DNA of 64,000 nucleotides from Astropecten irregularis. Its lineage: Eukaryota > Echinodermata > Asteroidea > Paxillosida > Astropectinidae. Where the stretch lies: contig OZ020258.1 of the NCBI GenBank assembly GCA_963971285.1, forward strand, positions 5,890,001 through 5,954,000. Direction: 5' to 3'. The notes under the pieces are model-generated. The model was not told the DNA's origin, made no database searches, and saw nothing but the letters and a program-made list of their open reading frames with translations. Each line of letters opens with the position of its first letter. Position 1 is the stretch's first letter. Both the position numbers and the translations under genes were made by a program. This document shows, piece after piece, positions 1-64,000 of the stretch.

Positions 1-27
1 CTTCACAGACAAAATGGCAGGTTATAC

Positions 28-174
28 CTTGTGGTCCTGCTGCTGCGACATCAAGGACTGCGTCTCCTCACTCAGTGGCTGCTCAGAGCCAAGACGCCTC
101 TCAGCGTTGGTCACCCACTCCAGCTGGTCAGTCAGCGACGTCATGACGTTGTTCAGCTTGTCTCCAATCTCAAC
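28..174 (-). CDS. First exon (E1) of cassette U9
   Basis: A 147-nt exon reads VEIGDKLNNVMTSLTDQLEW then VTNAERRLGSEQPLSEETQS and ends QQQDHK at the GTATAACC donor. It is a clear E1 by length, phase and the LGSEQPLSEE motif, and shows that the cassette array continues to the left of the window. The 301-base intron 175-475 that separates it from U8 holds nothing I recognise. Confidence 0.9.
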
Positions 175-3100
175 CTACACACCAAACATAAATTACGGCT
201 TCCTTTGATAATAATTCAACTAGAAATTAGCATTTGATTTGGAATATGGGGCGGGGCATCTGTGAGGCAGAGTTGTAGTCTAGAGACCATCAAGAGACCA
301 TCTCAAGACCACCAGTCTGAATTCAAGTCACAAGCCTTCCTTTGTCATTGTTCATTCTGTTGCCTGCAAATGGTCTGGTGACTGCTCTTGTGACTGGTCT
401 TGTGATGGTCTTAACTACAACACTTCTTTAAGGGAGGGGAAAGTACTGAGACTAAGAGATGGTAGACTTGCTGACCTGTTGGTCTTCCTGTGACTTGAGG
501 GTCTCTACCAAGGCCTGGGCTTCCTTCAACCAGTCATTGCTCTTGACAGAGACTTGCTCGTAGTTGCCTCTCAGGTCATTGGTCATGGTCTTCAGCTTGT
601 TCTGCTGGTCGGGAGAGAGACGGTCACGGTGGTCGCGCATGAACTGCTCGGCATTGTGGACCACCTCCAGGATGATGGGGCGGTGGTCGGTCACCTCGGT
701 GTGGACAGGCTGAAGGACAGAAAGACAACAGATGATGATAATAAACTGACCGTAGAGCCAACACTGGACCTAAACTTGTGTCTTATATTATGTCTCTGCA
801 CCTGGGACCAATTTTACGGCCCTGCTTAGCACAAAAATTTGCTAAACATAGTATCTGAACTTGACTGGAACCAATATCTATAGAACCAGGTTCCAGGATT
901 TGGACGTAGTCTGTTGAGAAGATGATTCTGTACCTGGTATTTCTCCATTTCCCTGCTGAGCGGGATCAGCTCCTGGCTGGTCGGTCTGGCCTCGGTCATT
1001 CTGACGTCTACGGAGCTCACCCACTCCTGCATGTTCTGCACAGACTCCACCTTGTCAGCCCAGAGACGCACGATGCGAAGATCTTCCAGGACGTCTACCA
1101 GGTGGCGATCCAGGTCATCGTAGCGCTGGTTGATGACCGCCACTTCCTTCTCCACTTCCGTGTCCTCTGTTACAAGCAAAAAAAGTTGATCGTGCTGAAG
1201 AGATGGATTGTAATACAGCCAAGGGCTTAGGTGATGACATACATTTTGTTTCAACTTCTCTTGGACTTTGAATGATTATCAATTCAGACTACATCTCTAA
1301 GTCATCTGTTAGAGACTTTCTGGTAGAGGAATTCACAGTTGTACTGCTCTGGACTATAAAGTAACATTTCACACTGCAAAGAGCCAGTACATTTTGGTTG
1401 CAGTGTGAGCGGCTGATTGCCTCCTTGTAGCACTACAAACATCAAAATGTTTTCACTTTTTACAGTCACCCGATATAAAAGGTAGTGGTCATGGATGGGT
1501 GATGCTAAAGATGCGTAAGGGCACCCAGTGTGAGTTACAACATGCAATCAAGTCTATCTACTGTCTGGGAACCTGATATCATAGCATTGCACTGTAGGAT
1601 CCATTCAGAATTTGGGACAGCTGTCAACGTATGCCTGACCATCATGACTCAACCTCAGTTCTTGTCCTGCCTACCTTCCAGGAATCCCTTGTCGGGCTGA
1701 TCGGCATACGCCTTGGGCTTGGCCTTCTGCGGCTGCCAGTCTGTCTGCAGCTGAGCACCAATCTGGGATGACCAGTAGTGGCGTCGGGCGTCCACTGCCG
1801 TCATGACCTCGCGGATCAGGTTGTCCAGGGCTGCCCCAACCTTGTTGACCTCGACGATCTTGGGTCGGTATTCGGTGATCTCTCGTTGAAGAGGCTACAG
1901 GAAAGCATATATCAGAAGAGTTACATCACCAGAGCTGTTGCTTGTTAAGACATAAAGCTACAAATGCCATGAGACTCTGGCTCAATCTGTAAGCATAGCT
2001 GTAGTATTCTACTTCTTCTTCCCTGTTTTGCCTCAGAAGATTGCAACGAAATGGATTAAAATGTTGGACCCAATTTCTGAATGAACCTACCTTGAGCTGC
2101 TGAATCTGTAGGTCTACTGACTTGGCATCCTGGACGGTCAGGTCCAGCTGGGACAGCTTGCCCTCCATGTTATCCAGCCAGAAGTTGGACTCCTTGGCTC
2201 TGCTCTCGTAGCGATTGGTGGCCACTTGACGATCCTCCAGTTGCTGGAGTCTGCAGGATGAATCAGAATCAGATTAAAACTCATGAATATGCATGAAGTA
2301 AATTTGTTGCTTTCATTGGCCGATATTACCAGCGAATATGTATATACTTCACTGCTTTCATTGTCAATGTCACCAGCTTTAGAAGAAATTTGGTGGCAAT
2401 AAACAAAAGCAACATTTTATTTGAAATGAGGAAGTGATTAGCAGGAGTTCAAATCAATGACAGCACTGCCGATAGGTGAGCTTGAATTGAGATCAGACTG
2501 AAATGAGGGCTTAGGGAGGGAAAACCGAATACTGGTTGTGCCCTGCCACTAAGAAGCCTGGCCAGGCCCAGGACTGTGTGAACTTCCAATTCTCCTTCGG
2601 TCAGCTCTGAACTGCAATACAACAGAGCTGACGAATATCAATTTAATCTAACTTCTGGACACTGTCCATGATCAATGTGGATTCAATCTGTCAATCGAGT
2701 TTATGTGAACACAGATCCAGGACACAGCAGGGCTAGAAAGTTGATAGTTTCAAGGCTAGAGATTATAGAAACCCAAGATCCTACGCATAGCCCAGGCCTG
2801 GCCTGGCTTTTCAGTGGCTGGGGCCAACCAATTTCAAAGTAACTCTTCCTTACCGTTTGGTCAGCACATCGTCCAGTGACTGCCAGTTCTGATCCAGGTT
2901 AGTCAGCACGGCAGTGACGAAGGAGGTGTCGCCAGCCTTGGGATGTTTCATCAGCTGCTCTCCGATGCTGTGGATGGTGTGGTACTCTGGATGGTGGCTC
3001 TCAACATCTTGGCTGATGAACTGAAAGATCAAGACAAGCTTTTGTGATTGAACCTAACAATCAAATTTGGACCTGAACAAGGATTTAAATTGATTCTGGA

Positions 3101-6100
3101 TCAAGATCTTAATCTCATTTGATACTGACTGAAGCTTCTTTACTCCTGTGTGCACTACTGTACCTGCAATGTCTCGTCAAGGTCTGGAATGTCTTTGCGG
3201 TTGAACTCAGCCGACTCCAGTTCCTCAAGCAGAGGCACCAGCCACTCTTCCAGGGTGTCAAGCTGCTTCTCCAGGTCTACCAGGTCACCGGACAGAGTCT
3301 GCAGGAGCTCACCTAGAGGGATCACGAGAGGTTGAAATACTATCAGTCAGGGTATTTTCTCAGATTTTCCTCGGCTAGGAGACAATCCTAGAGGAGATAA
3401 GAGACCTTTTCGAAATGGAGGCTCAGGCTCCGGTTCCATCATCCATTTGCTGAAAATATAGGTTGTGGTTTTTCATTGAACCTGAAGCTGTTTTCCTTTT
3501 CCAACCAGAGAATCTACTTCGGAACTGTAACCTAAAGCCTCTATTTTGATTACCCTTTTATTCATGAAATGGAGCCGAAACCTGAGCCTGAGGTTCAAAA
3601 AGGACCATAGTCTGTTGAGGAGTCATCTTCCCTCCACTCTTAACCCTTAAGCCCTGGTTCAGATTCTATCAGGCCAAAATACTGATTGGATTTACCATTC
3701 CTACCTAATTTCATCTGATTTTCCCTAACAATAGTTTCAAAGTTTATATTCCATCCTCAGGCTGTTTCAGGCTTGTCAGCTAGAAGAGAAGAATCACGTC
3801 AACTTAATAAACATCCAAAAGATTTTAGTCTTCTCATGGATCCTCCTGACCCATCAAGCCTGGTTCCTCTTACCATGAGTCTTCAGAGAGACAGTCAGGT
3901 CACCAAAGCGATCCTGGAAGTCGTCCACTTTGTCTTGGTAGATGCACTTCTCCTCAGGCTTGAGCTGACGCACCACGTCTGCGGTGGAGCGCAGGACTCG
4001 GTCGATGGTCGGACGGTGATTCTCAATGTCCTTCTCAAGAAGCTGGCGGTTCAAGAACAATTTCAACATCTTGAGAATCGAACTCTTACTGCTTTAATAC
4101 TCTGAACTCTTTGTGAGGTCAAATTAATTGCGGTATTCAAACAAAATGTTGCCATCAACTAACCCTGTATTCCTGGAGGTTCTCAACCAGAGGTTCCTTC
4201 TTGACTACAATGACGGTTCCCTTCTCCATGCGTAGCAGTGCTTTCTCCTTGTCTTCCAGCCACTTCAGCAGTCCGTCGAGGCTCTCCTGGACTGACTGGC
4301 AGTCGGCCAGGGCCTTCTTGAGCTTCTGCATGCGATCCTCAATGTCGCCCTCTAGACCGTCGTACTTCTCTTGAACGCCGGCTGTAGTGAGAATAAGTAC
4401 AGACAACTTAACAGATGGTATATCCTACTTTATAAGGCAAGCTTCAGATCATAATCAATTCATCAATCAATGGGATCAAGCGCCGCAGCAGGGCATTGCC
4501 GCATCTTCCTTCGAGCGTTACTCCTTCTGTCTTTTGATGGACGATGATGGCAGGATCTTACCTTTGGTCTGAGTGACGGTATCCTCAGTTTCTGGTTGGA
4601 CTTTGACAACATCATTTCCACTTTCCTTGACCGCATCTACGTCTTTGCCATGGAGCACCACATCATCGTGAAGGGCCTGTCCAGAGATGAATGTTCAGAA
4701 ATCAATCGTGAAAATTATGTTTATATCACCAGATATCTTGGTCAACCAACATGACTTAACATTAATCCAGTCAGTTTCCCTTATTATTTAATGATACTAC
4801 TGATTGAAAAGCTGCATTTCCTTTGAATGATCCCCCATGGACCATTTCTTAGGTTGGAGCATTGTTTATGCTGCACGTATCTTAAATGATCCTTGGGATA
4901 TAGCGGTGTGTGCATGGTTTCAAGGCTTCTGACTGCCAAACGAACAAAGATAATTGACTATTTGGGACACAACCGCCGACGTAGGTCTGGACAGCTCAGT
5001 TGGTAGAGTACAGCATTTTGGGATCACAGGTTTGAATCTCGCTCCAGTTCATTTTTCCTTGTTCACTTTACAATGACTTAAAATTAATCATTCAGTTTCC
5101 CTTGTGGTTATTTGATGAAAACATTCCCAAATGTTACATAGCACCAAGATTTCTTGCATTACCTTGAGCTCATCGATCTGTTTCTGAATGTTGAGTTGCT
5201 CGGCAGCGATGGGTTCCTCCAGGAGCTTGTCCAGATCAACCCGGGTCTCGTCGCACCACTTGTTGGTGCCCTTGACGTTGGTGTTGAACTTACGGTGCTT
5301 GTCCAGCAAGGTGTTCAGCCTGTTGGTGTGATCGTTGGTCTTCAATTTCAGGTTCTCGTAGCGTTCGTTGACGACGCCGACATTGTCGCGGATCGTGTTC
5401 TCTTCTGGGTTCTCCTGGAAGGCACGCTGTTCCTCGCGAGTCAGAACCGTGGAGCGGAACTCGCCAAGCTCCTCGCGGTAGCCCTGCAAATACAATGGGT
5501 GCAATGGAAGCTGATGATCTAGTCTCTTAAAGGTACAGTACAGGTTTGGTAACAAACCAAAACAGCAATGTTCACAGATTGACGTATAAATTACAGTATA
5601 AAGATGGACAAGATAGAAACCCTCTGGTAAAATATTTCTGCCTGAAATGCTACATTTGTTTAGAAAAGTGTAAAATAGATAATTTAGGTCTCGGTGAGAT
5701 CAAAAACGTTCTTTATGTTTTGTAAGAAAAAGAGAGTTGCTTTTTCTCTATGTTCTCAGGACTCAGAATGATGTCTGAATGAGCTCAAATTTTCACAGCC
5801 TTATTATTTCATGTACATGCTGTATCAGATAAAGTGTGCGTATCAAATTGTGTCTATTATATCGTCCACATTCTTCTTTGCATGTTTTCATCGATGTTCT
5901 GCACAAAATGAGATGTAAAAATACCCACTATAGGTCACATGATGGCATGTAAATATTGATCGCACATTGATCGGATACTGCATTACTCACATTAGCATTG
6001 TCCAGGAATTTCTCCCCGGATTTGTTGAGGTACTTCAGGTCTGCGCCGTGGTTCACCACATCATCAGAGAACGTCCTCTGCTTGTCGTGCTGCTCCTCCA

Positions 6101-9100
6101 ACTCCTCCGCCGTGGTGCCCACGCTCCTCTGAACTGACTCCAGAGCCTCTTCGGCCGACGTCAGCCAGGCTTCCATCTCGTCCTCGTCACCGTTGAAGAG
6201 TTTCAGCTCCTCCACTTGCGAGGACAGCTTGTTCTGCCGGCCGTAGGACGTGCCCAGGGCCTTCTCGTAGCGAGACTTCAGGTCGTTGACGAAGTTGCGA
6301 AGCTTGAACATGTCCTGGTCCTTGAGGCGGTTGTTGTACTGGTCCAGGAGCTGGTTGGCGGTGTGGATGGATTCCATGACTGGCTGCTGGAGGCCGATGA
6401 TATCAGCGTGGAGATTCTGCAAGAAAGATGGCCAAAATATAGATATCAATTCAATAAAATCATTCCATCCCATCCCACAAATGAGGCAATCTATTTCAAA
6501 GGGTGAAATTTGTCATCTTTGTGTAACAATCTATTTCTTACAATTTAGGATAAAGCCAAGATAGGGCTGGATAGCTCAGTTGTTAGAACAACGGTACAGT
6601 ATTCCGGAGGTCGCAGGTTCATATCCTGCTCCAGTCAATTGTTCTTTGTTCACATTTAATTAAGTGACTTGAAAGGAATCTGGGCAGTTTCCCTTGTGGT
6701 TAGGCATACCCTGTCTGTCCGCGGAGTTCAAAAAGTTCGCAGACTAAAATTTAATCCCTAGTTACTAACGACCGGCCAGCTCTGCAGGCTCATTTCCATC
6801 ATATGACAATCAGATAAAAATCAGATAAAAAATACATCTCCTTACATTGTGATCCGTGCTCTGTTTGGTGAGCGGTGGAACTTCTTCACACTGAGGTTGC
6901 TCTTGGGCTAGACGTTTCTCAGCGTCGGCCACACAGTCAATCAGAGTCTCCAATGAATGGCTGGAATCATTGTACATCTTACGCAGACGCATCTGATCAA
7001 CAAATGGATTCATATTCAAGCTTAGTAATGGAAAGTCAATACAAAAATGGTCAAACGTTTATTTGATCAAACAGTCATTCCTATATAATACAAAATACAG
7101 GCTGCCTTAGCAAGATTCCAACTTTAACAAGACTAACTTTCTGGAGCTTTGCAGTGAATTCTTGCGCTAATCTATATCTCCATCTGAATTTCCACATTAT
7201 TTTTTAACAGTGATCTCTTTATCAGGCATGCAACTTGGACTTCAACAAAAAATGAGGAAATTCTAATCCTAATTTGAATGAAAGTAACTAATCAGGGGCC
7301 AATTTCATGGAGCTGATAAGCACAAAATAATTGCTTAGCACAAAAATGTCTTGGCCAATAAAACAAACCACCATTAAAAATTCCAATTTGATATTCATGG
7401 TCAGTGAACAACAGCAGAGCAACAATCACAAGTGATACACAACTCATGGAAATTTGGTTGTTAATCCTGTTTTTATTATTAAAAGACAGTAATTTCATGC
7501 TTAGCAAATGTTTGTGCTAAGCAGGGCCGTGAAGTTGGCCCCTGATGAATATCTCCATTTTTTTACCTCTTCCTCCAGTTCTTTCTCCAGTCTGTCAATG
7601 TTCCTCTGGGTGTCTGTGTTGATCTTGTCGCTGCGGTTGTCCACCTGGTCAAAATAGGTCCTGAGCTCGTCAATCTTGTGCTGCATCTCCTCTTGCTGTT
7701 CGGGAGACAGGCGGCCTCGGTTCTCCTGAAGGAACTGCTCGCCCATGACGATGGTCTCCAGGACAGCCGGCTTGTTGGAGCCGATGCTGTTGTGGACGTC
7801 CTAGAAGCAGGGAGGATTTAAAAAATGACATCAAAAGGAGGATTCTGGATTCACTCCACCCTCAACAGTGGAGCAAGTAATCTTATCTCACAGGAATAAG
7901 ATTTCTAGTATTAGTTGGGTAGAATCTTCAGCCTCCCCCCCCCCCCGAAAAAAGAAATGCAACTGAAAAAAAAAGCTGAATAATAATACTGGATTTGTTC
8001 AGTTATTACGCTTTATCAGTCTTGTCCATCAGTGGAATTCTTCTCGCTTTTCAAGACTGTTCGCCTATCAAAAAAGGATAATTTCAAAGAGCTGTGCAAC
8101 AATGTGATTCCTACAAACCTGGAACTGGGAGAACTCCTTCTTGAGTGGTTCCAGCTCTCTGCTAGTCGGCTTCTTCTTCATCAGGCGGTTGTCCACGGTG
8201 GCGCACCAGTCAAGCCGGTCATTGACAAAGCCCAGTCGGTCCAAGAACAGTCGGGCCAGGTCGATGTCGTCCTGTCTGTCATTGACCCGGACCTTGAGGG
8301 CTTCGTAGCGCTGATTGGTGTCGGACAGCTGACGTTGGATGTCGGAATCTTCTGTAATTAAAAAATACAAGTAATATAAGTAGTTAACCTCTACATCTCT
8401 TTACAACCACTTATGAGTCATCCTCTAAAGGTCATGAATCTTTCAGTCAGTAAGATTGCGTCTATGCTTCCTTGTGATGTTGACTAACAGCTGGTCTAAG
8501 CTCGCTTGCATCTAGACAGATGAACAAACAAAGAGTCTAACAAACCAAAAATCACACAGACACATAACAAATCAGGCAAACAAACTGACGAACCACCCCA
8601 CAGACAAACAGAGAGAGGTACTGACCCGGTGCCTCCGGCTGAGTGACGCTCTTGTCCAGTCTGTCTTGGATCTCCTTCTGTTCCATCTGCTCTCTGGTCA
8701 TGCTTCCGCTCAGCTGGTTGGAGCGGTAGTGTGGCTTGGTGGAGAGCGGTGCGTGGAGTTCGCGCAGGAGCACGTCCAGGGCGTTGCCGACGTGGTTGAG
8801 TTCCTCAACGACAGGCTGGTGGGTAGCTACCTCGATTTGGAATGGCTGATGAGATAGATTCAAACATGACACGGCATTATAGCCCTCTTCTGGAATACAT
8901 GTCAGCGGGGTTAAGAAACTGGGGCCAATTTGATAGAGATGCTTAGCACAAAAAATTGCTTAGCACAGAAATGGCTTGCCCAGTAAAACAAACCACCATT
9001 GAAAATTTGATTCGATATTCATGGGCAGCGAACAACAGCCAAAGAACAATTAAAAGTGATACACAACACATGGAAATTTGGTTGTTAATCCTCTTTTTAT

Positions 9101-12100
9101 TAAGGCAAAAATGCCATGCTTAGCGATTGTTTGTGCTAAGCAGCTCTATGAAATTGGGCCCTGGTTTGTCTCAAGAATCCTGTAAAGATACCCATCTTAT
9201 CACGGATGATATAAGGATGTAAGGAGCAGATCAGTTACTTACCTTGAGCTGCTTCTCTTGTCTGTCTAGGGTCTTGGGGTCCATGGCAACAGGCTGGAGT
9301 TGGCTGAGTTTACGCTCCATGCCAGTCAGCCAGCCACTGGTGTCCTGGTAACCCTCTTGGTACTTGGCGGTGGCCCTCTGCTTCTCTTCAAGCTGTTGCT
9401 TCCTGCCAAAGCCAAAGCCAGTTTCAAGACAACATGAACTCTCTTCTTTCAAATCAATCATTAGGCACTTCGATCCTTGGGTTTAATAAACCTTTATTGT
9501 TCCCCAAAATTTGCTCATTGTGGTATATTTACCCCCTTGATTTGCATTTAAATAGTTCGCCATTTTTTAGCAGACCTCAATCTGTGATTTCCCAACACAG
9601 CTGCTGTGCAAAGATTATGTTCGCCTGGAATTTGGGATATTGTCTGGTAGTATTCTACCATTGTGTGCTTGGATTGCTTACGCCGAGCTCTCTGCATGCA
9701 TGGCCCGGCCAGATGACCTCAATATGACCGGTGACTGATAATGAGGCCAGTAAATAGGAAACCCTTGCAAGGTTTTACGGCAGTTCACCAAAAAGTTCAC
9801 CAAAAAACTTGATCACTTTTGACATTCAGTGGAGAATGGGACTTCTACTGACCTGAGGTCCAGTCGATCAGACAGTGTCTTCCAGTTGGTGTCTACATTG
9901 TTGAGCACAGCGTTGACGTGACTGGTATCTTTGGCCTTGGTCTTCTTGATGATGTCTTCGCCCAGTTGGTGGATCAGCTTGTACTGGGGACGGTGGTTCT
10001 CAAGCTGGGTGCTGTAGTCCTGTTGGCACAGAAATAATTCACAATTGTTATAGTTGGTCCATGTGCCACCATGGAACAGAATCCATATAAGTTAGACGAC
10101 TAAGATTTTGATCAATTGCTTGGAGTTAGGAGGGTCTGGCGCATTTTGATCCAAGCAGGATCTTTCTCAAAGTCTAGCCTTAAGCTTTAGCTACCTTTAA
10201 GAACAAGCGAACCAAACTTACAGTGAGCTTGCGGTTGAGCTGGTTCATGTCCATCTTCATCAGGTCTCGTCCCTCTAGCACCTCGATGACGGGCATCTCC
10301 CAGTCTTCCAGCTGGTCTACTTCACGGTCGAAGTCAGACACCTTCTGGTTGAGGAGTCGGAGTTGGTCTCCGTGCTTGTCTGTCACTTCGTTGATGTTGG
10401 CAAAGCGTGAGTTGATGCTGTCCAGCTTGGACATGACGATCTTGGCCTCGCTGGGCTTGGAGGTCTCCAGGTACTTGGCGGCTGCCTCCTGGACGGCTTC
10501 CACTGCCGGCTTGTGGGCATCAATGTCCGTGTGGACCAGCTGTATAAAGGAAAATGGAATGCATTAATAAAGTAAAAGTTACATTATGATTGAAAAGCCC
10601 CATCCTCTTTGAGTGATCCCATTTACTGTTTCTCAGGTTGCAGCATTGCTAGTGCTGCTCTTATCTTGAATGATCCTTGGAATATAGCGGTATGTGAGTA
10701 GCTTCATGGCTTCTGACTGCCAAACAAACAAAGATAATTGACTATTTGGGACACCACCAACATAGGGCTGGGTAGCTCAGTTGGTAAAAATACCAGTACA
10801 ATATTCTGGAGGTTGCTGGTTTGAATCCCGCTCCAGTCAATTGCTCTTTCTTCACTTTTCAATGACTTAAAATCACCCAGTCAGTTTCCCCTTGTGGTAA
10901 TTTGGTGAACGAGGATTCAGAAGTGAAATCATAACTAGTGTCTAACCATGTGCTCCTCGACGTTCTCAAGGAGTGGCTCCTTCTTGGCGGCGATGATGGA
11001 TCCCTTGTCCATCTTGTGGACGTTCCTCTCTGCCTCATCCAGCCAGCGCAGCAGGAGGTCCAACCTATCCTGGAGGCTCTGGGATTCAGCCAGGGCAGTT
11101 TGCAGCTCGGTAGCGCGGGCTTTTAGCCCAGCCAAGAGGTCTTCATATCTGGTCTGGAGGTCCACTGCAATCAATGACAGGGACAAGGGGGTCAAATTGT
11201 GATGCGGTTAATACACAAATGCGATTCATGGAATTCAGGAAACATTCAGACTGATTCTTGTTTACATCACTGTTGAGTATTAGCAGAAAGCTGAAATTCT
11301 TTCGATGTTTATTTCTGTATCAAAGATATCGTATCCTGAATAAGCAAAATATTTCCATCTTCATGGGAAAATAACCAGTACTTTACATCCAAAATAACGG
11401 CAAGTTTATAACTGATCATTTTCAGATAACTGAATATTACGCAAACTCCAAACCGATTATTAATGGAAGCCATATTTTTTTTTTACTTTTCATGATACTG
11501 AGTTATCTGAATGTCTGAATATTCCAAACATCTTGGAAAGAGCTCTGAACCATCGAGTCTGATGTTTTTGTTTACTCCGAGAATGTATATCTTGATATCG
11601 CTTATCCTATGTCTTCGATGTTCTGATCAGCACAACAGTGTCATGTGTCATTCTCTGTGTGTGCAGATTTCTGTGGACTACAGGTATTCAGATTGAACAT
11701 GGACGTGGTGAGCACGGACGTAGCCCAACAGGTTACAATGGACACCACAGCATCAAGTTCTTCAGTTGCCTGATGAAGGCTAGCAGTTCCAGCAGCCAAA
11801 AAGTGACTACCAGCAACACAACGTCACGTGAGATTGATTACCTTTTTCCTTAACTATTTAGATTACTGAATGGTATAATCAAGGACCCAATCTCACAAAA
11901 TTACTTTCATATCAACCCTCTACAGATGTTTTGTATATCATTAGCATACCTGTTGTTTCCTCAACCTGTTCGGTGATTTTAGGTTGGGCATCAGTCAGTT
12001 CGGTGCCTGTGTGCTTCACATGCTCTAGGTTGCTAGCATGAGACACCACATCATCAGTGAAGTCCTGCCGAATAAAAGTAGAAGAGAAAAACACTGTTTC

Positions 12101-15100
12101 ATTCTCTGTGACCAATTAATCAGTAGATATGATCTACATCTAGGGGTGTTAGACCGAACACTGTAAAGTTGTTGAGGTCTCTTAACGCTCTTTATGCTCT
12201 AAAGGCCTTTCCACACTACCTCCTTTTCAATCCGTGTTGAAACCAACCCGGATCTGCCCCGGTTCAGCCCGGCAAGTTCTTGAACTGGATCGAAGAGATG
12301 CAACATTCACACTATGTTTATGGTGAACCGGCTCATACAACACAGATCACGCATCACACGGCGCAAAATGCAGTTTGGAACCGGGTTGAGATTTTCAACC
12401 CTGCTCCCCACCAGGGTTGATTTCGATCCGGCTAGGCCGTCCTACCCGGGTTGGCTCAGGGTTGAAAAGGGTTGGAAAAAATCTTGGGGTTCGATCCGCT
12501 TCCAACCCCGAGATTTTGGATAGTGTGAAAAGCCCTTTACTGTCTTCAAATTCTTTTCTGAATCACTCAGCTCGACCAATACAGTATAATTTACATGGTT
12601 TTAACTGTAATGTCCACCATTTAGAGCGTGAAATCCTACAAGAAGGAATCATGCATTTATTAACTTTAGTCCAGCAGATATAGCAGAGGTATGCTTCACA
12701 ATCCATATGCCATTGCATTTACCTGGATCCTGTCAATCTGTTTCTGGATTGCATTTGGATCGGCACTGATCGGTTCCTGTTCCATCCGCTCCAGTTTCGC
12801 CTCTGCATCCGGCAGCCACGTCGAGAAGACATTCACGGCATCGTTGTAGTTTCGGTGTTTCTCCACCAGGTCACGCAGCACAGCCCCGTGGGTGTCGGCC
12901 TTGGTCTTGATGGCCTCCACGCTGGCGTTGATTGCTGCTGTCTGATCACGGATGATGGTGGGCTCTGGGTTCTCCTGGAAGTTGCGGTTGAACTGGCGGG
13001 AGAGCACATCGTTGCGGAAGTCGGCCAGCATCTGGCGGTAGCCCTGTGATATTGAGGTTGACAAATAATTGGTCAAATTGCATTCTGAGCATATAGACTT
13101 TTGATTTCTGAATATTGAACTTATACCAGCAGTAAATTGTTTTCACCAATCACAAGCTAGTCAAACAAGTAGACCAGTTGAAGAATGAAGTGACTGACAT
13201 ACCTTGGCCTGATCACCAAACTTCTGTCCGCTCATCCTGATGAATTTCAGGTCTCCCTTCTGATCGTTCAGGTCGTCCATGAACACCCTGTGCTCATCCA
13301 GCTGTCCCTTCAGCGTCTCGTAGTTCGTGCCAACATTGTCGACCAGATCGTCCAGGGTCACCTCGGCCTCCTGGAGCCAGTCCTGGAATCCCGTCACGTC
13401 CTTCTCGAACTTGGTGATGTCCTCGTGGGCCGGGGTCAGCTGGTTCAGGCGGTTGTACGACTGGGTCAGGACCACGTCGTAGCGGGACTTGAGGTCATCC
13501 TTGCCATCCTCCAGCTTGGTGGCATTGTCTGGAGTGATGCGATCCTGGTACTGCTTGAGGAAGGACTCAATGTCTTGCACGCACTGGGCAACAGGCTGCT
13601 GGTGAGCTGTGATGTCACTATGGAGGACCTGATGATGAAGAACATTACAGAGAAACACTTAACATGAAACACATCTTCCAATACAACTTTTCTCATGATA
13701 TACCTTCTGGCCCATTGACAGAGTAAAAGGAGTTTGACGAGTCTCAGCAAAAGATTTCTATCATCTCCAGCAACAATGCTGGTTCCTCCAACATCAAGAA
13801 CCTCTACCAATCCAGATTCCATTGATGACATCCTCTTCATACCTTGTGGCTGTCAAGCTGATCATGGAGGGGCTCAGACTCCTCTGCCTCGGGCTGCTCT
13901 GAGCCCAGGGCCTCCTCATCCACGGTGATCCAGTCCAGCAACTCCAGCAACACTGCCAGTTTGTCCTTCAGTAGGGCTTCGATGCGTTTCTGAAAAAAAA
14001 AAAAAATCAGGAAATGGCAAGTTAAAAAAGGCTTCATAGAAGGATCCCCAAAAGACGCATTTAGAATTGATCTGTGCACTTCTGCGTTCCAAAATAAGGC
14101 AGTCTGTGTCTGCTTCTCAAACACACAGGTGCTGTTACATACACAATGTACTTTCACAGTCTGCTAGAAGCCAAGCATGCCAACTCATACCTGAGCTGAG
14201 TGTGATGTTCTTGTATTGCATGAAGGCCATACTGTGTTGAGTGGCTGTGGCACCATGGCAGAAGTTCAGCACAGAGAGCTTAAGTTTCGATGTAGATATG
14301 TGCAGAAGGCGCCAATGTGAAATCCCTCTATACTTGGATTGATTTGGACGTGAAGTTAATAGAATGCCTGTGTTCTGAATTTTATTTTTGTGAAGCGCCT
14401 TTCCTGTTGTTATCCTGCTTCCATGACTTGATCCAGCTTCCCTTCCCACATGTACTCACCCTCTCTTCTTCCTCTCGCCTGAGCTTTTCCAGTCTTGCCA
14501 CGTCCTCCTTCAGCCAGTCCTGGGCATTCTGAGCGCTCTGCTCAAAGTCCACCTTCATCTGGCCGACTTTCTCGTTCAGGATCTCTCGTTGGTCAGGATT
14601 CAGACGCTCACTGTACTCCCGGTCAAAGTGACCGACCTTGCTCAGTGTGTCGCTGATGTCTGGTCGCTTGCTCTCTACCTCTGCTGCTATTTCCTGTGAA
14701 TCAAATATAACATAACACGTCAATATTTTAACCTGGTGAATCTGCACAGATGCTTTAACTTGAATCTCATCCCTGCAGTACTATTTTTTTTTCCAGGACA
14801 CTTAGAAAGATCGCTCTTCTCACATTGAAACCTGGACTAAATTGAAGCTAAGACAACAAAGGTTCTTGAAGAAACTTCCAGGATTTATCAACCTCCAAGG
14901 ATGCATATCGCAATCAACGTGTCTCCATGCACGTATATTATTATCCCTGGTCATTGGGCGACATTTACATTCCTGGGAAAATGTCAACTCCCTAGGATGT
15001 ATATATCTCTAGCTGCTTAAAGGCGTACAGAGGCTGATCAAGCACAAAACCATCTCTATCCTTTACAGGTATACCCATTTACTTCTGGGTGAATAGAAGT

Positions 15101-18100
15101 AATATGCGATAAAGTATCTTTCAAAGGATGCAAGCGCAACTAACCCATGGCTGGATTCGAACCCACAATCTGTAGAATGACCACAAGATCTTGAGTATGA
15201 CACACCAGACCACTAGGCCACAGCACATCATAAGTGATTGACAAAGCACCAAGAAATGCCAAACCTCTGCCATGAACTCAGTGTGTAGTGAGTAGGTGTC
15301 ATCTGATGGTTATGCTCTCACATTAAGAAGCAGTTTTTAGGTGAAACAGATTTGGTATATTACCTGGAAGAGCATGACCTCCTCAGCCAGAGGTTCGATC
15401 TCAGTAGCCCTTGGCCTGGATTCCTCCAGCTTGACCTGAGTTGCTTGGATCCAGTCCAGGTTATCTTGGACATTCATGGTCTCCTCCACACAGCGGTCAG
15501 CTATCTCCAAGTCATCCAGGGAGTTCTGGAGACGTTTGCGGAGGGCCTCGTAGCGACGGTTGACTTCATCAACCTCAAGCTGGATGGGAGTCTTACCTGG
15601 TATTCACATACCAAGCAAAGAGAATTTTCATTTTATTGCCGAAATGCGAGAAAGAAATTACTGTTCTTTAGCAAATAATTACTTTTAAGCAGATACTGCT
15701 TAATTTGTAAATTACTGCCTAAAAATAGATAATGGCTGATCAGACAAATACAAATACTTTGTATTTCCTCAGGGTTTAGCATACCCCCAATGAAAAATCA
15801 TTAATAGTGCATTTCCATGGTTTGCGGGACATTTTGTATTTCTATGGAACCATAAGTGGTATACTTGCTGATTTCAAGGAAAAAATTTAAATTGGAGTCT
15901 TTCAAGAATGATTGATCAAGGAATAGGTCAAAGTCACTTAACAGGTATTAACTTAATATGTTACTGTGGAATAGCACTCCGCACTTGCGCAAAAAATAGC
16001 CCACCGGATCTCAGACAAACATTGCAACCATGCAAACGTGTGGTGAGTGTGCTTGTGTGCATGTATAAAAAGTTTGTCTGACATCCGGGGATTTTGTACA
16101 TGTACGCGCTGGCCAAATCACTCGTGTGACGTCATTAGTGCGGACCGTTATTGCCAAATAAAAATGAATCCAGATTGAATTTGAAACATAAAATTCTGAT
16201 GCCTTGGATTTTTGTTTTTCACGGTCCTCATACCTCTGAATTCCTCATCGGGTTCATCTGGGATGCCTGGCACGGCGGGCTCTCCGCGTCCTTGCTTGGT
16301 GGAGAAGTAGAAGGGCTTGTTACTGACTGGTGCAGCGACATCCTTGATCAGACCGTCCAGGTCTTTACCACAGGAGTTGATGTCATCGATGTTGGGTTCG
16401 TAGTCATCAACCTCTTGGAGCAAAGGCTGTTTGGATATAACGAGGGAGGAAGTAGGATTCCAGATCAATAAATAGTATTAGCAAGGGGTTAAAAAGACAA
16501 AATCGCCACATAGTGCACTTCTATGGAACTCACAATTTGATGTCACCCTTCCTCCCCCAACCCATTCACAGTTTGTGCTCTGCTATATCAAAATGAGGCA
16601 CTTCAGGGCAAGAGCATAAACGGAGAAATAGCCAAAATCCATCTGGGGTTGATTTTTCACATTTTGAGTTTTTTGTTGTTGTTGCAAATTTCTGATGCTC
16701 AGAACGTTATAAAATATTGTCTGCTAGTTTCAGACTGGAATAGGACCAGCATTTTGTTTTTTCAGACTTTTATAATAAAGACAGGTCATCTCAAAATCTT
16801 CGCTTAGAAATGTCTCACTGCAGTGGGAAACACAGTGTTGTGAAGCAATCCTACATCTCTATTTTGGAGATATGTCAAAAATCAATCGTTTTCCTCAAAT
16901 ATTAAGATGTGGATGCAAATTTGAATGCATAATCAGCCCCCTTCATATAGGACCAAAAAAAAATCAATAGGCCTAATGGAATTGAAGAACAATTATTTGT
17001 TTGTTATTTCTACAGGTGTTAACTTGAACACACAATATATCAATATTTCATATTACGTCATGCAAGGTTATATAAATGTTATCTCCCAAACAAACAACCA
17101 ACCAATATGAAAACAAACAGTGATGATGTTAATAACATGAGTTGTAATGTTAAAGCACACATCAGTAGCCTTGGTGAATACCAGGTACCAATATGCTCCG
17201 TGCATAACCCACTGATGGAGTTATAGTCTGGTGCCCTATCAATCAATCTACAGATGACCTGTACACCTATTGATAAATACAACACATTATACACAAACAG
17301 GAACCATAATCTTACCCACAATGTATTGTATGCCATTCCAATGAAATATGTTCATTTATTGAGCGTGTGCATCGTCAGGATACTGGATGGCATAAGCAAC
17401 TATGTGCATGACACGTAGGCACCAGAAAAATAGGCCTAGAAAACATTCTTGAGATTGTCATTCGCCAGTCAGTACCAACAATGCACATCCACAGATCAAA
17501 GGCCTCTTCTAAAACTCGGCTCAGGCTCAGGCTTCGTCTTTCTCATCAATATGTTGAAAATATAGGTTGCGGTTTTTCATTGAAGCCGATGCTCAGTACT
17601 TTCAAACCGCAGCCAAAAGCTTCTCTTTCGATATGGATTTTAAAAAATGGAGCCGGAGACAGAGTCGGAGCCAGGATTTAGAATAGGCCCCTGATCTGCA
17701 TATTTCATGGGAATGACATACTGCAAGTAGAACAATGTGTTGGTACCCCGTAATCCATCAACACATATCCAATTATTACGATAGTGAACCAACCAATGAA
17801 TCCATGAGACATTATTCAATGACACACATAAAACCCACACCCACAAACTGGTGAATGATTAAGAAATTTTTAGTCAAACTCAATTAAAACTTTCCAAAAT
17901 GTCAACTCAGAATTGGGCCATTTGAATTTATATCTCAGGTACTTCAAATATTAGTAACCAGTTCAAAAAAATATTCCAAAATAGTCAGGGACTCTGTAGT
18001 CTGTATGAAATTAAAGGTTGTTACACTGGAGTCCAGACTTGACACAGACGACTGAAGGATTTAGGGCCTTTCTCAAAGCTCGGCTTTGGCTCAGGCACCC

Positions 18101-18268
18101 GGCTCCGGCTCCATTTCGTGAATCCATTTTAAAATTATGGGTATCAAAATAGAGACTTTTGGCTGCAGTTGGGAAGTAGATTCTCTGGTTTGAAAAAGAA
18201 ACCAGAGCTTCAGTTTCAATGAATAACCACAACTTATATTTTCAGCATATGGATAACAGAGACGAAGT

Positions 18269-18299
<31 letters not shown>

Positions 18300-21200
18300 A
18301 GAGCCAGAGCTGGAGCAGAAGCTGAGTTTTGAGAAAGGCCTCTAGTACCGGTATCTCTGAAGTTTCATTAATTTATTAAAATGGTGGTGGAGGTTAGGTA
18401 ATGAGGTAAAACTGGTGTTTATGTCTATTCAACACAGGAAGGTTAGTAACCATGGTAAAATGTAAATCCTGAAATGCAATCAAAATCACTGTACCAATAA
18501 TGACATGAAATTAACACAAAATGATAAAATGTGTTAGTAAATATTAAAAATTCCAAATGAAGTCGAATTATGGGAGATTAACGCGCACAAATTTAGTTTA
18601 TGCTGGTGAAGTCGATGGATAGATGTGTTAAAATGAATACTCGTTCCTCCAATGGTGAAACTATCTATCGTCAATAACTGTAAATGATTGAGCAATCTAA
18701 CCATGGAAATGAGAGGCGATAAGTTTACGTTGCCATGAGAACTGACAGGATAACTTTATGGGATTTTCCGACGTTACTACCTTGCTGACTGATTTGGGCA
18801 GCTTTTGTTCCTCCGCATCATATTCCTCCATTGGTGTTTCAACTGGGGCACGCTACAAATACGTTTAAAACAGGGTTAGTGTCAAGTCAGTGTTGTGTCA
18901 GTGTTTTGTATTATAGTTTTACTGATGTGACTTATATCGAGTGTGAGTGTTGTGCTGGTGTTTATTCGGTGTTAATTTGGTGTTCATAGTACTGGCTGAA
19001 CTTTATAGATCAACATGCTATATTACCAATACAATTAAGTTGGACACCATGTTGAGAATTTCTGTTTTAGTTTTATCAATATTCATTATTTGTATGAGCT
19101 AAAAAAATATGCTTAAAGTTAGGAAGGCTTGACACATTTCGATCCTAGCAGGATCTTTCTCAAAGGCTAAAGGAGAAAGATACTGCTTCGATCGAAATGT
19201 GTCAGGCCCTCCTAACTTTAAGCATTTGATATATTTCAGGTCTTTTTGGCTGATGAGCAGTTTCCGCAGCAGTTTATTACTTGTATTGAGCTAAAAAATA
19301 TAGTAAAAACAATATCTGATTGATTATGGACCTTTGAAAAGCAGGGCTTTTAGTGTAATGGTTTCAAGCATTTGGCCATGGACCCACTTTTTGTCCACTC
19401 GTGTTCAAATGACTGAATGCAATAGAGGGATTCCAATATGATGCGTTTTAAATTGATCTGCGTACTTCTGTGTTTAAAAAGGAGGCTGTCTGTGCCAGCT
19501 TCTTATACACGTAGGTACGTGCACATGTGTGCACTTTTGCGCTCTGCTACAGCCAAGCACGCTTATTTGTACCTGAGCTGAGAGTGCAGGCCATACTGTG
19601 TCGAATGGCCTCAGCAGCGCGGCCTAAGTACAGCACAGAGAGCTTCGGTATGCGGATGTGCGCAGACGGCACTAATGTGAAATCCCTCTATTGGTTGATT
19701 AAAAGGTTTGTATGTTGTGATACCAAGTTACGGCCGCATACATCCCAACCGAGACCTGCTTTAGGAAAGGCCTACCGTGAGTGTGACACATCAAGTTAAG
19801 GACCGAATGCCAACACAAATTCTACAAATCAACCAAACTGCATATTCCATTCAAGACAGATTATTTTGACATGCCAACTGACATCACAAGAGTTAATAGT
19901 GCACCTTTATTACTTTATATCATGTCAAAATATGTGGAAGTCAAATAGGGATTTTCAGCAAGGGATGAAAGTCACAAACCTGAGATTTTTTAGCAAGGCG
20001 GATCTCTCTGGCATATTGCTTAAGCTGCAAACAGTTCAATTCAGTACACACACAGGGACAAATTATCAACTGTTATCTTTAGAGAGAAACTTCTTAAAAG
20101 ATTCTGAGTTTGGAACAACTTAATACAACTTAATCTCCTCAGAAATTTGTACTTAAAAAAACAAATGAGAACAAGGCGAATGGATATTTCAAAATTTTCT
20201 CAAGATGAGTTTTGCTTCTGTCAAAGCGTGGATGATTTAACAATGAATTTCAATGTCCTGGAAAGAAAAAGCCTTAATTCCACGATTGCATGAAGTCCGC
20301 ACTTTATACAATACACAATGAATAAACAATGGATAAAACAATGGTAGACGGTGCTGAAACAAAAGGAGGATTGTAATACATAAACATAAATTGTATGCCG
20401 ATATTCGTCAAGAAAAAAACCAGTAAGAGTTTCAGAAATTGAGACTGGAGATTGACAGCTTTATCCATTTCATCTCTAAGGAGTTGCCATTCGACTTGTT
20501 GAGATCCCGAGATAAATAATCTTGGGAAGACGATGTGTTACAGGCAAGATGACAACATCCTGAGATAATTCATCATGGGATGACAACATCCTTAATTCAA
20601 AATGATGACATCCTGAGAAAATTTATCACGGCATGACAACATCCTAAATTCAAGATGTCAACATCCTCAGAAAATTGATAATCGGATGAATTTATCACAG
20701 ACTGAACATTTCCTGACAATACCATCAAGTCGTCGAGTTAGAACCTGAATTAAAAAAAGTCTCAAGCTGAATATAATTAATAATAAATGACCCACTCGGT
20801 CTGGGTAACCTACCCGGAGCTCCTTGATCTTGGCCTTGATGGCTCCAGAGTCTTTGGCTGTCAGCGTGGCCTGTTGGAGACGTCGCTCCATTCCATCCAG
20901 CCAGAAGTTGGTGTCCTTGTGCATGGTGTTGTACCTGTCGGTGGACTCTTGGAGGGCCTCCAGCTGCTTGGATCTAAGGATTGTTGAGGATTGAGGAATC
21001 GTTTCAAATTGGAGCCAGAAGTTTCAGAAGGTAATATGCCCAATTACTATACCTAATAAATATTCATGACCAAGAGCTGAATCCAAATTGGTCAATTCAC
21101 CATCACGTGCCAGTGGATATATTTGCTGATAAAAAAAAAACACCTTGGCATTGTCTTTTTTCATCAAAAGAGGGTGCCACTCAAAAACATTCTTTTACAA

Positions 21201-24200
21201 TTCAATGTTCATTCGCCACTCATATAAAAAATATGACATAAAAATGACATACATGGTGGAAATTGTTTGGTCTTTGCTCCGTTAAAAAAACATACAATAT
21301 ACAAACATCATTAACACAGCAATAAAAACACGTAGACCAAGATTATGTATAAAAAAATTGCATTATGGTAACAAACAATAAAAAATCAAAAACACTACAC
21401 TGAGTTGTTCTGATTTAATCATGTCAAATTCATCTTTGTTTGTGAAATTTTCAGAAGGATGAATGCTATACTAACCTCTTAGCCACGATTTCATCCACAG
21501 CAGACCAGTTGACATCCACATTAGCCATGATGGCCTTGACGTGGGAGGTGTCATTGGCCTTGGGTTCGCTGATCAACTGCTCACCGAGGTGGTGGATGTG
21601 CTCGTTGACTGGCTTTTGACTGTTCAGCTTCTGCTTGATGGTCTGCAGAATAACAATTAATTATCAATATCGAACACGATTGTCAATGAGTGAAGCGGTG
21701 CTTATTTGTCCTCATAGGCCTCATGATTTTTATGGTTTCAGTACTTCTGTTCTGTTTTTGCGTGTACTATTGAAAACAACAAATCTAAAAAATCATTACA
21801 GCAGCCAAACAAATAAAAAGCCAACAAAGGGCAGTAGTTTTAAAGTCAATCCTTTCCTTTCTCTCTTTATTAGGTAAAGTACTACACATGCCAAAAAGTT
21901 CCTTTTAAATGCATGAATCCAGACTATCAAGAAGATTTTGCTTCAGATATAGCCAGAGTCTGAATCGAAGAAGCCCTGGCTCATGCAACTGAACAGAGAA
22001 GATATTTGAGTGCATAAGTGTCATCTGACATTCACTGTCAACATAAAATGTTGACATGGCCAGTAAATAGTACCAAGGTATTCGGATTGATGGATTCCAG
22101 CTTCTGTTTTATACCTTGAGGTTGTTGCTGATGACTGGTATGTCATTCCTCATGAACTCCTTGGACTGCATCGCCTTGAGCTGAGGCAGAATCTCCTCCT
22201 CCATGGCATCCACCTGCTTCTCAAAGTCGCTCAGCCGGTTTGTCAGCGAGTCCAGGGTTTCGCCGTGGTCAGACGTGGCCTGCTTGACATTGCCGTAGCG
22301 CTCGTTGATGGTGTCCAGCTTGGACTGGATCAGCTTGGCCTCCTCTGGCTCCTTGGTCTGCATGTGCGAGACGGCCAGCCGGTTGACCGTGTCGATGATG
22401 GGCTTGTGGTCTTCGATGTCTTTGTGGACAACCTAACGAAATCAACAAGCAAATTGATCATTCAAATCCCTGGAAACAAAATGGATGATGCTTGCTGCCA
22501 AAAGCTGGCCAAAGCAGCAAAAGAGAAAACTGCTTTCACGATTTCTCAAAATTGTTTCCTTTTTCAAATCAGTTGATCTAAAATCCCCCACAGCGAAATA
22601 CCCTGCCTTTGGCAATATGCAAGAAAAGTTTTGGCACTACAGTAAATTCTGACAACAAAATTCTTAAGATTAATCTTAGCATAAAATTTAGCTCAGGATT
22701 AATTTGAACGTAGTCCTATTTTTGTGCTTAACAGCTACATACCTTCTGTGCTTCCATGTTGTCCAGAAGTGGTTCTTTGTGGATGACCAGCAAGGTTCCC
22801 TTGTCCAGCCTGTGGACGTCATTCTCAGCCTGGTCAAGCCAGGACAGCAGCATGTCCAGCTGGTCTTGAAGGTCCAGTGCAGCGGTCAGTGCATCACGGA
22901 GAACGTCAAGGCGGTCATCAATGCTGCCCTGGAGGGCCTGGTAGCGTTTCACGATCTCGTCTGTTCGGGGAGAGGTCATAAGACGCAGGTTTAATAATGG
23001 GACAATGGGACAACGTGCAAGTTCAAGCGGGGTCTGTGGAAGTGCAGCGCAACAGGCAACATGAAATTGTCAACGGTGGTTCTTCCCAACTTACCAACTC
23101 TGTAGTCAGTGTCTCGTTTGACAGCATTATGAGCCTTTCCTAGGTCATCCCCAGTGTCTCGTACCTTCTCCACCTCGCTGAAATGCTGAATCACATCCAT
23201 CCGCACGTTCTGCAGTCACAAAACAAGAACAATTGCCATAATTTTGAAGATCAGAAAAGTGAAAATGTCTGGCATGTGAAATTTCAGTGAATACGGTATG
23301 GTTTGCGGGAGCACCGTGTATAAAATAATCTCTTCTATGAGTGTGTGGTTCCGAGAAGAACCGGTGGTTGACACTCCACATTCCAAACAATTTGCTTTGT
23401 TCGTCTTCAGGAGGGTGACTGATTGCCTGACTTGGAGGCTGCTGGTTATAAGTGCTGTAGAGGATGCTAAGGCTGCACTGGAACAGAATAGCTTGCTTGG
23501 CGGTGGATACACTGGACTGAAGGGCTACAAAAAGGCAACCAGACACCCTCCTCAAGACAACGAGAGCAAACTGTTCTGAACGTAGAGTGTTCACCATCGG
23601 TTCTTCTCAGAATCACATGCACACTCAAAGTAGAGATTCTTGTACATGGTGCTACCGCAAACCTACCTAATAGTACTTCCACCATGCATAGCTTAAAGTC
23701 TTATAGTATATCTGAAATTCATTTGAGCCTCTTAGGCCACACAGGTTTGACACAGAAATAGAAACATTGTATAGTTTAGCGATTTGTTCTTCAATTTTGT
23801 AAATTCCGTTGTTCCCTCACTATACATATCAATACAAAAAAGTTACCTCCACACAATACACCATGCATACAGTGGAAACAGAAAACATAGGAACAGTCAC
23901 CCAAAAACCAATATGTCGGCCATCAATTACAATCTTCTGCGAACGTATCATAGCTTAACACTTTTCATGCCGAGAGCCAGTCACAAACAATGTGTATTAC
24001 ATAGAATTTGGGTTGGTAGCCGGTGTAGCTGCTAAGCAGGTTACTCTGTGCTTAGCATATTTGGGTGCTTATAGTGAGTGTAGTTGTCTTCTTGACTTTG
24101 ATAGCCCATGTCAATTTTTTTTTAATAGATTGAGATTAGATTAACAAATAATATTTGTGTCAAATCATTTTCGCTGATGAGCAGTTTGCTGTTTATCACT

Positions 24201-27200
24201 TGTATTTCTGTTTGTTTTAGGGATGGCTAACAATGAATTTTGAAACTTATTTAAAAGACACCATACAAAATCATAAATATATGACACAACGTTTACGCAT
24301 ACCAAAACATTTAAAAAGAAAGATCCACTTTACATAGAGAAGGTTTATCATGCAAGTGACATGAAGGATATCAACCAATAAATTGTTGGCAAGTCTTACT
24401 CTGAGTTGTTCTGATAAGAGTGCCCACTCCGCTGGCTATTGGGGTATAATGGGGTGTTAATAACCGTAAGATGTTAGCATGATAATGCAATGCCTTCCAT
24501 TACATGCAATGATTTGGGAGTCAATTTCACAAAAAGGTTTGAGCTTTTCAAAACCTCATCTTTTGGGTTTCCAGCTTTGTCTCCATCATCAATAAGATTA
24601 TGAGATCTGGGGTCGATTTCACGAAGCCCTACATTCGATTGTAACTCAAGTTACAAAGGGCCTGTTTGTTTCAGGCATGTGATCCGGCACGCAAAAGCTG
24701 CTCTGGATCCCATTTTCGCATATCCTGCCTGCGACGTGGATTTGCAAGATCAAATATGGCGACACAAACAGGATTACCCATCGTATCCTACGTAGGGCTG
24801 CAATGCATCAGAAGTTCTACGATTGAATGTAAGTAACGATGAGTTTGGTGAAATCAACCCCTGCTCATCTAAGTCGGTGAAGGTCATGGTGAAAGTTACA
24901 AAGCCTGGTCTACAGTCACATGTCCTTCAAAACCCTGAAATACAAGGATTAATTTAGGGTGGAAAGGATTTGGGGTTGTTGCTGGTGAAAGTGAAAGAAA
25001 TCCCATTTACTTGATGTCTGTCCTGATCCCTTCACTAAATAGATGGACAAAAAGATGGTCATTTGATATGAAGGATATTATTGAAAGAGAAACACACCTT
25101 GAGGTGTTCAATCTGTTTCTTGATGCCTTCTGGGTTGGCACTGATGGCCTCCTTCAGGATGCCGGCCAACCTCCTCTCCGTCTTGTCCATCCAGGGCATC
25201 ATGGGAGCGCATGCATCCTCAAACTTCTGGTGCTTGTCCACCAAGTCGTGCATGGTGGCGGTGAACTCCGTCGCCTCGTCCTTGACGGCATTGTAGCGGA
25301 CGTTGATGTCCATCAGGTTGTCCCGCAGCCAGGTCGGCTCAGGGGTCTCCTGGTAGTTCGAGGAGAACTTGGGTGGGAGGGTGTTGGTACGGAAGGTTTC
25401 AAGATCCTGGCGGTACGTCTGTGAGATAACAGGACAGGAAGGTTGATAAATGAGGAGGGTTAAAGCACGTTAAGCTGAGGGTGAGATACATTCATACACA
25501 TAAACATAAACAAAACAGTTGTTCTCGTAGGATGGTACTTACCTTCTGGACATCCAGGATTCTGTTGCCACTCATATTCAGGTACCTGACATCAGCTCCC
25601 TCTGACACCATCCCCTCATTGAACTGATCCTGTTCCTTCATCTGCTGCTTCAGGGTCTGCAGGTCTGTGCCAATGCTCTTCTTGGCCTGTTGCAGCTGCT
25701 GTGTTCCCCTCTTGATCCAGCCGTCCGTGTCTTCCCTCTCGAAGGTGAACTTCTCCAGGTCGGGCATGATGCCTTGGACCTTGTTCTGGCGGGTCTGGGA
25801 CTCCACGTAGACAACATCGTAGCGATCCTTGAGCTCAGAGCTGATGTGCTGCAGCTGGCTGCAGTCCTCTGGCCGCAGGCTTGAGGCAAACTCATCCAGA
25901 AGCCGCTTGGCACCGTTGATCTCTTGGGCGACTGGCTGTTGATGGGCCAGTATGTCATCATGTAGGACCTACATAAAACAGAAAACAAGAGAATTGCATC
26001 AAACCATTTTGTAATTCACGATCTCTTCACCAAAGGTAAACAGGTAATCATTTCAGTTCTTCACCAGGAAGACAGATTAACATAAGTAAACTCCACAAGA
26101 CTTCTAACCTGGTGATCCGTGGCCTGTCCTTTAAGAGGCTTGACTTCATCACTCAGAGGCTGCTCTGAGCCGAGACGTCTCTCAGCCTCGGCCACCCAGT
26201 CCAAGAGGTCCATCAATGCTGCCAGCTGACGGCGGAGTCTCTCCTCAAGAGAAAGCTGCAAAGGGAACGTATCAGAGAATTCTTCCATATGAATCCAAGG
26301 ATATCAAGTTTGTTTTTCAGTAACACACTGAAATGCACTCTGAAAACATTCTTTGGTTAAAGTTGTTTTGCTTTATACAAGTGGCTCAATTTTCCAATAG
26401 ACATCAAAAAAGCCAAAAAATTTAAAGTAATTTTTCCTCAAATGAAATGCAATTAACAACAACATGAACACTTCTTCTAGGAAAACCTCATTTGGTTATT
26501 TGCTTTTTTGTTTGAAACCTAAATGAAATAATAACTGATATTAAGAGAATGATTGCTCTACCATTTAGAGGCTAACACTCAAAATCTCATAGCGATGTAA
26601 ACATGCTACACAGGATGCATCGAAGAGCTACCTCCTATTGGCCTCAGGCTGAGGTCATCCCACTCAAATCACAACAGGTGCATGAGGTTTATGATGATCC
26701 CAGACAAGAACCAACGAACCATACCTTCTCTTCTTTCTCCTTCTTCAGTCTGGCCAGGTCGTCTTGGGCAGCCTTGAGGTACTCCTGAGCGGTCAAGTCT
26801 AGATTGTCGTAGGTCTCCCGGAGGTTGACCGTCTTCTGATTCAGGTCCTCTTGCTGCTCATAAGCCAGCTTGTCGCGGTGGTCCTGCTGGAACTGGGTGC
26901 TCTTCAGGTAGGACTCGTTGACGGGGGATTTCATGGCGGTGATTTCGGAGCAGAGGTTCTTGAAGTAAAGAGGGAGGAAAAGGAATCGTGAAATAATCAC
27001 TCCCAAGAGACATCACACTTGCCCAGATTTTTTTTTTTCAGTTTCCATCTCATGAAGTCAATATTTGTCAGGATATCGACATAGACTCTTAAACAGATAG
27101 GCGGCCCATGGGATTTTGTGCACAAAATAGACCAATATTAACAATATGACATGAAATTTTCCCAAATGGTTAATCTTTGGCTGACCTGGAATTCATCAAT

Positions 27201-30200
27201 CTCATTCTCCAGTGGTTCGATGTCCATGGTGGACGGCCGTGACCTCTCCAGCTTGGTCTCAGTGGAAGTAACCCAGTCTAGTTTCTCGGTGACGCTGCCA
27301 TCGCGCTCAATGTACTGCTCGGCCAGCTTCAGATCGTCCAATCGGAGGTTGATCGCGACCTTCAGATCGTCGTAGCGTGTGTTGGCGCTGTCCAATTGGC
27401 GCTGGGTCTCTGTCTCTGTTATGCAGATAAGCATTGTGAATGTAATCTTTACAACGTTTTATCTTTAAAAAATAACAATATTTCTCATTGATATTATTGA
27501 AATGTACATTTGGTTTATTAACCCTAACCCTCTGCATCTACCACACATCATCAGGACTTGAGGGACTACATACGTCCTTTCCAATTGTTAAATAAGCAAG
27601 AGGGGAAGAAGCTGAGGTAGTATTTGGTCTCAAACACAACTTCTGACAGCTAGATCAACAGAATTGTACTAACCGTCATCTTGTAGCATGCCGCTTCTGT
27701 CCAGGTCTACCGGCTTCTGTCTCATGGTGTCTCTGTCTCTGGTTTGTCTAGGAGTAGCGGCGCGGCTGTCTGGCTTCCGCCCTTCACTGAGCTGGGTGGA
27801 GTGGGTGTGGGGCTGTTTGAAGGCCGGCTGCTCTACCTCGCGGATCACGTCATCATACTTGCGGCCAAGCTTGTTCAACTTGTCCATGCTGGGCTTGTAT
27901 TCAGCCACATCTTTCTGGAAAGGCTGGTCATAAGAAAAACAAAAACGATTCAGTACAAACTAGCCAACCAAGTCAGATATGAAAGTTGGCAGCCAAGTTA
28001 AGGTCACCCTTCTCGTGAAACTTTGTTCTGTTATCACTAAACCTAGGGCCTTGACAAAATCAGTCTTAAGGCTAGGCTTGGGAATTATTTTGCTACCGCC
28101 ATTTGAGGCCCACAAAACAAAACGAAGGGATGAGACTACATGACAAAGCCGAAGAAAGGCTCCAGCTTCACCATGCATCTCAAGCCCTTCATTTCATTTA
28201 AGTAGCAAAATAAACCCCAAGCATAGCGTCAACCCTCATTTTGTAAAGGCCCTCCTCAGTCTAAATATCAAATGTCTAGTACCATGACTTCATTCAGCTG
28301 GGCTTGAACAGTCTTCAGGTCTCTGCCCACAGGGTGCATCTGATTGAGTCGGCGCTCCGTTTCTGTCAGCCAGCCGGTGGCATCCCGGTGGGTGGTGTTG
28401 TATACGCTAGCAGCCTCCTGCTTCTTTTGAAGCTGTTGCTTTCTGGAGTAGACAAAACAATCAACCAACAAACTTACTCATTCCATTTTCTCATGATGGC
28501 ATTCCCCATTTAACTGACACAAAAGCCAAAATTAAAAATGTAACTTATCCTCACAATATGGCTCAAAGTGCTTACTACTATCGAACTGGGTTTCAAATTC
28601 TACCAGCCAGACGAAAAATCATTAATAACAATAATTAATACAGGCGAATCACAATATTGTGTTGGCCAATCACAATGCATGGAATTTATCGACCCAATTC
28701 GCATCTGGAAATGGTCGATCTATTCCCCATGGCTCACCTCTTGTCTAGGACCTCTTGGAAGTCATTCCAGTTCAGGTCCACGTTCTTCAGCACGGCCGTG
28801 ACGTAGGAGGTGTCGTTGGCCTTGGGGTTGCTCTGAAGAGCCTTACCCAGCTCGTGGATCTTCTGGTGCTGCGGCCTGCGGCTCTCGCACTTGCGGGAGA
28901 TCTCCTACATCAGTAGAGAGAAGAGAGATTTGGTCAGTTATAATTGAGTTGCTGAAGGAGATGGGTTACAATGAAGGTAAATTGCTCTGTTACCATCTGC
29001 TCTGTTACCACTCTGAAAGTATCATCGTATTCCAAGGGTCGCAGGTTCGAATCCTACTCCAGTCAATTTTTAATTGACTTTAATTCATCTACAAAAATTC
29101 ACAATGCGCGAAATTTGTCCATCCTTTCCAGACTAGCAAAGGGTCGACAAATTCTGTGAATTGTAATTGCATTGGATCTTTGAGGTAAAAATCAATCTGT
29201 TTTGGAGGATTCCTCTCTGTACATACCCTGAGTACATTCTCGGTCGAGTCTTGAGTCATCACATCTCGGGACTCCAGGACTTCCTGATCGGGCAGGAGCC
29301 AGTCCTCGAAGTCATCCACCTCCCGTTCGAACTCGGCCAGCCTTTCGGAGAGGCTGTTCAGTCCGTCGCTGTGCTTCTTGGTGGCAGAGTCCACCGAGGC
29401 GTAGCGAGAGTTGATGCTGTCCAGCTTGTCCTGGATGATACGGGCATCCTTGGCATCCTTGGTCTGCATGAGCTGCTTGGCGGCCACGTTGACGTTGTCG
29501 ATGGCCGGACGGTGGTTGGTGATGTCATCATCTAGGATCTAAAGTCGGAATTGGGCAGGGAAGAGGTAATCAGGTCAGGCAAGTTTTCCACAAAGCTCAA
29601 CAATCAATACTTCATGAACCAACAGTCTGACACACAGTTTTAAAGACTGATGATAGGAGTGTGTTTTAAGCTGGACTAATTACTAATGTGTGCATTGCTG
29701 CAGAGTTGACTTGACTCGAGTCCGACTTGAGTCACATTTTTTGGCAACTCAACTCGACATTCTTGACCTAATGACTCAACTCAACTCGAGTCACTTCTTT
29801 AAAATCGCTCGACTGGAGTCACAAAAAACAGTGACTCCTTACAACCTCTGCATTGCTGTCTGATTGGTCATATAACTTTTCCATAAAAGTTCTTTCCATT
29901 GCTATAATGTGACGAAATACATGTGTCATGTATGTAGTTAGAATGAGCAACTGTTTAGCCTAAAACAAGTAAATGTCAGTAAATTTCTTTAAAATTTCAG
30001 TCATGAAGGTTAATCATACCATATATCCTACAAGTCAAATACAACCCAAAGTAACTACGGTGTTTAAACCAATGTTAAGAAGCACTGCAGAACTTATTTT
30101 ACAGTGATTCGTTGAGTGAAAATGGTTCTTTACCTTGGTGTTTTCAATTTGTTCCAAGACCGGTTCCCGGCGGGCCTCGATGACGGTTCCCTTCTCCAAG

Positions 30201-33200
30201 GTGTTCTCCTTCTTCTCAGCCTCGTCCAGCCAGCGTAGCAGCATTTCTAGGTTCTCCTCCACGCTCTGGGTTTGGCTGAGGGCCTGCTCAAGAGCCTCCA
30301 GAAGGTCATTGACAGAGGCTTCCAGAGCCTTGTAGCGTTCCACAATCACACCTACAAGCGCACAAATGCAATGGATACTTAATGACAGCAAAGAATACTT
30401 GAATCATCGTGGGTGAGATGAAGATGAAGGAAGACAATTCACTTTCAGATTATCTTCCTAATATGGTCCAGTTAACAGCACCACATGGAGAGCTCCTCTG
30501 AGGAAGGTGCTGGGTCAAACAGAACTAATGGTGTTGAAATGTGAGCAAAGAAAAATTGACTGGAGCAGGGTTCGAACCAGCGATCTCCTGAATAACTTAC
30601 CAGCTGATCGTCCGGCCCAACGTTGGTGGTGCCCCTAATAATCAATTATCTTTGTTCGTTTGGAAGAAACAGAACTTAGGGGATCACTCAGAGGATGTGG
30701 CTTTTTAATCAATATAATCAGACTCCATGAATCCATTCTAAAATAACGGCTATCAAAAGTAGATTCTCTGGTTTGAAAAGGAAAACAGAGCTTCAGCTCC
30801 AATGAAGAACCATAACCTATATCTTTAGCATAAGTATGAATCGGAACTGGAGCCTGAGTCTGAGCCTGAGCCTCTGTTTCAAAAAAGCCCTATGTTTGTA
30901 TACCTGTTGTTCTTTGCACCATTGGTTTGACTTCTGGCTGTACATTGACGACATCATCACCCTTGTCCTTGACATTCTCAACGTCACTGGCGTGACCGAC
31001 CACATCTCCATGGAATGTCTGTGGGCAAATGTTCCACAAAAAACAAAAGTTTTCAATCTGCATCTTCAAATCAATGACAAATGTACACACTTCCCATTTG
31101 AATATTTGAACAAAATCTAGCTGTAAATGCTGAGCAAAGATCATTATCATTACTACTGTGGGGTGCTGTGGCCTAGTTGTCTGGCATGTCGTACTCAAGA
31201 TCTTGTGGTAAATCTACAGATTGTGGGTTCGAATCCAACCAGGCTAGTGGTGCTTGCACAGTGCCTTATTAATAATCAGACAAAGATTATGAATGAATTG
31301 CTACAAATGTGAGCCGATCAACCAAGTGACAATCTCAGCCTACCTTGACTTTCTCAATCTGCCTGAGGATGACATCTGCCGTGGCTCCGACAGGTTCCTT
31401 CTGCAAACTCTCCAACGTCTTCTCGGCCTGTCCCAGCCACGTGGACGTGGTCGTGACCTTGTCGTCGTAAGCCTGGTGCTTCATCACCAGCTCCTGCAGC
31501 TTCTTGCCGTGCTTGACGGAGCGGACTTTCAGCTTGTCGTAGCGGCCGTTGATGTCATTCAGCTGGTTGCGAATGACGTTGGACTCTGGAGTCTCCTGGA
31601 AGGAGCGGGTGACTTGACGAGGGAGAGTTGTGTCGCGGAAGGTGGAAAGATCTTGTCGGTACACCTAATGGATGAAATAATAAAAACAGTAAATGACCTC
31701 AACTGAAATGAAAGATCGCTTTCCTGTTGTTCTTGAGCAAGACACTTGCCTCTCTTACTTCTTGCCGCTTCTTGAGGACAAGAAATGCCTCAATCAATCT
31801 GATTTGAGTCGTTATCCTGAAGACAGCGACAGCATACAAGTTGGAACGTAAAGTTTAAACCTCAAACTCTTTCAGAACTACCTCTTCTTCTTAACGTAGA
31901 AAGGTAGCATTTTAGATTCTGCATTTGGAAAGCTATACCTTTGCGAAGTCCAGGAATGTCTGTCCAGCCTTGTTCAAGAACTTCAAGTCTCCCTTCTGCT
32001 CGTTGACGTCGTCATTGAACTGAGAATGATTCTCGGCCTGTTCTTTCAGACCCTGCAGGTCCTGCTCAACATTCTTCTCAAACGTATCCATCTGCTGCTC
32101 GTAAGAGGCCAGCCAGTCGGTGAACTCAACGAAGTCCACCTCCAGCTTGTTGACGTCCTCGATGCCCGAGTGCAGGTTCTTGACGCGGCTGTGAGTGGTC
32201 GTGTGGACTTTCTCGTAGCGCTCGTTCAGCTGGGACTGGCCTTCCCGCAGATGGGCGGCGTCGGTAGCCGGGATGTCGTCACCGAAGGTGTTGAAGAGCT
32301 GTTCGATGTCTTCAATGCACTGGAGAATGGGCTGCTTGTGGGCTTGTATGTCCTCATGCCAGGGCTGTAACGAATACACAAGATTGATGATGATAAGTGA
32401 CGTCTCTTAGGGGCCAAAGTTCATGGCTCTGCTTACCATGAGCACAGAATCTGAGCTTAGGCGCGGCGTCCACTGCCGGCTGAGGGTACCAAAGCCACAA
32501 ATGCTATAAGAAGTTCTTCAAAAACCCACTGGTTTTCAGCTTTTTTTGCAGGATATTTGTAATCCCTGAACAAAAAACTTATCTTGAAGGAATTATTTTT
32601 TGCTTATTCTACTAGGACAGAACTTAATTTCATTGATGTTCTCTCTGTCGTTCAAACAAAAACAGATTACAGAAATAGAAAGATATAAAAAGATGTAGAA
32701 GACTGTGCATTACCATGTGTTGGTCGTACTGCTTGGTCAGAGGCTTTGATTGTTCACTGAGAGGTTGCTCTGTACCGAGAGCCTGTTCGATCTTGGTCAG
32801 CCAGTCCTGGAGCTCCTGAAGGCGGATGCTCTTCTCCTTGACCTGGCTCTCCAGACGCATCTGTGGTAGAGAGAACAAGACTCTTTTATCAGCACTGTGC
32901 ACTCAAGAAGAGCATTGAGAGTTTTTAATACAGTTACTCATATAAGACCCGCCTTCAACATTCTGCAAGTATATTACCTTAAGATATTCTGTCCAGACTC
33001 AGTGAGTTTGAGATGAGTCAGTTACTCATTTACTCAATCTGTACTCACACTCCCTCAATTGAGAGTTACATTTACTCATATAAGACACGCCTTCAACATT
33101 CTGCCAATATATTACCTTTATAAGACATTCTGTCAAGACTCAGTGAGTTTGAGATGAGTCAGTTACTCATTTACTCAATCTGTACTAACACTCCCACAAT

Positions 33201-36200
33201 TGAGAGTTAATGTTACTCATATAAGACCCGCCTTCAACATTCTGCCAGTATATTACCTTATTAGATATTCTGTCAAGACTCAGTGAGTTTGAGATGAGTC
33301 AGTTACTCATTTACTCAATCTGTACTAACACTCCCACAATTGAGAGTTAATGTTACTCATATAAGACCCGCCTTCAACATTCTGCCAGTATATTACCTTA
33401 AGATATTCTGTCAAGACTCAGTGAGTTTGAGATGAGTCAGTTACTCATTTACTCAATCTGTACTCACACTCCTCCAAAGTGTTCATTCTCTCACTTATTC
33501 AAGCCTCAATGAGCTTGGGTTGAGTCAAAATTACTCACATACTCAGTGTACTCATACTCCTTCAATGTGTTCATTCATTCAATGACCCAATGCTAGTAAA
33601 TAGCTGTCCATCATGCCTAATACTAGCTACTCATTCATGACTACGGATGAGTCACAGATTACTCAATTACTCACCCTGTACTCATACTCCTTCTGCAGCT
33701 TGTTCAGCCTATCAACGGCCTCCTTCTGCCAGTCATCGACCTTATTGTAGTCAGTGTCATAATTGGTTCTCAGCTCCTCGATGCTGCGTTCCATCTCCTC
33801 GTGTTGCTTGGGGGAGAGACGCTCGCGGTTCTTTCGCAGGAACTGCTCAGCGCCGGATGCCACGTCAGCAATTTGTGGTTGGTGACTGCGGACGTCAATG
33901 TGTACCTCCTGTTGAGACAACCAAGCAAGGGATTGAGTCAATACCAATTCTGTCTTGATAGTGATCAGAAGCAAAACAAGCATAACCCTAAACCTAAAAA
34001 CCTTTCTAAGTCTGTCAGGACCATTTTCTATATCGAAATCCAAATCCCAAACAAGTGGGAAAACTAATTAATTTATCAAACGACAAACAACAAAACAAAA
34101 TGGGAATTTGTTGATCGTCGATTTCAGAAGGATTTCACGATGTTTCTACTTAGCCAATAGGACAAAATAACTGAGTGAATCAGAGTGATCAGGAGTGATC
34201 CTGAGTGATCAGGAAAATGCAATTTTCGGTACTTTGGACGGAATATTTTACAGGGATCTTGCAACTAAATCAAAATTGTCAAGAGCTACATCGGTGAAAC
34301 ACTTGACACTCGCATCCAGTTCGATGTCGGAATTTTCTATGTTTTTATTTATTTTTTCAGATAAAAAAAGTTTATTGTTTGGGAATTCATTTATCAGAAC
34401 ACCGGATCCCGACCAGCAAACTCGGCCGGGTTCCGGAACAAAAAAATCTGAGATGACTCAGCCCTATATCTAAATTTAATCCTGTCGTTTTTTGCTTCGT
34501 GATTTATTAGCTGCTGTAAAATGAGACAAGAAATCAGGAAATGTCTGCGTACCTTGAAGATTTCGATCTCTTTGGTCAACGGTTGTATCTCGTTGCTCAT
34601 GGGTCTGGTCTTCTCCATCTTAGCCTCAGAGCTAGTCACCCAGTCTCTGGCATCCTTGAGGTTGTTGTGCTGCTCCACCCACTGTTCGGACAGCATCAAG
34701 GCATCCATGGAGATGTGGACCTGCTTCAGGAGATCCTCGTAGCGGCGGTTGGCATCACTGACTTCTCGTTGAATCTGGGTTTCACCTGTGAGGTCCACCA
34801 TTCAGATCATTTGTTCAGGAATCATTTCTCAATGGTTGCAATTCATACACGTACTTGATACCTTGACCTTAACCCCTTCCGTCTGGGGAGCAATTATCGC
34901 AGTCCACATCATGGCCTCAGAATATTCATGATATTTCCCTTGATATACATTATATGGGGTACTGTCTGTACTTTGTGTACAAAGGTTACTGAATGCCAAA
35001 GCACTGGTGGATTAAAATCCGTATAAATAATGACTTCTTCTGCCTCTGCAGAATCCGCAGAATGTCAGCGTCTTTGAACGTGTAGTCATTTTGGGGACTT
35101 ATGATGCATTGCAGCCCTACGTAGGATACGATGGGCTTAGCTTTGTAACTCGGGCTATTTGTAACTAAAGTTACAATCAATCGTAAAGCTTTGTGAAATC
35201 AACCACTGTTGTTATTGTTATTGCAGCGTTCCAAAACAAGTTTAGCTCACCTAGGAACTGGACAGGTTCCTCAGCCTTCCGTGGACTCTTGTCCTTGGTG
35301 ACCTCAGACAGCTCTGTGGAGCGGTAGTGAGGCACGGCCTGAACTGGCTGGGCTACGTCCTTGGTCAGACTGTCCAACGTATTCCCTTTCTTGGTGTGAT
35401 CATCCATCTTGGGCTTGTAGTCAATGATCTCCTTCTGTAGGGGCTGTTGGATCAATCAAAGAATTACAAATTTGGAAGCCAAGTATAAGAATCCCTTGAG
35501 GTCAAGCCTTTTTGGATTTTTACAGAGACATCGATGATGACTTACAACTTACAGAGACATCGATGATGACTTACAACAAAAAAACGAATCGGAAAATGAC
35601 TGGAAACCGCAAAGAACAATACAACACCAACAATATAGATCACTAGGCTATTAAAGCCAAAGAAGCCTAAGTTTTGCTGTTTAACAAGCAAATTCCTTCA
35701 AGGTTTGCTGACTTGGTTTGTTGTCTCGGGAGTTGTGGGAATGATGATGATGGTGACTGCAGGGTAAACCCAGGAGAAGCAAAGCTTCTTAAGCCTGAGC
35801 CTCAGATGAGTGCATCCACTCTAGGCTTAGTATAATGCTCCAACATTTAAAGACATTGTTGGCATACATGATTGAAAATGAGCCTAACACTATCCTCAAA
35901 TGTCTAGTGGCTATGCTGGAGCCTTCCTCATTCCTTTTAAGTGAAGTGCTGTACAGTATCCTTATTGCAAATTCTTGGACTTGGACCTAACCGGGCCATC
36001 AAGCCTCCATCTAAAGTAACTGAATCTCAGCCCTGAAGTTCAATCAAAGCCCAACAAGATACTGCGAGAAAGGTCTTGGTATCGAAGGATCATCTGATGT
36101 TGATGTGGTTCATTCTGGGCCCTCGAAGATTCTTTAGCACCTACCTTGAGTTCTTTGAGCTGAACCTGGATGGTGTTGAGATCCAGTGCTTCTGGCTTCA

Positions 36201-39200
36201 CCTGGTCTAGACGCGTCTCTGCCGAATCAAGCCAGTAGGTCACGTCCTTCTTGCTGGTGTCGTAACGTTTGCTGACTACAGAGAGCTCATCAAACTGCTT
36301 GCTCCTGTTGACGTAAGAAAACGATGTTCCACAAACCTCTATGAGTGGTCCACATCCCCATTTGGCAAATGATATCAATGATCAAAATTCAGTATCAATC
36401 CAAGTCATAGTTTCTAACCTTTAATTCCGACTTTATATCAGAACATTTCAAAATACTGAATTGGATTGAATTAGCTTCAAGCAAGATGTCTCAGCAAGAG
36501 GCATCACTGCCTCTGAAGCAAAATGTTCCTGGAGCTATAGACCTTTACTTGGCAAAAGTAGGAATTTCACTTGGAAAATTAGCAAACCCATCTGACATAT
36601 GATCTCTAACACGTAAAGACTTAAATCTTGCACATCCAAAGCAAATTCGCAGTGTTCTCTAAGTAACCAAGATTTTGTATTTATTCAATGGCCTGACATG
36701 TTGATACACCAGATGGAAGATATGGTGCAGTTCTGCATCCAAAGTCTTAACTCACAGGAGACAATATTTGGTGGCTTATTTATGAAACAGAGGAAAGGGA
36801 TTCATTGTAATACAGGCGATTTCCTAAAGAGCGTGCTACCAAGAGTTTTCAATGGGTTGGCCAATTGCAAGTCACAGAATTTGTCAAAACAAGACATGTC
36901 TGGAAAGGGTACAGATAGACAGATTCCACGCATTGTGATTAGCCAACACGTTGCAAATTCTTGGTGGAGCACCATTTGGAATCGCCTGTATTGAAGCTAT
37001 GGACAAAGCTTTGATAGCTAAAGTGCCTCTAGGAGGTTCTCAAAGAGCTAGGCTTGAGTTAAAATGTCAGATTCCTGTTTCAACCAGACAGGCCTGGGAT
37101 TGATTTCACCAAACTCATCGTAATTCACCATCAATCGTAGGACTTATGATGCATTGCAGTCCTACGTAGGATAGGTTCCCTACGATGGGTTATCCTTCGT
37201 AACTCGAGTTACGATGGATCGTAGGGCTTTGTGAAATCGACCCCTGGTTCCATTTTAGTTTCTGCTTCTTAGTCCTACCTCTTGGAGAGGATGTCTTCCA
37301 GTGCCTTCCAGTTGATGTCGACATTAGTCAGGATGGCAGTGACGTGAGAGGTGTCCTTGGCCTTCTTGTCCTTGATCAGCTCCTCCCCCATCTGCTTGAT
37401 CTTCTTGAGAGCGGGGCGGTGGTTCTCAACTTGCCGGTGTAGGTCCTGAGGAAGCATGGATCAAAACAATGAAGGATTTGGGAGATTTCCTATCAGAGAT
37501 CTCCGTACAAACTGGGTGGCTCATTCTCCAATGCCTAATTTACAAAAATGAATTGAGTAGCCACTCACATTTTCCTAATATGACTAGAAACATTGTAAAA
37601 CAATGTTAAAACCTAATGAATTGTGATTGCCAAAATGGTAGACGGTGGCTTCAGCACAAAAAAAGTCTAGTTTTTAGAGAATAGTGCTTCTCATCCCTAC
37701 CCACTGTTCCTTTTATTTCAAAGATCCTGGATTTCACAAAAAAACAGAAACAGTCCGAGGATGAACCAGAAATGGACTGAGGAGGGAGCCACAAAGGCAG
37801 GAAGCCTGATATGAGCTGGAGCAGCACAGAAAGTAAGAGACTCACCAGAGCCTAGGTTTGTTTCTATCACTTTCTTGACATCTTACCTGAAGTCTGCTTC
37901 CAAACTCAGGCAGCTCCTGCTCTGGCAGCTCATTGGACTCCAGCAGGTCAAGCGAGGGCAGCAGCCAGTCCTCCAGCTGCTCCACCTCGTGCTCAAACTC
38001 TGACAGCTTGAAGCCGAGTCCTTCCAGGTAGTCACCGTGGTTGACCGTCACGCTGCTGACGCGGCCGTAGCGTTCGTTGATGTTGTCCAGCTTGGCCTGG
38101 AGCTGACGTGCCTCGTTGGGCTCGCTGCTGCTGATCAGCTGCTTGGCACTGACGTTGACAGAGTCAATGGCCGGACGATGGTTGTCAATGTCGGAGAAGT
38201 TGACCTGGAATTAAGTAACAATAACACCAAAAACAAAGTGACCTACACAACATCTTGAAGGGTCAGACAATACCCTCAGCAGGATCAGTAACATTGTATT
38301 TCTTTGAACAAACTTCATTAATAGTATTCGCATTAGCAAATTTTACACTGATATTTTCAAAATGTTCTTTGGACATATTACCACTGTTAGAAAAGGTCAC
38401 GCAGAGCAACCCCATACTCACAAAAGAGATAAATATATCTCACATAGTGTTACCGCAAAACCTATTATTTTATGTACTTCCACCATGTGTAGCCTCAAAC
38501 CTAAATTTACTTACTAGTTAAGTTGGCCATTGAATAAAAATGCAAAAGGAAACCCAAACACAACCCCAAGAACACTCAGGATGAGGTCTTATTGGATGCA
38601 GGACCCAAGTAGAATGCTATGATGTACAAATGGCTGAGTTTATACTAAAAAAATTGAACCATTCCATCTTTAAAGGCTTATAATATGAAGTTTTGTCATT
38701 TCTGTAATAGTTGGCAGTGCTTGACTTACCTTCTGTTCCTGCATGTTCTGAAGCAGAGGTTCCCTCTTGATAGCAATCAGGGTTCCCTTCTCCATCTTGT
38801 GGGTGTTCTTCTCAGCTTCATCCAGCCAGCGCAGCAGCATGTCCAGTTGATCCTTGACATCCACGCACTGTCCAAGGGCCCGCTGCAGGTCACCCAAACG
38901 GTCAGCAATCTCTGCCTTCAGGGCTTCATAGCGACGCACGATGTCATCTGTGGATGGACAAGACGATAAAAGCTGACCAATCAAATGTCAGTCTTTGAAA
39001 TTCTTTCAGACACTATTAACGCTGTCTTTATTACAATTATATAGTGGTTGTATAAAAACAACATTGGCAAAAAAAAGGAGAGGAAGTAATGATTGTTTTA
39101 CCGGTGTTTCGTGAGATGTCAGGTCGAAGGTCTTCCTGCACCTCAATCACCTCGCTGCCGGATTCCTTGACATTCTCAACGTCTTTGTGATGGTTCAAGA

Positions 39201-42200
39201 CATCGTCACGAAGGGCCTACGAAAACCAAAAATCACGTCCATCAATGAATATCACATGGTGATCCACCTACCTACAAATGGACCCTTCCAGCATGTCAAC
39301 CAAACTGTGAAGCCGAGTCCGTCCAGTTAGTCGCCTTTCAATCAGATGACAGCGACAGCTTAACAAAGGTTGCTAACAGTGTTTGTCAACCATTACCTCG
39401 GTCAAACTCAGTCACATGTGGTATGTTAATCTCAAACAAACCAATTGGCCCATAGTCGGCAGCGGGCCTTAAGAGCAAAGCCGGAATGGTCCATTCTCAG
39501 CAGTCAATCTAGGCAAACAGTCAAACAGCAATACCAAACAGTCCTTGTTTGGCTTTGAAAGAGAGCCTGATCTGCTGCTATTTAACAAACTGTGACATCA
39601 GACGTGCCAGCAAACTTGTGCCACCACCTACCTCCACTTTGTCAATCTGCTTCTGGACACTGACTGGATCGGCTCCGATGGGCTCCTTTACCAGGTTGGC
39701 GACGGTCTTCTCGGCTCCAGGTAGCCATTCCAGCATGGTGTCACTGGCCTTCTGGTAAGCCTGGTGGCGCTGCACCAGGTCCTGCAGGTACTCGGTGTGC
39801 TTGCCCGAGGTGCGCTTCAGATCGTTGTAGCGGTCACTGTAGTCCTTCAGCTCATTGTTGATGGTCTGGGTCTCTGGGTTCTCCGTGAAGGAGCGGTTGA
39901 AATCACGGGGCAGCACGGTGGCGCGGAACTCTGACAGGTCCTGGCGGTACACCTAGACAAAAGATACGCCACAAGTTTTTAAGACAATTCAAGTTTGTTG
40001 TTCCATTTCTACCAATCAACCAAATGTTTTGCCCATGTTGTAATCTATCATCCAACATGAATAAGTCAAAAATAGAATTCATTTGCTGCCAGTTCATTTT
40101 AAGTCAGCTTTCATCAGACCTTCATTGAGAACATCCTTGTTTTATCATTTACTGTTTTGTTTGGAAGAGCTCCTGTACACAACCTTTTAACCTTTTACGT
40201 TGTGTTGCATCAGTTGGAAAGATCATTGGTACTAGCTTGAAGAAGGACACTTGTATAGAAAATATCGAGGAGCTAAGGACTGTCATGTTGGATAGAGTGG
40301 CCTGGAGGGGATATGTTCATGGTGACTGAGCAGGCATTAGCTAAACCGACAAAGTAGTAGAAGTAGTATGAGAAGAATTTTACAATCAATATTCTAACAT
40401 CAATCTGAGGACCATAAACTTTTGGTTTAATACCTTCGCTGCATCCAGGAATTTCAACCCAGTCACATTCATGAATCTCAGGTCGGCTGCTTGGGCCAGT
40501 ACTTGCTCATTGAAGGCCCTCTGTTGGCTGCTCTGCTGCTTCAGGCTGTTCAGATCCCGGCCGACGTTGTTCAGGGCAGACTGCTGCTCACGCTCGGACT
40601 GGACCAGCCAAGGTTCAAACTCGGCCTCGTCATCACTGAACTTGCACAGCTCGTCCAAGGCAGTGGTCAGCTGAATGGGAAAAAAGTATTGATTGAAGTA
40701 TTCATGGCTGTGTTTAAACTGTGATCTCTACTGCTAACATATGAAACTACAACTGAGCTGCTTGGCCTAAATTATTCAGAGGTGACTCCCTGTACCTTTG
40801 TCTGTCTGTTGGTGGACTGGTAGTTCACGACGCCGTAGCGTTTCTTGAGCTCCGTCTGGAGGGTGCGCAGACGAGTCTGGTTGGGCTGATCCACCCTGTT
40901 ACCATACTGCTTCAGGAAGCTCTCTACGTCCTGCGCAATCTCCAAGATGGGCTGCTGGTGATCCTGGATTTCCTCGTTCAAGGTCTGAGGAATGCAGAGA
41001 GGCAGATGAGAGAGAAAGGACCAAGAGACTAGTTACTATCAAGGCAGATATGGTAGAAGACTGTTTGACATCTACTTCATGCAATTTAAGGTTTCTTCCA
41101 TCACTCTTTGACGTCCAAATTTAGGTTGTCTTGCAAACATGACAAGGCTCTAAATGGCTAACAACTTCAAGGTTCAGGGTTTAGGGTATAAAATCACAAT
41201 CAGTACCACATTCTAGACAGTCAATAATATCTACTTCATTAGTTTACATCCTAATGATCAATAACATCAAATCACTATTAAATACATAGGGCCTTTCCAT
41301 AACCTTGACTTAGGCTTGGCTCAAGATTCTTCTAAAATGTGGTTTTGGAATATTTTTTAGTTTTTTGTTTACTCTGTCGTACCCAAACTGTACCCATGCA
41401 CTAATACTTGTTTTTCATTCATTGAAAAGTGGACAAAGAAAATTGACTGGAGCAGGATTCAAACCTGCAACCTTCAGAATACCATACCGGTGCTTTTCCA
41501 ACTGAGCTATCCAGCCTTATGCTGGTGGTGTCCCAAATAGTCAATTATCTTTGTTAGTTTTGTCACAGTCACATACCACTATATCCCAAGGATCATGTAA
41601 GATACAAGCAACAATATCAATGCTGCAACCTGAGGAATGGTACATGGGGGGTCACTCAGAGAGGATATGGCTTCTTTTATCAATGTAATCAAATAACTTT
41701 TTTCCTTTGGAAATAAATGTACAAAATGGAGCCAAAGCTGGAGCCATGGATTTTAAAAGAAAAACCAAAGTAGACAATATGTATGTAACTGATAACAAAA
41801 ATGAATACAAGCTACAACATTCAGGCAAATGGTATGATAAAACACATTGAATTACTATAATGAACTAATATCAACACTGATTCAACAAACAACCATTTCC
41901 ACTAACAACCAGGGCTCCCATTATCTTCTTCATTTATAATAGTTGGATCCTAATTTATTCAATGCGCAACTAATTAAAGGTACTGGAATACTTTGGTAGC
42001 ATACCAAAGTAGAAATCTTCACAGATTTACCAGATAACTGTTACAATTTTTCTGTCTGAAATGCTGTATTTATCCAAAAATTTCACAGAAGGCTGTTACT
42101 GTATTTTAATTGATATTTTTACCCATAAATCTGCATTTCTTGGACAAAACCAAAGTATGAAGTCATCTTTAAGTTTTGTACCTAAATGTGAAGTCAAATG

Positions 42201-45200
42201 CAGTAAACACCACATGAAAGTTTGGTTATAAATCCTGTTTGATCAAGAAAGACTTTTCATGCTTAAGGAAATTTTGTGCATTTAAGCACCTCTATGAAAT
42301 TGGCACCTGGTTGTACACATTGAAAAGTTTACACAACTACAAATAATTACCAACACAGTGATGAACTATAAGAAAACATAACATAATGAACTTGTACACG
42401 TGTCTCATGCGACTACCACAAACTATTTAAGGGACGTGACATTGTATTGGTCTTACTATAAGCTGCTGGTCTACTGTTCTCAGTGGCTGGGAGATATAGG
42501 AGCAAGATTAACATGAACAGGTTAGTGAAGTTTTTAACATTTCAAAGCACTTTACAGGATCTATGGTAGGTCGGGATGGGTGTTGTTGTAGGGGATAGCT
42601 TTAGGCTTTTACTGGCAGTGTAAGCTGATGTTGTGTATTATTGAAACCCAATTTTTATACATTGTTATTTCTTTGATCCTAGCAGTATATATCCAACAAA
42701 CTTTTAATTTGTATCCTAGTGGAGACTGGCTTTGTTCTCATAAGATGAATACTCTCCGAAGAGCAGAATTGAAATCACTCCCATTTGAACCTGAATCACT
42801 TTCCATGGTTGAAATTTCTAGCAAACATCCGTCATATGGAATGCTTCTCTCTACAACTGATAAGTATACCTTGGAAATTCATCTTTTCGAGTTAATTCCA
42901 AATATCAGTTTTGTGAAAACCTTGTGGAGACATGGGGCCTGTTTGTTTCACGCACATGATCAGTGATCCTGCTGCTCTGAATCCTATTTCATCATATCCG
43001 GCATGGGACATGGATCTGCAAGATCACTGATTGCCTGCCTGAAACAAACAGGCCCCTATATAAACCTTTAGAATTTCCCTGTGGAGACATATTCAACCTA
43101 TTGTCTCCACAAGGCACCGGTTTGTTAGTACCATAATACTTAACACACAATTGGCCTTTTCATTCCCCATCAAGTATGTTACTTTGGATATCCTGGGTGT
43201 GAGATCTTAAGTTGTGAAACAAACTGGAATTTCCAGGTAACGTACCGAGAGGGTAAAATCGTCCATACCCTATTAAAAAAAGTTTGTACATAGGGCCTAC
43301 TTGGACGGACGTAAGTTATGACGAGGGAATTAGGATCTGCACATACCGTGTGGTCAGCCTGTTGTTTGGTCAGTGGTTTGACCGCTTCCTCCTGGGGCTG
43401 TTCGGATCCCAGCCGCTTCTCGGCTTCGGTGACCCAGTCCAAGTTACCCTGGAGGCCTCTCATGAGTTCACGGATGCGGTCCTCAAGCGTCATCTGTGGA
43501 TGCATGTTGCAAGTCATGAGTACAATTTGAGGCTTTGTATGGTAGAGGCATAAACAGGGAAGACAAATGGCCTTCTCGAAATGAAGGTTCCCGTTGGAGC
43601 ATAAATGCAAAGCTGTGGACCTTGCAGAGTACAATACTATTGCTAGGAGCTGTAACACAACATCTGATGCATGTGGACACCATAAGAAGTTCATCACTCT
43701 CGGAACGTCTTTCAGGAAACGTTCCATGAAGAATGCAACTCCACGTGTTTGGACTTACGTTTTCATCTCTCTCCTTCTTGAGTTTGGCAAGCAGGTCCTC
43801 GGCCTGACGCAGCCAGTCCAGGGAGTGACCCTGGAGCCTCTGGTAGGTGTCCCGCAACTCACGGACGATGCTGGTCAGCTCGTCCTGGAGTTCAGGGGTC
43901 AGTTTGTCCTTGGTGGTCCGCAGGAACTGCTCGGCGTGGACAGTCACGTCCGACACTGGTCCCTGAGATGGACAAAGAAAGGACGCAATTAGAAATCATG
44001 CCATTGTGTTTAACACCAGTACAATGGTACCCCGCTATAATGAACATTGCAGGATGCACAAATATTGTCCGCTATAGTGGTCACTATAAAGTTTTCCTTA
44101 GTTAGCATCAAGCAACCAAACACAATTCAAGGTATACTGTTTACAATAATCCTCCACTGATCTTGGCTTAACATATAGATTAGCTGATCAATATTTCTGG
44201 AAGCTGTTTGAAAATGGTCTCAGGTGGGATGATATGTTGGACATTGATGACAGACTAACCTTCTTGGAAGCGATGTCATCCACCAGGTCCTTGAACTCTC
44301 GGATCTCATCCTCCAGCGGCTCAATCTCCCGGCTGGTCGGCTTGAGCCTGTGGAGCTTGCTCTCCGTATCGTTGGCCCATTCCAGGAGGCTGAAGACCCC
44401 ACCGCATCGCTCCATGAACTGCAGCATCAGCTCCAGGTCCTCCAGACGCTCTGAGATGAGCCAAAGCAGGTGTTCGTAGTGCTGGTTGGTGTCTGCAACC
44501 ATGTGGTCTGCTTCAGTGTCACCTGAAGAGGAAGAAACAGCATAACATTTGAGATCTTCATGTGAGGCAGCAGCAGCTAGATTGTATTTGACAAGTTCTC
44601 TGATCAACTTGGAGTTGCAGGATTTGGTTTGTGAAGGTCTAGGGCGGGGGCTTAGAGGGTAGGATAATATTGGTCAATAACCCGAGGATGAAAGCTTTGA
44701 CATGTGACAACTACTTACGGTCCTCGATGAACTTGGGTTCCTCAAAGACTCTCCTGTCAATGGGCTTGGTCAGGTCTAGCTCGGTGGAGCGGTAGTGGGG
44801 TCGGGTAGCGATGTTGATCTCTGTCTCGTAGATCATCTTGTCGTAGATGGCGCCAAGACGGGCATTCTCCGTCACTTTGGGCTTGTAGTCCTTGACCTCC
44901 TTCTGGAAGGGCTGGAAGCAGAAGGCAACAAGAGAAGCATCTGTGAGTCCCGAACTAACATGTCTTGAGAGGTGCTCATTCACCCAACAAGAACAGTTTT
45001 GACAACTTCCATGGTCCAAGACTCTAGAAGCAGCTGCTTACCTTGACTTCTTCAACCTGAGACTGAAGCAGCTTTGTGTCTCTGGCTATGGCTTCCATCT
45101 GTCCGATCCTCCGCTCCTGGCTTCCTATCCAGTTATTCACATCCTTCATGAAGCTGAAGAAGGTCTTCTGGGCAGCGGTACGCTCCTCGTGGTGCTTGGT

Positions 45201-48200
45201 TCTGATGAAAGGGAAAAAAGTCATGATAGATTAGGTCCACAGGTGGATGTCTTCCATGAGAACATTACTCTGGAGGTTTCCTCCCGCCACTAAAACTTTA
45301 TCTTCGTCTCATCATCTTTCAATGAAGGTTTCATGAGGCTTTCAAGCTTCAACGGCTAGGGAGCTTTTGAGGAATCCTTGATTCATTAATCTTACAAAAT
45401 AAAAGCGTTATCTAAGTGGTTAAATGGCTTCTGACTGCCAAACAAACAAAGATAATTGACTATTAGGAACACTGCCAATATAGAGTAGTATAGCCCAGAG
45501 CACCAGTACGGTATTCTGGTGGTTACTAGTTTGAATCCCGCCAATGCAGTCAATATTTCTTTGTTACGGTATTCAGAACTTTCAACTGCCTGCAGATGGA
45601 CTATTGCCAAGTAGGCATACAACTTCCTTCTACTTTTGTATCAGGCATGCAACTGGTGGATATGTGCATATAAGTCTGTATCATTCCCTACCTCTTGGCC
45701 AGAGCAGTGTCCAGACAGTCCCAGTTGAGCTCAATGTTGGCCATCATGGTCTTGATCTCAGAGACATCAGTAGCCTTGGGATGCTTCATCAGCTCCTCGG
45801 CCACCTCATGGATGTGCTTGTACAGAGGACGATGGTCATCCATCTCTCTCTTGTATGTCTGAACCAAACAACATTTCAATCAAGGTCATCGTCAAATAAA
45901 CCAAAAGTGAAATGGAACCCTCTTGAACATCAAATCAAATCAAATTACATTGTTATCAATCAGACAAGATTAATTGATGCCACTGAAGTTATACTCTTGT
46001 GAAGGTTGAATATACCTCCTTTTTTCACTGGGAGTTGGGAGGGCCTAAGGTTTCAATCCTTCCCCTCACCACACTTGCCCACCTCTATCCTCTCTTTGTG
46101 GTTTCCCAGCCTTTCGTGCTTCCCCGGTTTCCCTTGTCCCTCCAGCCCCCTTTGTTTTGACCCTCTCATCCATTTATGTGTATCTTTACTTGCATGTGGA
46201 TGTCCTTTTGCATTCAGCCTTTTAAAAAGATCCTGCCAGGATCAAAACGTCAGGCCCTCCTAACTCTAAGCATTTCATACATTTCAGGTCATCATTTTGG
46301 TTGATGAGCAGTTTGCAGCAGTTTATTACTTGTATTGATAAAACTAAAGAAGTCTGTGAATGTCCTCTTTAGGTACTTACCTTGAGCTGCTCTCCGATGA
46401 CGGGGAGTTCCTGCTCCATGAACCTCTTGTTCTCAACGTGCTCCAGGACCGGCAGTAACCAGTCCTCCAGCTCGTCCACCAGCTTGTCAAAGTCACTCAG
46501 TCGGTCCTTCAGACTTCCCATCTGCCGACCGTGCTCCTGGGTTGTGTCTTTCACCTATCACACCAAATGGACATGGAATCACCATTATAAAGAACTATGA
46601 TAAAAAATCATCAAAGACCAAAAAAGGCTTAGGACCTTTACAAAACCAGGGCCAATTTCATAGAGCTGCTTAAGCACACAATTTGTTTAAGCATGAAAAG
46701 TCTTCCTTGATCTTCAGATTCTCTGAAGTCAAAGTCGTCCAGGCTGTTGAAGTCATCCAGGATCTTGCGGAGGTGCTCTGATCAAACAGGATTACCAACC
46801 AAATTTTCAAGTGATGTTTACCGCTTTTGATTTGTATTCGGTCATTGTTTGCTGAGCATAATATTCACAAGGAGTTTTGGCTGGTATACTGATTTTATTT
46901 ACCAAGGTTTCGGTGCTTAAGCAATTTTTTGTGTTTAAGCAGATCTGTGAAATTGGCCCCGGGCTTGAGGTTAGGCTTGGGACTTATTTTACTGGGATTC
47001 TTTGATGAAGGTTGATGACCAGGGCTCAAGTATTGACGTACCTTGTTGTAGCGTGAGTGCAGGTCGTCTAGTTTGGTCTGGATGACCTGTGCCTCCATGG
47101 GATCACACTGCTGTACAAAGCTCGTGGCTCGGTTGACACACTCCTCAATCATGTTCTGCTTAGCGGTGATGTCTTCGTGGATCAGCTGATATGAACGATT
47201 AAAGAAGCAACTTAAAGGTAACTTCATACTTCATCAAATATCAAGGAAAATTTCAGTCCCATATGGTGCCCACTTTTTGAGGAAACAGTGAAAAACACCC
47301 ACAGTATTTTTTAATCTTACCACCGTTATTTTTCATCAAAATTGTTTTTGGTCATTGGATTTCACTCTTTTCTGGATAAATACAACGAGTTATCCTTGTC
47401 AAAATCACTCATGATAATCCCACTTAATCTGAACATTATCATACATTGGCATTTATAATCCGCTATTAATCCTATTTAATCCAGATCAACTCACATCGCC
47501 CTGTTGCATCTGCTGCTGCATGGGGTCCTTCTTGACCACCACCACCGTGCCTTTGTCCATCTTGTGGACGTCCTTCTCTGTGCCGTCCAGCCAGCTCATC
47601 AGGTCATTCAGATTGTCATGCATGGACTGAGACTGGGACAGGGCCTCCTGCAGAAGTCTGGCACGGTTGTTCAGCTCGGCATCCAAGGCCTCGGACCTCT
47701 GCACGATTTCATCTGGACATAACAAGTGAAAGGGAGAAGGTCTTTATAATGGATTGAACGATTGCAAAAAAGCACATGAAAACTTGCCAACCTTGAGAAA
47801 AGAGTAACATTTCTTAGATTTAAACAACTGTATACAAATTGTATTATGTTTCTCAGGCTGCAGCTTTGCTAATGTTGCATCTTAATGATCCTTAGGAAAT
47901 GGCGTTGTGCAAGTGGTTTCATAGCTTTTGACTGCCAAACAAACAAAGATAATTGACTATTTGGGACACCACCAACGTAGGGATGGAAAGCTCAGATGGT
48001 AGAACGCCAGTACGATATTCCGGTGGTTGCTGGTTAATTCATTATTATAAACATTTCCTTTGTTGGTTACGCGATGCCATAGTCAATACTATCTTTTAAT
48101 AATCACTATTAACCATTCACTTGTCAAAATTCACAGTTATTGTTTCATTGTAGACAAATCCAAATAAGATCAGTTGGGGATACCATAGCTGTGAGCCATT

Positions 48201-51200
48201 GCATAGCCACATATCAATCTTCTGTCTACCAATCTATTTCCTTTGGCCCTCAGCTATGGTCACCTCCTATATTTAAAGCTTAGGACCTAGTTGTTGGATG
48301 TCAGTGATTTTTGTTGTCTTACCCGTATTCCTCTGGACAGGCACCCTGACATTGGGATGAATCTTGGTCAGGTCCTCTCCAAACTCCTTGACCTTATCCA
48401 CGTCCGTCTTGTGCTTCTTGACGTCCTTTTTGAAGATGTCCAACTCGTCGATCTGCCTCTTGATGGTGTCGGTCTCCGCACCGATGGGCTTCTGCAGGAT
48501 CGTCTGCAGCGTCTCCTCAGCAACTTGCAGCCACTCGTTGGTGTCGTCCGACTTGTCCCAGTACAGCTTGTGCTTGTCCATCAGTCGCTGCAGGTGGCGG
48601 CCATGGTTGAAGCAGTCTGTCTTCAGCTTCTCGTAGCGGCTGTTGAAGTCGTCCAGGATCTTGCGGAGGTGCTCTGAATCCGGGTTCTCCTGGAAGCTGC
48701 GCTGGAACTGCCGGCTCATGACGTTCTGGCGGAACTGCGCCAGGAAGTCCTTGTAGATCTGTGGATGAAGGACAGAGGCAATGGTTAACCGCTGACGAGA
48801 TGAGGAAGCTGTTGATAACATGCTTTTAGAGACATTAATTTGACAAGATCATGGATTTGACAGAGGGCTATGCAGATTCATGCCAGTGAAGAGAAGGCTG
48901 ATAAACACATGGTTTCCGAATAACCACATTGTGCAATGCTTAGAGTCAAGTTTGGAAGAACTACTGAATTTGGATTTAATATAAAATGCTTGGAGTTTAG
49001 GGCCTGAAGCGTTTCGATCCTAGCAGGATCTTTCTCAAAGGCTAAAAGGCAAGAAATGCATCAGGCCCTCCTAACTCCAAGCAATTTATAAATTCCAGGT
49101 CATTATTTTGTCCGATGAGCAGTTTGCAGCAGTTAATTACTAGAATATGGATATAACTTGGTTGAAGAGACATCTGATCAATAGAGGTGAATCCAACTTA
49201 GGGAAAGCAAAGATGGATTTAAGGAATTTCTAAGCAGGGATTGATTATCTCTGATCAAATCTTGCTTTAGCCTCAATACCCGAGAAAGTATACAAGCTAC
49301 ACCTCAACTCTATTTCCTTTCAATTCCAGACAGTGCATATGAGCACATTATACCTTGAATATTAAACATTTCAGTAGTGAGTATGCAGTGCTTATCTACG
49401 TCAGGGAAGGACAAGCATAATTTGCACACATTACCTTTGCAGAGGACAGTAACTTCTGTGTGGCCTTGTTCATGTACTTGATGTCGGCAGAGTGCGTCAC
49501 GACGTCATCGGTGAAGTTCTGGTGCTCTTCCGTCTGTCTGCACAGCGTGTTGTAGTCATTGCTGACATTCTCCTTGATGGCAACCAATTCTTGCTCGGCC
49601 TTCTCCAGCCAGGTCGCAAATTCATCTAAGGATTAGAGTACTCGATGTGAAATTGTGGCTCCAATCAGGACGAATGAGTCATAAGTCACTAAAGCTTTTG
49701 TTAACATATAAATCTGCTAGATATTCCAGTCCAGCATTGAGTTGTTGCTCACATGGAAAACAAAATTAAAAGTTGAGAGACTTACCACATCCCTCTTCGA
49801 TCTTATCCAGGTCTTGGAAGCCAAAGGTCAGCTTGTTGGTTCGGTCAGTGGAGCTACGGTTGATGACGTCGTAGCGGGACTTCAGCTGTTCCACGGCATC
49901 CTCCAGGTCACGTTGGTTGTCTGAGGTCATCTTGTCACCTTTGACCTTCACGAGGGCCAGGGCATCCTGGCAGACCCGTTGGACTGGCTCGCTGTGGTTC
50001 TGAATGTCCTCGTTGATGTCCTGCGGGAAGAGAACATGAGAGGCTTCAGGGACTGACAGACAAACCGTCTGGCCTCAGACAAAAAGAATCTACAAAAACT
50101 TAAATTCTGTCCAGTATACTCTGAGTCATTCCAGTCAGTACCTGTTGGAGAGTTTCCTGCTTCTTGAGGGTGTCAGTCTCTTCAGTCATGGGCTGCTGAG
50201 ATGCCAGCTGCTCCTCCTTGATCTTGACCCATTCTAGGAGGTCCTTCAGAGCATCCATCACCATCAAAAGCTCCATGCCAAGATTGGACTAGGGAGAGAG
50301 AGAGAGAGAGCGACGAGAGAACAAGCATTAGAACGAATTTCCCTTGGAAGAAGGAACCTCTTACTCATTTTGTTTAAGTTTCCCTTTCTCTTTACCTGCT
50401 CCTCTTGTTGGAGGTTGATGCTGTGGATCTCCGTCTCTGTCTCCTTGACGATCTGCTCCGAGATGACCCAGATCTGGTCCAGGTAGCGCCGGAGCTCGTT
50501 GATGCGCTTCTGGACGGTCTCAATCTGCTCCGGAGACAGCTTGTCTCTGTTGACACGCAGGTAGGCCTCCCCATCACTGATGACCTCTTGGATGGACTCA
50601 CGCTGGGCACGGATATTGGTCTGGATGGTCTGTTGGTTTCGAAAAAGGGAAGAGCAAGATTAAGCTTTGACTAAAAGCTAAAAAATAGATCACTGGTAGT
50701 TATCTGAGAAGCCCTCAAGGATTTTTAAGTTGACTGCAAAAAATGAAAAATAGGGAAGCCAAACTAATTTAGAAAAACATCTAAAATCAGGAAAAAAACT
50801 TTTCATCTTTAATAGTAGTGGTCTTCTAAAACAATAATCACAACTCTTAAGGTCTGACCTCAGCACAGAAGTGGTGGCCAACAAGTCAAACCCAGACCTA
50901 CGTAATGGACCAAGAGCAAGTCAAAATACTTAAAAGCCCGAGAATAACTGAGCACGGATGACATCAGAAACCATGGATAACAAAACCAAACTATCAGACG
51001 AATGTGATGAATAGTATTAACCTCAGGGTACACATGCAAATACTAAGATTAATATGAAGATGAGTTGCTACAGTGAGTTGTATTGTGACATCACACTTTG
51101 CTTAGCAAATAAGATTGATTCACATTTAAGATGCTTTGTGAAATTGACCCCAGATCAATTAAAACCGCCAGTTAAAACTCAGGATGTGTGGTCCTGCCGG

Positions 51201-54200
51201 TAACAGTAGGAAAATCTCTGAGTTCCTCACCTTGATGTCATCCATGCCCTGGGTCAGAGAGCCGATGTCTTTTCCTCCGGCCTTCTTCTGATTGATCTGG
51301 TTGTCCATGTTGATGACCCATTCCTGGGTGTCGATCAGGCGGTTGTTGATGTTGTGGTACTCGCTCAGCAGCTCCAGGAGGTCTTTGCGCCCTGTCAGAC
51401 GGCGCAGGAGCTCATCGTACCGATGACGGACGCCCTTGATCTCCTCAAGGACTGGTGATGACTCTATGAAAATGACACAAGAGGAAGACACTGGCGTTAT
51501 CAATGTGTTATTTAAAGTCAACATGAATTTGGAAGGCAGTTGAGGAGATGAAACATCAGATTATAATGTTCTTGAAGGGTGATTCTTCTCTGAAATTCAT
51601 CAAGTAGAATTCTCTTTTAGAAAGTACAAGGATATTTCTGAAAAAATGTATCTACATTTTCAAACCTGACTGCATAAACCACTTTAATAAAAGTACAATC
51701 ATACTTTGGTAGTATACCGAAACAGAAATCTCCACAGATTTACCAATAACTTACAGGGTATAAAGATGGATATGGTAGAAACATACCATTAAAATTGTTC
51801 CGTCTGAAATGCTGTATTCATCCAGAAAAAAGTATGGGTACATTACCAATCCTATGTTGCAGTACCTTTTAATAGGTAGTCAATCAGCCTTAGAAATTGT
51901 ATATCTCTTAGATTACCTTCCAGGAAGCTTTGATCCAGATGTTCTTCAATCATCTTTGGTCTGAGTCTCTCTCCTGGCCTTCTGATGAGCCCAACTGATG
52001 TAGACTTCTGGTGCGGCATGACCGGTAGAGGAGCCTCCGTCTCCTTGATCAGGCGATCCAAGGTAGTCCCCAGGTCGCACACGGTGACGATGTCAGGCTC
52101 GTGGGCCACAACATCCTCCCGGATGGGCCGAACCTCCTTGAGTTGGATCTCGATGGTGCCGGGGTCCTTGGACACGGGCTGGAGCTGGTTGACTCGGGAC
52201 TCTGTGGTGTCCAGCCACTTACTGGTGGGCTTGCTGGCAGTCTGGTATTGCTTGGTGGCAGCTTGACAGGACTCGTATTGTGATTTCCTGGGCAAATGGC
52301 AGATAATGGGATATTCTTGAGTAGCTAGCATACACTTGGTTCAGGCCAAGATTGATTTCATAGCTTGGTTCATGTATCTTGACAATAAATGAAGATCATT
52401 TCAACCTTTTGATTTACCATTTGAAAAAAACTTTTAATGGCCTGAAAGTCCAAACCCTCTTCAGCAACTTGTGATGTATTTGGGCGGAGTCATAAATGAA
52501 AAGTGTCTATTCCAATATTGCATTTATTCCTCTGTAATGTGAGGAATTATGTAAATACTGAGATTGAGAATGCAATATCAAAGAGGCCCAAAAAAGCAGC
52601 TTCAGTCAATATTAAGAAACCTGGAGACTGCCTGGTATCTTACCTCTTACTCTGAACATCTTCCAAGGCCTCCCAGTTAGTGTCCACATTGTCCAGGACC
52701 TTCTGGACATAGGTAGTATTGTTGCCTCTGGGGTGATTCAGGAGCTCTTCCCCAAGTTTGTGCACCTTGGCCAGCTGGGGCTTGTGGTTCTCCACCTGTC
52801 GAGTGGCATCCTGAAGGGACAAGAGAGCAGAGAGTAAGGATGAGAGATATGGGTCAATATGATGTTGTTGGAGCAAGGGCCTGTTTGTTTCGTGCATGAG
52901 ATCAGGGATCCTACTGATCCGCACCCCATTTTAGCGTATCCTGCATTGCACGTGGATCTGCAGGAGCCCTGATCGCGTGCCGAAACAAACAAGCCCTTAG
53001 TCAACCAATTGACATCAAACATTGAATCCACAGTGAAGGGACCTTAACACTGTTTTTCATATCGTCCTTACCTTTCTGAGAGTTTAACCGTGTGGTGTTT
53101 TGGCCTGTGAAATGAGACTGTATCAAACATGAAAGTTAAACTGTAGGAAAGAGCTAGTCTGAGTAGGAATGATGGACTTACAGTGAGTTTGTTGTTGATG
53201 ATGGGCAGCTCATCCTTCATGAAGCGACGGGATTCCAGTGTCTCCAGCAAGGGTAGTTCCCAGTTCTCCAGGGAGTCCACCTCCCTCTCAAACTCATTCA
53301 GCTTGTCTGTCAGGTCTGCCAGCTGGCCAGCGTGGCGCTTCGTGGAGTGGTCCACGCCGGCAAAGCGGCTGTTGACCTCATCCATGCGATTCTTCAGGAC
53401 CTCGGCCACCTTGGGCTCACTGGTCCGTATCAGCTTCGCGACTGCGTCATTCAGGTCCTGGACCACTGGAATATGGTTGTCAATGTCAGTCTGGAAGACC
53501 TGTTAACAGAAAGGGTAGACATTACATTGTAGTCGACAAACATTTCAGTATTGTAGAACGTTGTAGAAATTCTGTGAGAACTTATACAGAAGCCTCCACT
53601 TCTCTTTCAATCATTCAGATTCCCTTTTCCTAGTTTGCAACAGCCTGAAGAACACATATTGATGAGTCACTGACCTTGCAGTTCTGTGAGCAATCCTGCA
53701 GAGGCTCCTTCTCCACCTTGATGACCGTGCCTTTGTCCTGGATGTGAACTTCCTTCTCCGCCTGGTCCAGCCACTTCAGCAGTCCATCCAGGCTGTCCTG
53801 GACACTGCGGGACCGGCCCAGGGCAGATTGCAGGTCGGAGAGCCGCTCACCAATCTGGCCGTGGAGCGAGTTGTAGCGCTGGTTGACATCATCCGTGGTG
53901 CGGGCAACGGAAGGGCCGAGTTGGGGCTGCACCTTGCACAGGTCGTTGCCGTTCTTCTTCACGGAATCGATCTCATCGGAGAAGTGAACGACATCATCGT
54001 AGAACACCTAGAAGCAATTATGCAGGATAGTTGTTATATAAAATTCGGTTTAAATGTAAAATCTTTTAATTCTGATCATTTTACACATTTGGCGGATATG
54101 CCATTGATACTATGATAAGAAATTCTCACAGACTGGTCTACAAACACATGAATTGACATCAAGCATGGACAGGAATTTGTTTTTGCCTAGTTGCACACTA

Positions 54201-57200
54201 CCTTCAAGTCTTCAATCTGCTTCTCAATCTCCGAAGCCTCAGCAGGTATCGGTTTGGCAAGCAGGGTGTCCAGCGTGGATCGTGAATTTCCAAGCCACTT
54301 GTCTGCAGTGTTGACAGAGTTCTGGTAGCACTGGAGCCTGTGGGCAATGTCCGCCAGGTCGTTGGTGAAATTCACGCTGTCCGTCTTCAAGTTGGCATAG
54401 CGCTCGTTCAAATCCGACAGCTTGTTCGGGATCAGATTGGTGTCGGGATTCTCTTGGAAGGAGCGGATGAATTCACGGGGCATGTTGGTCCGGAACTCCG
54501 AGAGATCAGCCTTGTAACCCTGTGTATTCAACAACCAAAGAGGAAGATCTTAATTGATGCTCTAACATCAACCAGCTTGGAGGTGTGAACCTTTACAAAA
54601 TAACTTTTGGAGATTGCAATCAGTCCAAGACCAACATCTTAAGTTCAACTTCTTCATTTCTTAAACATGTACCTCTGTGAACAAATTCATTCTCAACTAC
54701 AAGTCGACATTTGAAAGTTGGAAGCAGTTGAACAGCAGTTGGGAATGTCATTTTTGGCATTAGGGGAACAAAACTTCCACATACCTTTGCATCATTCAGG
54801 AATTTCTGACCAGTCATGTTGATGAATTTCAGATCTCCCTTCTGATCATTGACTTCCTCCGTGAAGGCTTTCTGTTTGGTAATCAGCTCTTTCAGGGCAT
54901 CTAGGTCCTGTGGGATGCTGCTCTTGTCCTTCTGCAGCGTGCGCTCCGCTTGGTCTAGCCAGGACCCGAACGACTCCCCTTCATTCTCGTACTTGTCCAG
55001 GTCGTCGGCACAGTACTTCTGCCTGTTCTGTCTCTGGTGAGACTGGCTGTTGACCACGTCGTAGCGCGGGCGAAGCTTGTCTGACAGCTCATGGATCTTG
55101 TTGCGATCGGAATCGTTGAGGCAATGGCCATACTGCTCCAGGAAGCGGCTGGCATCCTGAGAAGACTTCAAGATGGGCTCCTGATGCTTGACGATGTCCT
55201 CATGGAGGACCTGAAATGTAAAAATGATGACATTTTCCCAGATCAGAAGCAAACCAGAGAGTTTGATAACCAATATAATGGAGCACCACTATTACAAACA
55301 TTTAACATACATGTACCAAACGTAGGACAGACTTACGTTGTGATCATTAATCTGTTGGCTGAGTGGTCTGGTTTCCTCACTCAGTGGCTGTTCAGATGCC
55401 AGATTCTTCTCAGCTGTTTCCAGCCAGTTGGATAGATCGAGCAGCTCATCTATGAGGTTCCGACTGCGTGCATTCAGAGTGTTCTGTAATACAAGAAATA
55501 CAAGTGGTAACAGTGTCTCAAGAATGTGATATTCTTTGTGTCAAAGTGCATGCGGTGTAGTTGGTTGCCTCCAAGGTCTGGTGAGATGTTCTTACCATCT
55601 CATTCTGGTTAGCTTCCAACTGTTTGAGACGGTCCTCAGCCTCGGTGATCTCATAACTGCTCTTCTTCAGCAGCTCGTCGTAGCGGTGGCGCAGCTCATT
55701 GCTGAGTTGCTGCAAGGTGTCCCGCTGCTCGGGGGTCAGACGGTGGGCATTCTGGTTGATGAAGTTGTCGATGCGGCGGATCATGACATTGACAGGGCTG
55801 CTGTGGTCATCCACGTCCTTGACCAGATCCTGTCAAAGAGGACAGCAGAGAAGGGATCAATCTTGTCTTTATAAACAATCTGAAGTGAAAAAACTGCTGC
55901 CAACAGCTTATCATGGGTGCAAATCCCATGGATTTACGCCATTGCTTGTCATCAACAAAAATGACCCGAAATATATAAAAACTCTGAGTTAGGAGGGCCT
56001 GATGTTTCGATCCTGGCAGGATCTCTCCAAAAGGGTATTAAAAACAAGTATAGAATGACTACAGGAAAGAAAGGATTGGTGCCTGCCATGTACGGCTGGA
56101 TAGTTCGGAAAACAAGTAACTGGTAGACTATTTATGCTGTCAGATTTCAAGTCCCACTGATGATGAATTTCCTTAGCTCAAAAAAAACATCAATTAATGG
56201 GGAGGGGAGAGGAGCTGTCTACAATACCTTGAAATTGTTGATTTCCTTCTCAAGGGTGTTGATGTCATTGCTGGTAGGTCTCTGTCGGTCCAGCTTGGCG
56301 TCCATGGTTATTTCCCATGACAGCAGGTCATTGCCATTGTCATTGTGATTCATGAAGTCCTGCATCAACTCCAGGTCCTCCAGCCGGTAGTTGATGTTGT
56401 TGGTCAGGTCTTCGTACCGCTTGTTGGAGGTGTTGTACTTCTGGGTCACTTCAGATTCTACAGGACATTTCAATGATTAAATGAAACGAACAAAGATAAC
56501 AAGGAGAAGACAGCTAAGATCTTGGAAAGAGTAGTCTGGAGAGCATTTTTGAAGGATGAAACATCGTCTCAGGTTCTGATTGGACGGGGTTGGCTGAAAA
56601 AATGAAATGTCAACAGCACTGATTTTTGAAAATCCTGGAAAAATCCTGTTGGTTTACAAAAGGTAACTAGGTTGGTTATGTGAAATCACCTTCTGGAAGG
56701 AAGACACTCCTCGACAGCTCCTCAAACGTCCGCTTCACCTTCTTGACTGGTACGTCACTGGTCATCTCCGTGAGCTGCATGGTGCGCTGGACTGGCTTGG
56801 CTTGGACTGGCTTGATAACCTCCCGCTGGAGGTTATCCAGAGTCTTGCAGATGTTGGACATCTCATCCAAGCGGGGTTGGAGCTGCGACACGTCACTCTT
56901 CATGGGCTAGAAGGTGAGGAAAGAAATTGTAACAGATCACTCCAAGTGCAAATTGTTCAGGTAGGCTAGATTCTGTTTGGAGTTCATCAAGAGATATCAT
57001 CGGAACCAGGAAGTGTCATTGCATGAACAACTCAGAGAGTTGAATTGGGTGACGACGTCTTGAAAATTCATAAAGCTGGCTTTCACTGCTCAACAGAGCT
57101 GACTCAGTGATAAAGTGTGCTGGCTCCATCATCAGATTCCATCTGATGGAGTGGACCTGTGCTTGAGATGTGGCACAATATGGAACAGGGCCTTACCTCG

Positions 57201-60200
57201 ACAGTATGCAGTTGATTGTTGATCAACCTGCTGTCACGTGCCACCGACGGCAACTGCTCAAACTTCCTCTCCATGGTGCCCACGATGCGGTTGATGTCAT
57301 CGTTGCAGGTGTTATAGAGTCTGTTGGCATCCTCTAGCTCTTCAAGCTGTTGCATCCTGTTGATTCCAACATAAGATATAGCTTGCTGACGTACATGTAG
57401 GAGCGAGGGTCACACTCTTTAAAACCCCATGGGTTTGTTAGTCGAGTATCAATGCGTATTCATTGTCCGACAAAAATATATGACATTATCACAGTGTAAT
57501 ATGGCTTTCAGGGAACATGTACTTACGACATTCTCAAAACGTAACGGATTTGTGGTAACACCACATGTCATGAATTATACTCTTCTGAGTTATGTGGCTC
57601 TGAAAAGAGCTGATAAACTCAATCTTCCGGCCAGTGTACTCTGGCCGACTTCAATTTGAATGCTGATCCTTTGACATTCTCGAAGGATCAGTGAAGCAAC
57701 AAATCTTAGGGAGGCAAATTCAATCAAGAACCAGCTGAGGAAAGACAGGAATTACATAGGAGAAAACATCAGAAGAATACAAACCCCCCAAGATCACCAC
57801 CGACAACCCAGACAACCTAACGCCCTCAGGGGGGATTGTCACCAGAAACCTTAGAGATAGCAAGTGAAGAAAGAATCCTTTCCCAAGCTGATGAGGAGCT
57901 TAACTGTGGATGCTCAAAGAAAGAGGCAACAAGGCTGGCCAAAGACAGAAGAGTCTACAAGATGATAGAGGTGTGTCATTGATTCTCCCACAATCCAGCA
58001 ATAATCAAAGAAACGCATGATAATAAATACTGAATGCAAATGACAGACTGCTGCAAACTGCTCATCAACCAAAATGATGACCTCAAATGTAAAAATACCA
58101 TGCTAAGATTGAAACGTAAGGCCCTAAGCCTTTGAGAAAGATCCTGCTAGGATCGAAATGTCAGGCCATCCTAACTTGGCTGTGACTGATTTTGTTCGAT
58201 TATCCAAATCTGCTGTGTACCTTGTATTGAGGATGTCCTCCATTGTGTTCCAGTTGCTGTCTACAACGTTGAGCATTGAAGTCATGTTGGACGAGTCCTT
58301 CACTGTGGGATTCTTGATGACCTCTTCGATGTGCTGTTTAGTCTTTGTGTACTGGGGTCGCTTGTTACCAATCTTCTGACTGATGTCCTGTTTTTGGAGG
58401 AAGGGGGGGGGGACAATGGTTTATACCAATCAACCAAGAGCAGAGCTGCCATGATAGGGACTGAATGAAGCTGGAGTCAAACCAAGGCATATCATGCATC
58501 AGTATACAGTGGGACTTTACGGACATTGGTATGCTTTCACACAGAATGGGGCTTGTTTATCCACAAATCCGGCCTTGTCAAACTCTTGACTTTTTTCCCT
58601 TGGACTGAAGAATGCCAGTATGATCAAGTCTTAATAGCTCTCATCTCATCTCTTGGATTCCAGCTTGGGTTCTTAGGCCATAACTTCAGGAAATCTTACT
58701 TAATCATCTTAGTCATCTTAAAATATGACAAAACCAAGTTGGTGTATATTTAGAGACCCGTTAGTTGAGTAACAATTTGGCAAACGAAGACTTATGTGAA
58801 CTGAACTGCAAGAGAGAAACATCTTTCTGATCTCTCATTCCCTCAATATCCTAACTCAAAACTTTGGAAATCCTACAAAGTCAAAGGCATTAAAGGGTAC
58901 ATTGCAAGGAGCCTGGGGTCGATTCCACGAAACCCTACAATCGATCGTAACTCAAGTTACGAAGGAAAACCAATCGTATCATATGTAGGGCTGCAATGCA
59001 TCATAAGTCCTTCGATAATAGTTACGATGAGTTTGGTGAAATCGACCCCTGAAGCTCACGCTCAGGCTCTGGCTCCATTTTGTGAAGTCATTCTAAAATA
59101 ATGGATATCAAAATAGAGGCTTTGCCTCGGTTGGGAAGTAGATTCTCTGGTTTGAAACAGATTTTCAGCTTCAGTGAAAAACCACAACCTGTGTTCAGCA
59201 TATGAATGACAGAGATGAAGCCAGAGCCTAAACAGCAGCCGAAGTTTGGAAAAGGGCCATGATTCATAGAATGAGAGGAATTGATCTATGGGCTCCATGA
59301 TTCAGACCAACCTACCTTGAGTGTCTTGCTGATCTGAGCTGGTGACATCTTCATGAGCTCCTCTGACTGCAGCTGCTCAACCACTGGTAAGATGAAGTCA
59401 TCCATGGTATCAATGGACTCCTCTGTGGTCTCTACTTGAGTCAGGGTGCTGTTCCAGTCGTCACCAAGATCCTAGGATGAAGGCAAAATAAGAAGGTGTC
59501 CATCACAAAAGCAAAACCATGAGGGTTTGACAGAGGCAGTGTGTGGTATTACAGAGCCATAAAGTGATACGAGAGAGGCAGTGGAGATTAAGACTTTCTG
59601 AATGAAATGCAGTAGCTTCTTTTTGGAACATGTATTGTATATAGTGGAACGCCACTATAATGAATACCACTATACCCAACATTTGGCAAAACTGAACATC
59701 ATCCTTGGCTCCAAAATTTGTGTACAATGGTTAGGCCTGCTGAACATTGTGCACTTTTTTAACGAACAACCACTAATCACACAATTTCTGACATGATCTT
59801 GCAGGGCATTGAATCACTTGGCCACCGCAGGGATTTGGTCCGGCTGAGCAGGGAGAAAGTTTTGATTAAGAAATTACGAACCATTCAGCCTCATGGACTT
59901 TATAATCTCCAGGAAGAAAATGACTAATATTAATGCTTGGTTGTCTCCTTTCCATTCATCTACAGGTTGTCTCTAATCCCTCCTGCTTTTTGTACTCCCC
60001 ACCTTGATCACTAATCCTCTAATTACCTTCTTTGTTAATCCCTATCCACCAGCTCCATTCTTCCCACCCTTTGTAGTGTGGCAACTTTGATCTTGCCTAC
60101 CTGACCCCTCTGTGTGTGACCAATCCCCTCTCCCATTGTCCTGACTCCCTCATCCATACTTTTGTGTTTCTATTCCCTTCCATGTTCTTGTCCGTAATTC

Positions 60201-63200
60201 AGTTCGCCTTTGAGAAAGATCCTGTTAGGATCGAAACGCGTCAGGCCCTCCTAACTTTAAGCATTTGATATATTTCAGGTCATTTTGGCTGATGAGCAGT
60301 TTGCAGCAGTTTATTACTTGTATTGAACAACCACTATAATGAACAATCTCTGTGCATCCCGGCATGTTTGTTGTAGTGGTGTTCCACTGTACTGAGGTTC
60401 TGCTACTGTGATTGGTAATATTTGACCATTAGACACCAATATTATCCAAGTTAGGGGAAGGGTGTTTCACTTGTGTGGAAATGATTTCTCCTACCATTTT
60501 GTTCAAGGACTTGTTTTTTAAGATTCCTTGGACCTCAGTTGCTCAGCCTGGACTACTATAAGTCAAGAGGAGTGACGTACCTTGGTTTTACCGCCGATGT
60601 CAGAGTACATGGAATTGATCTTGTTCAGTTTGGTCTGGATGGTTCTGGCCATCTCGGGTGTGCTCTCACGGAGCAAGGGGGCAGCGTTCATGTTGACTGA
60701 CTCAATGCTGGACTGGTAGCTCTGGACCTCAGTGGCAAACGTCTGTGATACCGGGACAAATTGTAGACATTTAGGGGGGATACTAGAAAGACAGCATGGA
60801 TCTTATCAAATGACTCTGGATTATGTTAAAGATGATGAAGTAGACAAGGTGAAGATGAAATTGCAATGGCAGCAATCTACTCTGCTAAGCTTTAGGGAAT
60901 TGTTCTACTTTTTGAAATTGCCATTAACCCCCTCACATCTTTAAGACGTCAACACAAATCAACGCTGTGCATTGTTTGAATTCTACTTTTTACAATGAAC
61001 TTTAATAACACCATGTAATATTCAGCTTGTACTTTTTGCATTACCACATAAACCACATTGTGGTGTATCATGGTATTCTGGGTACCACACTAGGACCAGG
61101 AAAAACTATGTGTGGTAGACTGTGGTATGCAGGAGGGTGAGGGTTATTACCAAAACTCTATAAACCTTATTCAAGGTGCATCCATCCTACATTTGAAGCA
61201 TTGCAATCAGACCGAGGCTTGGATTCAAAATAGTCTGGTACCCGTTTTCTTTTTAGAACTGGTGTTATCTTTTCCCACCGTCATACAAGTAAGGTGATAA
61301 GATGGAAGCGCCTTGAATAAGGCATACGGGCCACAGTACAAGACTTCAAGTAGTATCAGGGGAGACAGGAAATATGATTACAGATGATGTCAAATGGAGG
61401 TTCTGATTACCTTCTGCTGATTGCAGCTCTCCAGTAGAGGCTCTCTCTTGGACTGGATGACAGTGCCTTGCTTCAGCTGAGTGACATTGCGGTCAGCAGT
61501 GTCCAGCCACCTCAGGATGCTGTCCAGGTTGTCCTGCACGTCCTGGGTCTTGGTGAAAGTGCTGCGCAGCATGTTCATGCGGTCAGTGCATTGGACGTTC
61601 AGACCATTGTACTTGTCAATGATGGAACCTGTGGTATTGGTCAAGAATTTGAGGATCAATCAATCAAACAGTGGGAGCATGCTCCGCGGCAGCGCACTGC
61701 CGCATCTACCTTCGAGTGGTACTCCTTCAGTCTCGTGATGATGGCCATCCCCCATGTACTGGTGAGACATTTGAATGGCATTCCCAAAACATGTTCTAGA
61801 GTAAATAAGGTAGGTTTGCAGTGACACCATATAATCTCTTCTGTGAGTGTGCGGTTCTAAGAAGAGCCGATGGTTTGATCTCTCGATGTTCCAAACGATG
61901 TACTCTGTTCAATCTTCAGGAGGACTGGTAACCCTCCTGAAGACGAACAGAGCAAACTATTTGGAACATCGATTCTTCTCAGAACCACACACTTACAGAA
62001 TTGATTGGTACATGGTGCTACCGCAAACCTACCTTATTCAGTCTTTTTTATTCTCAACGGTAATTGCCGAAAAGGATGGAAGTGTTCTTCCAAACTCCAA
62101 TCCCTGTCTGAGTACTTACTGACAGTCCTCTCCACGTCAGTCTTGAGTTCGGGGTGGTCCTCGCACAGATCTTTACCAGTCTCACGGACACGATCCACGT
62201 CCTTGGCATGGGCTGCCACATCATCACAGAACAGCTGTCAGGCAAGAAAAAGTGAAATGATGAAACACTTGATGACTTCATCTAAGTAATTCAACAGGGA
62301 ATAACCTGTTAGAGGAAAACTGTTGGTTCTAGGATGACACAATGATCCAAATCAGGAATGGTCTGGTAGCCAAAAAAGTTTTCATTTTAAAGAAACAGGC
62401 TTTACCAACGCTTTACTTGGGGTAAACAAAGCATTAACACTATGCTCTAAAATGTAACATAAATAATGAATTACGTTTTTGTGATTGGAACATTTCAGTG
62501 CATGTTCAATTATAAATTTGTAAAATTCTTCTCGAACATGTTAGTTCACAGATGTCATCTGACTAAGCTCTGCAGTCGGAAAAAAGGTCAACACTGAGGT
62601 ACATTTGAATTAAGGCCAAGTTTTATCAGCTCTGGGTTAGACAGTGGAACTATTGGACAATTCAAAACCTCTATTAAGAATGAAATAAATCTGAAATACA
62701 TTAATTTATTCCAGATTACTTTGGACATAATGAGAATTAGTTTGATTTCTGATTTTCTGGTTTTAGTTTTGCTACCTTCAGTCGATCCATCTGTTTCTGC
62801 ACAAACTCTGGTTCCACTCCAACAGGCTCTCTCATCAGCCTATTCATGGTCTCGTAGGCTTCCTGCAGCCAGACAAGAATCACATCAACAGAGTCTTTGT
62901 AGCAGGTCAGCTTGTCCAAGAGATCACTCAAGACTGTGAAGCACATCCTGGTGGAGGCCTCCAGCTGGTTGTAGCGGGTGTTCAAGCTGTTCAGGTTGTC
63001 ACGGATCAGGTTCCTCTCGGGGTCCTCCCGGAAGCTCTGGGTGAACTGGCGCGGGAGGGCTGTGTTGCGGAAGTCAGCCAGAGTCTGGCGGAAGACGTCT
63101 GCTCCCTTGACAAACTTCTGGCCGGAGGCTTTGATCATCATCAGATCTCCCTTGTGACTGGAGACATCCTCCCTGAAGTCCTTGAGCTGCTTCAGCTGCT

Positions 63201-63846
63201 GGCGGAGAGTGTCAATGTCTGAGCTGATCTTACGGTTGAACTTCTCCTCCATGGTGCGCTCTGCTCCCTGGAGCCACCGTTCGAAGGCCTCCGAATCAGG
63301 CTCCAGAGACTCCAGGACGTCTCCTTCGCTTTTGAGCTGTTGCATGCGGGACTCAGAATCCTTTGCTGCTCGGTCGTAACGTGTTTTCAGAGCCGTCTTG
63401 CCTTCCTGGAGCTTGTTGCGGACATCAGGTCCGAGCTGTGTACCACGATTCTCAAGGAAGGTCTCAGTGTTGTGTACGGCAAGAAGGACTGGTTGTTGAT
63501 GGACCAAGATGTCGTCATTGAGGGTCTGAAAGCCAAAAATTCATATAATTCTAAAATGTCTGCAAGCACCCAGCAGTATTAGAATCTCCTAGACTATAAT
63601 TAACTGTCTATAATTGTCTAATCCATCCTACTTATAAATAACTCTCAAACTTAATAAGTCATCTAGCTAGGACTTGTGGACTTCAGTCTTCATTCCCACC
63701 TTGTGTTCTTCGACTTGCTGAATTAGAGGTGGATGTTGCTCACGGAGAGGCTGCTCTTTGCCAAGGGACTGTTCTGCCTTGGTTATCCAATCCAGCAGAT
63801 CCACCAGGGTGTCTACTCTCTGCTTGGTCTCCCGCTCCAGGGAAGC
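28..63846 (-). CDS. Giant spectrin-repeat cytoskeletal protein, internal segment (about 90 exons, 5' and 3' ends outside window)
   Basis: One continuous minus-strand reading frame can be followed through about 90 exons, each bounded by GT/AG introns (seen on the given strand as AC left of the exon and CT right of it). Joined phases are consistent throughout. The product is a rod of spectrin-like triple-helical repeats. Helix-A motifs such as LDWVTEAEKRLGSEQP, WLDEAEKDVHKMDKG and WLDSMERRLNQLQP recur, as do helix-C motifs such as LKSRYDVV, INQRYDDL and NWQSLEDVL. Repeats are grouped in an 853-residue, 11-exon cassette present eight times plus one exon. There is no signal peptide, membrane segment or enzymatic motif. 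By family knowledge such rods act as long flexible cytoplasmic linkers between actin, microtubules or organelles. Alternatives are spectraplakin, nesprin/MSP-300-like, or another giant spectrin relative. A spectrin-type rod is near certain; the exact family is open. No start, stop, promoter or polyA signal lies in the window. Confidence 0.93.
476..6992 (-). CDS. Cassette U8, 853 codons, 12 exons
   Basis: Exons in gene order: E1 6846-6992; E2 5991-6416; E3 5163-5483; E4 4562-4676; E5 4164-4381; E6a 3874-4042; E6b 3164-3312; E7 2854-3020; E8 2091-2250; E9 1675-1894; E10 934-1166; E11 476-709. All lengths are canonical except that E6 (318 nt) is split 169 + 149. E3 reads LTREEQRAFQENPEENTIRD, and the linker has drifted to ARRHYWSSQIGAQLQTDWQP. 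Introns above 300 bases: 709-934 region has a MITE end; 1167-1674, 2251-2853 and the rest of 5484-5990 show nothing recognised beyond one interspersed repeat at 5529-5700; 3313-3873 (MITE), 4677-5162 and 6417-6845 (SINEs), 6993-7566 (MITE). Confidence 0.93.
799..850. mobile_element. MITE, family C, end fragment
   Basis: The sequence CCTGGGACCAATTTTACGGC and CTGCTTAGCACAAAAATTTG resembles a family C terminus beside U8 exon E10. No second end is visible. Confidence 0.35.
3164..4042 (-). CDS. U8 exon E6 split in two (intron after nt 169)
   Basis: E6a is 3874-4042 (169 nt) and E6b is 3164-3312 (149 nt); the sum equals the 318 nt of unsplit E6. The junction reads VSLKTHG then ELLQTLSGDLVDLEKQ, matching KHGDQLRLLNQ in U7. 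The intron is phase 1, and its 561 bases contain a foldback element at 3396-3606. Confidence 0.9.
3396..3606. mobile_element. Foldback element, family D
   Basis: The ends are complementary and rich in GGCTCAGGCTCC / GAGCCTGAG. The interior includes TATAGGTTGTGGTTTTTCAT and AGAGAATCTACTTC, shared with copies at 17502, 18065, 30722 and 59052. It lies in the intron that splits U8 exon E6. Confidence 0.65.
4455..4553. repeat. Intronic repeat shared with 61655-61745
   Basis: CAATCAATGGGATCAAGCG, CATTGCCGCATCTTCCTTCG and TACTCCTTCTGTCTTTTGAT are collinear with the sequence at 61655. Both copies are in the E4/E5 intron, of U8 and U1 respectively. Confidence 0.55.
4790..5100 (+). mobile_element. tRNA-derived SINE, family 1
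   Basis: An A-box-like ACAGCTCAGTTGGTAGAG and a B-box-like GGTTTGAATCTCGC lie about 30 bases apart. They are preceded by the shared segment CAAACGAACAAAGATAATTG and followed by GTTCACTTTACAATGACTTA. Similar copies occur at 6563, 10586, 30530 (reverse), 41425 (reverse), 45405 and 47845. The tRNA-like part lacks a complete acceptor stem, so it is a retroposon and not a tRNA gene. Confidence 0.75.
5529..5700. repeat. Interspersed repeat, family L
   Basis: AAAGGTACAGTACAGGTTTG and TTCACAGATTGACGTATAAA followed by GCCTGAAATGCTACATTTGT resemble 41977-42080 and 51694-51835. Confidence 0.5.
6563..6712 (+). mobile_element. SINE family 1, short copy
   Basis: It contains GGCTGGATAGCTCAGTTG and GCAGGTTCATATCCTGCTCC, followed by the CAATTGTTCTTTGTTCACAT tail that other copies share. 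The 5' part (CTGACTGCCAAAC segment) is missing. Confidence 0.65.
7295..7542. mobile_element. MITE, family C
   Basis: The terminal inverted repeats are GGGGCCAATTTCATGGAGCT and the complement of CGTGAAGTTGGCCCC. The sub-terminal motif TTGCTTAGCACAAAAATG is shared with copies at 8921, 42185 and 46649. Confidence 0.7.
7567..13989 (-). CDS. Cassette U7, 853 codons, 11 exons (canonical lengths throughout)
   Basis: Exons in gene order: E1 13843-13989; E2 13203-13628; E3 12723-13043; E4 11950-12064; E5 10947-11164; E6 10222-10539; E7 9853-10019; E8 9243-9402; E9 8626-8845; E10 8119-8351; E11 7567-7800. Every exon has the reference length used here, so this unit is the cleanest template. E3 reads LSRQFNRNFQENPEPTIIRD; the linker reads STKPHYRSNQLSGSMTREQM. 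Introns above 300 bases: 7801-8118 (a poly-C run at about 7935-7947, otherwise nothing), 8846-9242 (MITE), 9403-9852 (nothing recognised), 10540-10946 (SINE), 11165-11949 (possible retroelement scrap at 11690-11850), 12065-12722 (large foldback element). Confidence 0.94.
8921..9161. mobile_element. MITE, family C
   Basis: The ends are GGGGCCAATTTGATAGAGAT and CTATGAAATTGGGCCC. The interior is collinear with the copy at 7295 (ACAAACCACCATTGAAAATT, GTTGTTAATCCTC). Confidence 0.7.
10586..10912 (+). mobile_element. SINE family 1, longest copy
   Basis: It runs from GATTGAAAAGCCCCATCCTC through CTGACTGCCAAACAAACAAA, the A-box region GGCTGGGTAGCTCAGTTGG and the B-box GGTTTGAATCCCGCTCC to the AGTCAGTTTCCCCTTGTGG end. 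It is the best reference copy in the window. Confidence 0.75.
12202..12538. mobile_element. Foldback element, family E (about 337 bp)
   Basis: The terminal inverted repeats are AAAGGCCTTTCCACACTACC and GGATAGTGTGAAAAGCCCTTT. The GC-rich interior contains further inverted CCCGGTTC / GAACCGGG segments. It is the only copy in the window. Confidence 0.65.
14034..14331. mobile_element. MITE, family G
   Basis: It runs from CATAGAAGGATCCCC to AATGTGAAATCCCTCTA and is collinear with 19421-19692 (ATACCTGAGCTGAGTGTGAT, GTTCAGCACAGAGAGCTTAA). Confidence 0.65.
14460..26255 (-). CDS. Cassette U6, 844 codons plus 24-39 from extra mini-exons, 11-13 exons
   Basis: Exons in gene order: E1 26109-26255; E2 25543-25968; E3 25098-25418; E4 23095-23209; E5 22743-22960; E6 22115-22432; E7 21476-21642; E8 20814-20973; possible mini-exons 19980-20024 and 18781-18852; E9 16234-16426; E10 15364-15596; E11 14460-14693. 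E3 is an outlier (LPPKFSSNYQETPEPTWLRD), and E4 has lost the DDVV start (NVRMDVIQHFSEVEKVRDTG). The linker reads NKPFYFSTKQGRGEPAVPGI. It is the longest unit genomically (11.8 kb) because of introns 16427-20813 and 23210-25097, both full of repeats. Other introns above 300 bases: 14694-15363 (second SINE), 15597-16233 (inverted repeat), 20974-21475, 21643-22114, 22433-22742 and 26256-26724 (nothing recognised). Confidence 0.92.
15118..15235 (-). mobile_element. tRNA-derived SINE, family 2 (reverse copy)
   Basis: The reverse complement reads CTGTGGCCTAGTGGTCTGG (A-box-like), then ACTCAAGATCTTGTGGTC, then TGTGGGTTCGAATCCAGCC (B-box). It is closely related to the copy at 31155. The tRNA-like stems are imperfect. 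Confidence 0.65.
15972..16145. repeat. Inverted-repeat element
   Basis: CCGGATCTCAGACAAAC (16003) pairs with GTTTGTCTGACATCCGG (16070) with one mismatch, and short TCCGCAC / GTGCGGA ends lie outside. It is probably a small foldback element; no second copy is seen. Confidence 0.5.
17502..17695. mobile_element. Foldback element, family D
   Basis: It shares TATAGGTTGCGGTTTTTCAT with the copy at 3396. One end reads CGGCTCAGGCTCAGG and the other GGAGCCGGAGACAGAGTCGG. Confidence 0.6.
18065..18340. mobile_element. Foldback element, family D, best copy with GGAGCC microsatellite
   Basis: The terminal inverted repeats GGCCTTTCTCAAAGCTCGGC and GCTGAGTTTTGAGAAAGGCC are nearly perfect. The interior holds GTAGATTCTCTGGTTTGAAA, and a (GGAGCC)n run at about 18269-18300 sits inside the right arm. 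Confidence 0.8.
18781..18852 (-). CDS. U6-specific 72-nt mini-exon (24 residues), probably a spacer
   Basis: An in-frame phase-0 exon between E8 and E9 of U6 reads RAPVETPMEEYDAEEQKLPK then SVSK. The acceptor is a good CGTATTTGTAG and the donor is GTAGTAACG. It is acidic and proline-containing, unlike the helical repeats, so it would insert a flexible spacer before the E9 helix. No other unit has it. Its position in the largest intron and its length of exactly three times 24 suit a cassette exon that could be skipped without a frameshift. It could also be a chance open stretch; the splice signals and frame argue against that. Confidence 0.65.
19112..19292 (+). mobile_element. Family P repeat with a foldback 5' part
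   Basis: A reverse copy of AAGTTAGGAAGGCTTGACAC and GATCCTAGCAGGATC is joined head-to-head to a forward copy that reads GTGTCAGGCCCTCCTAACTT and ends GCAGTTTATTACTTGTATTG. Confidence 0.55.
19421..19692. mobile_element. MITE, family G
   Basis: The terminal inverted repeats AATAGAGGGATTCC and GAAATCCCTCTATT bound 272 bases. The interior reads GTACCTGAGCTGAGAGTGCA and GTACAGCACAGAGAGCTTCG, shared with the copy at 14034. Confidence 0.7.
19980..20024 (-). CDS. Possible second U6 mini-exon (45 nt, 15 residues)
   Basis: The stretch is open in phase 0 and reads LKQYAREIRLAKKSQ. It has an acceptor GAACTGTTTGCAG and a weaker donor GTTTGTGAC. It would lie directly upstream of the 72-nt mini-exon and add a basic helical segment. 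The length is a multiple of three and the phase matches its neighbours. The donor is not ideal and there is no paralogous copy to compare, so this is tentative. Confidence 0.4.
20548..20690. repeat. Short tandem repeat of ATGACAACATCCT units
   Basis: ATGACAACATCC or close variants recur at about 20549, 20580, 20604, 20633 and 20657, alternating with GAGATAATTCATCA or TTAATTCAA spacers. Confidence 0.6.
23300..23662. mobile_element. Foldback element, family F (about 363 bp)
   Basis: The left arm GGTTTGCGGGAGCACCGTGT, then GTGTGTGGTTCCGAGAAGAA, is mirrored by the right arm CATGGTGCTACCGCAAACC and GTTCTTCTCAGAATCACA. Arms of more than 100 bases can pair around a loop that has a CTGCTGGTTATAAGTGCT core. 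Confidence 0.75.
24609..24861. mobile_element. MITE, family A, interrupted by a family B MITE
   Basis: The outer ends are GGGGTCGATTTCACGAAG and TTTGGTGAAATCAACCCC. The middle of the element (after AACTCAAGTTACAAA) is interrupted at 24658 by a family B element, then resumes ATCGTATCCTACGTAGGGCT. Confidence 0.75.
24658..24772. mobile_element. MITE, family B, nested in a family A element
   Basis: It starts GGGCCTGTTTGTTTCAGGC and ends GGCGACACAAACAGG. The interior (TATCCTGCCTGCGACGTGGA) matches copies at 42935 and 52877. Confidence 0.75.
26725..32860 (-). CDS. Cassette U5, 860 codons, 11 exons (canonical exon set)
   Basis: Exons in gene order: E1 32714-32860; E2 31939-32364; E3 31344-31664; E4 30904-31018; E5 30134-30351; E6 29227-29538 (312 nt); E7 28738-28904; E8 28283-28442; E9 27674-27923 (250 nt); E10 27186-27415 (230 nt); E11 26725-26958. 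It has the longest linker of all units, rich in Arg, Asp and Thr (HSTQLSEGRKPDSRAATPRQ, then TRDRDTMRQKPVDLDRSG). E3 reads LPRQVTRSFQETPESNVIRN. Introns above 300 bases: 27924-28282 (nothing recognised), 28905-29226 (SINE scrap), 29539-30133 (CTCGAGT-rich stretch near 29703-29850), 30352-30903 (SINE and MITE scraps), 31019-31343 (second SINE family), 32365-32713 (MITE end scrap). Confidence 0.94.
28996..29075 (+). mobile_element. SINE family 1, fragment
   Basis: Only the B-box half remains, GTCGCAGGTTCGAATCCTAC followed by TCCAGTCAATTTT. It lies in a U5 intron beside exon E6. Confidence 0.45.
30530..30725 (-). mobile_element. SINE family 1, reverse copy
   Basis: The reverse complement of the family is seen as TTGACTGGAGCAGGGTTCGA, then a degraded A-box, then CAATTATCTTTGTTCGTTTG. 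It lies directly beside a fragment of a foldback element. Confidence 0.65.
30722..30892. mobile_element. Foldback element, family D, 5'-truncated
   Basis: The right two thirds of the family is present: GTAGATTCTCTGGTTTGAAA, CAATGAAGAACCATAACC and a terminal GAGCCTGAGTCTGAGCCTGA. It abuts the reverse SINE at 30530. Confidence 0.55.
31155..31285 (+). mobile_element. tRNA-derived SINE, family 2
   Basis: It reads GCTGTGGCCTAGTTGTCTGG, TACTCAAGATCTTGTGGTAA and TTGTGGGTTCGAATCCAACC, followed by a non-tRNA tail. It shares its whole core with the reverse copy at 15118-15235. Confidence 0.65.
32934..33485. repeat. Minisatellite, four units of about 140 bp
   Basis: Units begin at about 32934, 33072, 33213 and 33353 (TTACTCATATAAGACCCGCC). 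Each contains TCAGTGAGTTTGAGATGAGT and TTACTCAATCTGTACTCACA. The array lies in the intron between U5 E1 and U4 E11 and decays toward the exon at 33675. Confidence 0.85.
33675..43493 (-). CDS. Cassette U4, 844 codons, 12 exons
   Basis: Exons in gene order: E1 43347-43493; E2a 40796-40984; E2b 40434-40670; E3 39632-39952; E4 39102-39216; E5 38730-38947; E6 37887-38204; E7 37279-37445; E8 36145-36304; E9 35251-35443; E10 34553-34785; E11 33675-33908. The sequence is close to the cassette consensus: LPRDFNRSFTENPETQTINN in E3, WLDEAEKNTHKMEKGTLIAI in E5, VPHYRSTELSEVTKDKSPRK in the linker. E2 is split after codon 63. Introns above 300 bases: 33909-34552 (short tandem duplications), 34786-35250 and 36305-37278 (MITEs), 35444-36144 (29-bp duplication), 37446-37886, 39217-39631 and 39953-40433 (nothing recognised), 38205-38729 (MITE fragment), 40985-43346 (several repeats). 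Confidence 0.93.
35095..35205. mobile_element. MITE, family A, partial
   Basis: It contains TTATGATGCATTGCAGCCCT, ACGTAGGATACGATGGGC and the end GCTTTGTGAAATCAACC. The left end is missing. Confidence 0.6.
35521..35577. repeat. 29-bp direct duplication
   Basis: Two adjacent copies of a 29-base unit begin TACAGAGACATCGATGATGA. They are identical except at the edge. This is a simple recent intronic duplication. Confidence 0.75.
36809..36992. mobile_element. MITE, family J
   Basis: Perfect 13-base terminal inverted repeats AATACAGGCGATT and AATCGCCTGTATT bound 184 bases. A truncated relative with AATACAGGCGAATCACAATA is at about 28637-28735. Confidence 0.7.
37096..37244. mobile_element. MITE, family A
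   Basis: The ends are GGGATTGATTTCACCAAACT and GGGCTTTGTGAAATCGACCCC. The interior carries GCATTGCAGTCCTACGTAGG and TCGTAACTCGAGTTACGATG. Confidence 0.75.
40434..40984 (-). CDS. U4 exon E2 split in two (intron after nt 189)
   Basis: E2a is 40796-40984 (189 nt, ends NYQSTNRQTK) and E2b is 40434-40670 (237 nt, begins LTTALDELCKFSDDEAEFEP). The sum equals the canonical 426. The 125-base phase-0 intron has no recognisable repeat. Confidence 0.9.
41425..41700 (-). mobile_element. SINE family 1, reverse copy
   Basis: It reads TTGACTGGAGCAGGATTCAA, CCAACTGAGCTATCCAGCC and CAATTATCTTTGTTAG, then the upstream segment GGATCATGTAAGATACAAGC. The A- and B-box regions are both present in reverse orientation. 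Confidence 0.7.
41977..42080. repeat. Interspersed repeat, family L
   Basis: It contains AAAGGTACTGGAATACTTTG, CTTCACAGATTTACCAGATA and GTCTGAAATGCTGTATTTAT, collinear with 51694-51835. Confidence 0.5.
42185..42308. mobile_element. MITE, family C, partial
   Basis: The right half of the family: CATGAAAGTTTGGTTATAAA, CCTGTTTGATCAAGAAAGAC and the end TCTATGAAATTGGCACC. It shows the uninterrupted TTGATC site that is broken in the copy at 46649. Confidence 0.6.
42935..43055. mobile_element. MITE, family B
   Basis: A perfect 15-base terminal inverted repeat, GGGCCTGTTTGTTTC, bounds 121 bases; the right end is GAAACAAACAGGCCC. The interior reads CATATCCGGCATGGGACATG. Confidence 0.8.
43759..44522 (-). 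CDS. U3 exons E10/E11 with boundary shifted by 30 nt
   Basis: E10 is 44260-44522 (263 nt) and E11 is 43759-43962 (204 nt); elsewhere they are 233 and 234. The sum, 467 nt, is unchanged. E10 ends EFKDLVDDIASKK, so it carries the residues that open E11 in other units (compare QSDIHTHQP). E11 therefore starts at GPVSDVTVHAEQFL. The protein is intact; only the intron has moved, in phase, by ten codons. Confidence 0.85.
43759..50288 (-). CDS. Cassette U3, 844 codons, 12 exons
   Basis: Exons in gene order: E1 50142-50288; E2a 49786-50020; E2b 49435-49625; fused E3+E4 48323-48758; E5 47495-47712; E6a 47042-47185; E6b 46381-46554; E7 45692-45858; E8 45042-45201; E9 44719-44911; E10 44260-44522; E11 43759-43962. 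E3 reads MSRQFQRSFQENPDSEHLRK; the linker reads TRPHYRSTELDLTKP. This unit shows all four kinds of change: a fused exon, two extra introns, a boundary slid by 30 nt (E10 263 nt and E11 204 nt instead of 233 and 234), and a normal-length total. Introns above 300 bases: 45202-45691 (SINE), 45859-46380 (hairpin repeat tail), 46555-47041 (MITE with captured exon fragment), 47186-47494 (nothing recognised), 47713-48322 (SINE), 48759-49434 (hairpin repeat). Confidence 0.92.
45405..45566 (+). mobile_element. SINE family 1, degraded copy
   Basis: It keeps CTGACTGCCAAACAAACAAA and GCACCAGTACGGTATTCTGG plus GTTTGAATCCCGCC. The A-box region has decayed to AGTATAGCCCAGAG. Confidence 0.6.
46002..46342 (+). 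mobile_element. Hairpin-tail retroelement fragment (family P)
   Basis: It has the same structure as 59930-60325: a long pyrimidine-rich lead, then AAAGATCCTGCCAGGATCAA, AACGTCAGGCCCTCCTAACT and the GCAGTTTATTACTTGTATTG end. Confidence 0.55.
46381..47185 (-). CDS. U3 exon E6 split in two (intron after nt 144)
   Basis: E6a is 47042-47185 (144 nt) and E6b is 46381-46554 (174 nt); the sum is again 318. The junction reads LDDLHSRYNK then VKDTTQEHGRQMGSLKDRL. The intron is phase 0 and sits 25 nt upstream of the U8 split in aligned coordinates. It contains the MITE with the captured exon fragment. Confidence 0.9.
46649..46960. mobile_element. MITE, family C, carrying an exon fragment of this gene
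   Basis: The ends are GGGCCAATTTCATAGAGCTG and GATCTGTGAAATTGGCCCC. A 66-base insert at 46713-46778 lies between two TGATC pentamers and interrupts family sequence seen whole at 42185-42308. Within it, 46742-46781 matches the U3 E3 exon at 48638-48677 with one mismatch in 40, in the same orientation. Confidence 0.75.
47845..48060 (+). mobile_element. SINE family 1, degraded copy
   Basis: It shows CTTTTGACTGCCAAACAAAC, GGGACACCACCAACGTAGGG and GAACGCCAGTACGATATTCC. The B-box region is decayed (GGTTGCTGGTTAATTC). Confidence 0.6.
48323..48758 (-). CDS. U3 fused exon E3+E4 (intron absent)
   Basis: The exon is 436 nt, exactly 321 + 115 nt. It opens IYKDFLAQFRQNVMSRQFQR and passes through RYEKLKTDCFNHGRHLQRLM, NEWLQVAEETLQTILQKP and KRQIDELDIFKKDVKKHKTD with no break at the usual junction (ELK/xxDDV in other units). 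It is also the source-like sequence for the fragment found inside the MITE at 46649-46960 (match at 48638-48677). Confidence 0.92.
48985..49143 (+). mobile_element. Family P repeat with a foldback 5' part
   Basis: It has the same head-to-head layout as 19112: TTTCGATCCTAGCAGGATCT, then GCATCAGGCCCTCCTAACTC and GATGAGCAGTTTGCAGCAGT. Confidence 0.55.
49435..50020 (-). CDS. U3 exon E2 split in two (intron after nt 235)
   Basis: E2a is 49786-50020 (235 nt, ends LDKIEEGC plus one base) and E2b is 49435-49625 (191 nt, begins DEFATWLEKAEQELVAIKEN). The sum equals 426. The 160-base phase-1 intron lies 46 nt downstream of the U4 split in aligned coordinates. Confidence 0.9.
50289..50312. repeat. GA microsatellite next to a splice acceptor
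   Basis: A (GA)n run starts right beside U3 exon E1. On the coding strand it is a CT-rich tract that can serve as the polypyrimidine tract of the acceptor. Confidence 0.7.
50396..55483 (-). CDS. Cassette U2, 849 codons, 9 exons (most compact unit)
   Basis: Exons in gene order: E1 55337-55483; E2 54785-55210; E3 54202-54519 (318 nt, one codon short at NMPREF); fused E4+E5 53675-54007; E6 53182-53499; E7 52644-52810; fused E8+E9 51917-52287; E10 51231-51463; E11 50396-50629. The unit spans only 5.1 kb because two introns are missing and the rest are short. E3 keeps MPREFIRSFQENPDTNLI and the linker reads MPHQKSTSVGLIRRPGERL. Introns above 300 bases: 50630-51230 (a weak MITE end near 51085-51145), 51464-51916 (an interspersed repeat), 52288-52643 (nothing recognised), 52811-53181 (a 120-bp MITE). 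Confidence 0.92.
51694..51835. repeat. Interspersed repeat, family L
   Basis: It contains CATACTTTGGTAGTATACCG, CTCCACAGATTTACCAATAA and GTCTGAAATGCTGTATTCAT, collinear with 41977-42080. Confidence 0.5.
51917..52287 (-). CDS. U2 fused exon E8+E9 (intron absent) with linker
   Basis: A 371-nt exon combines E8 (160 nt) and a 211-nt E9. It reads KSQYESCQAATKQYQTASK, SKWLDTTESRVNQLQPVSKD, then TIEIQLKEVRPIREDVVAHE, and a basic linker with PVMPHQKSTSVGLIRRPGER before the SFLEG end. In U6 the same junction is the largest intron of the window (4.4 kb), so the position varies from no intron to the longest one. Confidence 0.9.
52877..52996. mobile_element. MITE, family B
   Basis: GGGCCTGTTTGTTTCGTGC at the left and CGAAACAAACAAGCCC at the right bound 120 bases. 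The interior reads GCGTATCCTGCATTGCACGT. Confidence 0.8.
53675..54007 (-). CDS. U2 fused exon E4+E5 (intron absent)
   Basis: The exon is 333 nt, exactly 115 + 218 nt of the separate exons in other units. It reads DDVVHFSDEIDSVKKNGNDL, then VARTTDDVNQRYNSLHGQIG, WLDQAEKEVHIQDKGTVIKV and ends SQNCK at the donor. The former phase-1 intron site falls in TTDDVNQRY and the frame is uninterrupted. It also shows directly how E4 (helix B) and E5 (helix C plus next helix A) join in the mature protein. Confidence 0.92.
55596..63846 (-). CDS. Cassette U1 (most upstream complete unit), 852 codons, 11 exons
   Basis: Exons in gene order: E1 63700-63846; fused E2+E3 62776-63525; E4 62120-62234; E5 61411-61628; E6a 60581-60742; E6b 59316-59471; E7 58221-58387; E8 57197-57356; E9 56690-56906; E10 56228-56457; E11 55596-55829. 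It is among the most diverged units: the linker reads KPVQRTMQLTE where others have PHYRST, and E6b reads LTQVETTEESIDTMDDF where others have an EDWLLP helix. The E3 part keeps LPRQFTQSFREDPERNLIRD. The E2/E3 intron is absent, while E6 carries an extra intron after codon 54. Introns above 300 bases: 57357-58220 (LINE-like remnant and hairpin repeat), 58388-59315 (two MITEs), 59472-60580 (nested repeats), 60743-61410 (one MITE), 61629-62119 (two repeats), 62235-62775 (nothing recognised). Confidence 0.9.
57770..57990 (+). pseudogene. Possible decayed non-LTR retrotransposon reverse transcriptase C-terminus
   Basis: A short plus-strand open stretch (57842-57980) reads ASEERILSQADEELNCGCSK then KEATRLAKDRRVYKMIEVCH and a stop. 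The RLAKDR arrangement near the end resembles the last residues of many LINE open reading frames. There is no intact upstream reverse transcriptase here, so it is at most a 5'-truncated remnant. Confidence 0.3.
58026..58180. mobile_element. Family P repeat, inverted arrangement
   Basis: A reverse 3' end (CTGCTGCAAACTGCTCATCA) is followed by the forward hairpin part TTTGAGAAAGATCCTGCTAG and GATCGAAATGTCAGGCC. Shorter pieces of the family lie at 10118-10195, 24150-24212 and 55980-56050. Confidence 0.5.
58915..59049. mobile_element. MITE, family A, intact copy
   Basis: The ends are GGGGTCGATTCCACGAAACC and TTTGGTGAAATCGACCCC. It shows the uninterrupted centre (AAGTTACGAAGGAAAACC) that is broken by a family B insertion at 24658. 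Confidence 0.75.
59052..59262. mobile_element. Foldback element, family D
   Basis: It runs from CTCACGCTCAGGCTCTGG to CCGAAGTTTGGAAAAGGGCC with the shared GTAGATTCTCTGGTTTGAAA in the interior. It directly follows a family A element that ends at 59049. Confidence 0.6.
59316..60742 (-). CDS. U1 exon E6 split in two (intron after nt 162)
   Basis: E6a is 60581-60742 (162 nt) and E6b is 59316-59471 (156 nt); the sum is 318. The junction reads MYSDIGGKTK then DLGDDWNSTLTQVE. This is a third distinct intron position in the same exon (phase 0, 18 nt from the U3 site and 7 nt from the U8 site). The intron carries nested repeats. Confidence 0.85.
59642..60391. mobile_element. Foldback element, family H, split by a later insertion
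   Basis: The left end TAGTGGAACGCCACTATAAT (from 59642) pairs with the right end ACCACTATAATGAACAATC through TGTTGTAGTGGTGTTCCACT (60328-60391). A pyrimidine-rich hairpin-type element at about 59930-60325 sits between the two halves. A related scrap (CCCGCTATAATGAACATTG) lies near 44032. Confidence 0.6.
59930..60325 (+). mobile_element. Hairpin-tail retroelement fragment (family P), nested
   Basis: A pyrimidine-rich 5' part is followed by GAGAAAGATCCTGTTAGGAT and CGAAACGCGTCAGGCC, then TTTCAGGTCATTTTGGCTGA and GCAGTTTATTACTTGTATTG. The same 3' portion recurs at 19112, 46002, 48985 and 58026. The fixed 3' end and variable 5' extent suggest a retroelement; I suspect a Penelope-like or LINE 3' end but cannot prove it. 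Confidence 0.55.
61165..61322. mobile_element. MITE, family I
   Basis: The terminal inverted repeats are CCTTATTCAAGGTGC and GCGCCTTGAATAAGG (one mismatch), bounding 158 bases. It is a single copy in the window. Confidence 0.7.
61655..61745. repeat. Intronic repeat shared with 4455-4553
   Basis: CAATCAATCAAACAGTGGGA, GCACTGCCGCATCTACCTTC and GTACTCCTTCAGTCTCGTGA match the copy at 4455 in order and orientation. Confidence 0.55.
61806..62036. mobile_element. Foldback element, family F
   Basis: A perfect 14-base terminal inverted repeat, TAAGGTAGGTTTGC, is at 61806-61819 and 62023-62036. The arms continue as GTGAGTGTGCGGTTCTAAGA and its mirror, with a very short loop near 61930. A fragment of the family is also visible at about 38430-38500. 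Confidence 0.8.
62776..63525 (-). CDS. U1 fused exon E2+E3 (intron absent)
   Basis: A single 750-nt open exon holds what is two exons (426 + 321 = 747 nt) in most other units, one codon longer. Reading begins with LNDDILVHQQPVLLAVHN and runs through WLQGAERTMEEK, then FVKGADVFRQTLADFRNTALPRQF to the helix NEW-equivalent VILVWLQEAYETMNRLM and ends MDRLK before the donor. The join at the former intron (GADV/FRQT) is seamless, as expected for precise intron loss or for an ancestral intronless state. It is the longest exon in the window. Confidence 0.9.
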
Positions 63847-64000
63847 CTGATGACAGAAAATAGAGGAGATACAAAAATAATATCAACGGAGATACTGACT
63901 GAGATTTTGACAAGTACAACATCAAAAGGAGACCTATCGTTATAACAGATTGAATTAAAATCAGTTACCTCAAAGGGGCTAAGCAGATGAGACACAAACG

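Follow-up and report, generated by a model that had tools for sequence, protein, structure and literature searches.

Thirteen copies of a seven-spectrin-repeat rod module in a predicted giant spectraplakin gene of Astropecten irregularis

The spectraplakins MACF1, dystonin, Short stop, and VAB-10 (the last outside our comparison) share an order of domains consisting of a CH pair, a plakin domain, a rod, an EF-hand, and GAS2. The giant nesprins (SYNE1, SYNE2, and MSP-300) begin with a CH pair, continue in a very long rod of spectrin repeats, and end in KASH rather than GAS2, and we know of no seven-repeat super-periodicity in them. Some spectraplakin isoforms carry additional material, namely, in MACF1b, a plakin repeat domain that follows the plakin domain and precedes the spectrin repeats (PMC8012552) and, in Shot-PH, a central plakin repeat region (PMC9320987). 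Long tandem blocks are described in Caenorhabditis elegans ANC-1, to which one report assigns six 903-residue repeats that are almost 100% conserved in DNA (PMC8139857).

The window analyzed here is a 64-kb stretch of A. irregularis DNA (C22:5890001-5954000 of a 475.7-Mb assembly). A sequence-only reading had described eight recurrences of a multi-exon cassette and the start of a ninth within 63 kb, with about 6850 residues, and this is confirmed. Eight complete cassettes (C1 to C8, numbered right to left) lie on the minus strand at 476-63846, and the ninth is present as its first exon alone (Table 1). The gene model, built with a gene finder trained on clustered open frames, exon-class profiles, and inspection of borders, has 90 exons, all bounded by AG..GT, with no stop codons and with every cassette a multiple of three nucleotides; it codes for 6848 residues, including the ninth e1. 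The largest cluster in an all-against-all comparison of open frames holds 64 minus-strand and 8 plus-strand frames, and the plus strand has no match to any exon-class profile. Comparison of the spliced protein with itself, a check which that reading had proposed, gives peaks at offsets of 844, 1704, 2548, 4245, and 5945 residues, approximately multiples of 844 to 853, with z values of 16 to 25. At single-repeat spacing (offsets 95 to 129 printed) the maximum is at 127, with z about 5 from the printed values, and we rejected tandem duplication of single repeats as the origin of the array on this contrast. The unit of duplication is, as had been claimed, the whole multi-exon block, with seven spectrin repeats marked by seven conserved helix-A tryptophans. 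Pairwise identity among the eight window cassettes is 29 to 41%.

Table 1. Coordinates of the cassettes and of the upstream CH-pair exons (window positions unless prefixed C22)
Feature	Length (aa)	Span	Strand	Exons or remarks
C1	852	55596..63846	minus	e1 63700-63846; e2+e3 fused 62776-63525; e4 62120-62234; e5 61411-61628; e6 split 60581-60742 + 59316-59471; e7 58221-58387; e8 57197-57356; e9 56690-56906; e10 56228-56457; e11 55596-55829
C2	849	50396..55483	minus	e1 55337-55483; e2 54785-55210; e3 54202-54519; e4+e5 fused 53675-54007; e6 53182-53499; e7 52644-52810; e8+e9 fused 51917-52287; e10 51231-51463; e11 50396-50629
C3	844	43759..50288	minus	e1 50142-50288; e2 split 49786-50020 + 49435-49625; e3+e4 fused 48323-48758; e5 47495-47712; e6 split 47042-47185 + 46381-46554; e7 45692-45858; e8 45042-45201; e9 44719-44911; e10 44260-44522; e11 43759-43962
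C4	844	33675..43493	minus	e1 43347-43493; e2 split 40796-40984 + 40434-40670; e3 39632-39952; e4 39102-39216; e5 38730-38947; e6 37887-38204; e7 37279-37445; e8 36145-36304; e9 35251-35443; e10 34553-34785; e11 33675-33908
C5	860	26725..32860	minus	e1 32714-32860; e2 31939-32364; e3 31344-31664; e4 30904-31018; e5 30134-30351; e6 29227-29538; e7 28738-28904; e8 28283-28442; e9 27674-27923; e10 27186-27415; e11 26725-26958
C6	844	14460..26255	minus	e1 26109-26255; e2 25543-25968; e3 25098-25418; e4 23095-23209; e5 22743-22960; e6 22115-22432; e7 21476-21642; e8 20814-20973; e9 16234-16426; e10 15364-15596; e11 14460-14693
C7	853	7567..13989	minus	e1 13843-13989; e2 13203-13628; e3 12723-13043; e4 11950-12064; e5 10947-11164; e6 10222-10539; e7 9853-10019; e8 9243-9402; e9 8626-8845; e10 8119-8351; e11 7567-7800
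C8	853	476..6992	minus	e1 6846-6992; e2 5991-6416; e3 5163-5483; e4 4562-4676; e5 4164-4381; e6 split 3874-4042 + 3164-3312; e7 2854-3020; e8 2091-2250; e9 1675-1894; e10 934-1166; e11 476-709
D1, first exon (e1)	49	28..174	minus	D1 continues outside the window, C22:5884352-5890174
CH-pair exons		between C22:6000644 and 6049409	minus	predicted exons, Pfam CH

The array had been said to continue to the left, which it does, and it also extends to the right, as that reading had not stated. A genome search finds spectrin matches on both sides of the window, and profiles trained on the eight window cassettes identify five further complete cassettes in the flanks, U2 and U1 upstream and D1 to D3 downstream, whose exons follow the established order apart from the last part of D3. 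Farther out than U2 lie just an e11-like exon and two weak matches. The full array has 13 cassettes, 11,099 residues (including the first rod exon), and about 91 spectrin repeats; the cassettes and the first rod exon together comprise 149 exons with no stops, AG..GT borders (GC also permitted), and a length divisible by three in each cassette. Leave-one-out classing assigned 141 of 143 exons correctly, and both misses are in D3, whose last two exons fit another exon class better.

Identity over the 78 cassette pairs ranges from 25.7 to 41.3% (mean, 32.9%), with 27 invariant columns, and the duplications are therefore old. Misassembly, in which a single cassette has been multiplied artificially, has next to no probability, as the copies differ at 59 to 74% of aligned residues and partly in their introns, and the same cassette order in proteins of other species already refutes it; no observation favors it. 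Spectrin repeats are triple-helical units of about 106 to 120 residues with a tryptophan in helix A. Of the seven helix-A tryptophans in a cassette, the first to the seventh occur in 12, 13, 13, 13, 11, 12, and 13 of the 13 copies, respectively, and Pfam Spectrin matches the two cassettes scanned (5.8e-39 and 2.6e-40) in five stretches each. An AlphaFold2 model of the relative P0001 from the sea cucumber Apostichopus japonicus is nearly all-helical (mean pLDDT, 75.5; pTM, 0.34), with beta2-spectrin, alpha-actinin, and the plakin-domain repeats of plectin as its best PDB matches; a PDB sequence search matched one distinct sequence, dystrophin. A loop motif in the second repeat, [FY]xExP, is present in nine of the A. 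irregularis cassettes and two other echinoderm rows and in none of six outgroup rows (among the rows printed), and probably arose before the duplications. The e9 loop, which is of variable length (193 to 250 nt) and is modeled with low confidence in the corresponding part of P0001, could be a hinge.

The canonical exons measure 147, 426, 321, 115, 218, 318, 167, 160, 193 to 250, about 233, and 234 nt. The sequence-only reading held that the same ordered 11-exon set recurs eight times, with identical lengths and intron phases in most instances; the order stands, as do 75 of the 80 canonical intron positions in the window, but the plain layout occurs in just three of the eight cassettes (C5, C6, and C7). 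Over all 13 cassettes, 125 of 130 positions are retained, five of them in 13/13 cassettes and the other five in 12/13. Four exon fusions (e2+e3 in C1, e4+e5 and e8+e9 in C2, and e3+e4 in C3) account for missing positions, and the fifth is the C3 e10/e11 boundary, which is shifted by 30 nt. Nine introns are each unique to a single cassette (two in U1, two in C3, and one each in U2, C1, C4, C8, and D2) and are best read as gains. By blastn within 284 kb, those of 139, 125, 160, 174, and 143 nt find themselves only, and those of 389, 487, 1109, and 561 nt have 10 to 41 other, interspersed-repeat-like matches; a common source for the nine, such as an introner-like element, is unsupported by these searches. 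Both borders of a cassette are phase 0, so that duplicating or skipping a block leaves the reading frame intact. The 13 copies of this 11-exon block, old and each conserved in its own right, document how introns have been gained and lost.

The gene is a spectraplakin of the MACF1/dystonin/Short stop type and not a nesprin. CH1 and CH2, a plakin-domain homologue, the array, a rod, an EF-hand, and GAS2 follow in this order on the same strand. The upstream CH pair is matched by Pfam CH in two stretches (3.5e-41) and by tblastn with a SYNE1 CH pair (2.6e-21). A 492-aa model of the plakin-domain homologue matches insect P0005 (33%; 3e-69) and amphioxus P0124 (29%; 2e-62), as well as Antedon and vertebrate spectraplakins; Pfam calls it Spectrin and Spectrin_3, the latter 0.1 bit over the cut-off. 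Downstream, a 2650-aa model of predicted exons can be aligned from end to end with shark dystonin (35.5%) and likewise with proteins of zebrafish (35.2%), an insect (34.8%), and a whale (34.5%), and this rod does not have the cassette exon order. The C-terminal matches are GAS2 (1.1e-30) and EF-hand_5 (3.7e-6), with one EF-hand modeled and not a pair.

A nesprin or ANC-1-type nuclear anchor with repeated blocks was the identity considered first, from the record name of P0001 ('putative nesprin-1') and from Pfam Spectrin_SYNE1 matches, which exceed the cut-off in one of the two cassettes scanned; the Antedon mediterranea record P0123 is similarly named 'muscle-specific protein 300 kDa-like.' This was dropped once the CH, plakin, EF-hand, and GAS2 regions were found, and we regard it as highly improbable. 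GAS2 and an EF-hand lie in the same exon chain as the array, together with a dystonin-like rod and, upstream, the plakin-domain homologue; the two best matches to C4-C8, among the matches listed, are named MACF1-like; and human KASH sequences have no convincing match in 264 kb, the best being at noise level (E = 0.089). The spectraplakin identity corrects the misleading nesprin-1 and MSP-300 names on two public echinoderm records.

At the junction of array and rod, the last cassette exon (130 nt) has G as its final letter and the first rod exon opens with AG, with a 35,379-nt intron between them; the split codon encodes a glutamate inside a complete spectrin repeat, with array and rod in frame. 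The length of this intron, and the Lytechinus and Anneissia models that list no CH, EF-hand, or GAS2, would suit an array that is a separate gene nested between two spectraplakin halves or is present in its own transcript only. We consider that arrangement unlikely, since the last cassette ends in mid-repeat and the first rod exon completes that repeat in frame, the sequence across the junction runs collinearly in proteins from six further species (Antedon, amphioxus, insect, zebrafish, whale, and shark), and Antedon P0123 is annotated as one polypeptide holding a plakin region, four cassettes, and the rod. A division into separate genes, which the sequence-only reading had named as counting against a single array, is answered in part, in that no stop codon intervenes and array and rod are predicted to join within one repeat. 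Very probably, the window covers the central part of a single, very large spectraplakin gene of an eleutherozoan echinoderm, in which the first rod module was duplicated about 13-fold in the echinoderm stem. Judged from the genomic sequence, all parts would be in a single transcript, with a predicted protein length of about 15,088 residues in a model that is incomplete at both ends and in which a few weak exons may be false; it gives no firm start codon, C-terminal tail, or exons linking CH1 to CH2, and some low-scoring exons are doubtful. Array isoforms are possible through an internal promoter, alternative promoters, cassette skipping, or separate transcripts.

The same cassettes are present in other echinoderms, in agreement with the echinoderm source that the sequence-only reading implied, and their single-copy counterpart is found elsewhere. 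A search with one cassette finds Apostichopus P0001 (35% over 91%), which spans e2 to the e2 of the following cassette (e1 and e4 being undetected) and is therefore itself a piece of a tandem array. Searching with C4-C8 finds Lytechinus variegatus P0003 (56% over 100%) and Anneissia japonica P0004 (35% over 100%); among the best 120 of 144 matches the other 118 are insect or vertebrate proteins, mostly named dystonin or MACF1. P0004 residues 4503-6901 as a query add Antedon P0123 and amphioxus, the latter with a single copy. No hemichordate is among the best 120 of 144 or the best 120 of 1434 matches, which reflects length limits and ranking and is not evidence of absence. We scanned 241 proteins with a cassette profile (P0001-P0004, including the unnamed P0002; P0123; and 236 non-echinoderm proteins), counting as cassette-like any match of at least 450 profile positions and at least 150 bits. 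Exactly one copy is present in 225 of the 236 non-echinoderm proteins and none in 11, all fish MACF1; this set is redundant and covers fewer species than proteins, many of its members being isoforms of a single gene. Over all 241, 226 have one long match (including the fragment P0001) and 12 have none (the 11 fish proteins and P0002, which stands outside the 236 and has no cassette-like match to the profile). There are seven cassettes in P0003, eight in P0004 (which also has a part-cassette), and four in P0123, some of them cut at an end, and cassette numbers vary across echinoderms if the two crinoid models are complete. The match of the cassette is to the opening repeats of an ordinary spectraplakin rod, which are single copy in insect, amphioxus, and most vertebrate proteins fetched. 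The sequence-only reading did not assign the gene to a family and did not recognize the cassette from described spectraplakins or nesprins; by this match the cassette is not foreign to spectraplakins, and its multiplication is indeed unusual. This is a spectraplakin with 13 copies of its first seven-repeat module instead of one, and we treat the multiplication as a variant and not a defining feature of spectraplakins.

Cassettes correspond between species by position. Lytechinus Lv0-Lv6 match C2-C8 in order at 49 to 60% identity (no more than 43% to any other cassette), the Anneissia cassettes match U1, C1, C2, C7, C8, D1, D2, and D3 in order at 38 to 51%, those of Antedon match C8, D1, D2, and D3, and the sea cucumber fragment P0001 is closest to D1 (55%). 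Two maximum-likelihood trees were built, the second omitting zebrafish and adding amphioxus, Antedon, and the Anneissia part-cassette. In the second, 11 of the 13 position clades have support of 100/100, with C1 at 100/99 and C7 at 95/98, and the single-copy outgroups split off at 96/89 in the first tree and 100/98 in the second. The A. irregularis C2, C7, C8, and D1 cassettes group with those of sea urchin or sea cucumber to the exclusion of crinoids (98-100/94-100), which places the window in an eleutherozoan. In both trees a cassette groups with its positional counterparts in other species, so that the duplications appear to be older than the crinoid split. The crinoid cassette Aj3 joins C7 (96/98 and 95/98) and leaves C3, C4, C5, and C6 outside, which points to block loss or a model gap in Anneissia rather than later gain; the finer branching there has supports of about 80 to 90 or less. 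That Anneissia has no C3-C6, and Antedon nothing but C8 and D1-D3, may reflect loss, isoforms, or incomplete models.

We take D3 to hold the ancestral place, as its clade is the earliest branch of either tree (89/90 and 91/86, supports below the starred level) and it adjoins the rod as the single copy does elsewhere. Composition deviates in zebrafish and shark in the first tree and in amphioxus in the second, in which Shark and Am0 sit on long branches. For shark, whale, and amphioxus the best-scoring cassette is D3, but for the two insects it is not, and pairwise identities are mixed as to the ancestral cassette, with zebrafish and insects closest to cassettes other than D3. We note that the position of D3 next to the rod is a better argument for its ancestry than either similarity or tree support.

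We propose that the first seven-repeat rod module was single in the ancestor and that, in the echinoderm stem, the entire genomic block was duplicated, giving about 13 in-frame copies and about 91 repeats inserted between the plakin domain and the remaining rod, and that the copies have been maintained individually ever since, with their order and register unchanged. The product would most likely work as a spectraplakin whose actin-binding N terminus and microtubule-binding GAS2 C terminus are much further apart; alternatively, the array may form a much larger docking surface or scaffold between the same two ends. A spectrin repeat is about 5 nm long, at which the array would lengthen the linker by 0.4 to 0.5 micrometre. 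The repeats of MACF1 are described as an extended, flexible linker between the actin- and microtubule-binding ends and also as a signaling platform (PMC8012552). The four Antedon cassettes (29.6, 37.5, 32.6, and 37.6%) are all less conserved than the rod (38.4%), two of them only slightly, which fits a spacer, whereas the one-to-one conservation of each cassette favors cassette-specific roles. The Antedon values, along with the single-copy relatives elsewhere and the fewer cassettes in crinoid models, are also in line with constructive neutral drift, in which a tolerant rod grows neutrally and the repeats add no function. We think this rather improbable, though it deserves some weight; seven cassettes are kept one to one and in order at 49 to 60% in a sea urchin protein, the seven tryptophans persist in at least 11 of 13 copies, and no modeled cassette has a stop or frameshift. 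Returning to a functional array, we offer tentatively, and with some doubt, that echinoderms have a class of giant spectraplakin that grew about thirteenfold before the crinoid split and was then frozen position by position, each cassette having its own ligand or place on a half-micrometre ruler, perhaps in echinoderm-specific cells or tissues. The predicted spectraplakin would, to our knowledge, be among the largest proteins known, and with single-copy forms in most of the proteins examined from other animals, it would be a natural experiment on rod length in an actin-microtubule linker.

The array is a spectraplakin variant for which we found no published description within the literature searched, which covered spectraplakin, plakin, and spectrin-repeat evolution and duplication, and echinoderms, with most subscription journals outside the search. 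The accessible text of a paper on spectraplakin origins does not contain the word 'urchin' (PMC9145010), an acetylated peptide of sea cucumber MACF1 is listed in another (PMC6037860), and a genome-wide association table in the Apostichopus literature includes two consecutively numbered genes named 'putative nesprin-1-like' (PMC12784826), which are possibly pieces of the cassette gene.

Compared with described systems, the locus has the same order of CH pair, plakin domain, rod, EF-hand, and GAS2 as the spectraplakins, and it differs in having 13 copies of a module that most of those fetched (225/236) have once. It differs from the giant nesprins in its GAS2, where theirs is a KASH C terminus. 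The echinoderm models from Lytechinus and Anneissia (both named 'MACF1-like'), Antedon, and Apostichopus, although partial, have the same cassettes, one to one and in the same order. In contrast to MACF1b and Shot-PH, the extra material after the plakin domain consists of further spectrin repeats. ANC-1, which the sequence-only reading had rightly set apart as a different context, is like this protein in that it is a giant linker of the cytoskeleton and contains tandem blocks some 900 residues long, but it is a KASH protein whose blocks are near-identical in DNA (PMC8139857), whereas the blocks here are 26 to 41% identical, old, and individually conserved.

Five introns in the window each occupy a position unique to one cassette, two of them in the second canonical exon of the seven-spectrin-repeat unit (e2) and three in the sixth (e6). 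Because all five lie at different places, they suggest that introns were gained repeatedly and independently in the window cassettes. In the third complete cassette, C3 (43759-44522), the border between e10 and e11 is shifted by exactly 30 nt, giving exons of 263 and 204 nt in place of the canonical 233 and 234 nt, with the same sum; this reflects either intron sliding or else a loss and a gain. Outside the window, the stretch between the plakin domain and U2, the first cassette of the array, contains one exon resembling e11 and another of 147 nt, along with sequences that match e2 and e10 weakly (C22:5970581-5982123, contig coordinates); these are perhaps relics of an additional diverged cassette.

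The introns have sequence features of their own. Dispersed repeat families are common to introns of different cassettes, with an ungapped likeness of 60 to 92%, and are probably mobile elements more recent than the cassettes. A minisatellite and several RNA features are also present, and no histone-like frame was noticed among the open frames listed at the site of the histone stem-loop match. The 35-kb intron separating the array from the rod contains an open frame with an immunoglobulin domain, on the same strand as the spectraplakin gene. This frame may belong to that gene as an alternative exon, or it may be a nested gene.

Features of the introns (window positions; C22, contig coordinates)
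Feature	Position	Strand	Remark
Intron unique to one cassette, e2	49626-49785		160 nt
Intron unique to one cassette, e2	40671-40795		125 nt
Intron unique to one cassette, e6	59472-60580		1109 nt
Intron unique to one cassette, e6	46555-47041		487 nt
Intron unique to one cassette, e6	3313-3873		561 nt
Minisatellite, C4-C5 intron	32933-33472		140-nt unit, ~3.9 copies
Dispersed repeats	4834-4996, 10618-10780, 45404-45498, 47833-47995		
Dispersed repeats, further group	19173-19263, 46221-46335, 49061-49146, 60212-60326		
tRNA-Thr gene, C4 e1-e2 intron	41444-41516	minus	anticodon ggt
tRNA match	6565-6637	plus	Rfam only
tRNA match	10766-10839	plus	Rfam only
Histone 3'-UTR stem-loop match, C6 e3-e4 intron	23322-23367	minus	1.4 bits over cut-off
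Open frame, I-set immunoglobulin domain	C22:5850150-5850836 (outside window)	minus	229 codons; I-set 25.9 bits, cut-off 23.7

Two proteins in the public record are pieces of this spectraplakin, yet carry the names of other proteins: that of the sea cucumber Apostichopus japonicus (P0001) is named 'putative nesprin-1', and that of the crinoid Antedon mediterranea (P0123) 'muscle-specific protein 300 kDa-like'.
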